Under the pieces are notes generated by a model. It was given only the letters and a program-made list of their open reading frames with translations, made no database searches and was not told where the DNA came from. Below are positions 1-64,000 of a DNA stretch of 64,000 bases, piece by piece. A program made the position numbers and the translations under genes. How positions within the stretch are numbered: position 1 is the first letter of the stretch; each line of letters opens with the position of its first letter. The DNA is taken from positions 23,839,036-23,903,035 of the forward strand of contig OY811971.1 of NCBI GenBank assembly GCA_963681505.1, given 5' to 3'. The stretch is from Eunapius fragilis. Taxonomy: Eukaryota > Porifera > Demospongiae > Spongillida > Spongillidae.

Positions 1-2
1 CT

Positions 3-671
3 ATTGAAACAAAACTCTCTTGTTTCTTGTTTAAGTACCGGTTGACTCCTCACAGTACCACAGGTTCGTCACCGGCTGAACTTTTGCTGGGTCGTCGCCC
101 TCGTTCCCGACTTGACATTTTGCATCCTGACCTGGCTGTTCGAGTGGAGTCTCGCCAAGCCGCGCAGAAGCAGGATCATGATACTCGGGGTATCAGTGAG
201 CGTAAGTTTGTTGAAGGTGACCTAGTATACGTTCGGGATTTTCGTTTTCCCAAGAAGTGGATTCCAGGAGTCATTGTCACTGTTACCGGGCCTCTCTCCT
301 ATACTGTTAAGATTGGAAGTGGAGTAGTCCGCAGACATATAGACCATCTGAGGGCCCGCCACAACTCTCAAGTAGACGCTAGTGATGATGTCTATGTGGA
401 CAACCCTAATGACATTACATCAGGTCCGTCAAGTGCCCCTGTGGTTTCACCAAGTTCTTCTGACGAAAGAGCTGTTCCTACTGCTGATTCATCTTCATCG
501 GAGCCTTGTGTTCAAGCTCCCCCTGAAGTACCTCCCTCTATTCCATCTACTGTTGGTATTCCTGTAGCGAGTGCAGAGGACAATGATATACCACAGCCAC
601 AAGTGCCTATTTCAGCACCAGTGCGTCGGTCGACAAGAGTGAGGAAGCCTCCAGACTATTATGGTCATTAA
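3..671 (+). CDS. Ty3/gypsy Pol, C-terminal part of integrase (5' truncated by window edge)
   Basis: The frame is open from base 3, so the protein enters from the left of the window; about 222 residues are visible. The start reads as the end of a gypsy integrase core (FKYRLTPHSTTGSSPAELL, then LLGRRPRSRLD), followed by the usual C-terminal linker with a GDLVYVRDF motif and a PGVIVTVTGPLSYTVK strand region that ends in RRHIDHLRAR. The rest is a low-complexity Ser/Pro tail that closes with a basic RRSTRVRKPPDYYGH motif, typical of the end of Pol in this type of element. Integrase would join reverse-transcribed cDNA to host DNA. No frameshift or stop is seen in the visible part. The 3' LTR start follows directly. 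Confidence 0.85.
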   Translation: METKLSCFLFKYRLTPHSTTGSSPAELLLGRRPRSRLDILHPDLAVRVESRQAAQKQDHDTRGISERKFVEGDLVYVRDFRFPKKWIPGVIVTVTGPLSYTVKIGSGVVRRHIDHLRARHNSQVDASDDVYVDNPNDITSGPSSAPVVSPSSSDERAVPTADSSSSEPCVQAPPEVPPSIPSTVGIPVASAEDNDIPQPQVPISAPVRRSTRVRKPPDYYGH

Positions 672-724
672 TGGTGATTAAACTCATGCTGTAGTATATG
701 TAATATTAGAAGGGGTTGAACTTT

Positions 725-856
725 AGGGAGGGGGAAATGTAATATATTGTGTGTGTGTGTCAATTGTAATATGTTAGCGCATGCATGCGCGTGAAACAAT
801 GATCACTTTTGTTCACCTCTCTTGTAGCAGCTTAAACGAGTGACTAGGACACTACA
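725..856 (+). repeat. Polypurine tract and start of the 3' LTR of the gypsy element
   Basis: The purine run AGGGAGGGGGAAA (725-737) sits 54 bp after the Pol stop and is followed at 738 by TGTAATATATTGTG, a usual TG start for an LTR. The LTR can be followed for about 120 bp and is then replaced by the 17-bp minisatellite, so its 3' end and target-site duplication are not visible. Confidence 0.6.
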
Positions 857-3800
857 ATCACCTCTCATGTATTGTCACCCCTCATGCATGGACACCCCTC
901 ATGTATGGTCACCCCTCATGTATAGACACCCCTCATGTATGGTCACCCCTCATGTATGGTCACCCCTCATGTATAGACACCCCTCATGTATGATTACCCC
1001 TCATGTATTGTCACCCCTCATGTATGGGCATCCCTCATGTGTGGTCACCCCCTCATGTATGGTCACCCCTCATGTATGGTCACCCCCCATGTATGGTCAC
1101 CCCCCATGTATGGTCACCCCTCATGTATGGTCACCCCTCATGTATGGTCACCCCTCATATATGGTCATCCCTCATGAATGGTCACCCCTCATGTATGGTC
1201 GCCCTCATGTATGGTCACCCCTCATGTATGGTCGCCCTTCATGTATGGTCATCCCTCATGTATGGTCACCCTCATGTATTGACACCCTTCATGTATGGTC
1301 ATCCCTCATGTATGGTCACCCCTCATGTATGGTCACCCTTCATGTATGGTCACCTATCATGTATGGTTACCCTTCATGTATGGTCACCCCTCATGTATGG
1401 TCATCTCTCATGTATGGTCGCTCTTCATGTATGGTCATCCCTCATGTATGGTCACCCTCATGTATGGTCACCACTCATGTATGGACAACCTTCATGTATG
1501 GTCATCCCTCATGTATGGTCACCCCTCATGTATGGTCACCTCTCATATATTGTCACCCTTCATGTATGGTCACCTATCATGTATGGTCACCCTTCATGTA
1601 TGGTCACCCCTCATGTATGGTCATCTCTCATGTATGGTCGCCCCTCATGATTAGTAACCCCTCATGTATGGTCACCCCTCATGTATGGTCACCCCTCATG
1701 TATGGTCACCTCATGTATGGTCACCTCTCATGTATTGTCACCCCTCATGTATGGTCACCCTTCATGTATAGTCACCTCTCATGTATGGTCACCCCTCATG
1801 TATGGTCACCCCTCATGTATGGCCACCCCTCATGTATGGTCACCTCTCATGTATGGTCACCCCTCATGGATGGTCACCCCTCATGTATGGTCTCCTCATG
1901 TATGGTTACCCCTCATGTATTGTCACCCCTCATGTATGGTCACCCCTCATGTATGGTTACCCCTCATGTATGGTCATCCCTCATGTGTGGTCACCCCTCA
2001 TGTATTGTCACCCCTCATGTATGGTCACTCCTCATGTTTGGTTACCCCCTCATGTATCGTCACCCCTCATGTATGGTCACCCCTCATGAATGGTCACCCC
2101 TCATGTATGGTCACCACTCTTGTATGGTTACCCTCATGTATGGTCACCCCTCATGTATGTTCACCCCTCACGTATGGTCACCCCTCATAAATGGTCATCC
2201 CTCATGTATTGTCACCCCCCATGTATGGTCACCCCTCATGTACGGTCACCCCTCATGTATGGTCACCCCTCATATATGGTCATCCCTCATGTATGGTCAC
2301 ACCTCATGTATGCTCGCCCCTCATGTATGGTCACCCCTCATGTATGGTCACCCTTCATGTATGGTCACCTATCATGTATGGTCACCCTTCATGTATGGTC
2401 ACCCCTCATGTATGGTCATCTCTCATGTATGGTCGCCCCTCATGATTGGTCACCCCTCATGTATGGTCACCCCTCATGTATAGTCACCCCTCATGTATGG
2501 TCACCTCTCATGTATGGTCACCTCTCATGAATTGTCACCCCTCATATATGGTCACCCTTCATGTATGGTCACCTCTCATGTATGGTCACCCCTCATGTAT
2601 GGTCACCCCTCATGTATGGCCACCCCTCATGTATGGTCACCTCTCATGTATGGTCACCCCTCATGGATGGTCACCCCTCATGTATGGTCTCCTCATGTAT
2701 GGTTACCCGTCATGTATTGTCACCCCTCATGTATGGTCACCCCTCATGTATGGTTACCCCTCATGTATGATCATCCCTCATGTGTGGTCACCCCTCATGT
2801 ATTGTCACCCCTCATGTATGGTCACCCCTCATGTATGGTCACCCCTCATGTATGGTCACCCCTCATGTATGGTCACCCCTCATGTATGGTCACCCGTCAT
2901 GTATGGTCACCCCTCATGTATGGTCACCCTTCATGTATGGTCACCCCTCATGTATGGTCACCCCTCATGCATGGTCACCCCTCATGTATGGTCACCCTCA
3001 TGTATGGTCACCCCTCATGTATGGTCACCACTCTTATATGGTCACCCTCATGTATGGTCACCCTTCATGTATGGTCACCCCTCATGTATGGTCACCCCTC
3101 ATGCATGGTCACCCCTCATGTATGGTCACCCTCATGTATGGTCACCCCTCATGTACGGTCACCCCTAATGTATGGTCACCATTCATGTACATGTGTGGAC
3201 ACCCCTCATGTATGGTCACCCCTCATGTATGGTCACCCCTCATGTATGGCCACCCCTCGTGTATGGTCACCTCTCATGTATGGTCACCCCTCATGTATGG
3301 TCACCACTCTTATATGGTCACCCTCATGTATGGTCTCCCCTCATGTATGTTCACCCCTCATGTATGGTCACCCCTCATGTATGGTCACCCCTCATGTATG
3401 GTCACCCCTCATGTATGGTCACCCCTCATGTATGGTCACCCGTCATGTATGGTCACCCCTCATGTATGGTCACCCTTCATGTATGGTCACCCCTCATGTA
3501 TGGTCACCCCTCATGCATGGTCACCCCTCATGTATGGTCACCCTCATGTATGGTCACCCCTCATGTATGTTCACCCCTCATGTATGGTCACCCCTCATGT
3601 ATGGTCACCCCTCATATATGGTCATCCCTCATGTATGGTCACCCCTCATCTATGGTCGCCCCTCATGTATGGTCACCCCTCATGTATGGTCACCCTTCAT
3701 GTATGGTCACCTATCATGTATGGTCACCCTTCATGTATGGTCACCCCTCATGTATGGTCATCTCTCATGTATGGTTGCCCTTCATGTATGGTCATCCCTC

Positions 3801-6800
3801 ATGTATGGTCACCCTCATGTATGGTCACCACTCATGTATGGACACCCTTCATGTATTGTCACCCCTCATGTATGGTCACCTCTCATGTATGGTCACCCCT
3901 CATGTATGGTCACCCCTCATGTATGGTCACCCCTCATGTATGGTCACCCTTCATGTATGGTCACCCCTCATGTATGGTCACCCCTCATGTATGGTCACCC
4001 CTCATGTATGGTCACCACTGATGTATGGTCACCTCTCATGTATGGTCACCCCTCATGTATGGTCACCTCTCTTGTATGGTCACCCCTCATGTATGGTCAC
4101 CCCTCATGTACGGTCACCCCTCATGTATGGTCACCATTCATGTACATGTGTGGTCACCCCTCATGTATGGTCACCCCTCATGTATAGTCACCCCTCATGT
4201 ATGGCCACCCCTCGTGTATGGTCACCTTTCATGTATGGTCACCCCTCATGTATGGTCACCACTCTTGTATGGTCACCCTCATGTATGGTCACCCCTCATG
4301 TATGTTCACCCCTCATGTATGGTCACCCCTCATGTATGGTCACCCCTCATGTATGGTCACCCCTCATGTATGGTCACCCCTCATGTATGGTCACCCCTCA
4401 CGTATGGTCACCCTTCATGTATGGTCACCCCTCATGCATGGTCACCCCTCATGTATGGTCACACTCATGTATGGTCACACCTCATGTATGTTCACCCCTC
4501 ATGTATGGTCACCCCTCATGGATGGTCACCCCTCATGTATGGTCACCCTTCATGTATGGTCACCCCTCATGCATGGTCACCCCTCATGTATGGTCACACT
4601 CATGTATGGTCACCCCTCATGTACGTTCACCCCTCATGTATGTTCACCCCTCATATATGGTCATCCCTCATGTATTGTCACCCCCCATGTATGGTCACCC
4701 CTCATGTATGGTCACCCCTCATATATGGTCATCCCTCATGTATGGTCACACCTCATGTATGCTCGCCCCTCAAGTATGGTCACCCCTCATGTACATTTGT
4801 ATGGTCACCCTTCATGTATGGTCACCCCTCATGTATGGTCACCCTTCATGTATGGTCACCCCTCATGTATGGTCATCTCTCATGTATGGTCGCCCCTCAT
4901 GATTGGTCACCCCTCATGTATGGTCACTTCTCATGTATGGTTACCTCTCATGTACTGTCACCCCTCATATATGGTCACCCTTCATGTATGGTCACCTCTC
5001 ATGTATGGTCACCCCTCATGTATGGTCACCCCTCATGCATGGCCACCCCTCATGTATGGTCACCTCTCATGTATGGTCACCCCTCATGGATGGTCACCCC
5101 TCATGTATGGTCTCCTCATGATAGGTTACCCCTCATGTATTGTCACCCCTCATGTATGGTCACCCCTCATGTATGGTTACCCCTCATGTATGGTCATCCC
5201 TCATGTGTGGTCACCCCTCATGTATTGTAACCCCTCATGTATGGTCACTCCTCATGTATGGTTACCCCCTCATGTATGGTCACCCCTCATGTATGGTCAC
5301 CCCTCATGTACATGTGTGTCACCCCTCATGTATGGTCACCTCTCATGGATGGTCACCCCTCATGTATGGTCACCCTTCATGCATGGTCACCTCTCATGTA
5401 TGGTCACCCCTCATGTATGGTCACCCCTCATGTATGGCCACCCCTCGTGTATGGTCACCTCTCATGTATGGTCACCCCTCATGGATGGTCACCCCTCATG
5501 CATGGTCTCCTCATGTATGGTTACCCCTCATGTATTGTCACCCCTCATGTTTGGTCACCCCTCATTTATGTTCACCCCTCATGTATGGTCACCCCTCATA
5601 CATGTTCACCCCTCATGTATGGTCACCTCTCATGTATGGTCACCCCTCATGTATGGTCACCCTCATTCATGATCACCCCTCATGTATGGTCACCCTCATG
5701 TATGGTCACCCCTCATGTATGGTCACCCTCATGTATGGTCACTCCTCATGTATGGTCCCCCCTCATGTATGGTCACCCTTCATGTACAGTCACCCCTCAT
5801 GTATGGTCACCCTTCATGTATGGTCACCCCTCATGGATGGTCACCCCTCATGTATGGTCCCCCCCCATGTATGGTCACCCCTGATATATGGTCACCTCTC
5901 ATGTATGGTCACCCCTCATGTATGGTCACCACTCTTGTATGGTCACCCCTCATGTATGGTCACCCCTCATGTACGGTCACCCCTAATGTATGGTCACCAT
6001 TCATGTACATGTGTGGACACCCCTCATGTATGGTCACCCCTCATGTATGGTCACCACTCTTATATGGTCACCCTCATGTATGGTCTCCCCTCATGTATGT
6101 TCACCCCTCATGTATGGTCACCCCTCATGTATGGTCACCCCTCATGTACGGTCACCCCTCATGTATGGTCACCCCTCATGTATGGTCACCCGTCATGTAT
6201 GGTCACCCCTCATGTATGGTCACCCTTCATGTATGGTCACCCCTCATGTATGGTCACCCCTCATGCATGGTCACCCCTCATGTATGGTCACCCTCATGTA
6301 TGGTCACCCAACATGTATGTTCACCCCTCATGTATGGTCACCCCTCATGTATGGTCACCCCTCATATATGGTCATCCCTCATGTATGGTCACCCCTCATC
6401 TATGGTCGCCCCTCATGTATGGTCACCCCTCATGTATGGTCACCCTTCATGTATGGTCACCTATCATGTATGGTCACCCTTCATGTATGGTCACCCCTCA
6501 TGTATGGTCATCTCTCATGTATGGTTGCCCTTCATGTATGGTCATCCCTCATGTATGGTCACCCTCATGTATGGTCACCACTCATGTATGGACACCCTTC
6601 ATGTATTGTCACCCCTCATGTATGGTCATCCCTCATGTGTGGTTACCCCTCATGTATGGTCACCCCCCATGTATGGTCACCCCCCATGTATGGTCACCCC
6701 TCATGTATGGTCACCCCTCATGTATGGTCACCCCTCATATATGGTCATCCCTCATGTATGGTCATGCACCCCTCATGTATGGTCGCCCCTCATGTATGGT

Positions 6801-8866
6801 CACCCCTCATGTATGGTCACCCTTCATGTAGGGTCATCTATCATGTATGGTCACCCTTCATGTATGATCACCCCTCATGTATGGTCATCTCTCATGTATG
6901 GTCGCCCTTCATGTATGGTCATCCCTCATGTATGGTCACCCTCATGTATGGTCACCACTCATGTATGGACACCCTTCATGTATGGTCATCCCTCATGTAC
7001 GGTCACCCCTCATGCTTGGACACCCCTCATGTATGGTCACCCCTCATGTATAGACACCCCTCATGTATGGTCACCCCTCATGTATGGTCACCACTCATGT
7101 ATGGACACCCTTCATGTATGGTCATCCCTCATGTATGGTCACCCCTCATGCATGGACACCCCTCATGTATGGTCACCCCTCATGTATAGACACCCCTCAT
7201 GTATGGTCACCCCTCATGTATGGTCACCCCTCATGTATAGTTACCCCTCATGTATGATTACCCCTCATGTATTGTCACCCCTCATGTATGGTCATCCCTC
7301 ATGTGTGGTTACCCCTCATGTATGGTCACCCCCCATGTATGGTCACCCCCCATGTATGGTCACCCCTCATGTATGGTCACCCCTCATGTATGGTCACCCC
7401 TCATTTATGGTCATCCATCATGTATGGTCACCCCTCATGTATGGTCGCCCCTCATGTATGGTCACCCCTCATGTATGGTCACCCTTCATGTATGGTCACC
7501 CCTCATGTATGGTCATCTCTCATGTATGGTCGCCCTTCATGTATGGTCACCCCTCATGTATGGTCTCCCTCATGTATGGTCACCCCTCATGTATGGTTAT
7601 CCCACATGTATGGTCACCCCTCATGTACAGTCACCCCTCATGTATGGTCACCCTTCATGTATGGTCACCCCTCATGTATGGTCACCCCTCATGTATGGTC
7701 ACCCCTCAAGTATGGTCACCCCTCATGTATGGTCACCCCTCATGTATGGTCACCCCTCACGTATGGTCACCCCTCATGTATGGTCACCCTCATGTATGGT
7801 CACCCCTCATGTATGGTCACCCCTCATGTATGGTCAACCCTCATGTATGGTCACCCTTCATGTATGGTCACCCCTCATGTATGGTCACCCCTCATGTATG
7901 GTCACCCCTGATGTATGGTCACCTCTCATGTATGGTCACCCCTCATGTGTGGTCACCTCTCATGTATGGTCACCTCTCATGATGGTCACCCCTCATTTAT
8001 GGCCACCCCTCATGTGTGGTCACCTCTTATGTATGGTCACCTGTCATGTATGGTCATCCCTCATGTGTGGTTACCCCTCATGTATGGTCACCCCTCATGT
8101 CTGGTCACCTCTCATGTATGGTCACCCCTCATGTATGGTCACCCCTCATGTATGGTCACCCCTCATGTGTGGTCACCCCTCATGTATGGTCACCCCTCAA
8201 GTATGGTCACCCCTCATGTATGGTCACCCCTCATGTATGGTCACCCCTCAAGTATGGTCACCCCTCATGTATGGTCACCCCTCATGTATGGTCACCCCTC
8301 ATGTATGGTCACCCCTCATGTATGGTCACCCCTCATGTATGGTCACTCCTCATGTATGGTCACCCCTCATGTACAGTCACCCTTCATGTATGGTCACCCT
8401 TCATGTATGGTCACCCCTCATGTATGGTCACCCCTCATGTATGGTCACCCCTGATGTATGGTCACCTCTCATGTATGGTCACCCCTCATGTGTGGTCACC
8501 TCTCATGTATGGTCACCCCTCATGTATGGTCACCCCTCATGTACGGTCACCCCTCATGTATGGTCACCATTCATGTACATGTGTGGTCACCCCTCATGTA
8601 TGGTCACCCTTCATGTATGGTCACCCCTCATATATGGTCACCCCTCATGTATGGTCACCCCTCATGTATGGTCACCCCTGATGTATGATCACCTCTCATG
8701 TATGGTCACCCCTCATGTATGGTCATCTCTCATGTATGGTCACCCCTCATGTATGGTCACCCCTCATGTATGGTCACCCTTCATGTACATGTGTGGTCAC
8801 CCCTCATGTATGGTCACCCTTCATGTATGGTCACCCCTCATGTATGGTCACCCTCATGTATGTTCT
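857..8866 (+). repeat. 8-kb minisatellite, 17-bp unit
   Basis: About 470 tandem copies of a 17-bp unit (consensus TCATGTATGGTCACCCC). Common variants are CTCATGTATTGTCACC, GGTCATCCCTCATGTGTGG and single-unit shortenings to 15-16 bp. Longer blocks recur as higher-order units: a block with CATGGATGG, GGTCTCCTCATG and CATCCCTCATGTGTGG occurs near 1865, 2660, 5085 and 5480, and a block with CATTCATGTACATGTGTGG occurs near 3180, 4135, 5998 and 8570. Because 17 is not a multiple of 3 and the unit has no stop in any forward frame, all three plus frames stay open for hundreds of codons and repeat the same 17 residues (containing HVWSPLMYGHPSCMVTP). I see no start context, splice sites or domain, and I do not call a gene here. 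Confidence 0.97.
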
Positions 8867-9344
8867 CCACTGGCTTTGTGCATAAGCCTCAACAGGTCAC
8901 CATACCACCTTTCATTATTCCGCCATTGTGCGTCTACCTGTTCACTTTAGCCCCTCCCCTCTTCCCCATCACGTTTTGCAGATAGTGGTGACCATCTTAT
9001 CATGATACAGGACTTTTAATTTGAATTTCCCTCTTAGGAGGAACACAGAACAGATCATGTGAGAATTGTCCAACATGTCTGCATGTGAGTGTTGTATGTG
9101 TGCTTCCATGTCTGCATATGTGGGAACCTCTCATTACTGGACACCACACAATGGGAGGGGCCACGATAATCAAGTAGTACACACTCCTTATACGTCATGT
9201 ATGGACCATCATCATTAGTGATGTACCAATGTTTTATTACCATATGTACACATGTCCCTCTTGAAGATTGGGTATGTACCTCTCTCTACAGAGGTAATGG
9301 TGATGGTGTGGGTTGAATGATGGTAAGTTATCGTTATCTTGGCT
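8867..9344. other. No recognisable gene
   Basis: Moderately GC-rich unique-looking sequence with short runs of CCTCCC and TGTGTATGT type repeats. No ORF with a recognisable domain on either strand. Confidence 0.6.
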
Positions 9345-9516
9345 ATGGCCCCTCCCCCTGAGTACAGAGGGTACATGGCCCCTCCCCCTGAGTACAGAGG
9401 GTACATGGCCCCTCCCCCTGAGTACATGGCCCCTCCCGTGAGTACAGAAGGTACATGACCCCTCCCCCAGAGTACTGAGGGTACATGGCCCCTCCTCTTG
9501 GATACAGAGGGTACAT
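9345..9516 (+). repeat. 30-bp minisatellite, about 6 units
   Basis: Tandem copies of ATGGCCCCTCCCCCTGAGTA followed by CAGAGGGTAC. The first three units are nearly identical; later ones are diverged or shortened (one unit lacks the last part). Non-coding by appearance. Confidence 0.9.
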
Positions 9517-9759
9517 TACCCGTGGCAGTTAGTTGTAAGTGTCTTTGATGGAACTGGATGGCCTGGGGACTTGTCCTCTTCTCCAGGGATACATACCCAT
9601 TCTGTAAGGACTCTGATTGGTCAGGGAAGCATCACCAGTGTGTTAACTCTTGGAAAGCTGTGGGAGACTGTACCATCCTGAACTACATTTACCAGATCAG
9701 CGATGTTTAGCACACACACTTACACACACACACATTCGTGCACGGCATAATGTACAAGC

Positions 9760-10086
9760 ACTTTTTTTGAATATGAGAGACGATGAGAATCACGAGACCC
9801 AAACGACAATTCAGATGGTGAGAGGAAATTGGAGCATGCTGAGAGAGCTGCATGAAGAGGAATGGCGGGAAAGAAGCGGAAGATGGACACAGCTCCCAAG
9901 AATAGATTTGTTGGCCACACTACTGGGTGCTGCGTTGCCGGTCTCCGTACTAAACGGGCGCTAAGTTTTAGTCGTTTCACCTGTGGGCAAGTGGGGCACA
10001 TGAGATGGGATTGTCCGAAGAGTTCGCTGGTCACTGGCGTGTATCGTTTGTTGTATGGCGACAGTAAGGAGAGGTGTGACTACTGA
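9760..10086 (+). pseudogene. Retroelement Gag-like relic with a damaged zinc knuckle
   Basis: Two overlapping reading frames cover the segment. One contains NETQ-like polar helix sequence (about 9770-9900, ending near RERSGRWTQLPRID). The second contains FTCGQVGHMRWDCPKSS, a CCHC zinc knuckle in which the first cysteine position is Arg (CGT instead of TGT). The switch of frame near 9900 and the lost cysteine suggest a decayed Gag C-terminus. The spacing C-x4-H-x4-C is intact. The DIRS-type reverse transcriptase relic at 14486 could come from the same kind of element, but nothing links the two directly. Confidence 0.45.
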
Positions 10087-10110
10087 AGGGGGTGGAGTGC
10101 AGGATTATGT

Positions 10111-10137
10111 GGGGGGGGGGGGGGGGGGGGGGGGGGG
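10111..10137 (+). repeat. Poly-G tract, 27 G
   Basis: Uninterrupted run of 27 G on the plus strand. Length in such tracts is often unreliable in assemblies. Confidence 0.95.
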
Positions 10138-10254
10138 TACAGATAATGGTTTGGATGGAGGTTTGGGTAGATGTTGGGAATATTAATTGGACGAGGACCA
10201 GCCTGTGGTCGGTTAAAGGGCAGCTCGAGCAGAATGTGCGATTTTAGACTGATA

Positions 10255-10390
10255 CCCTACGAACCATGTACGTGTATGCACGTTACTACGAACCATGTAC
10301 GTGTATGTACGTACCATGTACGTGTATGTACGTACCATGTACGTGTATGTACGTACCATGTACGTGTATGTACGTACCATGTACGTGCTA
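10255..10390 (+). repeat. 21-bp minisatellite, about 6 units
   Basis: Tandem copies of TACCATGTACGTGTATGTAC plus G. The unit is a multiple of 3, so one frame repeats a 7-residue YHVRVCT peptide. The unit is itself rich in GTAC palindromes. Confidence 0.92.
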
Positions 10391-10419
10391 TTGCTTTTAA
10401 AAAAAAAGCAATAGCACGT
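10383..10419. repeat. Perfect hairpin, 16-bp arms
   Basis: ACGTGCTATTGCTTTT (10383-10398) is the exact inverse complement of 10404-10419, separated by five A. A further copy of the arm follows at 10435-10450. It abuts the 21-bp repeat; probably a MITE end or a foldback remnant. Confidence 0.8.
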
Positions 10420-10450
10420 TCTATATATTGCTGCAAAGCAATAGCACGTT

Positions 10451-11826
10451 TATCTTTTCACATGGTGTGATCTTTTGTGCACATGTATATATGATTTAAT
10501 AAATATTAGCACGTACTACGCTTAGAGCGCTAATATTGTTGTATCGGAATCGAAGCATCATGCATGTTTATAGGCGTACGAAGCTTAGCGCACATCCTTC
10601 GCAACTTGGGCTACGCCCTTTTAGCGTAGTTCCATTGTTTTAATAGCATCGATACGTCTGTGTAAACTTTGTGGTCAAGCGGTAGTTCAAAGAAACATCA
10701 AGTTTTTGACATAAATTCATTTATAACTTACCAGCGGAATTAACGTTAACGGATACCCAAAATTAATTTGAATGAATTAACTACCTCACAATCTATCTCG
10801 TCACGTGGTAAAATTGATATATAAAAATGAATTATGGGGTTTTGAGATAATTAGACAAGTGTAAAACAACTAGTCATAATATTAAATCTATAAAGGTTAT
10901 CAGTTATCTCATAATACATACATGTAGTGTACACCCATGAGGCGAGTACATTGTAGTGTTAGAAACAGTTTCAATTAAAACTATTTTGACACATTACTAT
11001 AGCTTTAATTTGCAAAACTCACATAATTTTATGGCATCTACAAAGTTGATGAAATATTGCCAATTAACCGAAGTGAATCAGAAAGTGAAACTCTGCATAA
11101 TAACTAATCTCTATAAGCCCTATTAGATTACTGAAAAATAAAAAAGATTTGAGAATGTCGTGGCAAAAGTTGTGATGATCTACCATGGATTGTCTCTTCC
11201 TTACTCACACACCCTACACATGAACACAACGTCACTGTGTGACATCCTGCCATCAAATACCGCAGTGCATACATTGTATGATGAATGGTTCTTCCACTAT
11301 CTAGTTCCTTGTTGTATGATGCAATGGTTTTGTAACAACCTGTTGATAAGTGCTTTACGTCTTGTAGATAAGAGACGTCTAGCACATATTCTGCATAATC
11401 TTGCTAAAAGGTCTGCATGTTTTTCATTTACGCAAACACTCAGCCGCGAAAGTCAACCTTTTTGCCATATAGAATACGAAGAAAAAACATTCATTATACC
11501 TGGTAACTTTGTGCGTGTTTTATAATGACACAGGAATGCTGGGAAAATTGCAGGTAGCTGACCTTGCAAACATAACACACATGCAACTAAAACACACGCA
11601 GTATAGTTGACTGGAACCAAAAAATGGAGTTGCGTGCTCGGGACAAGAAATCCATCTAGGACTGCCCCACAACTAGCTACTGTCATCCGATACCAGATCA
11701 AAGCATACTAGGTAGGTTTCCATAGCAACGGGAGGGTGGAGCTCCAGCTAAGCGGGTAATAAAACTCTATTTCCAGCTAGCTGTGTACCCGGACCGAGGT
11801 ATTATTATTTTGGCAGGACATTTGTG
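10451..11826. other. AT-rich sequence without a recognisable gene
   Basis: Both strands carry only short frames (the longest, around 11160-11525, shows no known motif). A pyrimidine-rich stretch ending in TTATTATTTTGGCAG just before 11817 resembles a splice acceptor shortly upstream of the agmatine deiminase start. Confidence 0.5.
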
Positions 11827-12850
11827 ATGGCATCCATTCTAAGAAAGCCTTGTTTGATGCCGGACGAGGGAGAACCCCACGCACGCACATGGATGGCTTT
11901 TGGTGCCAGTAAATCAATATGGGGTGAGAAGCTCTTGCCGCAAGTTCAACGCGACTTATCAAATATTGCTCTAACCATCGCTAAATACGAACCAGTCTCC
12001 ATGCTGGTATGCCAGTCCGACTTAGCTTTAGCCCAGAAGCTGATGGGGGACGCGGTAGAGATGATTGTCTGCCCGTTAGACGATTTGTGGATGCGTGACA
12101 TTGGCCCAGTATTTGTTGTCACAGAAACGGGGGACAAAGCCGCGATCGACTTTAACTTCAATGGCTGGGGGGGGAAAGCAGCGTTTTGATAAAGACGCAA
12201 ACGTTGCAGCATTAGTTGCCACACATGCGGGAGTCGATCGCATCCGAACCAATTTGGTATTTGAGGGCGGTGGAATAGAGGTTGACGGACAAGGCACTGC
12301 CATCATCACCGAAAGCTGTGTACTCAACCCAAACCGCAACCCTAACCTGAATAAAGCGCAGCTTGAAGAAGCACTAATGCCTTTACTTGGCTTGAACAAA
12401 ATCATCTGGCTCCCTGGTATCAAGGGTAAGGATATTACTGACGGGCATACTGATTTTTATGCTCGCTTTGCTCGCCCTGGAGTGGTGGTCGCAGGCTACG
12501 AACCCGACCCCCAATCTTTTGACCACGCCGTAACTAAGCGCCACTTGGAAGTTCTACGCGCCGCTACCGATGCTCAAGGTCGCAAGCTCGAAGTGATTGT
12601 CCTTGAAGCACCCTCAACCGTTAGTGATCAATTTGCTGGCGATGACTTTGCCGCTAGCTACATCAATTTTTATGTTTGCAATGGTGCGGTGATTGCCCCA
12701 GAGTTTGGCGACCCCAAAACCGATAACGCCGCCAAAGTCGCCCTGCAAAACCTCTTCCCCTACCGCGATATTGTGCAAATCAAAATCAATGCCATCGCTG
12801 CAGGTGGTGGTGGCATCCATTGCACCACACAGCAAGAACCTAACGTTTAG
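11827..12850 (+). pseudogene. aguA: Agmatine deiminase of bacterial type, one frameshift
   Basis: Agmatine deiminase (peptidyl-arginine deiminase fold) hydrolyses agmatine to N-carbamoylputrescine and ammonia in the arginine-to-putrescine pathway. Family motifs appear in order: DLWMRDIGPVF (about residue 86), NGWGGK (112), FEGGGIEVDG (142), DGHTDFYARF (about 205) and the catalytic cysteine in GGGGIHCTTQQEP (about 326-338). The length, about 340 residues, is close to that of complete bacterial enzymes. The run of eight G at 12167-12174 holds one base too many: upstream residues read in frame from ATG 11827, downstream residues read in the next frame to the TAG at 12850. One G fewer would give a continuous frame, so this is either a real inactivating insertion or a homopolymer error. 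There are no introns. An AATAAA lies about 250 bp downstream. GC-rich codon use differs from the AT-rich flanks, which suggests horizontal transfer. Confidence 0.9.
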
Positions 12851-13094
12851 GCTGCACCGTAAGAGATCAATATTTCGAACAGATTGTTTCTTATACCGTA
12901 TTAGTCTGGTGTACCTGATAGATGTATCATTTGACTGCAAGTTAGTAATAGGCATACATATCACCAGTACTAGTAGTATTTATCCTTTCATGCTTGTTTG
13001 AATGTACTTGAAGCTTTTTGTACCATGATTGGTCAATCCTATATGGCCACCAACGTTCTAGCTATGATCCAACCTCGACTTTATCTTATAGTGC

Positions 13095-13100
13095 AATAAA
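13095..13100 (+). promoter_or_regulatory. Candidate polyadenylation signal AATAAA
   Basis: AATAAA about 245 bp after the agmatine deiminase stop, followed by an A-rich stretch. If used, the gene is expressed as a eukaryotic transcript. Chance occurrence is also possible in AT-rich DNA. Confidence 0.35.
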
Positions 13101-13244
13101 AAAATAACTTAAATAATGATAAAGGTGTTATAAGAATTTGAATTTTAATTAAATGATATGTACAAATGCCTTGCCCTCTCCCAGGGCTTAAGCAGGGACA
13201 TCCTCCTCCCCAGCCTCCTTGCCAGCCATGTTCTGGCCAGGGGG

Positions 13245-13425
13245 GCTATGCTGCTGGTGGTGGTGGGGGTAGTGATGCTAGTGGTGGTGGGGGTAGTGCT
13301 GCTAGTGGTGGTGGGGGTAGTGATGCTGGTGGTGGTGGGGGTAGTGATGCTGGTGGTGGTGGGGGTAGTGATGCTGGTGGTGGTGGAGGTAGTGATGCTG
13401 GTGGTGGGGGTAGTGCAGTAGCAAA
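13245..13425 (+). repeat. 24-bp minisatellite, about 7 units
   Basis: Tandem copies of GGTGGTGGTGGGGGTAGTGA plus TGCT. In one frame it encodes GGGGGSDA repeats, in another VVVGVVMLV repeats. The surrounding frame (13166-13456) begins with a Pro/Gln-rich stretch but has no recognisable domain, so I treat it as a repeat and not as a gene. Confidence 0.92.
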
Positions 13426-13526
13426 TCCAGCGGACCCGAGAGGATGTCATAGATAGTTACAGATAGTTGGCCAGAATGCAGACCTTCCACAGTAACAAAG
13501 CACAATGAGGCACATGTGATCGCCTC

Positions 13527-13720
13527 ACACCTTAAAGAGCTCACCTCCCCCCCTTACCCACACCTCAAAGAGATCACCCCCCTTACCCACACCTTACAGA
13601 GATCACCTCCCCATACCCAAACCTTCAAGAGCTCACCTCCCCATACCCAAACCTCAAAGAGATCACCTCCCATTACCTACACCTTAAATAGCTCACCGGC
13701 CCCTGACCCACACCTTAACA
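13527..13720 (+). repeat. About 30-bp minisatellite, 6 units
   Basis: Tandem units of the type CCTTACCCACACCTCAAAGA followed by GATCACCTCC, with AGAGATCACC/AGAGCTCACC alternation. Non-coding. Confidence 0.9.
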
Positions 13721-13726
13721 CCTAGA

Positions 13727-14140
13727 TAGGAAAATAGTCATTTTCCCCATAGAGAGGAAAATAGTCTTAGGGATGAATGGGAGGAAACCATCTTTCTAAA
13801 TGCATCGTAAAGCCACACAAATGAATGTATACATAAAGTAGCACTAATTAGAGTAAGAAGACACTTTACTTGTATCTCTCATACACAAAACATGCTACTG
13901 CACTAGGTTTCTTTTTAAACATCTTGGTAGTAAGATAGTCAATTTTTTCCCGTAGAGATGTATGGGAAGTAACCATCTTTCTAAACGCATCGTAAGAGAA
14001 CACAAATAAAAGTATAGCAGAGGTAGCACTAATAAGAGGAAGAAGACACCTTACCTATATCTCTCATGCAGAAAGCTTTCTGCTGCACTAGGTCTCTTTT
14101 TTAACACTTTGGTAGTATGATAGTAAATTTTTCCCATAGA
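13727..14140 (+). repeat. Tandem duplication of a roughly 190-bp unit
   Basis: Two head-to-tail copies, 13740-13930 and about 13931-14130, each with the order ATAGTCA..TTTTTCCC.TAGAGA, AACCATCTTTCTAAA, GCATCGTAA, GTAGCACTAAT, AAGAAGACAC, CTCTCAT.CA and CTGCACTAGGT. A third start of the unit appears at about 14118 and breaks off. Confidence 0.85.
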
Positions 14141-14485
14141 GATGTATATTAAGCAGACATGGTTTTAGTTCCTGGACTCCAGACATGCCCTTCATCATGT
14201 TCCAGACCACAACATAATGAGCTCGTCGAGAGATGAAGCATTCGTGGGTGGCATAGTACTCCTCCTATGGGTGTGGCCAGAGAGGTGTGGTCTAAGGTAA
14301 GTAGTGTGCAGGTAAAGGCTCACCTGACCCCCCAAAGTCCCAAGTCATGAAGGTGATGCTCTTCAAAGCAGTCTGGGATTTGAGTACTTTTATATAGTAA
14401 GTTTAGTCACTCACAACAATGCCCACTGTTGACATCTTTTCTTTGTTCACTCCCTCCCGCGAAATCATTCTAGTTAGTGCCCAGT

Positions 14486-15092
14486 TCTCCTGCAAGCCTC
14501 TCTGCTCCCTCTCTGATACTGTACTTGGGTTTTAAATGGAGAGGGAATTATTTTCAGTTTACTGTGTTGCCTTTTGGTTTATCATCAGCACCGTATGTTT
14601 TCCCTAAGCTCATGCGACCATTGGTTAAGTTATGGAGGGCCAAAGGGTTAAAAGCAGTTATGTACCTGGATGATGGAATACGTGCAGTTAAAAAGGTAGA
14701 GTGGAGGCTGAAAGGGCCAATGCTTGGGTGAGGGATTGCTTGGAGTGTGCAGGTTTAGTCGTTAACAAGGATAAGTCAGTTTGGCTCCCAGCACTCCGTG
14801 CATCATGGTTGGGATATATCAAGAGCATGTTTGTACTTCAGTTCCAGAAGCTAAGTTGGTATCCATTGAGGGCCATGTTGAAGGCCACGTGTGTAGCTAC
14901 CCACCTGCCATGGCAGCACTTTTTATTGCCAGGTTGGTTGGGAGGATTAATTCCATGTGCTTGGCTTTGAGGCCTATGTCTAGGCTTATGACTAGGAGTT
15001 TATGTGCCCTGCTGGGGACCAGACAGGCATGGTGTGGGTATTTAGCAGCCTCTAACATTTCATATGTAGCAGTGGAAATACAACATGCATAG
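14486..15092 (+). pseudogene. DIRS-type retrotransposon reverse transcriptase relic
   Basis: The first part (14520-14690) reads FQFTVLPFGLSSAPYVFPKL and ends with the catalytic YLDDG motif, the pattern of DIRS/Ngaro-type reverse transcriptases. The next pieces are in other frames: AWVRDCLECAGLVVNKDKSVW (about 14725-14790) and GRINSMCLALRPMSRLMTRS with LLGTRQAWC (about 14935-15030), which belong to the connection/RNase H part of the same family. At least two frameshifts and the loss of both ends make it a dead fragment. No tyrosine recombinase gene or inverted repeats were found nearby. Confidence 0.75.
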
Positions 15093-15169
15093 AATCCTGG
15101 TTACAGACACATATATAGGTAAATCACATGCATGCGTCTAGACGGAAATGTAAGGGGGGCATCCCTACG

Positions 15170-15381
15170 CGTTCAATCAGGTGATAGATGTCCAATACTG
15201 ATGAGGCGACCAGTTCAGCCCATCAATCCACTTGAGACTGATGTTGTACCTTCAGGATTGCAAGAACCAGCCACTGACCAAGGAGAGCGTTTGGTTGATC
15301 ATTGAGGTGCTCATTCTCATCGTCCTAGAAGAGCAGCAACCCAGACCACCAGATTTTGGATACAGGAACTACTGAATGATT
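15170..15381 (+). pseudogene. Gypsy Pol C-terminal tail relic
   Basis: One frame reads RPVQPINPLETDVVPSGLQE, then a TGA (15304 region), then AHSHRPRRAATQTTRFWIQE and LLND before a stop. A charged/polar tail ending in a basic RPRR motif is the usual end of gypsy Pol proteins. A purine run AAGAGGGAG follows at 15427 with TGTCTGATAT after it (15436), which fits a polypurine tract and LTR start. The in-frame TGA could be a decayed CGA. Confidence 0.5.
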
Positions 15382-15599
15382 GAACCCTTTGTTAACCATG
15401 TCCCTTGTTGACCAGCTATGCCAGTCAAGAGGGAGTGTCTGATATTTAGTTGTTACGTAATAATTGTAATGTGTATTGCGTGATTTATTTTTCCTTTGAA
15501 CGTGAAGTGAGGGTGGAATGTCGCGTACGAAATCTATAGTGATCCTGCGATTGTAAAGATCTTGCACACACAGCAGGACACAAGCGAGAGTGCTTATAT

Positions 15600-15640
15600 G
15601 TGACGAGTGTGTGTGTGTGTGTGCGTGTGTGTGTGAGTGG
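15600..15640 (+). repeat. (GT)n microsatellite
   Basis: A stretch of GT dinucleotides interrupted by one CG and one AG. Confidence 0.9.
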
Positions 15641-16365
15641 TGTTTGAGTTGATAATACATACACACCTGGATACCATCATTACCATGGTTACTTGCACAC
15701 ATACATGGAGTATTGTGTCATGTAGCTGGGCATAACCCCTTATGTTACCATGGTAATGGTATAAATGTAGTTACCATTGGTAACCATTGTCTCTTTCCAC
15801 CAGTGTGGTAAGTAAGCAGCTGGCCTTCATGTTGGACAGACAGCAGATGTTCCTGGAGCTCTGATGATGATGAGATCATGTCCAATGTACACCTCAACAC
15901 CAACTTCCTCAACTTAGCCAGAGTTGTTATTTGCGAGAGCGGTAAGCTATAACTCCCTAGGCTTCTGATACGTGCACAGGGTGATTGGAAAGTTGTGCAA
16001 AGTCTTTGAATTGGTAGAACTGGTATATTAACTCCAGAGCTGAGCATGGAATAATTATGCTATATAAAGTTATTAATTTGTAGTTTTAAAAGTTGCTGCT
16101 CAGTTTATTTTTAAAATGTTCAATTTTGGAGCCATACAACTTTGAAATCGCCCTGTATATGTACTTCACATGCTCATCAGATGACTCCTCAAAAGCATTT
16201 CATATCACCTGTGATGACCTCTGCACTTTATCAAGTGAAAGTTCAGAGTGGGTGTGGTTAAAGGGGATCCCCCTGCTGAACCTCTTCTGATGACATGGTG
16301 GATGGATACATGTATGTGCACTGGATACTAAATATATGGTGATAAAAGTGGGTATGAGGCACTTG

Positions 16366-16472
16366 TTCCTCCTACCATACCTCCTCCCATACCTCCTCCC
16401 TACCATACCTCCTCCCTACCATACCTCCTCCCTACCATACCTCCCCCCTACCATACCTCCTCCCTCCATTGC
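16366..16472 (+). repeat. 16-bp minisatellite (CCTCCCTACCATACCT)
   Basis: About six tandem copies of CTCCTCCCTACCATAC with short and CCCCCC variants. Non-coding. Confidence 0.9.
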
Positions 16473-17039
16473 CCCCTCTGTTGAGCTACGTACAAGTGGA
16501 AGGAGACCTAAGGCCCTCCCATTGAGCCACTTCTCGTATTCCCCTTGCCAGGGTCCTGTCAGCAAGCTAATCACCTCGATTCTCGAGGAAACTGAAACAT
16601 ATAACCTGCCAACCAGCTGGGATTTAAGGGGAAGGTATGCAAACTGCTGTACAGCACACCCTGTACTCCCACCATATGGCAGCAGCTGCTATGTCGCCAT
16701 TAGCAACCATGCTGTGTAAACCTGAGGAGGTGTGGACCGGAGGACACTCCCCCTTTATGAATCACCCTGATCATTGATATCACAAGGAACACGAACCATT
16801 TTAACATGTAATTGGAAATCATCTCATACGTGTGAATAAATAAAATTAATATTGTGTTGTGTGATGTTAAGTAATTAATTTTAGCAAATTTAAATATGTC
16901 AATTATGTAATAAATCACACAGACAGGTAACTCTTCAGAGAATGGCCTCTGGCATTCTTTCTAATGAAACAATTGCTTATAAGATGGAGAACAGGTCGAA
17001 AGAGGCCTGTGACTTTGGCACGGACTTCGGATAGTGTCC

Positions 17040-19560
17040 AGCAACATTACCCTTCTTTGTAGTTTTTAAAGTTTGGTTTTCCGTTAACTCCAAAGAGCTT
17101 CTATTAAATGGGTCTCATAGGCATCCTAAATCGGACTATCCATCATAAATAAAGGCACTGAATTTATAATTAGAAGTTAAATTTAATTCAAGAAAAGCCT
17201 GGCTGATTCTGTCCAAGAGAATCTTGGTCCGGCTGCTTCAAACCAGCAGATTAATACGAAAGTAAAGGTAACGCTACGACATGTACACGAAACTACTTAA
17301 ATTCGGATTGCTATAGGATTATTACACCAGTCAAAGGTCTACTATCTTGACTAATGGAAGTCGTCTTGCTCTAAAGCAGAAGCGACGCCTCTCTCTTAAT
17401 TGCAGCCGATTAAGTTATACGCTACTGTTGTTGCTCGCTGATCATAGGGGGCACGCGATAAAGCAGTTCAACAAGCCATGCATTCAACAAGGGGAGATAC
17501 ATGCTTATGATGAAAAAGTATCAGAGAGTAAGCCTCAGCTATAAATCCAAATGAATTGTCACCACCGCCAAGCTACAACAGTGACGATGAGCTGGTCTGC
17601 ATGAGGAGACAAATTTCGATTTTAGCTCGGGCCAGAGCATTTCGAAGTATTCAGAAATGCCAGGACAGCTATCACAGACAAACAGAACTTTTTAAATTCG
17701 GAGTTCTCTACCGAATATGACTCTTAGATATTTTTTTGGCATCTGTGTAACCCCCGGCTTGAATCAATTAAACGTATTTCATAGATGAATTTTTATTGAC
17801 ACAGTAATCATACACAGAATCTGAGACTAAATAATTTTCACATTTCATAATTGATTCTCTACCTTACAATCAATTAGAGAATCAAAACTAGACAAAAGAT
17901 CAGATTTTGCGATTGATTTTATCACTGAAATCCATTCAAAAATCCGAAATGACACTTTCTCTAGATTCTTAAATTGATTTTTTTCTATCCAATCAATTAT
18001 GATTCGCAGAGGATTTTGAATGCCTAATCAATTTTGCGATTCGCGGGCTTTTTTCCCTGTGTCCTCATGGATCTCCATGGTACTAACCCCCTGCATCACA
18101 GTGGCGGGGGGGGGGGGGGCCACCGGGGGCCCGTGCCCCGCCTCCCCTTTCGTTCGTCAGAGTATATATTCATTGTGAAGAACTAAGCTGGAGTTGCATA
18201 CCCCTTGTTGTTGAATCATTCGGGGCCTGGGGCCAACTTGCCTCTAACACATTCAAGAAACTTGCTTCCCGCCTGTCAGTCCAGGTTAACTCCTCCACTT
18301 CCACCACTCTGGACAGCATTTATTCCAGACTAAACCTTTCCCTTGTGCATGCGCTCGAATGCCAGAGCATTTCTTGCAAGGGCAGGTCCCCGTGCTAAAG
18401 TCTCAGACCTCTACTTAGTTGGTTGGCTCATACATAGCTACATAGTTTATTTCTGTTACATTTGTATGATTTCCAACTATTCTGAATAGTCGCGCGATAT
18501 AATTGTTCGATGTAAAGCTGGAAGATGGTTGAGCCATGAAAACAGTCGCACTAGACCGGCTGACATATTGGTCCCCAATTGGTACTGCTGCAGACCATGC
18601 AGCAGTCCTTGATTCTTGATTTTCAATTGATTTTTACATTCTGCTACATATTTGTTAACAGTTTGTACCAGGCAGATATTTTTCTACCAGAATGTAAGTG
18701 ACAAATCAATTAAGAAATGGTTTGTCGCTGTGATTATCACATAACATTCTGCTGGGTACAAAATGTTTACATAGCTTCTAACATTTTACCGGCTGATACC
18801 AGAATGTAAGTGCAAAGGTATGGCTTCATATCTGCATGATGAAAGTAAATAATAACTCAATAATCACAAATACTAATCATTGCCAATGAAGATAGAACTT
18901 CATTTCAGATCACATGTAGCTAATTACATAGGTGTCAGACCGATCAATGGGGCACGGATAAATGTATTTGTGCCCCCGCGTTTCGGGCTCGAGGGATCAC
19001 ATCCCCTCTCTCGCACCCCGGACACCCTAAGTGAGCGGACGCCAATATTACCATGGCAACAGCACCTCAGCCTATGAGAGGTACTCATCAACAAGAACAT
19101 ACTACAATAATGCATGCCCCCCCCCCCCCGGGAGATCGTACAAAATTGTATGCGGTCCAACCAGAAATACTTCTGTGAAAGATGCAAGCGATTGTTCAAA
19201 TCAGTTGGGAGGTATATACGTTTTAAATGCGTACAATGTACAATAGTTGTTCGTTTACTACGTTTAATTCTCCCGGGGGGCAGCCAGACATAGATCTGAA
19301 CACAAACTATACAGCAAGTACATGGTTATAATAAATCATTGAATAAATGGAACAGTGTCTATAGCAAATGTGATACTTAAATTTACCAGGGCAAGCGAAA
19401 GAAAAGTATCGCTCACATTGAAATGTATGGCTAATTATAAATTCAGTGCCTATAATAACTTTATGATGGATAGTCCCATTTAGGATGCCTATAAGGACCA
19501 TTTGATAGAAGCTCTTTTGAGTTAACGGAAAATCAAACTTGAAAAACTACCCTGAAGGGT
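17040..19560. repeat. Inverted-repeat pair flanking 2.3 kb
   Basis: 17045-17170 (TTTGGTTTTCCGTTAACTCC, AAAGAGCTTCTATTAAATGG, then CATAGGCATCCTAAAT and GGACTATCCATCATAAA) reappears as its inverse complement at 19435-19555 with about 85-90 percent identity by eye. It may be a foldback element or two oppositely oriented copies of one MITE. Between them I see only AT-rich sequence, a G-run (18104-18117) and imperfect palindromes built on ATTGATT (17850-18000). No gene is supported. Confidence 0.7.
18615..18725. repeat. Palindromic MITE-like sequence
   Basis: TTGATTCTTGATTTTCAATT at 18609, then an internal inverted repeat around TTACATTCTG..TACC. The same palindrome is found, better preserved, at 32695-32820, where TTGATTTTCAATTGATTTGC and its inverse complement flank the centre. 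Confidence 0.65.
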
Positions 19561-19964
19561 GATTTTGCTTGACACTTGATGCGGGAGCCCCTCAGACAGA
19601 GGTGGTTTTTCGCTCTGAGGATTGCCGGGGAGGAAAGCCGTGCTCTTAGCCATCCCAGTACCTCACTGTGACGGTGGGTGTGGGAGGGCGATTATGGCGT
19701 CGGAGCACTGCCCAACAATCACCCTGTGCAGATTATATACTATGTATAATTTTGTTGCAAGTGCAGACCATATGTTGCCTATTTATACGGTGGACAGTTC
19801 AAGGTTCTTACAGCAGAAAAATGTTATACGTTAGAACAATCTATCATTTGTAGTCATAAAATAGCTCATTTGACTAATCATAATATTGTTATATGAAGCT
19901 AACGCCAACGTCACTGACCAAGGATAGATATCTGGGAAACGAACAGACATCCATCCCATTTCCA

Positions 19965-20575
19965 ACACAATTACATAACCGGTTAACCTTGTTCGATTGT
20001 TCCCTGTCATTCGTAGAATATATGTAGTGACCCCGCTCAAGGAGGGCGGGGGGCGGGGGCGTGGGGGTTAGGAAAACTGTAAGCTCCTATTACCATGCAG
20101 TATAGAAGGGGATTGATTAATCTGCTTTCGGCAATTATAATCGGACGTAGGAGAGTAAAGATTTAAGGGGCGTATAGGGGTGGTACCCCTATAGTTAAGC
20201 CCTTCATCATCTATGCAGACGATAAGGACCCCAACTATTACATGTACCACCTTATAATTATTGCATTTTTCGATCTCTATCTCCGATTCACATGGCAGTT
20301 GCAAAGATAAATTACTCTCAGTGAAATAAGCTCATGTACTAGGACACCAAATCCAGTCTCTATAGATCCTTGCTAAAACCTTCAACGATGTAGCTACCGT
20401 TTTAACTCTGAAGTTGCCTAATTTGATAATAGCAATCATTATGGCAGGTATTTGGCAATTATTGTGGCCCGCAAATTGATCATGACAAGCGGGCGTTAAC
20501 GTATTTCGTACATGCACCAATCCGTTTTTACAGTGTAAGAAATTCTGCCATGCAGCTTACTGCCATGCAGCTTAA
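19965..20575 (+). repeat. Repeat module, copy 1, first segment (T)
   Basis: Matches 28505-29037 in the same orientation through many diagnostic blocks: TAGTGACCCCGCTCAAGG, AGAAGGGGATTG, GGACGTAGGA, TAGGGGTGGTACC, GACGATAAGGACCCCAACTA, CATGGCAGTTGCAAAGAT, ACGATGTAGCTACCGTTTTA and GGCCCGCAAATTGATCATG. It is interrupted after GCAGCTTAA by an insertion absent from copy 2. Confidence 0.85.
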
Positions 20576-21238
20576 TTAAAGGAGGAGTTGGCGTATAAAA
20601 GGAGAATGGATCCAAAAATTTCAACCGGCCGTGCGAATGTTTTCGATTAAAAATGGTGGCTTAGAGCTAGAGGCTTGGCAACAACAGTTACAGCGTACAA
20701 GTTCATGCACGCATGCATGTTTTGAATGCCATTTCATGCAACAATACCATTTTTGAAGTTCGTAACACTAAGTTAACAAACTGGATCACATGTTCGTATA
20801 ATGGCGACCTCTTCACCAGAAGATACGTAATCTAGGTTTAGACTGCATCTGCAAGGGTCCTTTTCCTCTCAAGAGGAAAAGGAAACGTTTCTGAGTAGAT
20901 TTGAGGTAGCGAAGCAACTACTTGCACCTGGTTGCAAGCGGAACGCTACGATCAGCGTGTATATAATACTTTGCTGGACCTGTCTGTTTCGAGAACAAAT
21001 AAACGCGCGCGATTAAGTACTAAGAAGTACTTGATCTGCCCGTCTTAACAACGTAAAAACGATGTAGCCAGCAAGTCTGGGTGAGAATCCTAACAGCTTA
21101 CAAAACTACGCCATTCTGAGGATGTTGAGCTCACGTGATTTCCGGTTGGATCCAAGCGCCTTTTATACGCGAATTTTCGCATCGATCGGCAGGCGTGTGC
21201 TGAGGCCTGCGCTAGTATTTACTCTCAATCTCCTCCTT
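20576..21238. mobile_element. 663-bp TTAA-flanked insertion in repeat copy 1
   Basis: Copy 2 (29030-29050) reads GCAGCTTAAGAAAG without interruption. Here the same flanks are separated by about 663 bp and TTAA stands on both sides (20572-20575 and 21239-21242). The ends are imperfect inverted repeats: TTAAAGGAGGAGTTG at the left and the complement of AAGGAGGAGATTG at the right, with a second inverted pair GCGTATAAAAGG..TGGATCCAA inside. TTAA duplication points to the piggyBac superfamily; the element is non-autonomous. Confidence 0.7.
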
Positions 21239-21243
21239 TTAAA

Positions 21244-21381
21244 GAAAGTTTTATATCCCTTGTCAGTGTGCACAGGCTAAGTCTGCCTGAAGATCTTCAT
21301 ATTGGACGTATATATATGACCTGTGCCGCCTCGATGCTTTATAGCCACCAGGAGTGATATTTGTCGAGCTACTGTGGTTTA
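21244..21381 (+). repeat. Repeat module, copy 1, second segment (S)
   Basis: TATATCCCTTGTCAGTGTG, GCCTGAAGATCT and GTCGAGCTACTGTGG match copy 2 at 29045-29170. The segment continues after the next MITE at 21536-21674. Confidence 0.85.
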
Positions 21382-21533
21382 CACAGCAAAAAAAAAGACG
21401 CGAATCATATTTTGATTCCACAAGTGATTTGTTTTTTCATATCTGTATCAAAACTGTTATCATTGTGGTACAGGTATGAAAAAACAAATCACTTGTGAAA
21501 TCAAAATATGATTTGCGCCTTTTTTGTGCTGTG
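21382..21533. mobile_element. 152-bp palindromic MITE with TTA duplication
   Basis: CACAGCAAAAAAAAAGACGC and AATCATATTTTGATT at the left mirror AATCAAAATATGATT, GCGCC, TTTTTTGTGCTGTG at the right; the interior also pairs. TTA flanks both ends (21379-21381, 21536-21538). Copies 2 and 4 of the host repeat show the uninterrupted site GTGGTTTACTTTGCATCC, which fixes the insertion. Confidence 0.88.
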
Positions 21534-21889
21534 AATTACTTTGCATCCTCGGTTACTGCGTGAGGCCGTACACATGTGATGCATGCTTGAGCAAAATAGA
21601 AAAGGCATGTTCTACTGATAGGCCCTTTAAGTCCAAGTTTTCAAATTCGATTTGTTACAATTCCATGCAAGGTACACTGTTAAAAAAAAGGCCCGAGGGG
21701 TGTTACAGCTCAGGAGTGTTACAGCCCAGGGGGTGTTTTGGTAACACACAAGGGTGTTCTGCTTACATCTATGAGTGTAGGCAAAGTATGGTAGGGTAAT
21801 AGCAACGTACCGCACCAATAATGGGGTGTTAAAGCATAATAATTATAAAGGTGTGCTATCATAACACTGATTTACCGCATTACACCCCA

Positions 21890-21893
<4 letters not shown>

Positions 21894-21920
<27 letters not shown>
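21894..21920. repeat. (TA)n microsatellite
   Basis: About 13 TA dinucleotides inside the CACTG-ended element. Confidence 0.9.
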
Positions 21921-21923
<3 letters not shown>

Positions 21924-22482
21924 AGTGTATATGGGGTTCCCAGCCTTTTTTATAATTACCTTTTGACGGATTGAGGGCGTTGTTTGCGAGATGACATATG
22001 GCAGCCGATCTGGACTTATAAAGGCAAGCCGAACGTTATCTTAACGGTATACAGGCACACAACTTACGAGTACTAAACGTCTAACATACGCTTGCTTTGG
22101 CACGCGGGCGTTCGTCGGTATGGATTTGTAGACTATGTCGTGATGCTAATGCGTTTGTATACATGCATGTTTAACTTCGCTTTGTTAACGTGAAATATAA
22201 AGCCTCGCTGTGTTTATGAAGTCTTGCCTGCAGTGTTCATGTATGTGCCGCGCGCGGTGTTTATTCAAAGGTGACCGGTACTTGCGTTAATATGCAAGCA
22301 GCATGCAAGCTTGTTTATTATCCTGCATGCCGCGTAGTGTTGAGAGTGAATGTTAAGTAGTACGTATTTAAATCCATCTGGATTCTATTTAGACCACACT
22401 CTAGTAAAATGACATGGGAACATATACTTAATACATTGTCAGATACAAGTATTTTTATATGCCAATGCTTGAATGTTTGTAG

Positions 22483-22657
22483 GAGGAACTAGCTTCTCAG
22501 TAGCAACCTTTGGACAAGGAACAGAGCCCATTATGTTAGACGATGTAGGATGTACTGGAACTGAGGCAAGACTGTGGGATTGTCGACTCGAAACAGAGGT
22601 GCTGGACTCCACTCATGTTGAAAACGCATATGCATATGTTATCACATGTAGCTCAAG
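22483..22657 (+). CDS. SRCR-domain exon (second half of the domain)
   Basis: A 175-bp exon with a good acceptor (TGAATGTTTGTAG before 22483) and donor (CTCAAG then GTAGGC at 22658). It encodes [20 protein letters not shown], then [14 protein letters not shown] and, near the end, AYVITCSS. This is the typical second half of a scavenger receptor cysteine-rich domain, with the (I/L)xLDDVxCxGxExxLxxC core and the final cysteine. SRCR domains act in secreted or membrane proteins that bind ligands. The matching first half was not found upstream, and the exon lies wholly within the CACTG-ended transposon, so it is best read as a captured gene fragment. Whether it is still spliced into any transcript is unknown. 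Confidence 0.8.
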
Positions 22658-22744
22658 GTAGGCCTCAAATTATTTTACTAGTCAGCTTGACATGGGTATA
22701 TGCTAACAGTTATGCAGCTACATATGTCTACTTAAGACAAACAT

Positions 22745-25340
22745 GAAATCGAATGCTACCCACCTGCTTTAAGGGTAGGCTACCAGTGACAGAGTTTGGA
22801 CACATTTTTTAGTGACTCTTGTACAGGGTTAAAAAATGTTGTCATGGCAATGCTGAAGGTTGCCATGGGGGAATCATGTGATTTGGATGTGTGGGTCTCC
22901 ATGGAGATCATGTGATGGGTGTGATCTCATTGAAAGGTGAGTCAATAGCTGGGTAGGTTCTCATTTCACGTGTACAGAAGACTGTCACCCTATTCATCAC
23001 TAAAGGTAGCCATGGAGGGGATCATGTGACTTGGATGTGTATGGTCTCTATGGAGATCATGTGGTTGTGTGGACATATTGGTTAGGGGACTGTGTGTGTG
23101 TTTGTGTTGTTGAACTGATTAGGAGACTGCATAGGTGTGGTTGAGTGTCTCAATGCTCCTTCCACAGAGATTCATGCAGCGGAGGTCAGACCAAGGATCC
23201 CTACCCCCAATTGCGTATGGAGGGAGTTGGTGTGGATATCATCTTTGGCACATGTGAGCAAGATACACGACCTAATAAACCTCATGTCACCACCACCTCC
23301 ACCCCCTCCTTCACTCAAGGAGAACAGGTGTTGGCCACCTCCTAACCTCAGGCTCATAAGTTCCAAGTCAGCTGCCTTGCAATGCCCTATGGTCCAGGTG
23401 TACCAGCAAAGTCTAGGAACCTCCTGTATCATCACGACCCATGTGGACAACCGTGCACCCCTCACCTCCACCTCTGAAAAGCAAGCGGAGCCTGTTCGGA
23501 AGAGGATTCCACCAACAATCCCTCCTCATACCTGAGCATACCCCCTCCCTGTCACCACTTGACCATGCCCCCCTCTGAGAGCTTTTCTTCATGAAGGGCA
23601 TCTGGGGGCGCGGCTTTCTTCATGCGTCCAAGATCTCACAGTCTAGACAATGACAACTATGACCACCTCCCAGGGTGTCATGAGGACTCCCCCTCCTCCT
23701 CCTCTACTTCACCTCTTACGACAGAGGGAGGAACCAATCATTGAGTCCACTGGAAACATGTAAGGCCACACCCACCAACATCTTAAGGGTGGGATTGTAT
23801 GCTGTAGGAGAGTGCAGGGACTGTACCACAGGGAAGGTTGGGACTGGTGCCACTAAACTGTAAGTAAAAAAATGTTTCTAATTAATTCATTAGTACTGCA
23901 GCTTGAGGTACAATTCATGAGTGTGTACTAGTTAGGGTGGTAGTGTGGGTCGACTTGTTAGTATCTGTGGGAATGCTGGTTAGTATGTGTGGGCATACTG
24001 GTTAGGAGACTTTGGGTGTGGTTGTGTAGGTGAACTGGTTAAGTGACTGTATGGGCGTGGTTGAGTGTCTCAACACTTCTTCCTCCTTCCCATGACACGG
24101 GGATGCCCCCTTCATGCAGCAGAGGTCATGAAATATGCTGGATGAAATTGAATCTACCCACCTGCTTTAAGGGTAGGCTACCAGTGACAGAGTTTGGACA
24201 CATTTTTTAGTGACTCTTGTACAGGGTTAATAAATGTTGTCATGGCAATGCTGAAGGTTGCCATGGGGGAATCATGTGATTTGGATGTGTGGGTCTCCAT
24301 GGAGATCATGGGATGGGTGTGATCTCATTGAAAGGTGAGTCAATAGCTGGGTAGGTTCTCATTTCACGTGTACAGAAGACTGTCACCCTATTCATCACTA
24401 AAGGTAGCCATGGAGGGGATCATGTGACTTGGATGTGTATGGTCTCTATGGAGATCATGTGGTTGTGTGGACATATTGGTTAGGGGACTGTGTGTGTGTT
24501 TGTGTTGTTGAACTGATTCGGAGACTGCATAGGTTTGGTTGAGTGTCTCAATGCTCCTTCCACAGAGATTCATGCAGCGGAGGTCAGACCAAGGATCCCT
24601 ACCCCCAATTGCATATGGAGGGAGTTGGTGTGGATATCATCTTTGGCACATGTGAGCAAGATACACGACCCAATAAACCTCATGTCACCACCACCTCCAC
24701 CCCCTCCTTCACTCAAGGAGAACAGGTGTTGACCACCTCCTAACCTCAGGCTCATAAGTTCCAAGTCAGCTGCCTTGCAATGCCCTATGGTCCAGGTGTA
24801 CCAGCAAAGTCTAGGAACCTCCTGTAACATCACGACCCACGTGGACAACCGTGCACCCTTCACCTCCACCTCTGAAAAGCAAGCGGAGCCTGTTCGGAAG
24901 AGGATTCCACCAACAATCACTCCTCATACCTGAGCATACCCCCTCCACTGTCACCACTTGACCATGCCCCCCTCTGAGAGCCTTTCTTCATGAAGGGCAT
25001 CTGGGGGCACGGCTTTCTTCATGCGTCCAAGATCTCACAGTCTAGACAATGACAACTATGACCACCTCCCAGGGTGTCGTGAGGACTCCCCCTCCTCCTC
25101 CTCTACTTCACTTCCCATGAAAGAGGGAGGAACCAATCACTGAGTCCACTGGACACGTGTACTGGTTAGGGTAGTAGTGTGGGTCAACTTGTTCGTATGT
25201 GTGGGCATGCTGGTTAGTATGTGTGGGGATCACTGGTAAGTATGTGTGGGCTAGGAGGCTGGGTGTGGTTGTGTAGGTGAACTGGTTAAGTGACTGTATG
25301 GGCGTGGTTGAGTGACTTCTTCCTCCTCCCCATCTCATGG
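22745..25340 (+). repeat. Tandem duplication of a ~1.4-kb unit inside the CACTG-ended element
   Basis: 22745-24140 and 24147-about 25340 are about 97 percent alike over long stretches (for example CTACCCACCTGCTTTAAGGG, GGTTGCCATGGGGGAATCAT, GTCTCAATGCTCCTTCCACA and TCTAGACAATGACAACTATG). The second copy lacks about 160 bp after TGAGTCCACTGGA. Each copy has the same proline-rich frame (23137-23535, 24535-24732) that opens with MVECLNAPSTEIHAAEVRPR. I see no domain in it and treat it as non-coding or unresolved. Confidence 0.9.
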
Positions 25341-26409
25341 GGATGCCCCCTTCATGCAGCGTAGCCCATCCCCCTCCAAGAGCTTGGCACCAGCATGATG
25401 TGATAATTGGATCAACTTTTTATTTGAATCCATGTTGTGGGTTAGGCTTTTTTTTTTATATGATAAAAAACATTGAGCTGGCTGTGTCTATTTCATTGCG
25501 CATGCGTGACCCTTAATAGCACGCGTACGTTCGTGACCCTTTTAATGGCGCTGTTTGTGAAAGGTATGTTTGCATTGTATTTTTTTAGCTTGGTTTATAC
25601 GTTGTTTTCTTACCACGTCTAGCGATGCCTCGTTCGAGTAAAAAAAAAGTTGAGCGCTTTGGAGAGAGTGTGGCGATATTTTCGTGGTGAGTATACTAGT
25701 GCAGCAGTTCGGAATGCCTGTATAACTCCACTTCTCTGTAGACTGCCAAATATACGCAAAGAAAATTTTTACTACCGTGCTGCCCGACTACTACAGCGTA
25801 CGCTACCGCACTATATGGGACACTGCGTAAGGAAACATGTAAGTTACTAATACGCCCCGCCCCGGAGTTCACAAGACTAAATGGACATGCCCTACCAAGC
25901 TTTCGAGGTAAACTTCGCGATTAGTACGGCTGACATTGTTATTGTTACAGAATGGTCTCCTTTGCTTCCCGAACGTGACGGCTGCATGCACCCAAGATTT
26001 AAGGTAAGATATCTCTCGTACTGTAACCTGTCCTTTATTAGTTTTCTTGATTTTCTAGTGTCTGAACAGAGAAACAACCTGTTCGATCGTTATAGCGTGT
26101 AAAGACATCTACTTTTCTTTATGTGTTATTTTTATGGGTTGTATTTATTTATCACCATTTTATTAAAATCAATTGAACGTGTTGTTGTATAGTTATTAAT
26201 ATTAATTTATGTTGGGACCATCAATTTACGGTAAATATACGTGATATTGTTACCTCTGTCAACACCCAATAGAGTGTACTGGCTACACTTCAGGGGTGTT
26301 GGCCATAACACTCATGAGCGGTTACCACTACACCCCAGGGGGTGTCATTTTTAAATATCCATACGAACACCCCTAAGTGTGTTGCGGTAACACCTTTTTT
26401 TTAACAGTG

Positions 26410-27062
26410 TATATGTTTCAAAAAGGGGTGGAGGGCGGGGGCGGGGGATGGAGTAAATTCAGCCTGTATAAAGAGGGGCTAGGCATTATAATGCACAGAG
26501 AAAACCACTTTTTAAAATACATATTACAATCCCATGTTTGATAAATACAATGACGATTTTAATATATGCATGCCGTATAAGTATAAAAGTATATAAGTAA
26601 GAAGCCAGGGTATGCGTAGCTGGGATACGCGAAGCCTTTAAATATGATCACCACGCGGGGCAGCTACATGGTTCTAAAGCCGGCGGACGACTTTAAAAAC
26701 CGGTCACTGACATAAACATAATTTATTTAATGCATCGTTCAGCTCTCCACTGGCACACCTGCCCGCAAACCTTCCCTCATCCACCCCACCCGGCGCTGTG
26801 CGGAAGAGCGTCGGACTGTTAGTTCCATGCCTATCTATTCCCCTTCGGCCGATTCTTCAACATTATATAGGTACGAAAATCCGCGCGAAAATCCCCCTCC
26901 CCCCCCCCCCCCCCCCCAAACCTTAGGAAGTATCCGCGGGGTTATTTTATTCCAGGATAGTATATAAGCATATAAAGATAACGAGGCTATAGCATATACA
27001 CGTTGGAAATCATGTGTGTTTGGCAACATGGGGTGAAATTTATCTGTCCAAAATAATGGTTC
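26410..27062 (+). repeat. Repeat module, copy 1, third segment
   Basis: Continues copy 1 after the 4.7-kb insertion: AGGGGTGGAGGGCGGGGG, TAAATTCAGCCTGTATAAAG, GCTACATGGTTCTAAAGCCG and CTCTCCACTGGCACACCTGC match copy 2 at 29310-29870 and the inverse of copy 3. It ends near CCAAAATAATGGTTCCAGAT. Confidence 0.88.
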
Positions 27063-27114
27063 CAGATTAATCCGGGATGGACATTATACTGAACTCCATT
27101 TTGATATAAACGTT

Positions 27115-28500
27115 GGAAATCATGTGTAATTATATGCACAACTAGCATAATCTAGGTCCTTTATATGACTGAATATCGTGCATTAGGTAATGTTTATATA
27201 CTTATGTACTATCCTGGAATACTATAACCCCGCGGATACTTCCTAAGGTTAGGGGGGTGGGGGGATTTTCGTACCTATATAATGTAGAAGAATCAGTAAT
27301 TATCCTGCATGGCCGAAGAGGAACAGATAGGCATGGAACTAACAGTCTGATCGAGCTGAACGATGTATTAAATAAATTATGTCAGTGACCGGTTTCTTAA
27401 GTCGTCTGCCGGCTTTAAAACCATGTAGCTGCCCCGCGTGGTGATCATATTTAAAGGGCTCCGCGAATCCCAGCTACACACACCCTGCTTCTTGCTTAAA
27501 CCGCATGCATAAATTAAAATTATCATTTTATCAAACATGGGATTGTAATATGTATTTTTAAAAATGGTTTTCTCTGTGCATTTTAATGCCTAGCCCCTCT
27601 TTAAAAAGAAATACAGGCTGAATTTAATCCACCTCCCGCCCCCACCCCTTTTTGAAACATATACCTTGCATGGAATTGTTACAAATCTATTATGAAAACC
27701 TAGACTTAAAGGGCCTATCAGTAGAATATGCATATGTTGCCTTTTCTATTTTGCTCAAACATGAATCACATGTGTACGGCCTCACGCAGTAACCGAGGAT
27801 GCAAAGAAAAGTACAGTAGCTCGACAAATATTGTGTATAATTATATGCTAGTAATGTTTTAATGCACATGGCTCTTATATGTGGGTGGGATCGAGGGATC
27901 TAGCGCATATTTTTTCAAGTTTGAAATCTTTTAAAAAAATATTCTAAGAGACACTTACGTTCTCACCAACGTCTTTCTTATACGCACTGGAAATTATAGT
28001 CAGTCCATCAGATTATGGAGTTACAGTGTCCAGAATTTTATATTACGTGTACGTTTTGCGTCAACGTATATGTACCAAAATCAATTGATTTTTCCAGCCG
28101 AAAGATATGGAGTGTTTGAACCCCAAGGGGTATCGGTCGTTGCAACACTGGCACGAGCAAAGATCCATAATATATGACGTAATAAGTATGAAGTGGGAAG
28201 TAAATGGCGTTTACCGTTCTGAAGTCCTGCATGGTGTAAACAGACGAATCATAACTCTAAACCCTGAACCCAGCTATAGTGTGTGTGTGGACATTTGGGT
28301 GGCTGTTTTCCCGGTCGCTAAGTTACGAAGCTATGGAACGTTACAGTAGGCCTGGTTAGCGGATTGGCCTTCTTCCCACTTAATTGTACTTACTACTCTT
28401 GTGCACGTCATGAACATTAATATCCAGTGCTGCAGACCTGCCTGGCCGGATCCAACCCCCTTCAGGGGAGTAGACAACTTTACAAAACTGGGGGGGATAA
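27115..28500 (-). repeat. Repeat module, copy 3 (inverted), with P segment
   Basis: Reads in reverse orientation through the same blocks as copies 1 and 2 (27170-27830), then continues into a P segment (27840-28500) that also occurs in direct orientation at 32395-33190. The two copies of P share GAACCCCAAGGGGTATCGGT (as inverse) and the block with GTTGGATCC and AGCCAGGCAGGTCTGCAGCA. Copy 3 meets copy 1 tail to tail near 27060-27115 and copy 2 head to head at about 28500. Confidence 0.85.
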
Positions 28501-28504
28501 TTAT

Positions 28505-29872
28505 AACAAACCGAGTAACCTTGTTCGGTTGTTAATTTCCCTGTCATTCAAATATGTAGTGACCCCGCTCAAGGGGGGTGAGGGGGTGTAGGAATAAAAA
28601 CTGTAAACTCCCCAATATAGAAGGGGATTGTTATAATCTGCTTTCGGCCATAAAAATCGGACGTAGGAACGTAAAGATTTAAGGGGCTTAGGGGTGGTAC
28701 CGCTATAGTTAAGCGTCGGCCGACCTTTATCGTCTGAGCAGACGATAAGGACCCCAACTAGTAACACCTTATTATAATTATCGCATTTTTCGATCGTTTT
28801 ATCAGGTTAACATGGCAGTTGCAAAGATTAATTCCTCTCAGTGAAAGCAGCTCATGTACTAAGACACCAAATCCAATCTTCAACGATGTAGCTACCGTTT
28901 TAACCCTGAAGTTGCCCAATTTGTTTATAGCAATCATTGGCAGTTATTGTGGCCCGCAAATTGATCATGCAAGCGCGGGCGTTAACGTATTTCGTAAGGA
29001 GATTCGGTCGCTTAGGAAATTCTGTCATGCAGCTTAAGAAAGCGTATATCCCTTGTCAGTGTGTACAGGCTAAGTATGCCTGAAGATCTGCATATTGGAC
29101 GTGTATATATGACCTGTGCCACCGCGATGATATAGCCACCCGGAGTGATATTTGTCGAGCTACTGTGGTTTACTTTGCATCCTTGGTTACTGCGTGAGGC
29201 CGTGTACATGTGATTCATGCTTGAGCAAAATAGAAAAGGCATGTTCTACTGAAAGGCCCTTTAAGTGTAGGTTTTCATAATAGATTTGTAACAATTCCAT
29301 GCAAGGTATATGTTTCAACAAGGGGTGGAGGGCGGGGGCGGGGGTGGAGTAAATTCAGCCTGTATAAAGAGGGGCTAGGCATTGTAATGCACAGAGAAAA
29401 CCACTTTTATAAATACATATTACAATCCCATGTTTGATATATACATGCAATGACGATTTTAATTTATGCATGCCGTATAAGTATAAGTAAGAAGCAGGGT
29501 ATGCGTAGCTGGGATACGCGGAGCCCTTGAAATATGTTCACCACGCGGAACAGCTACATGGTTCTAAAGCCGGCGGACGACTTTAAAAACCGGTCACTGA
29601 CATAATTGATTTAATGCATCGTTCAGCTCTCCACTGGCACACCTACCCGCAAACCTTCCCTCATCCACCACACCCGGCGCTGTGCGGATGAGCCCCCCCT
29701 CCCCAACCTTAGGAAGTATCCGCGGGGTTATATTATTCCAGCTAGGATAGTATATAAGCATATAAGAATTACATGATATTGATAAGGAGGCTATAGCATA
29801 TACACGTTGGAAATCATGTGCATGTGTTTGGCAACAGGGGGTGAAATTTATCTGTCCAAAATAATGCTTCCA
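28505..29872 (+). repeat. Repeat module, copy 2 (uninterrupted)
   Basis: This copy holds the intact order of T, S and the following segment, without the three insertions seen in copy 1. It therefore serves as the reference for the empty sites at 29035 (TTAA element), 29168 (TTA MITE) and 29305 (CACTG-ended element). It ends at CAAAATAATGCTTCCAGAT, where the 27-bp minisatellite begins. Confidence 0.88.
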
Positions 29873-29875
29873 GAT

Positions 29876-30280
29876 TTTACTGAGCACCACCGACAAAAGG
29901 GTATTACTGAGCACCACCGACAAAAGGGTATTACTGAGCACCACCGACAAAAGGGTATTACTGGGCACCACCAACAAAAGGGTATTACTGAGCACCACCA
30001 ACAAAAGGGTATTACTGAGCACCACCGACAAAAGGGTATTACTGAGCACCACCGACAAAAGGGTATTACTGAGCACCACCGACAAAAGGGTATTACTGAG
30101 CACCAAAGACAAAACGGTATTTCTAAGCACCACCGACAAAAGGGTATTACTGAGCACCACCGACAAAAGGGTATTACTGATCACCACCGACAAAAGGGTA
30201 TTACTGAGCACCACCGACAAAAGGGTATTACTGAGCACCACCGACAAAAGGGTATTACTGAGCACCACCGACAAAAGGGT
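29876..30280 (+). repeat. 27-bp minisatellite, 15 units, in frame with an integrase tail
   Basis: Fifteen head-to-tail units of ATTACTGAGCACCACCGACA plus AAAGGGT, exactly 405 bp. In the plus frame every unit encodes ITEHHRQKG with few substitutions (GHHQQ, EHQRQN, SKHHRQ, DHHRQ), and the array runs without a stop into the integrase C-terminal sequence that follows. The minus strand gives an open NTLLSVVLS repeat, which I regard as a shadow. Confidence 0.95.
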
Positions 30281-30418
30281 ATGTACAATGTCAAAGTACA
30301 TGGTGCTCCGTATCAAGTAGGTGACTGGGTATGGCTACATTCACCAGCTGTGCCCCGAGATCAATGTAGGAAATTACATCACCTCTCCTTCACCTGTGTG
30401 TGCTGTGAGCTAGAGTAG
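30281..30418 (+). pseudogene. Gypsy integrase C-terminal fragment following the 27-bp repeat
   Basis: The frame continues from the repeat as MYNVKVHGAPYQVGDWVWLH, then SPAVPRDQCRKLHH and a short non-matching end before TAG at 30418. (Y/N)xKVHG..YxxGDxVWLHxPAVPRxxxxKLHxPW is the C-terminal domain of gypsy-type integrases; here the expected PW(T/S)GP continuation is lost. The preceding repeat unit (EHHRQKG) resembles the residues that normally stand just before this motif. The fragment is dead, with no core domain or LTR nearby. Confidence 0.7.
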
Positions 30419-30831
30419 TCTAGGAAACGAGATGGGTGGTTACATGTGACCTAACGCATGTGATCTATAGATTCGTCCATTACATGATTGTGGTATGTTA
30501 TTTGGACTGAAGTGTTTAGCAAAAGTGGTTCTGGTAGTAATCATTTTAATCTACATGTAGGTTACTTTAGACTTTGTTTATTGTAGAACACATACACACA
30601 CACATTGGTTAACGTATTTAGATCCTTTGAGCCTTCACTTATGTCCACATTAAAGGGTGCCACCAGAGATGAAACAGATCTTTTGATTCCAATACATGCA
30701 CACCCATACACCATGCGCACACACATGTGCACCCACAATTGCCATGTGGTCAGGTAGTATATGAGACTGTTTCTGCGGATATGTGAGCATTCTAGGCATT
30801 GTTTGCATGGTCACGAAATACGGGACTTGCC

Positions 30832-30846
30832 CCCCCCCCCCCCCCC
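30832..30846 (+). repeat. Poly-C tract
   Basis: A run of about 15 C within a C-rich stretch. Confidence 0.85.
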
Positions 30847-30992
30847 TCACCCCCAGTGGTGTTATTTATGCACAGGCCTCTTGAAGTATGGTGGAGGTGT
30901 TGCAGATCAGGAAGCACCGTGATTCTGAACACAAATTTATATCAGTTGTGGCTACGCCATGCTGTCATATTTTGTTTGAACAGAGCAGCACA

Positions 30993-32321
30993 CACAGCGA
31001 AACCGCTATCCGGAGACGGGTTGCAACGGTACTCCGTCTCTTTCGAACATGACGGGCTTCTACGTAAATGTCACGGAAACGTTTAATGACGGTGCCCGTG
31101 TATGTGCAATGGTAATCGACGAACGCTACAGCACGGTACCGTCCACATAGTTATTGACGTCATGGTCACATGATTATTATTATTATTATTATTCTGACTG
31201 ATAGAAGTGAAAATGAGCGGCAAGCGACGCTACTGTCACCACTGTGGTGAATACGTGTGTAGATCTACATGTACATGTCCTGTCCTGAATGCTTCAAAAT
31301 CAGCAGATACTGGTCTCCTGGGAGGTGTGGACGTTCACGGGCGTGGCCTCATCAGGTAAATGTGTCGGTAGGCGCCATTTTTGTTGTGACGAACCCCCTT
31401 CTTTCAGTCTACAGGAATAGGTTGTAACGCGGAAGTACGTGCTTTTCGTTATGTAAGTTGATGTCTGATACTTGTTTTTCCTCTCGCTTACCCTTTCCAC
31501 GAACGTACTCGGGAGCGCCATGAGGTATGTCAATGTGTCACAAGGATCTCTTTTTTTTTGTAACAGATGGACGTTTGCTGGCAAGAGAGTTGTGCCTTTC
31601 GCATGCATTACGGTATACTCTTTCCAATCTGTAAGTTGTTGTATTATTATTGTTGGGCTTATGATTTTTGTTTCCTCGCTTACAGTCGAAGTTACTTTGT
31701 TTGTCTTTGGAGCGCAATGAGGTATGTGCAAAAGAATCTCTTTTTCTCACCTGCGATTTTTTGTAACAGATGAAGGTTTGATGACGAGAGAGTTGTGCGA
31801 CTGTCGTACAGGTTCACGCCCGTGCCATCAATAACCTATTAACCACAATTGTGATTAAACAAGTACTTCGTGTGGTTCTCATCCGTATCTTTCAACAGGA
31901 CAGAATCCTACCAGTACAGTTATTTTGTACATCAATACGTACAGAGACCAAGCAAAATACTTGCGTTTCCCTTTCGTACATGCCTATGTATTTGTACAAT
32001 GACTTTTTCAAAACTGCTTCAGAATCTGAGAAAGGTGCATGTGATAGTGTGGTGCTGCATGGGTAGAAGCGGCGCGGTGCCTAAAACGTACCGACGGTAC
32101 GACACGGTAAAAAGCGAACCTCTTTAACCGTCGATTTACCGAAGTGACGGATTTTAACGTATAAATGACGTGACAGAGTGACGGGGAAAGAGACGTTACC
32201 GTCCACTCTCAGTCCACAGACGGCCCGTTGAAATTGATTTCAACGGTATCCGCCTACATCAAAGAGACGGGTAAGGTCACGTGATGAGACGTTACCGTGT
32301 CCATGTTACGGTTTCGCTGTG
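30993..32321. mobile_element. 1.3-kb element with 13-bp inverted ends
   Basis: CACAGCGAAACCG at 30993-31005 is repeated as a perfect inverse complement at 32309-32321. ACA stands directly outside both ends (30990-30992 and 32322-32324), a possible 3-bp duplication. Subterminal DNA on both sides is rich in GAGACGG/CCGTCTC and ACGGTACCGT motifs. No empty site is available in this window, so the boundaries rest on the terminal repeats alone. Confidence 0.6.
31213..31357 (+). CDS. Small exon with Cys/His zinc-ribbon-like start
   Basis: ATG at 31213 begins MSGKRRYCHHCGEYVCRSTC, with CxxC and further cysteines, in the style of the first exon of zinc-binding transposon proteins. The frame ends at a plausible donor (CATCAG then GTAAAT at about 31357). 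Two further stretches with donor and acceptor signals (GAGGTATGT..TTTTGTAACAG) follow in tandem at about 31521-31566 and 31721-31769, so a spliced short gene is possible. No domain beyond the cysteine cluster is visible. Confidence 0.35.
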
Positions 32322-32394
32322 ACACCTCAAAATTACGTAGCGAGCCGTCTTGCCATCAGCCGATTTAATTAGTGCGTGGTGCATGAAGTTGTTA

Positions 32395-33345
32395 TAATTA
32401 TCCCCCCAGCTTTGTAAAGTTGTCTACTCTCCTGAAGGAGGTTGGATCCAGCCAGGCAGGTCTGCAGCACAGGATAGTAATGTTCATGACGTGCACATGA
32501 GTTGTAAATACAATTAAGTTGGAGGAAGGCCAATCCGCTAACCAGACTTAGCGACCGGGAAAACAGTCACCCAACTGTACACACACACTATAGCTGGGTT
32601 CAGGGTTTAGAGTTGTGATTCGTCTGCTACACCATGCAAGACTTCCGAACGGTAAACGCGCTATTACTTCCTATTTTCACAACAAAAAACGCGTCGAATC
32701 AATTCTTGATTTTCAATTGATTTGCCACTTACATTCTGGTACAAAATGTTTACAATATATGTACCAGAATGTAAGTGGCAAATCAATCGATAATCAAGAA
32801 TTGGTTCTACGCATTCTTTTTTGCTATGCACCACTTCATACATGTACTTACTACACCATATATTATGGATTTTTGCTCGTGCCAGTGGTGGAACGACCGA
32901 TACCCCTTGGGGTTCAAATGCTCGATATCTTTCGGCTGGAAAAATCAATTCACCTTGATTTAGGTACATATATACGTTGACGCAAAGCGCACGCGTATTT
33001 AAAAATTCTGGACACTGTAACTCCATAATCTGATGGACAGACTAATTTCCAGTGCGTATTAGAAAGACGTTGGTGAGAACGTAAGTGTCTCTTAGAATAT
33101 TAGATTGCAAACTTGAAAAAATATGCGCTAGGTCCCTCGATCCCACCCACATATATAAAGGAGCGATGTTCATAAAAACATTACTAGCATATAATTATAC
33201 ACAATATTTGTTGAGCTACTGTGGTTTACTTTGCATCCTCGGTTGCTGCGTGAGGCCGGATACATGTGATTCATGCTTGAGCAAAATAGAAGACGCAACA
33301 TATGCATGTTCTACTGATAGACCCTTACGATCTCCTTTGATTTAT
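32395..33345 (+). repeat. Repeat module, copy 4 (P segment plus part of S)
   Basis: Direct-orientation relative of the inverse of 27700-28500. It contains an extra palindrome at 32695-32820 (TTGATTTTCAATTGATTTGC and complement around ACATTCTGGTACAAAATGT) that is missing from copy 3. After 33190 it shows GAGCTACTGTGGTTTACTTT and TGAGGCCGGATACATGTGAT, then stops matching near 33345. Confidence 0.8.
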
Positions 33346-33524
33346 ACCTGCAGAACAGTGGCAGCGAATAAATAATCCATTTTAGCTGAGAAACAAAGAA
33401 CTACATGTATATGAATGCTACATGCATGTTTAACACTATTGCGGGAGAGAACGGGTAACAGAAGTATAAAATAAAGTGAGCAGTTCTAAAACACATATAC
33501 AATTTATACATAATACACAGGTTT

Positions 33525-34526
33525 TCAGTTTTTCTTCAATGCTACTTGGAGTCTTTCATCAATTTCTCTAATTGCAATGTGTAAGATGGATAGTCTTCTT
33601 CTTGGATCAGAATGATAAGTTGGAGAAATGTTCAACAAAAAAACAGAAACATCTTGAATATCCTCAAATAATGCTTTGTAGGAAGTTAAAAACTTTTCAG
33701 ATTTCTCACACTTTGCTTTTGGTATTGGGTCTTGAATAGTAATCTGAACACCAATAAGGACGGATTTATTTTTTTTATCAATACGTCTATCTTTTTTCCT
33801 TGTAATGTGGATCATAGCATCAACATAAGGATGACAAGTATTATCCGGTTTATATACAACAATGCCAGCTACTTTCTCCACTTTAATTTTTACATCTTCA
33901 GAAAAATTTACAACCTTTATTTTGCTAAGCAAATGATCTTTTTCGTCTGTACTAGCATCCACAATTGATTTGCGCAACACCTGCATTAACACAGGTGCAG
34001 TGGACAAAGACATATTAACTGCTTCTTCAACTCTGTAACCAGCAATAGCAGGATTTTTTCCCCTTGACACAGAGTTAATAAGATTCACAAACATAGTACT
34101 ACGCGAAAATTCTTGGTAGTCTGACATTACCTTCAAAGCAATACGCCTAATTGCTTCACCTAAAACATGACCTCTGCCATCTGCAGAGCGATAGAAATAC
34201 CGCAGATCAATACAACCACAACCTACATTTTGATTGCACAAATAGGAACACATAGTTTTTAGAGTATTAGGGACATCTCTGGAATCATCGATGTATTTTT
34301 TCAGTGATTCATATATTCGTAGCTTTTCCATAGTTTCCGTGAACTGATTCAGAGCCAATTTATATGTCCATTCTCTTGTTTCATTCTTAGGCTTTAAAAA
34401 ATATGAAAAAAATAAAAAATTTCTACCAGTTTCAATCTCAATTGTATCCAAGATATCTTGTTCTGAAGCATCTGGTGATATGGGAAGGAAACGTTTACAG
34501 TGTTTCAAACAAGCCTTCCATTCTAC
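33525..34526 (-). CDS. Last exon: Crinkler/RHS-type nuclease domain
   Basis: The exon encodes 333 residues and ends in TGA. It opens directly at a splice acceptor (minus-strand TCCTTTACAG before 34526) in phase 0; an in-frame TGA lies just upstream, so an upstream exon is required. The N-terminal part (VEWKACLKH, FLPIS) matches the end of the NTPase module of Crinkler/RHS-type proteins. The C-terminal part shows the family's restriction-endonuclease-fold signature: a conserved E (YRVEEAV, about residue 183), D in VVYKPDNTCHPYVDAMIH (about 235-250) and the Q-x-T strand VLIGVQITIQDP (about 270-280). In known members this domain is a predicted DNase effector; activity here is not shown. It joins in frame to the exon at 61395-62116. 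Confidence 0.75.
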   Translation of the reverse strand, partial: VEWKACLKHCKRFLPISPDASEQDILDTIEIETGRNFLFFSYFLKPKNETREWTYKLALNQFTETMEKLRIYESLKKYIDDSRDVPNTLKTMCSYLCNQNVGCGCIDLRYFYRSADGRGHVLGEAIRRIALKVMSDYQEFSRSTMFVNLINSVSRGKNPAIAGYRVEEAVNMSLSTAPVLMQVLRKSIVDASTDEKDHLLSKIKVVNFSEDVKIKVEKVAGIVVYKPDNTCHPYVDAMIHITRKKDRRIDKKNKSVLIGVQITIQDPIPKAKCEKSEKFLTSYKALFEDIQDVSVFLLNISPTYHSDPRRRLSILHIAIREIDERLQVALKKN

Positions 34527-35990
34527 CTGTAAAGGAGCAATTCATAAAAATCAGCATAAAACAATTTGGCACTTAATGTCTTGCAGTCCATAATGGGCTA
34601 ATCAGGGGTTAACGCCATAGTTATTGATGTGATGGTTCCTTCTCACGTTATAAAAGAATATTGTACAATTTTTAGAGCAGTCACCCTCATTGGCACTTAC
34701 TCATGGTAGGATCATTTTATGAATGGCAAAAATCACATCATTGTGCTTAATGCACACATGCACGACAGTTCTCAACAATATGGTGGCACATTTGGACTGA
34801 TTGATATACATTTGCACTAAAAGATATGAAATGCAGTACTTTCCTTCGGCAAATAAACATTTAATATAATTAGTAACCCTTCACAGATAATATTAATACA
34901 AGCATTAACAATTGAGGGTTAATTATAGTGGTAAACCCCAGTGTTGGATAAATGGGGGGGGGGGGGGGGGGTCGAGGGGTCGTTGGTGTCTAGACCCCCC
35001 CCCCTCAAATCTGATGATGAATAAAATTAAGTATCAATACTATTAACGAAAGCAATTAAAAACACCGCATGTGATATAGCGTGTCATCCAGTGCACAAGT
35101 GCCGAACCCCCAAAAAAGCTTCCACGCTTTACAAGAGAGGGGGCACACCCCCTCCCCTGTTGATTATTCATGATGGACCCCCCTTCTAAGATTCCTGTGT
35201 CTGCCCCTGAACCCTGAACTGCAGGACATTAAAGTTTATTCATCCAATACCAGCTAATTGGCAACAAATTGAAACACCCTCAATGGTTTTAATTACTAAT
35301 TTGTAAGTGGATATGAAGAATTTTCAACAGGCAGGTTAATGCGAAGATTATACAGTTGTCTCTTACAATACTATTTCTCCTGTCATTTGCAGAGGAATGG
35401 GACAATCAATAATGCCCTTTCTGGCATCAACCACCAGAAATGGGTCAATGACAAAACGAAATATGCTTCACCCTAATAGGACAGTGGGACATGAGAAACT
35501 CCTGTTGTTAAGAAACACATGGATATCATTTCAAAGGAGGAGTTTTCATAAAAAGGTATGCCATATCATGCACAATAATATAATTTGCGATGTATAGACT
35601 GAGGTTAATAGCACTAAGTTAACAAATAATCGATCAAACTGAAAAAGTCCCGAGTATTTTTGAGAACATATTCTGCAAAGCCTTTAGTTGCGATAGAAGC
35701 TGATGTTGATGTGGACAACCACCTAAAGCTAGACTAATTGTGGTTATGGGAGACGGACCATGTTTGATGGGTAGAGTGGATACGGCTGATGGAGATAGAT
35801 CGGAAGACACTGTCGAGATTCAAACTTGGCAATCCACCAAGTGCCCAGTCATGTACTGGTTTCTCGTCTGGAGATTTCACTTCAACGATACAGTGGCTTG
35901 TTTCACAATGAATAGGCTAGGTGATTCACTTCAAAGCAATTTTGATTTTCTAGATTATGGGAATTTTTTATGTCATTTTTTTCATTATGA
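34527..35990. other. Intron sequence without a recognisable gene
   Basis: AT-rich. Contains a G-run at 34957-34972 followed by an inverted C-run, and one exon-like piece near 35392-35555 (acceptor TCATTTGCAG, donor AAAAAGGTATGC on plus) with no recognisable domain. Confidence 0.5.
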
Positions 35991-36382
35991 CATAAATGCC
36001 AGATTGTGAACACATCACACATGGGGAAAGTTGCCACCAACGTCTTCAGCTGAAATGGAGAAATGGTTTGGAATAACGTTTGCTAGGACATTATTTAAAG
36101 ACCACAGTTGTAACTTACGGCAGACTGAGACACATGCTGAGAGTTGTCACTTGCCTGCTGCATTTGGCACAAGGTTTGGTATGTCCCGTAACAGGTATGA
36201 TGGCTACCAGAGCAATGTCTTATCGATGCTTTCAATACCAACAGAACGAAAGTTGTCAGCCCTGGGACATTTCTTTTGTTAGATGCAATAATGAGTTCCT
36301 GGCTGGGACTAGAGTGGTACTATTCATTGACTGGCATACCACACAAAACCAAGATAAAGCGAAAAGCGAAAACTTCACATGA
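35991..36382 (+). pseudogene. piggyBac-type transposase relic, N-terminal half
   Basis: The frame reads PPTSSAEMEKWFGITFARTL and later FGMSRNRYDGYQSNVLSML, the pattern of the helical region before the catalytic core in DDE_Tnp_1_7 (piggyBac) proteins, where an EM..FxxI..xM helix is followed by MSRNRF. A second frame continues as PWDISFVRCNNEF to 36382. At least one frameshift. No catalytic Asp is present in this half. It may be the other half of the relic at 43437. Confidence 0.5.
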
Positions 36383-36985
36383 CTTGTCTGTGTTTTTAAA
36401 CAAGGTGCTAACTATAACTCTTTGAGCATCAAATGGATGACATAGTTAATTCGTTATTTGTCAGCAATGTTCTTAAATATGGCACCCGTTGCTTAGTTGT
36501 TCGTTGTTCTTGAACAATCTAGTGGCTAGCCTACTTCAAGATAATAACTGTGATATAGTAGCAATTTTATGATTTTTCAATATATTTGGTGTACTAGCTT
36601 GAAAAAGAACGGTTGCCAACAACACTCGATTAGGTGCAGCACCAAGTGGGACAGGGATTCAAAACAGTACAAGAGATACTATGAAACAAAATACAATAGT
36701 TGAACTCCTGGGTGTTATTTCCAACGTCTAGGTAATTAAAAAAGCTTTGCTCTTCTCTATTTTCATAGAACAAGCAGGTGTTTATTCTAAGGAGTTGGAT
36801 ACAGTACAGACGCCATTATGCACACACTTGCAGCTGTTAGTTCCTGCTTTCCTTTCAATTGAATACTAACACTGTAGGAGTATTTGTGTGCACGAAGTAA
36901 CAGTTTTACACAAATTGGTTTCTATACTACGGTTAAATAAATGTGTACTTTGCGGTCAAAGAGTTAAGTGACTGTTTATCTCTCT
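36383..36985. other. Intron sequence without a recognisable gene
   Basis: AT-rich sequence; no ORF or repeat match noticed. Confidence 0.5.
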
Positions 36986-37941
36986 GGCGACCAAACCAAT
37001 TACAATTAAGACCTCATTTTATGGTTACATGTACATCACCGAGATGTCCATATTTAGTAGCAATTTAAGGAACACGCCCCCCAACGGTTATGGAGATCGG
37101 TTACTGATCATCATTACTTGGAGGTCTGTTGGGGCTAAGGGCTATATGGCTGCAAAAATTCGAGTTAAGCTCCACTTTTTAGGAATCGTATTGCAAAATG
37201 CCTACAGTTTTTATATGGCAATATGATACTATTCATATGCTGTCAGTATGAAATATTCGCCAAGTTGAGTTACATTTTATCATACAGGTGATAAAACGTA
37301 ACCCCCCCTTTAAAACCCGTAATGAATAATTATCATTAAGAATTAATGCGAAGTAAAGATGGCTGAAATTCGTAATACAACTGCAGCTCTGCGAGCAAAC
37401 AAACGACAAGGCAGTATCATGATGTTATGTAGTGTTGTGCGCATGATATAATAAAGAAGCGTTGGCGACTGGGGCTCCGCACCAGATCCCCTACCCCGCT
37501 TCATGAATATTAATTAGCACCCCCCTTTTCTGAAATCCTGGATCTGCCCCTGCTGCAGCACCCATCCGACATCACCAAAATAACGTCACAGTTTTGACGT
37601 CAGAGTGGACGAGAGTTGCAATGCGTATACGGAAAATTGAACAGAATCCAGTAAGATAAGAATTTTTAAACTTTAGTATCAATGTAACTACTGATAGCGA
37701 AGAAATCAAGGCATAAAAATGGCAAATAAAAACTGTAGGCATTTTGCAATATGATTCATAAAACGTGAAACTGAACTCAAATTTTTGAATTGTACAGCCC
37801 TTAACCCCAACAGACCTCTAAGTAACGATGATCAGCAACTGACATCCATACCTGCTGGGGGTGTACCTCAAATTGCTAACAAAATGGACACCTAAGTACA
37901 TATTTTAAAAAGAGGCCTAAACTGTAATTGGTTTGGTTGCC
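36986..37941. repeat. Foldback element, two inverted arms of ~240 bp
   Basis: 36986-37230 and 37710-37941 are inverse complements at about 80 percent by eye: GGCGACCAAACCAATTACA, GATCATCATTACTTGGAGG, TCTGTTGGGG, GCAAAATGCCTACAGTTTTT. The right arm is cut by the Gmr1-like insertion at TTGCC and continues after it at 43148 (AGACAG, ACAGACACTTAT), matching the outer end of the left arm. Confidence 0.8.
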
Positions 37942-38210
37942 TGTGATAGAGTCCGTTATCGCGCCCACGACGCTCGCCGTATTGCGCCCAGGATACTTCA
38001 ACTTATTCTCTTGTCAATTGCACAGCGTGTACATATTTATACGCGACTAAGGTTGAGAACCTTACACCTCTCTATGGAGAGTGCGTAACAATTACATAAA
38101 CTATGCACACCAACAATAATGTTCTGAATCACTTGAATAGGGGTTGCTCCCGCCCGACATTCAGCGTGTGAATCGTCTCATTCACCTCCATGGAAGACTG
38201 GGCTTCCACA
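37942..38210 (-). repeat. 3' LTR of the Gmr1-like element
   Basis: In element sense it starts TGTGGAAGCCC and ends GACTCTATCACA. The last 27 codons or so of the Pol ORF lie inside this LTR. Confidence 0.95.
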
Positions 38211-41200
38211 CTCCTCTCCTCCTCTCCTACAACAAACTTGTTTGTTGCCCATCGTGAGAGACAGTCTGCATTCCCATTAGCCTTGCCAGGTCTATGCTCC
38301 ACTGTGTACAGATAAGGCTGTAGTGAGAGACTCCATCTGCATAACCGGGGGTTGCTCTCCTTAAGCTTATCTAACCATTCGAGTGAGCGATGATCCGTTT
38401 GGATGGTAAATCTTCGTCCCAACAAGTACACTCGAAATGCCGCGATCGCGAGTTTAATCGCAAGACATTCCTTCTCAACAGTCGAGTATCGCTCCTCTCT
38501 TGGTAGAAATTTCCTGCTGTAGTACGCAACAGGGTGTTCCTCCCCATCAGCTCCATGTTGGCTCAGGACCGCTCCCGCTCCTCTATCTGAAGCATCGGTT
38601 TGGAGAACAAACGGTTGTGTGAAATCCGGGCTCTTCAGAACAGGGTCACAACATAGACACCTCTTAAGCGTTTCAAAAGCCTTTGTACACTCCTCGTTCC
38701 ACTCTACTACGTTTGGCGACGTCCTTCTAGTTAAGTCTGTCAACGGTAACGCTATCGTAGCATAGTCTGGGATAAATCGACGGTAATATCCCGTAAGACC
38801 CAAAAATCCTCTGACCTCCCGCTTAGTCTCAGGACGAGGGAAGGATTCGACAGCACCGATCTTATTCGTCTCCGGTCGGACTGTACCGTTCCCCACAACA
38901 TGTCCAAGGTAAACACATTCCTTCATCCCGAATTGACACTTAGCCAACTTCACCGTCAAATTTGCATCCTTGATGCGTAGCAAAACCGTTCGCAAATGTT
39001 CGATATGACCTCTCCATGTACTGCTGTAGATCACCACATCATCTAGGTACGCTGCTGCAAAAGCTTCGCAGCCTCTCACCAAAGTATCCGTGAGTCGTTG
39101 GAAGGAAGCCGGTGCACCATTCAATCCAAACGGCATTACCCGAAATTGAAATAGACCCCTTGGTGTGACGAATGCGGTTTTAGGTCGATCTTTCACGGCC
39201 ACAGGCATTTGCCAATAACCCTTCGTAAGGTCGAGCGTTGAGATATACCTCGCTTTTCCAAGTTGGTCAATGATCTCATCTATTCTGGGCATGGGATATG
39301 CTTCTACCTGTGTAACGGCATTCAGTCGGCGATAGTCAACGCATACCCGCATCGTTCCATCTTTCTTCTTGACCAAGACAATTGGCGATGACCACTCGCT
39401 AGTAGACTGCTCGATGATTCCGTGCTGTTCCATCTCTTCTAACTCCTGGAGTACTGTCTCGCGATATGCATGGGGTAGTCGGTATGGACGCATCCTTACA
39501 GGACGAGCATCTACTGTCCTAATGTGATGCTGCATCAAGTTGGTTCTACCAGGTCGATTGCTGAAGATCTCCTGAAATTCATCCATCACTCCCTTCATCT
39601 GAAAGGCTTGGTCAGTACTTAACTGTTCACCGAAACTCGCCTCGCCCACCGTATCATCCTTCCATGCTGGAATTTCGTCTACTCCTTCCTGTAAAACTTC
39701 TTCCAAAAAACATGTCTCCTCCGAACGCACCTGAAATGCCTTCAGCATGTTCACATGGAAGACTCTCGTTCGTTTCCTTTTGTCGTGCATATCAACCGAA
39801 TAGGTCACCTTGCCCTTCCGTTCTAGCACTTGATAAGGTCCTTGCCACTGTGCTGTGAGCTTGTCTGTCGTCGTAGGTAACAATACTAAAACTGGATCTC
39901 CGGATTTGAATTCCCTCAAACGTGCCCTCTTGTCGTACCACTGTTTCTGTGCTCCCTGCCGTATCACTAGGTTCTCCTCTACTATGTCGGCCATCTCCTT
40001 CAACCGTCGCTGCGTCTCCAATACATGGCTAACAACCGTTTCCTCGCTCTTGGGGCTCGCTTCCCACGTCTCACGTAGGATGTCTAAGGGGCCTCTCACA
40101 TCTCGACCATACAATAGCTCGAATGGGGAAAACCCTGTAGAAGATTGTGGCACCTCGCGGTACGCAAATAGCAAATATGGGATTTGCTTGTCCCAGTATT
40201 TCCCTCCGTCATGCGCCGTCTTCCTCAGCATTCCCTTCAACGTTTGATTGAACCGCTCGACGAGACCATCCGTCTGAGGGTGGTAGGGACTAGTTCGGAT
40301 CGCCTTAACCCCCAGCAGTCGGTACAATTCCGCCAGCAGCTGTGACATGAAATTACTGCCTTGATCCGTGAGGATTTCCTTAGGCACTCCCACTCTAGCG
40401 AATAACTTGATTAGTTCTTCCGCGATATGTTCCGCGTCGATGGTTCTCAGTGGTATGGCTTCAGGGTAGCGCGTAGCATAATCGCACACCACCAGAATAT
40501 AACGATTTCCCGCTTGGCTGCGAGGCAGGGGACCCACTATGTCCATGGCCACTCTGCTGAATGGTTCCGATATGACCGGTAGTGGTACCAACGGAGCTGG
40601 CTTTACCCCTCGCTTAGATGACTTCTGACAAACCCGGCAACTCTTGCAATACATTTCCGTATCCTTGAATAAGGACGGCCAATAAAACCTGCGTAGAATA
40701 CGCTGCCTTGTCTTATCACGGCCTTGGTGCCCAGCCATAGGAATATCGTGGGCCAACTCTAACACTGTTTTCCTGCACTGCTTCGGCAAGACCAGTTGCT
40801 CCCACTCATACTCCTCGCTGCGTCCTGGAGGTCTCCACCTCCGATAAAGCAGACCATCTCTCTTGAAGAACTCCTCATTAGGGCCGTTAGACTGTTCAGC
40901 CTTCTCCCACACTTCCCGGAGCGATGGATCACACTGTTGTGAACGACCAAGATCCCTTGATGATATGTTGAGGCCCTTTTCTCCTGGTACCTCGTTTCGA
41001 GCATCTGGGGTCAACACGATCTGGTTCAGGCCCGTACTGTCCGGCCGCTTAGCTGGACCAATCGCCGCTTCGACGTTGGTAGCCTCGTGTCGTTGCCCTT
41101 CTGCTATTTTCCCGGCCAAACGTAACTGTTCCTGGCCATCCTCTGGAATAGCGTTTGGCCGTACTCCTGACCGTTCCTGCCGTGCCCTTCGAACCATTTC

Positions 41201-42790
41201 TTCTTCTAGCTGCTGTCTGGCTCGTGCTCTTGTTAGCACCACCATTACGTCTTCTTGTCGAGGCCACGCCGGCTTAGCCTTGTCTCGCTTTGTAGTCCGA
41301 TCCCTTATTAGGTTGCCCAACTCGGGAACGTCTGTCCCCAGTATCACGTCAACTGGTAAACGTTCGGCCACTGCCGCCTCGACCTTAACTGGGACTCCCC
41401 GTATGTGTAGGGTCAAGTCCGCTAGGTTGTACAGCTTAGTGTCTCCGTGAGCACAACGAATGGACACCATCTTCCCGTCTATGATCTTCTCGGTGGGAAC
41501 CCACTGTTGCCTCACCATTGTTCGGGTACAACCGGTGTCCAACAGTATTCGGGACACTTTCCGTCCCTCCACTAAACCTGCTACCCATGGTCCCGACTGT
41601 GTAATATCGGCGTCTTCGAAACACATCAACACTTTTTCAGGGCATTCTCGAGATACGTGCCCCTGCTTCTTGCAGTTGAAGCACCTTAGTCTTGCCTTTT
41701 CTGCACCTCCTTTGCTCGTGCTTGCCTTCTTGCGACACTCCTTTTCCATGTGCCCAAGCAAGCCACAATAATCGCACCTCGGCGTTAAATTGGTTTGGCT
41801 CATGGGTTTCTGGGTACCCACCTGATGACCATACCGCGCCTTCTGTAAACCAGGCTGCCTCGCCTGCTCGTATTCATCCGCCAGTTCGCCTGCTGCGATA
41901 CTCGTTTTTGGTTTCTTCTCCATCACCCAAAGTTTCTGCTCGGGGTTACTCAGTGTTTCCAAGAACTGCTCCTTTCCAATAAACTGCTGCACGTCATCGA
42001 CTGTCTTACACGTCTTCGTCCATTTCTGGAGTAGATCCATCAGCCGAACTGCAACCTCGCGATTAGTTTCGCCGTCACTCCGTGATGAAGAGCGAAACCT
42101 CTTCCGATAGGCTTCCTCGTTTATATCATACCTCGCCAGTACCGCAGCCTTGATAGCGTCGTAATCGGCAGCGCTTTCTGACGGGAGAGCCGCAAATGCC
42201 AACTGGGCCCTACCTGTTAACTGCGGTGTCAAGAATTGCGACCATCGGCCTTTATCAACCTTCTGAGCCGTCATTATTCTTTCAAATGTGACCAGATATG
42301 CCTCAATGTCATCCTTCTCGGAAAGGGATGCCAGCTTCACACTTAACCCCACTGGGTTCTTAGATCCTCCTGGCGTCTCAGTCGGAGTTTTCACTAGTCT
42401 GACTAGTGCCTCCATGCGCTCCTGCATCTCCCTACGTTCCAACACGAATTGTTGCTCCCGTATCTTCCGCTCTTCCTCCAGCCGCGCTCGCTCGCCGGCT
42501 TCCTCCTTACGTCGCGCTTGCTCTATTTCTTCACGTCGCTGTCGCTCTTCCTGCACCCGTCGCGCCTGCTCTTCCGCCTCCTCCTTACGTCGCGCTTGCT
42601 CTACCGCCTCCTCCTTACGTCGCGCTTGCTCTAATTCGTCACGTCGCGTTCGCTCTTCCGCTTCCTCCTTCCGTCGCGCTCGCTCGTCCTCTTCGTACCG
42701 GCGGCGATCTTCCATAAGCGCCTTGAGAATTTCTTCCATACCCTCTGCTATCGTCGGACTTTTATATTCTTTACCGGAACGCGTGGTCAT
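38129..42790 (-). CDS. Gag-Pol polyprotein, Gmr1-like (integrase before reverse transcriptase)
   Basis: 1,553 residues from ATG at 42790 (MTTRSGKEYK). Order: charged coiled-coil rich in RRKEEAEE (about 30-125); capsid with a SCAN-like helical region (about 210-310, containing YRKRFRSSS, LLQKWTKTC, GKEQFLETLSNPEQKLWVME); two CCHC knuckles, CDYCGLLGHMEKEC and CFNCKKQGHVSREC (about 337-390); aspartic protease LLDTGC (about 420); integrase HHCC zinc domain (about 690-725) and DDE core with D in MDIVGPL, TDQGSNF and GLVERFNQTLKG (about 750-860), then a GDPVLVLLP linker; reverse transcriptase with VDYRRLNAV and YLDD (about 1120-1330); RNase H starting QTDASDRGAGAVL (about 1390-1510). Integrase lies upstream of reverse transcriptase, the reverse of the usual gypsy order and the mark of Gmr1-like elements. 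No stop or frameshift. All catalytic residues I can check are present. Confidence 0.95.
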   Translation of the reverse strand: MTTRSGKEYKSPTIAEGMEEILKALMEDRRRYEEDERARRKEEAEERTRRDELEQARRKEEAVEQARRKEEAEEQARRVQEERQRREEIEQARRKEEAGERARLEEERKIREQQFVLERREMQERMEALVRLVKTPTETPGGSKNPVGLSVKLASLSEKDDIEAYLVTFERIMTAQKVDKGRWSQFLTPQLTGRAQLAFAALPSESAADYDAIKAAVLARYDINEEAYRKRFRSSSRSDGETNREVAVRLMDLLQKWTKTCKTVDDVQQFIGKEQFLETLSNPEQKLWVMEKKPKTSIAAGELADEYEQARQPGLQKARYGHQVGTQKPMSQTNLTPRCDYCGLLGHMEKECRKKASTSKGGAEKARLRCFNCKKQGHVSRECPEKVLMCFEDADITQSGPWVAGLVEGRKVSRILLDTGCTRTMVRQQWVPTEKIIDGKMVSIRCAHGDTKLYNLADLTLHIRGVPVKVEAAVAERLPVDVILGTDVPELGNLIRDRTTKRDKAKPAWPRQEDVMVVLTRARARQQLEEEMVRRARQERSGVRPNAIPEDGQEQLRLAGKIAEGQRHEATNVEAAIGPAKRPDSTGLNQIVLTPDARNEVPGEKGLNISSRDLGRSQQCDPSLREVWEKAEQSNGPNEEFFKRDGLLYRRWRPPGRSEEYEWEQLVLPKQCRKTVLELAHDIPMAGHQGRDKTRQRILRRFYWPSLFKDTEMYCKSCRVCQKSSKRGVKPAPLVPLPVISEPFSRVAMDIVGPLPRSQAGNRYILVVCDYATRYPEAIPLRTIDAEHIAEELIKLFARVGVPKEILTDQGSNFMSQLLAELYRLLGVKAIRTSPYHPQTDGLVERFNQTLKGMLRKTAHDGGKYWDKQIPYLLFAYREVPQSSTGFSPFELLYGRDVRGPLDILRETWEASPKSEETVVSHVLETQRRLKEMADIVEENLVIRQGAQKQWYDKRARLREFKSGDPVLVLLPTTTDKLTAQWQGPYQVLERKGKVTYSVDMHDKRKRTRVFHVNMLKAFQVRSEETCFLEEVLQEGVDEIPAWKDDTVGEASFGEQLSTDQAFQMKGVMDEFQEIFSNRPGRTNLMQHHIRTVDARPVRMRPYRLPHAYRETVLQELEEMEQHGIIEQSTSEWSSPIVLVKKKDGTMRVCVDYRRLNAVTQVEAYPMPRIDEIIDQLGKARYISTLDLTKGYWQMPVAVKDRPKTAFVTPRGLFQFRVMPFGLNGAPASFQRLTDTLVRGCEAFAAAYLDDVVIYSSTWRGHIEHLRTVLLRIKDANLTVKLAKCQFGMKECVYLGHVVGNGTVRPETNKIGAVESFPRPETKREVRGFLGLTGYYRRFIPDYATIALPLTDLTRRTSPNVVEWNEECTKAFETLKRCLCCDPVLKSPDFTQPFVLQTDASDRGAGAVLSQHGADGEEHPVAYYSRKFLPREERYSTVEKECLAIKLAIAAFRVYLLGRRFTIQTDHRSLEWLDKLKESNPRLCRWSLSLQPYLYTVEHRPGKANGNADCLSRWATNKFVVGEEERSVEAQSSMEVNETIHTLNVGREQPLFK
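38211..38229 (-). promoter_or_regulatory. Polypurine tract of the Gmr1-like element
   Basis: In element sense AGGAGAGGAGGAGAGGAG directly before the 3' LTR; it also codes for part of the Pol tail (VVGEEERS region). Confidence 0.8.
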
Positions 42791-42854
42791 CCACCGTTCA
42801 ATGATAATATTGGGATCCGCGTGGTATTGTCAACCAACTGTTCGACTGATCGTA

Positions 42855-42873
42855 TCCCACCGCTGCCACCAAA
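42855..42873 (-). promoter_or_regulatory. Primer-binding site of the Gmr1-like element
   Basis: In element sense TTTGGTGGCAGCGGTGGGA directly after the 5' LTR; TGG start complements a tRNA 3' end (..CTGCCACCA). The tRNA identity was not determined. Confidence 0.75.
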
Positions 42874-43142
42874 TGTGATAGAGTCCGTTATCGCGCCCAC
42901 GACGCTCGCCGTATTGCGCCCAGGATACTTCAACTTATTCTCTTGTCAATTGCACAGCGTGTACATATTTATACGCGACTAAGGTTGAGAACCTTACACC
43001 TCTCTATGGAGAGTGCGTAACAATTACATAAACTATGCACACCAACAATAATGTTCTGAATCACTTGAATAGGGGTTGCTCCCGCCCGACATTCAGCGTG
43101 TGAATCGTCTCATTCACCTCCATGGAAGACTGGGCTTCCACA
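42874..43142 (-). repeat. 5' LTR of the Gmr1-like element
   Basis: Identical by eye to 37942-38210 over all 269 bases. It would contain the promoter; a TATTTATA-like stretch lies near the centre. Confidence 0.95.
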
Positions 43143-43436
43143 TTGCCAGACAGAAAAAACAGACACTTATAGATTACTTTGTTTATTGTCATCTAAAAAA
43201 TCATGTGATGTTGTCATATGATGTGATGCAGAAATACATGCTAATTCTAAAAGATGTAATTTGCACCCTTATAGCATATTCTCTATTGTGGAGATATTAC
43301 AGAAAAAGTTTGATTTTCTACTCTGCGACATGGAAGTAGAGCTTTGTGAAAGAACTTTGCGCCAATGCAGCTAACGTATTATGAACAGGAGTATGCTCTG
43401 GAATAGCTGTTATTTTAAGAATGTTGGTTCCATGGC

Positions 43437-44215
43437 ATGGTAAAGCTCATATTCTTATCGCTTGACAGTGCTTTCAGTTCTGTAGCCACAGCAGTTGCTA
43501 TGAAACAGCGTGGAACCTACTTTATTGCCATAGTGAAAACAGCTCATAAAATGTACCCAAAGCAATTCATGCGGAAGCATTACTTTTCAAAGAGGAGTGA
43601 TCATGTTTCGCTCAGTGCCAATGTGTATGGCCATCAGGTATTTGCTTGTCAGATGTTTGGATGGTAAGAGGAAGATCTGGTATCCACTTGTGGCACAATA
43701 CTTTTCAAGTACTCCTGCCTGCAACAAACACACGCCTGTTTCACCAACTGCAGGGATCAGTACCTGCCCTTATACATGCACAACACCTCGATTTTCCTCC
43801 TATTTCGACAACTTTCATTTGATTGATGTACATGATCACATGCGTCAAGGTGTACTGAAGTTGGAACAGCACTGGCTCATACAAAATTTGGTGCATAGGG
43901 TCTTGTCTACACTGTTTCGAGTAATTATTAGATTGCTACCTGATGTATTCATCCAGCATAAATGTCGAGTTGATTTTCATGAGTATGTTATGTTACACTG
44001 GCATTCCAGTTGATCAATACCAATACGAGTTTGAAGACAAGTGCTTCATCTAATCAACATGTTCACATGGTCAAGCCATCTATACGTTGCAGTGCATGTA
44101 TACTCTGCCCACATACGGTGAAAGGAAAAAAAACTATTGCCATTGTCAATTATCATGCAAAACGTTGCCTTATCTGCAGTAAAAGGGAAGCATTTTCTTT
44201 ACTACCTGTCATGAG
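43437..44215 (+). pseudogene. piggyBac-type transposase relic, C-terminal half
   Basis: Pieces in several frames match the second half of the piggyBac DDE domain in order: LDSAFSSVATAVAMKQRGTY with FIAIVKTAHK (43440-43560; the DSxFxSV motif carries the second catalytic Asp), then HLIDVHDHMRQG (about 43818-43855; third Asp position) and a cysteine cluster RCSACILCPH..RCLICS (about 44090-44180), like the C-terminal zinc region. Frameshifts and stops separate the pieces. It follows the retrotransposon and foldback insertions and may be the continuation of the N-terminal relic at 35991-36382. Confidence 0.6.
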
Positions 44216-44443
44216 CGTACTGGTGGTGCAGGTGTTACGCGGGATTGATGGATTTGCGCGAGCCATTGGATGCGCTGCGCCATCGATGGATCCATTGATT
44301 GCACACCTACCAATTGATCATGCAATCATCAATCGATCACACACTACTGCACTTGTGCAATCGATAGATAGTATATATATACATGCTTGGTGTGAAACTA
44401 CTTCAGTTGCTAATGGCTTCATTCACTACAACTTCATTATAAG

Positions 44444-45650
44444 ATGGATCCGGATTTCAAGGCGCGCATGACAGCTATTGGTACTGCCAAAGCAGCCTCA
44501 ACTAAGAGCTGTGTTTTAAGTTAATAAAAAGTTTGATGCCATCATCCACCATCTATCATCGCTTCAAGACTAAGTTGATCCCCATTTTAAGCACTGGGTT
44601 AAAAGTAGACATTTTGAACTTGCTGATCTACATGGACTGGGTCTTTTTCAAACTACTTGTAATCCCAAATGAAGGGAACAACAAGGTTTGTACAATAAAT
44701 AGCATACACTTGTTCCTTTAACTGATATCACTGTAAGAGATGGCGTTAAATTCTTGCGTGTTGTACATGCAAATCAGCGATGTGACATCATTCAGGCTAT
44801 TCATGCAGATGAGTTGAAGCATAGTGGCTACAAATAGTGTTAGACTATGCAAGTGCATCCTGCAGATTTTATAGGATGAAAGAACTTGCACTCATATGTT
44901 AGGGATGACATTCACCTGTCCCTACAAACTTAAATAAGCATAAGAGTTGACTGTGCATACATGCAGAATAACATTTTGAATTTTACATTTTAAAAATACC
45001 ATGGTATCAATAACGATAACTGATACAACCGTGTACATAAAAAACTTTATTGATAACCATTCAAAATGTTATTCCTCACAACCATAGCCCTTGATGTTAC
45101 TCATCCCTAACGATTGATTGTAGTTTGTAAAATTACAATACAACATATTACTTTCCTTACGAAGGATTTAAATGCAGCAGTGTTGATTAGTCTTTTAGTG
45201 ATAGTAATTGCAGAGTACAGCATATGAAGATTAAAGCCTAAGCTTCATAACAACCTTCATATCAATATTTATTCCTTGATTTTTTTTACATAAAGTTATG
45301 TCATTACATGCATTTCGGAATAACAAGACGCTTTGTGCAGGAGTTTTGCACACACTGTCCTGCCTGCCAGCTAAGTCAGCCACAAAACACAAGACTTCCA
45401 TTACATCCAATAATCAAAAAGGGCTTTTTGGACAGAGTTCAAGTGGATCTCACATACATAAGACATAGTCCTGACAACTACATTGGTCATATTATGGACC
45501 ATTTCTCCAAATTTCATGTGCTTTTTCCATTAAAAAGACAGCAGAAGATATGGATACTGTCTGCATAATGATTCAATGCAGAATACCTGAGCATATCATT
45601 CACTTGTTGTTAAGTAGGTTCAATGTCCAGATTCTCACATTAAAGTCAAA
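44444..45650 (+). pseudogene. KRBA2-like integrase-type protein relic
   Basis: ATG at 44444 starts MDPDFKARMTAIGTAKAAST. Further pieces, separated by stops (TAA, TAA, TGA, TAG), include KFDAIIHHLSSLQD, HFKHWVKSRHFELADLHGLG, LVPLTDITVRDGVKFLRVVH and IHADELKHSGYK. After an inserted MITE the zinc-binding and core start follows at 45308: HFGITRRFVQEFCTHCPACQ, then FLDRVQVDLTYIRHSPDNYI with the first catalytic Asp. This order matches KRBA2-like/Ginger-type integrase proteins related to gypsy integrases. The DDE core is cut off and the gene is dead. Confidence 0.6.
44898..45111. mobile_element. 214-bp MITE inside the KRBA2-like relic
   Basis: GTTAGGGATGA at the left end and its inverse complement TCATCCCTAAC at the right end; AATAACATTTTGAA and its complement pair further inside. 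No clear target duplication was seen. Confidence 0.65.
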
Positions 45651-46193
45651 GTCATGAATCTTCAGCTGCAAGGCAATGCTTTGCATGTGGGGAATTTGCT
45701 GTGAGCTTTGCAACGTCACTGATCAATGCGGAAGATCATACAAACCTGAAAGGAATTGCATAGTCTCTTTTTAAACAGAATAACCCACTATTGTAAACCA
45801 CCAGCCACGTTTTGTTCATCAGATTAGGAAAAGGGTGTACTGCAACAGACAATGGGAAACCAATGATTCGTTGCTGTGTTTGTAGGCAGTGCTTCCACCC
45901 CGAATGCCAGCGCTACTGGAGAATAAACTGACAAGTGGAAGTGTCTCACTTGAACTGGAGCACTATTGATTCATGTGCATGCTTCAATGATAATTCGTAA
46001 GGTTATCAATTCATGTTTAATTCACAATTTTTGGTGATCAGAATAGAAGCTCCTTGATTAAAACTTACAAATGCATCTTTCCTTAAACTTCACATAACAC
46101 CTCCGCTTTTTGCCATGTACACTGGTTGAGTTGTGCACAACACCGGTTTAATTTGGACTTAGATCAAAATGACACATGCACTTGTAAGGTGTA
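45651..46193. other. Intron sequence without a recognisable gene
   Basis: AT-rich; no domain or clear repeat noticed on either strand. Confidence 0.5.
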
Positions 46194-46197
46194 TATC

Positions 46198-46319
46198 TGC
46201 AGTATTCTGATTATTAGCGCCTGTGCAGTGCTGCATTTCATGCATATATAATTGTCTGTTCGTGTACGTTGTGCAATTGATATTCCTTTGAGCCTCATTG
46301 GTTAGCTGATAAGCTTACA
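46198..46319 (+). repeat. 5' LTR of the decayed gypsy element
   Basis: Starts TGCAGTATTCTG and ends AAGCTTACA. A primer-binding-site-like GGTGTCAGAAGTGGGAT follows two to three bases later (46323). Confidence 0.85.
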
Positions 46320-46339
46320 ATAGGTGTCAGAAGTGGGAT

Positions 46340-47239
46340 ATGGTTACTGAGGAAGAGGTTCCCATGGAGGTGACTGAACCTAGCACTATTAGCAGGCTCG
46401 CGCCAGCGGCGGAAGTTGTTCGTACTAGTATTCCTCAACCGTCCGAATTCACGGGACGTATTCCCTCAGGGGAGTGGGCCAAAGAACAACTTTTATTGCT
46501 GGAAGATGAGCCATTTCACTTGGTAAGCCTTTCGGATAGTGAGGATTATGAGTCTGTAAAGGAACGTCTTCGAGAGCGGTTCACTCCTGACGGGAATGCG
46601 ATAGAGTGGTAGCAGCATCTACAGAGCAGGTCGCAGGAACGTGGAGGCTCAAGAGGACTTGCGGGAGACCTGCAGAGACTGATGGAAAAGGCATACCAGG
46701 ACCTGGACGAAGGACAATGGGAAAGGTTTGTAGGTAACCAATTAGTTCAGGGCCTGCTATCATCCACAGCTCAGCTGCTCCTTCTGCTCCTTCTGAAAGA
46801 GATGCCACAGTCGATAGACAATGCACTTTGTCTGGCAAAGAAACAGCATACTATTGAGGAAGCTCAAAGACACCTGAGACAACAAAAACACGGTGGAGAC
46901 ATGGAGGCGGTGGTTGCTGTTGATTCAGAAGAGATGGGAAATACTACAGTAACAAAGAAGCAGGGTGTTGAACAAGGTACATTGTTCCAGCATGTTCGAC
47001 ACCTTGAGAAGGTGGTGGCCCAAATAAAAGTTCAGACAGGAAGTGGGGATACCCAAAAGCGGAAAGTTGTCTACTGGCAGTGTGGTGAAGGGCACATCAA
47101 GAGGGACTGCACAAAAAGGAAACCAGGATGGAGAGGACCACAGAATAAGCTAGCTACTACATGGGTACCTGAGTCCACGAATAATGTGCAGAAGCCATCA
47201 GTTGTGGTGCAGGGTACGGTGGACGGGGTGTCTTACTAA
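46340..47239 (+). pseudogene. Gag of the decayed gypsy element
   Basis: A single frame from ATG 46340 to 47239 with one internal TAG (46610-46612). It begins MVTEEEVPMEVTEPSTISRL, has a helical middle (LMEKAYQDLDEGQWERF) and ends in a zinc knuckle YWQCGEGHIKRDC (about 47075-47110) whose first cysteine is replaced by Tyr. Gag would form the particle and bind RNA. The stop and lost cysteine make it non-functional. Confidence 0.75.
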
Positions 47240-50200
47240 GATGCTTGTGGATACGGGGTCAATGGTAACATTGGATAGGAAAGATCTATGGGAGGAAGCA
47301 TCTGGAGAGTCTAGAAGCCTTAGACTACCTTCACGATCAATAGTGACAGCTAATTGGAAAGCATTGGAGATCATGGGACAAGTAGATATTTGCCTTTCAA
47401 TTGGTGACTTCAGTTGTATGTTTCTGGTTATGGTCTCTGAAAAACTGACACAGCAGTGTGTATTGGGTGCTGACACTCTCATCAAGACTGGGTGTATGGT
47501 TGACTTGCGGAGAGGGCACCTTGTCATTGGTAAGGAAGTAATCCCTTTGCAATCACATTGCCAGGGCACTAGGGGTATTGGAGAAGTGGCATCATATTGT
47601 GTGGCTTTGTTGGAGGATGGTATAATACCACCACTGCATTACCTGTGCAGTTACAGACCAAGAATGCTGTGGAGTATGATAGAGTACTGGAACCTCCTAA
47701 GAAGTTCACTGAGCGTCATCAGTTGCTACTTGCCCATATTTTGTAATTCATTGCTCAGGTAACAACACAGTTGTGTGCGGATATTAAACCCAACTTTGCA
47801 ACCCGTAGTTCTTCATGTACTTGAGGTTGTAGGACACTTCTATCCCTTGTCCAAGCAAGATCAGGTTTGTACTCTAATTCAGAGGCTTATGGCAGCTTAT
47901 AGAGGGGTTGTCACCAGAACAAACGAGCAAGCTGCACAAAATGCTGAGGGGTTATGCTGATGTAATTTCGCAAAACGATGGTGAACTGGGGAAAACCAAC
48001 TTGGTGAAGCATCGTATTGATACCCAAAGAGCTAATCCAATTAGACAGCCAGTGAGACGGCATGCAGCAGCAAAAGGAAGTTCAGGGTATGTTACATGAC
48101 ATGCTTAAAAAGGGGGTGATTGAACATACACACAGTCCTTGGGCATCACCCTTTGCATTAATGAAGAAAAGGGATGGTCTCACAGATTTTATAGTATTGA
48201 CTTCAGGCGTGTGAATGCGGTTACAAAGAAGGATGCGCAACCTTTACCCCGTATTGATGACACACTGAATGTTCTGGCTGGCTCATCATGGTTTTCAACA
48301 CTTGACTTGGCAAGTGGGTATTGGCAGGTAGGGGTGGAGAGTGTGACAAGGCAAAAACATATGCAACACCATGTGGCTTGTTTCAATTTAAGGTGATGCC
48401 GTTCGGGTTGTGCAATGCCCCAGCAACATTTCAGCGATTATTGCAACTAGTCCTTTTTGGCGTGCATTGGTCAGTGTGCTTGGTGTACTTAGATGACATA
48501 ATCATTTTTGGGGAACTCTGTAGATGAGCGTCTCAAACAGTTACAGCAGGTCTTCCAATGTCTGAGGGCAGCCAGCTTAACGATCAAGCCTTCAATTATT
48601 TAGGAAGAGTGGGCCACATTGTGTCTGCAAAGGGCATAGTAGCTGACCCTAAAAAAGCAGCAGCTGTTATGCAATGGCCAGTGCTTGGAGGCCAGAAGGA
48701 TTTTAAACAGTTCCTAGGCTTTATGTCTTACTACAGACGTTTTGTCCCTAATTATTCCAGTATTGCGGCTCCCCTAAACAAGTTGACTGAGAAAAATGTT
48801 GTATGGGGTTGTATGGGTTTGGGGCCCACATTGTGAGCAAAGTTAAACAGGCACTCACACATCCGCCAATTCTTATCTTTCCACGTAGTGATTGCACATT
48901 TCTTCTTGAGGTAGATGCATGTGCAACTGGTGTAGGGTGCAACTGGTGTAGGGGCAGTGCTCTCCCAGTATGTGGATGGTAAGGAGCATGTGGTGGCATA
49001 TGCTAGTCTTGCATTGTCAAAGGTGGAGAGGCAGTATTGTGTGACATGGCAAGAGATGCTTGCTTTGGTTTGGGCTGTTAAACATTTTGTGCATACCTGT
49101 ATGGCCGCCCTTTCACAGTCAGGACGGATCACCAGTCATTGAAATGGTTGCAAAGCTTTACGGAACCAGAGGGGCAGGTAGCTGGTTGGCTGGAAGCACT
49201 GGCTGAGTATGATATGACGATAGTACACTGACCTGGAAGACAACATTGTAATGCAGATGGCCTTTCACGGATGGAGTGCACATAGTGCGGGTTTCATTTT
49301 GAAGAGCAAGAACCTCTTGAACAGCTGTTGTTGGTTACACCTGAGGAGAGCTGGTTACCCTGCTAGAATGAAAAGGAGCTATGGAAGTATCAGCAACAGG
49401 ACCCTGATTTGAGCAGAGCTTCTGAAATGACTACACAACACACATGGCCAACCACTGTGCTGCTTTCTAGTAGCCACACACTGCAAAGTATGTGGGCACA
49501 GAGGGAGCATCTGGTGATTTGTAATAATCTGCTGTACAGGCTGTGGGTGGATGCATTGGGAGGTGGTGAGAACCCATGTTGCAGCTTGTGCTTCCTAGTG
49601 TCTTGGTTTCACAGGAATTGAAGCAGCTGCATGACTCTGCTACTGCTGGTCATTTGGGAGTGCAAAAGACCCTTGGTAAGATTCGAAGACGCTTCTACGG
49701 GTGGGACAGCGCCAGGATGTGGAGGACTGGTGTCGTCGCTGTGAGGCATGTGCAGCAAGGAAACCATCAGTGCCTGGTCGTGATGCTCCTATGCTGTCAT
49801 CAGCCAGTGGGGCACCTTTTCAACGTATTGCAATGGACATTGTTGGTCCTTTTCCATGAAGGATACGGAACCTGCATCAGTTGCTGAGTGCTTGTATGAC
49901 TTCATTTGCAGATAAGGAGCTCCAGATTTTTTGCACACTGATCAAGGCAAGAACTTTGAATCAACCTGATTTATGCATATTGTTAGGTATTGTAAAAACA
50001 AGAACCACCCTATACCATCTCCAGTCAGACGGCATGATTGAGCGCTTCAATCGCATCATTCTGGGCATGCTCTCATCTGGGATCTTGGAAGAGGAGAGAA
50101 ACTGGGAGCAGATCCTACCAGCAGTGATGATGGCCTACCAGACCAGTGTGCACAAAACAACGTATATGTCCCCATTCATGCTTGTGTTTGGTCGAGAGGT

Positions 50201-50933
50201 ACGTCTGCCTGTGGATGATATGTTTGGCAACCCTCCTGCAGAGCTAACAAAGTGCAGCAGTATGCATGCTTTGTATCTAAGGAATTCTTTGGAGTCGGCA
50301 TACCACAAAGTACGGAAATACTTGAAAGTGGAATCTAGGATTCAGAAAGAGGGAGGGGTATGATCGCAAAGTAAAAGGAGTGAGTCCAGTATACAAAGTT
50401 GGGGACCTGGTATGGCTGCACTGCCCAGCGGTAGCAAAGGGGAAGTCCTGCAAGCTGCATAGACCGCCTTTGTAATTTAAATATATATTTAGTGATGTTG
50501 TGTTCTGTATTCTGCATCGTGATCCTCCACGCAAATGCCTTGTAGTTCATTTCAACCACGTGAAGCCTTACTTGCTTTGTGGCAGGGATGCACAAGAAGG
50601 AACAGAGCAACTAAGCATAAACAGGACCCCTCATCTACGGACAAAGAAGTTTGGGAGTTGGCTCATCTAGATAACGATCCAGAGGAGGATGAAGTGATCA
50701 TTGAGAAGCATCAAGATGAGGTGGATGATGAGCTGAAGGATCAGGAGGAGCATCATGATGAGTTGGAGGATCAGGAGGCAGAAGGTGATGAAGATGAGAG
50801 GCCTGGTGAACCACTTGAGATGGAACCTCAAGCACCACTACAAGCTGAGCTGAGGGATGGTGATCGAGAGGAGGCACCTGGTGATCCTGTAAGATTGAGA
50901 TGGTCAACCAGGATTTGGAGACCTCCAGATTGA
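47225..50933 (+). pseudogene. Pol of the decayed gypsy element
   Basis: Pieces in order: aspartic protease LTKMLVDTGSMVTLD (47237); reverse transcriptase from about 47990, with SIDFRRVNAVTKKDAQPLPR, WFSTLDLASGYWQVGVE, LFQFKVMPFGLCNAPATFQR and the catalytic VYLDDIIIFG (48510), then FKQFLGFMSYYRRFVPNYSS; RNase H LLEVDACATGVG (48905) and VLSQYVDGKEHVVAYASLAL; integrase zinc-domain start LHDSATAGHLGVQKTLGKIR (49627), HLQSDGMIERFNRIILGMLS (about 50015-50070; final catalytic Glu), SPFMLVFGREVRLPVDDMF; and an acidic tail ending STRIWRPPD. At least six frame changes and several stops. Confidence 0.85.
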
Positions 50934-50978
50934 TTAATCTGGAACATCTAGACATGCTCTCAATTAAAGACGGGGTAG

Positions 50979-51095
50979 TGTAGTACTCTGATTATTACCG
51001 CCTGCGCAGTGCTGCATTTCATGCATATATAATTGTCTGCTCGTGTACGCTGTTGATATTCCTTTGAGCCTCATTGGTTAGATGATAATTTTACA
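50979..51095 (+). repeat. 3' LTR of the decayed gypsy element
   Basis: Starts TGTAGTACTCTG after the purine-rich AAAGACGGGGTAG and ends ATTTTACA, followed by TATC. Confidence 0.85.
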
Positions 51096-51099
51096 TATC

Positions 51100-52222
51100 T
51101 ATAACCAATCGTACGGCTTGGCTCCATGTAAAAAATGTATGGTATGGTTAAATACTCAAAAAGGAGATAAAAATGCAGTGAGACTAACTGCAGGCATGTA
51201 CAGTGGTGGCTTCAAATACTATCAAATACTATGCAGGCAATATGATGATTGTGCAAATTCTATAGCTACAGTAGGACCACGTTCGTTGTGAGTTGCTTCA
51301 GCTGTCGCGATGCGTTCTGAAGTCTCCAGAAAATGAAAGTAAGTCTCTCCAAATCAAACAGCAACCAATCTAACATTGTGATGGTTTATTTCCTGTGCGC
51401 TTGATTCCAGAAGCATTTTTGAAGCATAACGCGCGTACGTAAGCGTAGATACGATGCGCACAATTAAAACGATACGTACAGACGTAAATGGATTCATACA
51501 CGATAATTGATAGTATACCTGCACTTGATCGTGTTAACTCCGTGTATACCAGCGTAGTTCGAAACTATACAATCTTACATATGGCGTGCTAACAATACGG
51601 AACGTAACCTTTTTCGTGTCCTATACTGTACGCGATCGATCAATTGCACAAACCCAGCAGTTGTACAATCGGTCGATTAAACAATTTCTATAGGTGCGCA
51701 ATGAATGGATACATTAATGGCACAGCACAATCGATGGATTGTAAAAATCCATTGATCGCGTGTAACACATTCATGATGATTTGCAGTACCAGCACATGAC
51801 GTGATTGCTAAATCCATCACATTTATTTGCTGTATATAATAAGGCTGTCTCAACTCACACATTATTACATATATCCCGTGCTGAGGCAAACCAAGTATAC
51901 TAATCTATAACCTCCTAACCTGCTAGTTGCTATTGCTAAACATGAGATATTACTTTTAGGTGTTGAACCAATGGGGTTGCATTTCAGTGGGACTGAAGTC
52001 TGTTTGGCGTGCGCATTTTATTAGGATAACTAGTTTGCTGTTGCAGCTTTGCTTGCAGTGAATATAATATATGCAAGCTTTTAAACGTAACTATTGTATA
52101 GCAGCTGCCTGTATATTATTGACTGCCATGTAAACGAATTTGCACAGAAAAAACATCCCACAAATGAAAGTTAATACTACAACACAGACAACATCTTTCG
52201 ATAGAATTGCTAAGAAGAAAAA
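51100..52222. other. Intron sequence without a recognisable gene
   Basis: Contains short repeats built on ATCGATGGAT/TTGCACAA (51590-51760), related to a stretch at 44240-44360. No ORF with a known motif. Confidence 0.5.
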
Positions 52223-52227
52223 ATCAA

Positions 52228-52262
52228 CCCCAGCAGGATTCGAACCCTGTGCTTCACACCCA
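52228..52262 (-). ncRNA. tRNA-like 3' half / SINE-type B box
   Basis: On the minus strand CAGGGTTCGAATCCTG forms a perfect T-arm stem and loop and includes a perfect RNA polymerase III B box (GGTTCGAATCC, 52236-52246), followed by CTGGGGT like an acceptor 3' strand. No matching 5' half is found within 75 bases; the palindromic element begins 20 bp away at 52282. It is better read as a tRNA-derived SINE fragment than as a working tRNA gene. Confidence 0.4.
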
Positions 52263-52281
52263 CACAGACATTATTCATATA

Positions 52282-53679
52282 CAGTGGATTTCATGATAGC
52301 TGTCAAAAACATTTCTTGTCAAATAATGTTGTGTTTACTAGAGTATATTTTGACAGTGAAAACAGAAAACGAATATCTGATTGCACAGAAGTCTTTTTTT
52401 AATCAGGTGACTATAATAAAGAGACCAATTAATTGGCTTCAATTGCTAAGATGTTACTATTAAGTGACTGAGAAGTATTTACATCAATTTCCCACTACCC
52501 AGTGAATGAATTGAAACGAAATTCGATGTATAAACTTGAGATCAACGATACCTATCGCTTGACTGAGTCAGTTATTGAACCCGATAAAAAGGTAAGGCGC
52601 TATAGTGCTTGAGAAGCCATCTGAGGCCCTGTAAGGTTAGCATCGCTATTTTGTGTTGCGCTCGTAAAACAGTAAAAGAGTTAGTGAGAAGGTAGAAATA
52701 TCGTTGAACTACCGTATTATAGCTAATATCGGACACTACCATTCTCTTTGCTGTACAAAACATGCTATTGAGTGCGACTGACCAAAACACGTAGCCATAT
52801 TTTCAAGTTGTCTATGAATAAATTAAAATTATTGTGCAACGACGATATTCATTTTCAGTTAGTGGAGGCGGAGGGCGTTGGTGGTGACGAAAATGGTTCT
52901 TTTCAGAACCAACACCTGGGAGAAGCTACAGCAAGTCGTTTGTCAAGGGCGGCTAGTAAAAAAACATCCTATGCTTGGCAGGAGCTAGGGAAACGAAAGA
53001 AGCCTACGTAGGTGCCAAGTGTAGGATGCATATTTACTAGCAGCCCTTGATAAACGACTCACTGTAGCAGCTCCCTCGGGTTGGTTCTGAAAAGAACCGT
53101 TTTTGTCACCACCAACACCTAGTGCCATCACTAACTGAAAATGAATATCGTCATTGCACAATAATCTTAATATATTCATAGAAACTTCCAAATATGGCTA
53201 CGTGTTTTGGTCAGTCGCACTCAAAAGCATGCTTTGTACAGCAAAGTGTGTTTGTGTCTGATATGAGCTATAATACGGTAGATCAACGATATTTCTACCT
53301 TCTCACTAACTCTTGTACTGCGCAACACATAATAACGATGCTAACCATACAGGGCCTCAGATGGCGTCTCAAGCACTATAGCGCCTTACCTTTTTACCGG
53401 GTTCAGTAACTGACTCGGCCAAGCAATAAGTATCGTTGATCTCTAGTTATACAGCGAATTTCATTTCAATTCATTCACTGGGTAGTGAGAAATCGATGTA
53501 AATGCTTTTCAGTCACTATATCTTAGCAATTGAAGCCAATTAATTGGTCTCTTTTAATTATAGTCACCTGATTAAAAAATAACTTCTGTGCAATCAGATT
53601 CTAGTTTTCTGTTTTCACTGTCAAAATAATTCACATTGTTTGAAAAAAATTTTTTTGACAAATATCATGAAATCCACTG
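52282..53679. mobile_element. 1.4-kb palindromic element with TA duplication
   Basis: Two inverted arms of roughly 680 bp meet near 52990. Ends CAGTGGATTTCATGATA (52282) and its inverse complement ending at 53679, with TA on both sides (52280-52281, 53680-53681). Many blocks pair across the centre: GACAGTGAAAACAGAAAAC, AGAGACCAATTAATTGGCTT, AAAAAGGTAAGGCGCTATAG, AGAGTTAGTGAGAAGGTAGA and GAGTGCGACTGACCAAAACA, with scattered mismatches and small indels. No transposase. TA duplication suggests mobilisation by a Tc1/mariner-type enzyme. Confidence 0.92.
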
Positions 53680-53959
53680 TAGTAATAAATAACGTTCCCA
53701 ATCGAATTCTTTTTCCACATATGCTCTCAGCAGTTGTAACAGAGACCTGAGATAAACATTCAAAAATAGACTATACCACACACAACATGTGGCATTAACA
53801 GGCCCCATTCTAGCTATGAAAAGACTCTTCTTGCCATCGTAACTTTGAACAACTCAACTGTACCGTTGGTCTTAATAAAGCTCATTTTACCTCTTGATTA
53901 TGTACTCCTTGCATTGTTTGTGCTAATTTCACATCACGAAATGCTTTATAAGTCTTTAA

Positions 53960-54001
53960 CACCGGGTCCATGAAAATTGAGTACTTTTTTTGTCGAACCC
54001 T
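53960..54001 (+). repeat. Left terminal inverted repeat of the piggyBac-like element
   Basis: About 21 bp of terminal repeat plus the subterminal TTTTTTTGTCGAACCC block, matched by the right end with three mismatches in the terminal part. Confidence 0.92.
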
Positions 54002-54391
54002 CCTTATAAAAAAATTAGTCGGAAAATGCCAATTGTCTGATAATACATGTTTTTATATAGTAAAAGTATCGCCATGACATGTGACATTATTGCCAGCTTT
54101 ATACTTACGTTCGAGGCCAACCTGTATACTTTCAAAGCGACGCGGTTGTGCGTTTTTCGGTAACGAAGCGTTGCGGAGGACACTTTATTTCTAGGCTATA
54201 AGGAGCAGCTTTGAATACGAATTTAATTGTTATTCAGTACGTCTAGAAAGGCACAATTGATACTATTTTTGCAGTTAGCTTAAATCATGTACAATACTCA
54301 CCTGTAGCTGCATAGCGTCATGCCCAGACTTTGATAATGGTTAATAATTCAGTTTGTAGGTTATTAATGATGGATAACGTGATTTGGTATA

Positions 54392-56621
54392 ATGTCTACT
54401 CTTGCATGTTATCCGAAGCATAAGAAGCCGGTATGTGACCGGTGTGATGCACGTACAAACTGTATGTAGGGAAAATCGGTGATAAAATAGCATCAAAGGG
54501 CAAAGTGTTGAAGTGTTTTGAACAATTTAAGGCCCTGAAACTAAGGAAGATAGATGATGTAAGTTATATTGGTACGGTCTTAGGGATGAATGACAAGAAG
54601 AAGTGTATTGTAAAATGGATGGTTGGGGATAAAGAAATAATTCTGGCACATGGTTGTAGACAGATCAAGAATATCTGTGCTTCAATGAATCCAAACACGT
54701 GTTATACGTACACCCGCCAGCAAAAAAGCAGTGGGTGGGAGGAGGCACTGCAAATGATGTGTCTTCTGATGAAGAACGGGATGATGACAGTAATGATCTT
54801 GTCGGTATGTTCAATGATGTCAGCAGTGTCGAAGATCAAGACATTGAAGATAACTCAGAATGCAATAGTGAGGAGGACAATAGTTTACTAGCTCCGCATG
54901 GTCGCCAATGTTATTGCACATCTTTAGATAATTTTGATCCCCGAGCTAGTACTCATCCTCTTTGTCGTTCAGCATACGTCCATATTCATGGGAGGCGTGA
55001 TGCTAGTACTGAGTTCAAAGCGATTGATTTCTTTAGGCTTATTTTCACAGAACAGCTTGCTTCCAACATAGTTTTGTGGACTAATGAAAGCTTAGGATGC
55101 AGTGCAGCACCAGTAAAGCTTTGGGAAGTGTTAGCTTTTGTAGGCACATTACTTGCTATGTCTTTATTTACACTGCCAACTATCAACTCATTCTGGAAAC
55201 AAAGCCCCAATGGCTTTATACCAGCGATGAATTTTGGGTGTAAAACTGGTCTAACTAGGTCTCGCTTTTGGTTATTGTGGACTCATATAAAGTTTAATGA
55301 TTTCAAGCAATCTGTAGCAAGTACGGGAGACCGATTCTACAGCATAAGATATCTAGTATCGCATTTTAACACTACAATGGAACATTTTATGACAGCTGGA
55401 TGGGTACTGTGCCTTGATGAACTGATGTGTCCATGGTTGGGGCTGGATTCTTGGCATCCAGATGGTATGCCACATATTTCTAAAATAATATGGAAACCCA
55501 AAGGTGTCGGTCTTGAGTTTAAGTGTGTGGCCGATGGTGAAACCAAGATTATGTTGTTCTTAGAAATTGTGGAGGACAGTGCTGTAATGCAGACTAAGAA
55601 GTACTACAATGATGAATTTGGGAATACCAAAAAGTCATCCATGGCTACCACATTATGAATGCTTGAACCATGGTTTTCATCTGGTCGCTTAGTTGTTGGT
55701 GACTCTTGGTTTGCATCAGTACAGATGTGCATGGAACTTATGAAGCGGGGTCTATATTTTACTGGTATTGTCAAGACTGCCCACAGAGAACATCCCAAAA
55801 CCCATTTTCAAACAAGAGCATTTGACCAGACCACACAACGTGGGGATTGGAAAACTTTGCATTCAGAATTTGATATGGATGGTACAAAAGTGCGACTGAT
55901 TGCAATGGCTTGGGCTGAACCAGGACCTTCAAAACCTGACGCACCGGTGAAATGTTTTGTAGGAACAGCAGGGTCATCCATTCCTACAATTCCGATTGAA
56001 CGACCCCGTATCCTTGTAAAACCTGATGGAACCTGTGAGAATACGACAAGAATAATTAGGCAAAGTGCTATGATAGCTGATTACCTGAATCATTGTGGTG
56101 CTGTTGATATACACAATCACTACCGGCAGGGAGGTTTGGCTTTGGAGTTAGAACGAACACATGATTGGATAATGCGAGTGTTTCAGACAATCCTTGGAAT
56201 CATGGAGGTCAATTCATACCTAGCATTCAAGAGTGTTACAAAAATGAATGTAATACATAAAGATTTTGTAAATTCTCTGGCTGCTGAGCTCTGTCACTTT
56301 CTGCCATCAAGTTGCGGTGAAGTGGAGACAATGATGTTGCAACCACAGGATATGCCTGGTGATGAAAGGTATGCAGTTAATACACAAGTACGACATGAGA
56401 TAGTTCCAGCATCTTCACTCAAATCTGGTGCTCATGGGCAGTGTAGGGTTCCTGGATGTCTTGGAGATGCTTACATGGTTTGCAAGTCCTGCTCTATTGG
56501 TATCAATACGGATGCACAGAGGTTATATTTTTTGTGTGGCACAGGGGTACCGAAGACTGGAAAAAGTCACAAGCAATGCATTTCAATGCACATTGAATCA
56601 CAACTACTAAAGTCAAACTAA
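54392..56621 (+). pseudogene. piggyBac-type transposase, one stop in the core and two N-terminal frameshifts
   Basis: The probable start is ATG 54392 (MSTLACYPKHKKPVCDRCDA, a cysteine-rich head). Two frame changes follow, near 54468 and near 54700, and then one frame runs from 54699 to the TAA at 56621, broken only by TGA 55656-55658. The DDD catalytic residues of the superfamily are visible: D in VLCLDELMCPW, D in LVVGDSWFAS and D in HCGAVDIHNHYRQG. The C-terminus has the cysteine-rich zinc region (CRVPGC, MVCKSC, FLCG, HKQC). The enzyme would cut at TTAA and reinsert the element by a hairpin intermediate. The TGA falls between the first and second catalytic Asp and may be a CpG-decayed CGA. 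Confidence 0.88.
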
Positions 56622-56636
56622 CTCGCACTGCATCAC

Positions 56637-57027
56637 TGTGCTGGCATGCATGTAGGCACATTATAACACGTGTAAATATTGTTCAATTCATGAAAATGCC
56701 AGCAGTACAAAATAGACTGGGCTGCATGCATGTTCAGATGCAACATGTTACCTATAGCTTCGTGTGAACGCGCTTGTTGCTATATAGTGTTAATTCATGT
56801 AGGCAAGGTCTGATGTGTAATAAACGCTCGAGTTTGTGAAGTTACATATGAAAGCTAGTATAGTTTTGATATCGGTGGTTTCATGTAATGCCGCAAAAGA
56901 AATGAATAAAAATTATTACTGATAAAGTTCGTCAAAATGTTCGCAATACTACACATCGTAGAAAAGTATTTATACTGCGGTATTGTGTACCCTTGTTACT
57001 TAACCATCTCTTTATAGGTTTGTAGCA
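56637..57027. other. Spacer between the two genes of the piggyBac-like element
   Basis: AT-rich non-coding stretch; ATTTATACTGCGG and a pyrimidine-rich CTTTATAG precede the second gene. Confidence 0.5.
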
Positions 57028-57077
57028 ATGATAGATTATTGGCAATGTCCTAAATCCAAACAAACCGTTTCAAAATT

Positions 57078-57119
57078 AACGGGGTATACCCCGTATATAC
57101 GGGGTATACCCCGTACGGA
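57078..57119 (+). repeat. Palindrome of GGGGTATACCCCGT units
   Basis: ACGGGGTATACCCCGT occurs twice around a TATAT centre within the reading frame (YTPYIRGIPRT region). Each unit is itself a perfect palindrome. Confidence 0.85.
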
Positions 57120-58775
57120 ACTAGCACCATTAAAGCATGATATCGCCACCATGTACAAGGTGTACTCTGAGAGGTTCAAAGATGATATTCCTGGGAAGGC
57201 ACCTATTGGAAGGTCGATATTCTACTCCATCGCCAAAACTATCACCGGAGGAGGAAAGCAGCAGGAGGCGCGTGCATGAGTAGACTATATTAAGGTGAAC
57301 TTCCACACTGACAACTTTGCCATTATGGACAAGGTTATAGATCTGCTAGCACCTCTCTCAGACCTGGACCACACCCTGCGTGATGAGCTGCATCTTCTCC
57401 GTACTGATGTGTATACCTTCCTCAGTTACGGATATGCAGTGAATGTTAAGGAGGGTGTCAAGGCATCAGATGAGCATGCAGGGCACTGCCATATACATGT
57501 ACCTCAGGTGCATGAAAATCAGCTGTTCAATGCATACCAGGAACTGGAAAAGTTGGCTTCTCAATCTGACAGGTTTGATGAAGCAGCATTTCAGAAGGTG
57601 TTTGTGGACCAGGTATGTAACCAACTGATTCTGTGTGAACAATCAGGGGGAACTGTGGCAAGTGACAGCAGCAATGCCACCACACACTCACCAGTGTTTT
57701 CCCTTGACCTGGCTCCTCAAAGGAAGCCCAACAAAACATCGAAGGCTGGTGGTCACCTTGACTGCAGTGCCTGCAGAAGTCCGTTCCTCTTCTATGATAA
57801 GTTGAGGAAAGTGTGCATGGCCAAAGTGGACGAGGATCCTACCAGGCTATCCGAGGTAGCAGATATCCTTCTCACGATACATCAGTGTGAGCGTCACACA
57901 TACCGATACATGGCTCATGATATGTTAGCATCCCAGCAGGCATACCACATGAAAAAAGCCATTGCACAAATGGACTCGGATACTGCTTACATGGTCTTCG
58001 ACTTTAAGCAGAAGTTCCTGGCAAAGGGTTTCCGTGAAGGTGGGGATTCTTATTATGTGAAAAAAGGAATACTGTGGTGGGGAGCTGGTGTGTATGTTAA
58101 GGCCGACTCCAAGCAGGATGGCAGGTGCATCAGTAAGTCAAGTGATGCACTCTATGTGGAGATTGACTTTACCAGAGACAAGGCACGATTGCGGAACCTG
58201 AACATGGAAATAGAAGAGTGTGGCATGGTTAGTGAGTTGACTGCTGAGAGTATTGAAGGGATTGATGGTGCTACAGAGGATGCTTGTGGCATGGAGGGTG
58301 ATGAATTAGAGTGGAAGGGTGTTGGTGAAGATGAGGGTGTTGAGGGTGATGAATTTGAGTGGAAGGGTGTTGGTGACGATGAGGGTGTTGGGGAAGAGGA
58401 GGGCTTTGGGGAAGAGGACTGTGGGGAGGGGGAACAGGATTTTGGGGATGAGGGCTGTGAAGAGAGGGGGGTTTCGGGGAGAGCGAAGGATATTTTGGGG
58501 AGGGAGAGGAAGAAGGTGATATAGAGTCTGAAGAGGATACTGGTGAGCAGGAGAGGGAGGATGCTATGATGGAGGAGGGGAAAGATTGCCAGGCTGAGGG
58601 GGAGGTGGGAGATATGGAGGAGGAAGGATCAGATAAGGTTGCTCTGCATTTCATCGATTGCATTGTTCAAGATGAGCAGAAGGCTGATGCCAATGCTGTT
58701 CTGTCATGCTTGGAGGCAGCAATGCATGCCTTGAAAAATCGATTTCCCTATCTGACCAAAATTATCCGTATCGCA

Positions 58776-59175
58776 CCGTATCGCACTGCATCCATCCCTG
58801 CAATACCTGGCATATCAACCTTTTATGCAACCCAATACGTAACAGTTGCTGGTGAGCAGCAGATGTGGATGTTTGACTGCCTGGGGCAGAAGGTACCATC
58901 TTTGTGTGTGCCCATTGTTTCGTGCCATGCATCATCAATGATTTCCCCAATGGGTAAGGAGGGCATCAACTTCACAGGTGTTACGGTAACTCTTAACAGT
59001 GATGGTTATGATGTGTGTAAGCAAGTGAGGAAGGAAAGGAGGCGATACAGAAAGAGATGTCTGAGTATAATGTCTAATGTCCTGGGCGTGCTCCGCGGTG
59101 CACATTTGTACACCGCGGGGTACGCATAAAAGGTTATATGCCAGGTATTGCAGGGATGGATGCAGTGCGATACGG
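58776..59175. repeat. Inverted repeat pair of ~52 bp
   Basis: 58776-58828 (CCGTATCGCACTGCATCCAT to TTTTATGC) is the inverse complement of 59124-59175 with one indel. The right arm lies inside the MITE at 59071-59777; the left arm lies in the coding frame exactly where the DDE-like motif after YLTKII is expected. Confidence 0.85.
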
Positions 59176-59777
59176 AGCCCCATAATCTGGTTTCACCAAT
59201 AAAACAGTAGTATTTCTTACAGATGTATTGACAAGTGCCACAGCTAGTTGTTTGGGTGTGGAGACCTTCCTCCCTCCCTTTCCCTGTGCTAGATATGCAT
59301 CCACTTGGGTCTGCTGGTGAGAAAAATGGGTGTCGCACACATCCTTGCCGCTTTGCGCCTCATTGTGGAAGTAACCTACCTAGTTCAAACCTGCAGCTGA
59401 GGAGACATAAGGTAGAAATAGCTTAGTCTGCTTCCCAGCCAAGTTTTTTGGCATTGTGACAATAATATCTTTCGCTGCTAATACAACAAGTCGCCACAGC
59501 GGAGGTACACTGTACGGCGAGTATACGCGGTAATTGAAAAATAATAATAACGTACGTACCGGAAGTTTCGCGTACCTCCGCTGTGACAAGTTGCTGTAAG
59601 AGCAGCGAACGGTATTAGGCCCTCAATGCTTCGGCCCAAGCAGGTAAGGACTAATACAACGTGGCGTAACAGTCAAACTTCACTAGAATGCTGAAAAGGC
59701 AGAATGCAAAAAACTTTGTTTTGCGTACACCGCGGTGTACAAACGTGCACCGCGGAGCACGCCCAGGACATTAGACA
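59071..59777. mobile_element. 707-bp MITE splitting the second gene
   Basis: TGTCTAATGTCCTGGGCGTG at 59071 and its inverse complement ending at 59777; the inverted match continues through CTCCGCGGTGCAC and TGTACACCGCGG. ATAA stands on both sides (59067-59070 and 59778-59781). Leaving the insert and one ATAA aside, the frame before (RCLSI) and after (KREEHRVEKQHRDEE) is continuous, which supports the boundaries. Confidence 0.88.
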
Positions 59778-60967
59778 ATAAGCAAGCGAGAGGAACATCG
59801 TGTAGAGAAGCAGCATAGGGATGAGGAGGCATTGAATGCCATACGCATTGTATATCCTCAGTGCACTGTGTGCTTGTACCACTTCAAGTCCCAAGTATTG
59901 CTTGAAGGTCATGTATGTGGTGGTTTGAATGAGCCTAAGGATGCTCTCAGTGTTGCGATGAAGTATGCCAACCAGCTGCTTACCAAGATGAACTTCACTA
60001 CTAGAGGTGCAATTGATCAAGCATCAGTCATGTTTCAGATGGAAGGTACCAGTGATATTCTGTTTGCAAGTTTTGAGCCCAACTTTTTCCTGGCTGGGCA
60101 CACATAAGAAAAAACATACATCGTGAGCTGACTAATAAAGTCAGTAGTGTAATTCATGAATGCTGGAAAGCTGGTGAGAAAAAAGGCACTGGTAAGGTGA
60201 AAATATCAGCTGATGGGGTATTTGAAAGACTTGAGGAGATGCTGTCTCAAAATTTGATCCGTTGAGTGAGCTGCCTGTAGTTGGGAAGATTCGTGCTGTG
60301 TATCAAAGTGTTGGAAACAAACCCCAGGCATCAATTGGAGTTCGTAAGCGTGGTAGGCTTCATGATTCTGGTAGTGGAGACTGTTAAGGAAGAAATGTGA
60401 AAAACAGGGTGTCCTTTGAACAGCTTGATGTAGGTAAGGAACTGTCTACCTGGAAAAAGCCAGAGCTTGAAGGATACCTCCATCATTTCCAGCTCAAGAA
60501 GTCTGGGAATAAGACTGACCTCATCAAACGTGTAGAAGAACATATGGCTATGCAATAAGATGTTTCATTTGTTCATACTTGTATAACTATTCACACGATC
60601 GGGTTAACGCGTACAGCGTTAATAACATCGCACTATTACCAATACTTGGGTCTGGGGCCGAGACGCTAACAGGGAGATGTCTGTTTCGACGCTAGCGTAG
60701 TCGTTTATTGCCAGAATAAGTTTGAACCCTACTTATCGAATAAAGGTGAGCATATTTATACTATTTTTCAATACCAAAACCGCGAGACAAAAAAGTGTCT
60801 CGATTCCGGTTCTCGGTCTTACCCTTCAGCTCTAACATAATGTAGCTTATGAAGGAAAGTAGTTGCAGGCCTGGGAACGGTTCCAAACTTCATGTAAAGA
60901 GTTGTATCTTGGAAAAATGGCATTTTAGGCAATTGGAACCATTCCGACAAATTTTCCTAAAACGTGA

Positions 60968-61015
60968 GTTCGACAAAAAAGGCTCTAAAAGAATTCGATT
61001 TTCACGGATCCGGTG
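60968..61015 (-). repeat. Right terminal inverted repeat of the piggyBac-like element
   Basis: Inverse complement of the left end, with an 8-bp longer spacer before the TTTTTTGTCGAAC block. Confidence 0.92.
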
Positions 61016-61394
61016 TTAAAATAAAAATACTGCAAGGCTCTCAAGTTAAGATACGAACTAGTCTTAAAACTGTTTTCGCATATCCAAACCATAGCTACAA
61101 TGGCGTACATTTACCTTCTTGGCTCGTTCGATTAACTGCGTGGAAGGTTATAGATAGGCCCACTTTAACGGCTTGGTGTACAAGTAAGGCATAGATATCT
61201 CGGCCCAAGCCTAAAAGGACTTCCTCTACGTGTCTGTAGCATGCAATGTTATTTGGTCCCTTCGTAGACCAAATGGTAAATACATTTTAGGTGTCCACCC
61301 TACACCCCTGGGGTAAACATTCAGGACAATAGATAACTTAATTATCTTACTTTTTTGAGATCAAAGACACATCAACGAAGCATTAGTAACATAC

Positions 61395-62116
61395 CTCGTC
61401 AAGACATCCAAACATCTCAAGAACATTTGTATTGCGCTGCTTTGATATTAAATCTTTACCAATGTGATCAGTGACAGTTGCACATCGAACAGCAATACTG
61501 GATGACAAGCACAGATTTAAAAATTTGGTTGCTGATTTGTCCTCTGTAAGTACATTCACATGGTCTACAATAAACAGCAAATTGTTCTGTGAAAAACAAA
61601 ATTCTTGTATGGCTTCTGCAGTATTAAGCAAATAAATCTCACGTCTTTTTTGAAACTCAGCAGGAGATGAAAATGCAATCAGCAAAGCATACTTCATTTC
61701 TTGAATGTAATTATCAACAAAGTTTATACAGTCAGGAATATATACTACCCGATAATGAAAGCTGCCGTGATAGTACTCCCATTTCAGTTGGAATGCAAAG
61801 GCTGCTAGCATGTATGTTTTTCCATATCCTGGAGTACCAGTTATAAACATTTTCTTCCACGGTCCATTTAAATGATTTCGATACTGACATCCTTCAACCT
61901 CTAGATCCCTATCTTCGCACAGCAGATTTCCAATTGAAGCAAACAGTCCAGACATCTGTTTTCTGCCGATAAAAATAAACTTTCCATTACTCTGGATGCA
62001 AATGTGACTATTATTCATTAGATATCCTCCCAAATAGGGCAATTCACGCTCTTCATCACAGTTTGCTAATATTGTCCTATCCACATCATTGGTTCCCATA
62101 ACGTTTGAATGTATTG
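61395..62116 (-). CDS. NTPase exon of the SAM-NTPase-nuclease gene
   Basis: 722 bp, about 241 residues, beginning AIHSNVMGTNDVDRTI and ending VLEMFGCLDE at the donor GAG/GTATGT (intron from 61394). It holds a P-loop NTPase: Walker A in MFITGTPGYGKTYMLAAFAF (about residues 95-112) and a Walker B-like NNLLFIVDHVN (about 185-195). The pattern KxxFxTGTPGxGKTxxxxxxxxxL..xxxVVYIPDC is that of the NTPase module of Crinkler/RHS-type proteins. The end FGCLDE and the start VEWKACL of the exon at 34526 combine into the G-x-L-x-x-x-E-W motif that normally closes this module, both in phase 0. Splicing joins it upstream in phase 1 to the SAM exon. Confidence 0.8.
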
Positions 62117-62177
62117 CTGTGTATAAGATAAGCTTCAGTGAACATGACAGCAAAGCTTATAATAAAATTAACAGTAC

Positions 62178-62437
62178 CCTGCACTTTTTTTTCACATATT
62201 CGCACTGGTTCACTTTCTGTAATAAGTAGGTCCTGTATTACTTTATGAGCGAAAAATGCTTGCGCATAGTTCAGTTTGAAACAGTTTTTAAGGTCTGTCA
62301 CATTTAGAACAGCGAGTACATTACCTTGAAAATGTTGTGCTCTACACTGTAAAGCAAATGCTTTACAACCTGGTATTGACATAAAATACTCCACTATATC
62401 TTCTTCAGTCCAATCTTCAAAACGCTTGCCAACACCA
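62178..62437 (-). CDS. SAM-like exon of the SAM-NTPase-nuclease gene (5' part missing)
   Basis: 260 bp, 86 full codons plus split codons at both ends. Acceptor TTGAATTTTCAG before 62437; donor CAGG/GTACTG at 62177. It encodes RFEDWTEEDIVEYFMSIPGC, then HFQGNVLAVLNVTDLKNCFK and YAQAFFAHKVIQDLL, the five-helix pattern of a SAM domain (W..EDV..F......F....I.G..LL.L...DL...). SAM domains mediate protein-protein contacts and are known to precede NTPase or death-type modules in sponge immunity-like proteins. The 61-bp intron to the next exon (62117-62177) has GT-AG ends and restores the frame. The first exon(s) must lie further upstream; I could not identify them up to 64000. Confidence 0.75.
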
Positions 62438-63217
62438 CTGAAAATTCAATAATCAACAATAAATGACTTTTACCACAAAAAAATTTATACGTTGTTCAAT
62501 TTAAATTTAATTCTAATGTGAGTAAAATTTTTACAATAACAATAAATGCACCATCCTAATTCATACTTGCACAAAATTAAATCAAGCAATTTCGTGTTTT
62601 CGTTGACATGTTTAAAAATTAACAGTTTTAAAATCAGAACCTGCGGAAGCAGGTTCCATATAGGATTGATGTCGAATAATGAATGCCATAAAAAAGTAAC
62701 TCGCGTCTGGAGGGACAGCTGTGAACTGGATCATTGCCCTCTTTGTCGCTATCGAACAATACCACAATTTTTGAATTGGTTCTGTGTCATAACATCGCAC
62801 AATAAAAAAAAATACTTGTGCCCACATCTCAAACCCAGTCCAACTGATATTCACCGCCATTTCCATTCTTCATCCTTCTGCCATGAAGTACTCGAGTTAG
62901 ACGCGATGTTGAAAAGTGCCAACAGCACCAATTGCTTCAGCATATAATCTTAAAGGATCAGAATCTTGTATGACTCATTGGGCAAAAAATATATATATGA
63001 GTAGTACGTCATAGGCGTCATAGTGTAAAGGGCTTGGTTATAGGGCTTCATAATGTAAAGGGCTTGATAAACAAAAAATATTGTACCCAGCCATACATTT
63101 AGTATGCTATTCACTGACATATGTTAAGCCACACCTACGTTTCCTCACACAATCTCTTTAGTTATAAATAGCCATCTCTTTAAAGAAATCAACAAGGTGA
63201 GCACAATATAAGGCGGC
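62438..63217. other. No recognisable gene
   Basis: Both strands have frames of up to about 130 codons (62546-62947 plus, 62612-62866 minus) without recognisable motifs. Upstream exons of the minus-strand gene could be here but are not identifiable by reading. Confidence 0.4.
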
Positions 63218-63220
63218 TAA

Positions 63221-63400
63221 TACAAGGCCGATCCAGAAAAGGACTATGTGTGTGTCAGCTACGAGGCTGATCCATAAAAGGTCTATGACCATGTCAGCTA
63301 CAAGGCTGCTCCAGAAAACGTCTATGAGTGTGATAGCACAAGGCTGATCCGTAATAAGTCCATGAGCGCAACAACTACGAGGCTGATCCAGAAAACATGG
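63221..63400 (+). repeat. 39-bp repeat, 4.5 units, coding-like
   Basis: Units of TACGAGGCTGATCCAGAAAA followed by GGTCTATGACCATGTCAGC, 39 bp, a multiple of 3. One frame encodes YEADPEKVYDHVS-like 13-residue repeats with a TAA in the second unit. Could be part of a decayed repeat-rich gene. Confidence 0.75.
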
Positions 63401-63830
63401 TCTCTTATCTCACAGAAGAAATTGAAACAAGTAAGGAAAAGGACTATTATATTTCCCTATGTTATTAGACCCTTGTTTACTTTTTACATCACTATTGCCT
63501 TCCAATTCTATATGCCACCAACCTTGTCATACAGAACATTTTTCTTACTTGTACTATTTGGGTCATTCCTAAAAACAACACTGTAAAAAAATTTATGCTA
63601 CTTATAAGGCGTCTCAGTTCTACAGCGCGACAGTAACTGTGTTTTACTCTGCAGGCAACATTACGTAAATGTACAATGTAATAATCTATTCTCAATTAAT
63701 TGCCGCTATTAGAAAAACAGTACGTAAATCTACAATCAATTGCGTTACAGCACGCACCATGAATTGATTTAATACAATGCCATTGTAAATACAAACAGTC
63801 CATGGTTATGTAAATGTAGCAACTTTGAAA

Positions 63831-64000
63831 ATGGTGTACTTGTACTCTACAAGAAACTTAGAATACTCGTTCTTGTGCACCAAAGGACTGAAGGCATCTG
63901 AAACACCCACAATAGAGAAGCACTTGATGCAAGAAGGGTTTGTACCAACCTGGCAAGAGTTTACAAAGCGATATGAGAATACAGGATCAATTGGAAGGCT
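63831..64000 (+). CDS. Tc1/mariner-type transposase, N-terminal HTH (runs off the window)
   Basis: ATG 63831 opens MVYLYSTRNLEYSFLCTKGL and continues KASETPTIEKHLMQEG, ending FTKRYENTGSIGR at the window edge; 56 codons without a stop. The pattern (KGLKA.TI.K.L..EG......EF.KRYE.TGSI.R) is the paired-like helix-turn-helix DNA-binding head of Tc1-like transposases, which bind the element ends and integrate at TA. The catalytic domain lies outside the window, so integrity cannot be judged. I saw no terminal repeat upstream with confidence. Confidence 0.7.
   Translation, partial: MVYLYSTRNLEYSFLCTKGLKASETPTIEKHLMQEGFVPTWQEFTKRYENTGSIGR

Follow-up and report, generated by a model that had tools for sequence, protein, structure and literature searches.

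The minus strand of the window, the 64,000-nucleotide stretch of Eunapius fragilis DNA that was analysed, carries what is probably one animal gene whose product would combine a SAM domain, a P-loop NTPase, a linker and a restriction-endonuclease-like end (Table 1). This build resembles that of the CR (Crinkler/RHS) proteins, of which the product is probably a divergent member, and we give this reading a probability of roughly 0.57.

Table 1. Features of the gene and of its long intron, in window coordinates
Feature	Position	Strand	Remarks
Exon e1 (SAM-domain exon)	62178..62437	-	Open frame; opens at a splice acceptor and is thus probably preceded by another exon
SAM domain	62257..62415	-	Residues 8-60 of P0002; phmmer against PDB
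Intron 1, 61 bp, GT-AG	62117..62177	-	Sites identical in copy B
Exon e2 (P-loop NTPase)	61395..62116	-	Open frame; homologous to C5 and C6 loci
Walker A, GTPGYGKT	61815..61838	-	G93, G96, G98 and K99 identical in three diverged copies
Walker B-like strand, LLFIVD	61563..61580	-	L180, V183 and D184 identical in three diverged copies
Intron 2, 26,868 bp, phase 0, GT-AG, carrying transposon sequence	34527..61394	-	Matching 1,233-bp phase-0 intron in C5 locus
Intron-2 segment unmatched at the corresponding place in copy B	54463..58293	+	Contains a piggyBac-type transposase that has one stop
Young LTR retrotransposon inside intron 2, integrase preceding reverse transcriptase	37942..43142	-	Identical 269-bp LTRs
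Exon e3 (linker and nuclease-like C-terminus, TGA end)	33525..34526	-	Also in copy B (1-nt insertion) and copy C (open)
RHS-profile match	33645..33962	-	e3 residues 189-294 (106 residues) against TIGR01631 Trypano_RHS positions 605-708 of 761
Candidate restriction-endonuclease-type motif, YVD(236)A ... VQ(261)IT(263)	33738..33827	-	Aligned with C5 (Q-I-T) and C6 (K-V-T)

Exon structure and continuity across the long intron

Recomputation from the sequence returned the exon coordinates, phases and GT-AG sites of the initial annotation, including those of the 61-bp short intron, with all exons open and phase-compatible. The three exons comprise 260 nt (e1, frame from base 2), 722 nt (e2, from base 3) and 1002 nt (e3, from base 1), and the spliced e1-e2-e3 frame runs for 660 codons followed by TGA. 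The donors are CAGG/GTACTG for intron 1 and GAG/GTATGT for intron 2, and the acceptors are ACACAG/CA and TTTACAG/GTA, respectively (slashes mark junctions). One more exon is expected on the 5' side, since e1 opens at an acceptor (TTGAATTTTCAG/T), its frame when extended upstream unspliced meets a stop within a few codons, and the first Met comes at residue 19, already within the SAM domain. None of the upstream ORFs of at least 90 codons was assigned as the first exon.

Comparison of the window copy (copy A) with its relatives in the genome (218.9 Mb, 24 contigs) supports well the earlier proposal that the sequence forms one gene across positions 34527-61394. On the same contig (C1), 0.52 Mb from the window, copy B repeats the e1-e2-e3 order and keeps all four splice sites of both introns as well as the acceptor before e1, with 5 substitutions relative to the window e1 and a 1-nt insertion in e3. 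A third copy, C, has an open e3; its e1 and e2 were looked for and not found. At the C5 and C6 loci, which were found with e2 alone, e3-like ORFs lie next downstream on the same strand, at most ~3 kb (C5) or ~2 kb (C6) from the NTPase, and they are the top three non-self matches of e3 among 994 ORFs. The C5 phase-0 intron lies at about the same place as intron 2. When best local scores were compared with 1000 shuffles per pair, e2 scored 111 with C5 (shuffle maximum 58) and 107 with C6 (maximum 54), and e3 scored 62 and 56 with two C5 pieces (maximum 54 each) and 57 with C6 (reached by 1 of 1000 shuffles); e3 was at chance with one further C5 piece (reached by 113 of 1000 shuffles) and with the tail of the C6 NTPase ORF (325 of 1000). 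The paralogue survey that had been suggested, run within this genome, finds the order of NTPase followed by e3-like sequence kept in copy B, C5 and C6. It is on these paralogues, and not on the motif that the initial annotation saw rebuilt between FGCLDE and VEWKACL, that the joining of e2 to e3 rests. Scans of viral and prokaryote sequence collections gave no relatives, which says little about other animals.

The transposon content ascribed to the long intron was recovered as an LTR retrotransposon and a piggyBac-type transposase. The LTR element has the target repeat TTGCC and its site is empty in copy B, whereas opposite the piggyBac-type segment copy B carries 368 unmatched bases and thus cannot count as cleanly empty there. 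Self-comparison gave satellite rows only.

Domains of the predicted protein

As judged by sequence match, e1 is a SAM domain of the polyhomeotic/L3MBTL type. In phmmer comparison with PDB sequences it matched the SAM of polyhomeotic-like 3 (4pzn) over residues 8-56 with E=3e-4, bearing out the SAM domain of the initial annotation, and that of L3MBTL3 over residues 8-60 with E=0.0085. The Pfam family SAM_KIDINS220 was matched at 16 bits, under the cut-off of 27. Foldseek with e1 placed polyhomeotic/Scm SAM entries in rows 1-6, yet with E values of 0.2-1.1, and a single-sequence AF2 model of the SAM part is mostly helical (pLDDT 72). The SAM domains of polyhomeotic, L3MBTL and Scm are joined to chromatin domains, whereas that of e1 is joined to an NTPase and a nuclease-like end. 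Searched against the genome at E<=0.1, e1 gave 2 matches, both on C1, and no credible match to a SAM header was found upstream of the C5 and C6 NTPase exons.

Exon e2 encodes a P-loop NTPase, in agreement with the initial annotation, as indicated by the Walker A and Walker B residues kept in three diverged copies and by NACHT and AAA matches. The best Pfam match is NACHT (21 bits, E=3.1e-4, cut-off 26.7), followed by nSTAND3 (0.0084), with AAA matches as well. The best NCBIfam match is DnaI-like (E=4e-5), the RHS profile TIGR01631 having no match in e2, and the best of 15 rows against PDB sequences is DnaI (E=0.0085). PADLOC gave MTase_II (9.7e-4) and IetA (0.037).

The end of e3 matches TIGR01631 with E=7.5e-4 and 17.8 bits, far under the cut-off of 89.75. 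This is the sole NCBIfam match of e3, which has none in Pfam, and 5 shuffled e3 controls gave no NCBIfam match at E<=1 (0 of 5). Comparison of e3 with PDB sequences gave one row (E=0.54) and with PADLOC BrxC (0.019), and the AF2 model of e3 alone was unusable (pLDDT 37). In the candidate motif D236 and Q261 are present and the usual catalytic Lys is replaced by Thr (T263). Among 20000 shuffles, 2155 satisfied a loose form of the pattern, which moreover first matches e3 away from the proposed site; the motif by itself is therefore no evidence. A QxT near the end is also found at L046 and L047 of the same genome, and the catalytic Lys may therefore not be defining here. None of the 6 pieces from C5 and C6 matched TIGR01631 at E<=1, and the 6 candidates of a genome-wide search at E<=10 did not include the window, C5 or C6. 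PF07999 gave no match, but its control matched nowhere either, so this search is uninformative. The nuclease part and the Crinkler/RHS kinship named in the initial annotation are thus modestly supported, by one sub-threshold profile match plus the domain order; the paralogue pieces, the genome-wide miss, the lack of a significant match of e2 and e3 to three RHS-type proteins of the genome and the absent Lys count against them. The profile check of the exons that it advised matched a SAM family in e1 and the RHS profile at the e3 end, both below cut-off.

Relation to RHS-profile loci and CR proteins

The six other TIGR01631 loci of the genome have E values from 1.9e-8 to 0.006 and ORFs of 536-567 codons, five lying on C2 and one at C1:11306360. 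Three of them (L046, L047 and L048) were each read in part. They carry a P-loop NTPase like e2 and two of the three show D...QxT near the end like e3, but each is one long ORF without an intron in the stretch read, unlike the window gene. Neither e2 nor e3 matched L046-L048 significantly, the best pair (e2 with L048) being reached by 20 of 500 shuffles; the C5 NTPase with L046 was the sole pair to reach significance, at the P-loop (0 of 500 shuffles). When three RHS-type proteins were compared by hhalign and HMMs, only the P-loop aligned, and the real sequences scored below a shuffled decoy. With regard to trypanosome RHS proteins, the resemblance is confined to the C-terminal residues of e3, which match the profile end; the score is far under cut-off, the NTPase part is unmatched and the host is of animal type. 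The protein was not filed as a trypanosome RHS member.

In the available parts of a review (PMC5289972) and a later paper (PMC11342252), CR-REase proteins typically have a leading ATPase followed by an REase (PMC11342252), and NTPase plus HTH plus REase is the commonest form of CR in Phytophthora (PMC5289972). Section 11 of PMC5289972 describes CR proteins of parasites, free-living eukaryotes, land plants and also trypanosomes. The window gene likely belongs to this class; judged by comparison of the copies, its predicted polypeptide has the NTPase ahead of the nuclease-like part, as in CR proteins. It shares with CR proteins of NTPase, HTH and REase (Zhang et al. 2016, via the available parts of PMC5289972 and PMC11342252) the order of NTPase and nuclease-like end, the RHS-profile resemblance at that end and an extra domain in front, and differs from them by its SAM header, very long intron, weak match and QxT motif. 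As headers the review names Ubl, "various unrelated alpha-helical domains" and Myb-type HTH, which leaves room for a SAM in the 2016 survey (PMC5289972, available part). A Pfam scan of e1 to e3 gave no match to Crinkler, the Ubl/Crinkler header being that of oomycetes. CR-type mobile elements are reported in animals, Tribolium Medea1 being a beetle selfish element linked to CR (PMC11342252 section 19). Medea1 and the CR-NTPase8/CR-REase7 elements share with the window gene an animal genome and the order of NTPase and REase, whereas no SAM is mentioned for them in the available part of PMC11342252. By eye, e3 has Gln at the Glu position of the Medea1-related motif and no His three residues on. 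The literature searched gave no report of sponge Crinklers, as judged by title and abstract start among the matches listed.

Alternative readings and possible role

The gene could instead be a decaying, transposon-derived selfish element, in which case the window copy would be a recent relic that has no function in the host today. This reading is less probable than the one preferred here, although it has appreciable weight: unlike the open window copy, all further copies seen in the family are interrupted or incomplete, copy B by its insertion, copy C by the missing e1 and e2, C6 by an in-frame stop between the NTPase and nuclease ORFs, C5 by breaks of frame (or introns that went unrecognised) within the nuclease part, and C9 and C19 by a stop. 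The coding changes between A and B are 12 nonsynonymous and 2 synonymous, near the 79% nonsynonymous expected at equal rates, and all exons together (14/1984) are not significantly slower than the rest (216/18415, p=0.07). The Medea1 precedent (PMC11342252, available part) points the same way. Against it, the window copy is open over 660 codons and has GT-AG sites, and e3 alone is slowed, both between A and B (2/1002 versus 216/18415, Fisher p=0.0017; versus 16/1785 in its own block, p=0.027) and between A and C (4/1002 versus 30/2605, p=0.035), whereas e1 (5/260) and e2 (7/722) are not slowed between A and B.

A NACHT/STAND (NLR-like) protein that has acquired an unusual tail, instead of a CR protein, is an improbable reading. 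NACHT and then nSTAND3 head the Pfam matches of e2 and at least 53 NACHT matches occur in the genome, but e2 falls under the NACHT cut-off, the window is absent among the 53 genome matches at E<=0.001, the one NCBIfam match of e3 is RHS and the best of e2 is not STAND. The Walker B of NACHT has an acidic form, whereas the corresponding strand of e2 ends VDH. A SAM family does occur at fungal NLR N-termini (PMC9815663, available part). Two genes (e1-e2 and e3), or an assembly misjoin, would fit the 26.9 kb with transposons between the halves, and the e2 frame read unspliced into intron 2 stops at its fourth codon, making a short SAM-NTPase isoform possible. Two genes and a misjoin are nevertheless both very improbable in view of the same order at two places on C1, the close spacing of NTPase and nuclease-like ORFs in C5 and C6, and the lack of runs of >=5 N in the compared stretches of 134 kb and 60 kb.

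With the preferred reading of one SAM-headed, CR-like gene, the SAM domain may cluster the protein or dock it on another SAM protein, the NTPase would be a nucleotide-driven switch, and the C-terminal domain would act on nucleic acid inside the cell, its target being invading or mobile DNA, or its role that of a selfish, transposon-derived toxin. The comparisons show the unity of the gene, the identity of its SAM and P-loop parts and a weak resemblance of the C-terminus to the RHS profile. That the C-terminus folds and acts as a nuclease, that the protein is CR, that its NTPase switches, what it targets and what it does, including the immune or conflict role suggested in the initial annotation, are inferred; together they hint at a little-known DNA-targeting conflict gene. 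It is conceivable, though unlikely, that an early animal domesticated a CR-type NTPase-nuclease as an intracellular nucleic-acid defence, in which a polymerising polyhomeotic-type SAM domain would build filaments or foci, nucleotide binding by the NTPase would license the protein, and its tail would cut or trap DNA that is foreign or mobile. If true, animals would have a counterpart of the nuclease defence by which bacteria form filaments. A SAM-headed, intron-bearing version beside six more conventional RHS-profile loci would suggest CR diversification inside animals, and raises the question of whether animals keep the CR class as a defence or merely carry a parasite.

Exon structure, copies and the long intron

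Re-reading of the window sequence bore out the three minus-strand exons of the initial annotation, and their spliced frame runs for 660 codons to a TGA. The first exon (e1) is preceded by a splice acceptor, and its earliest methionine falls inside the SAM domain. The gene must therefore have its true 5' end farther upstream; it was not found in the sequence ahead of e1. DNA searches of the genome (218.9 Mb, 24 contigs) gave the second exon (e2) twice and the last (e3) three times. The window covers positions 23839036-23903035 of contig C1. Copy B, 0.52 Mb from the window copy (A) on the same strand of C1, keeps the exon order e1-e2-e3 and identical splice sites, its e3 frame being broken by one inserted nucleotide. 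Copy C is inverted; it retains e3 with its frame open, together with stretches of the intron that match window 32-47 kb, and e1 and e2 were not found there. A genome search with the e2 protein as sole query gave two diverged loci, on contigs C5 and C6, both with a same-strand e3-like ORF downstream of the NTPase. A control scoring compared e3 with 994 ORFs of at least 60 residues, drawn from the window and 21 further loci (22 sources in all, leaving out those with e3 copies B and C, short search loci, and low-complexity and satellite ORFs). With e3 itself set aside, ranks 1-3 (scores 62, 57 and 56) were the ORFs downstream of the C5 and C6 NTPases; the C6 NTPase ORF was fourth (48), and the best of the remaining loci scored 43. 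Ten comparisons were tested with 1000 shuffles each. In five of them (e2-C5, e2-C6, e3-C5 twice and e3-C6) no more than one shuffle equalled the real score; the other five were not significant, namely e3 with a third piece of C5 (113/1000) or with the C6 tail (325/1000) and three C5-C6 comparisons (77, 28 and 261 of 1000). The C5 intron is 1,233 bp long and in phase 0, the NTPase exon ending in TAT before GTGAGT and the next exon opening with GATGAA directly after TTTTTTTACAG; the local alignments end some 47 residues short of the junction and 21 past it, exact correspondence being judged by eye. At C6 the NTPase and nuclease-like ORFs share one frame with one stop between them. The claim of one gene spanning the long intron is upheld by copy B and by the paired ORFs at C5 and C6, and on these sequence comparisons the exons very probably form a single gene.

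Features of the window (copies B and C are further copies in the same genome)
Feature	Position	Strand	Description
e1	62178-62437	-	SAM-like, 86 codons
e2	61395-62116	-	P-loop, 240 whole codons
e3	33525-34526	-	last exon, 333 codons + stop
Intron 2	34527-61394	-	
LTR retrotransposon, intron 2	37942-43142	-	5,201 bp; identical 269-bp LTRs; target repeat TTGCC
Segment, intron 2	54463-58293		unmatched at that place in copy B; piggyBac-type transposase with one stop
Overlapping frames, intron 2	57280-59129	+	two long frames, 414 and 222 codons; no Pfam match at E<=0.001
17-bp satellite	858-8862		about 471 copies; several reading frames open; similar array left of copy C
Deiminase-like frame	12083-12850	+	peptidyl-arginine/agmatine-deiminase-like; Pfam PAD_porph E=2.8e-78

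Large introns filled with transposons are ordinary, and the length of intron 2 has no special meaning. The intron is longer in copy B (C1:24398801-24422226), where a large part of the block that corresponds to window 37053-54332, minus the LTR element, is duplicated in tandem. Copy B has an empty site at the position of the LTR element, whose arrival is therefore most likely later than the A/B duplication; the element is very young. Its single 1566-codon frame encodes SCAN capsid, zinc knuckle, protease, integrase, reverse transcriptase and RNase H, with integrase ahead of reverse transcriptase, the Gmr1-type order. According to PMC8556966, the Gmr1 clade occurs in several animal phyla.

Domains and relation to RHS proteins

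The SAM assignment of e1 was confirmed by its nearest PDB matches, polyhomeotic-like 3 SAM (E=3e-4) and L3MBTL3 (E=0.0085), and by these matches e1 is a SAM domain. Pfam returned no more than a sub-threshold SAM model; a single-sequence AF2 model was mostly helical (pLDDT 72), with polyhomeotic/Scm SAM entries on top in Foldseek, weakly (E 0.2 and up). The proposed P-loop NTPase part likewise held: e2 has the Walker A motif GTPGYGKT, and its best profile matches are NACHT in Pfam (E=3.1e-4, under the cut-off) and a DnaI-like family in NCBIfam (E=4e-5), indicating a P-loop NTPase. Elsewhere in the genome there are at least 53 NACHT matches at E<=0.001 on many contigs, with clusters on C5, C3 and C1; judged by such matches, the NLR-type repertoire is large.

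For e3 no Pfam family was found at E<=1, and the sole NCBIfam family at E<=1 was trypanosome RHS (TIGR01631; E=7.5e-4, far under the cut-off), residues 189-294, which include D236 and Q261-I-T263, aligning to positions 605-708 of 761. None of five shuffled e3 sequences matched any NCBIfam family. The spliced protein matched over the same stretch (E=5.3e-4), so e2 contributes next to nothing to the RHS match. The Lys of the usual restriction-endonuclease motif is missing from this stretch.

With the limit set at E<=10, a TIGR01631 search of the genome brought up six loci, matched at the NTPase part, with E-values from 1.9e-8 to 0.006 and reading frames 536-567 codons long. Five lie on C2 (four within 0.35 Mb) and one on C1; none of 14 control genomes matched. 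RHS-profile proteins are thus, by profile match, present in this genome. Three were read, in part: L046 (positions 250-658 of the profile, E=3e-11) carries D...LQITRSINHPI, L047 carries D...FQFTTREYHPI, and L048, whose match is the weakest, shares 55% identity with L047. Since L046 and L047 have QxT as e3 does, Lys may not be a defining active-site residue in this genome. Pairwise and profile comparisons of the window gene with RHS-type proteins showed similarity in the P-loop and nowhere else, indicating that it is not a close relative of them.

Classification and state of the gene

Of the proposed Crinkler/RHS-type nuclease, the sub-threshold TIGR01631 match at the e3 end stands in favor; against it count the C5 and C6 pieces, 0/6 of which matched the profile, and the absence of the window gene from the six candidates scored in the first look of the genome search. 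We consider the gene a divergent SAM-headed protein of Crinkler-RHS (CR) build, a probable CR member with a predicted nuclease end (probability roughly 0.57). Sponge or SAM-headed members may already figure in the 2016 CR survey. The NACHT match of e2 would suit a NACHT/STAND (NLR-like) protein instead; with that match under the cut-off and RHS the only family matched by e3, this is improbable.

The window copy could also be a recent relic of a decaying transposon-derived selfish element, without present host function. Every other copy of the family that was seen (B, C, C5, C6, C9 and C19) is broken or truncated, whereas the window copy is open. Over four aligned blocks, the non-exon sequence of A and B shows 216 differences in 18,415 sites; in the coding sequence 12 changes are nonsynonymous and 2 synonymous, against an equal-rate expectation of 79:21 (changes scored singly, though two codons hold two each). 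The pooled exons are not significantly slower (14/1984 versus 216/18,415, p=0.07), but e3 alone is slowed, both in A-B (2/1002, p=0.0017) and in A-C (4/1002 versus 30/2605, p=0.035). The picture is mixed, and the family looks fast-decaying; a relic is a tentative possibility. Segments C9:3610746-3626000 and C19:2838001-2853278, which lie on different contigs and both contain the decayed fragment of a C5-type NTPase, are 99.7% identical over 15.3 kb, where the fetched stretches end.

Proposed working

Polyhomeotic-type SAM domains polymerise, and e1 would add clustering to the protein. CR-REase proteins typically have the ATPase leading and the REase after (PMC11342252), and the model reviewed in PMC5289972 has the NTPase regulating the REase, in which the toxicity lies. 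By analogy, e2 would regulate the predicted REase-like end in e3. Candidate targets would be invading DNA, transposons or the embryo, the last as for Medea1, a Tribolium selfish element (PMC11342252). The gene may represent a CR-type NTPase-nuclease domesticated in an early animal as a SAM-assembled intracellular nucleic-acid defence protein, a role that we regard as unlikely.
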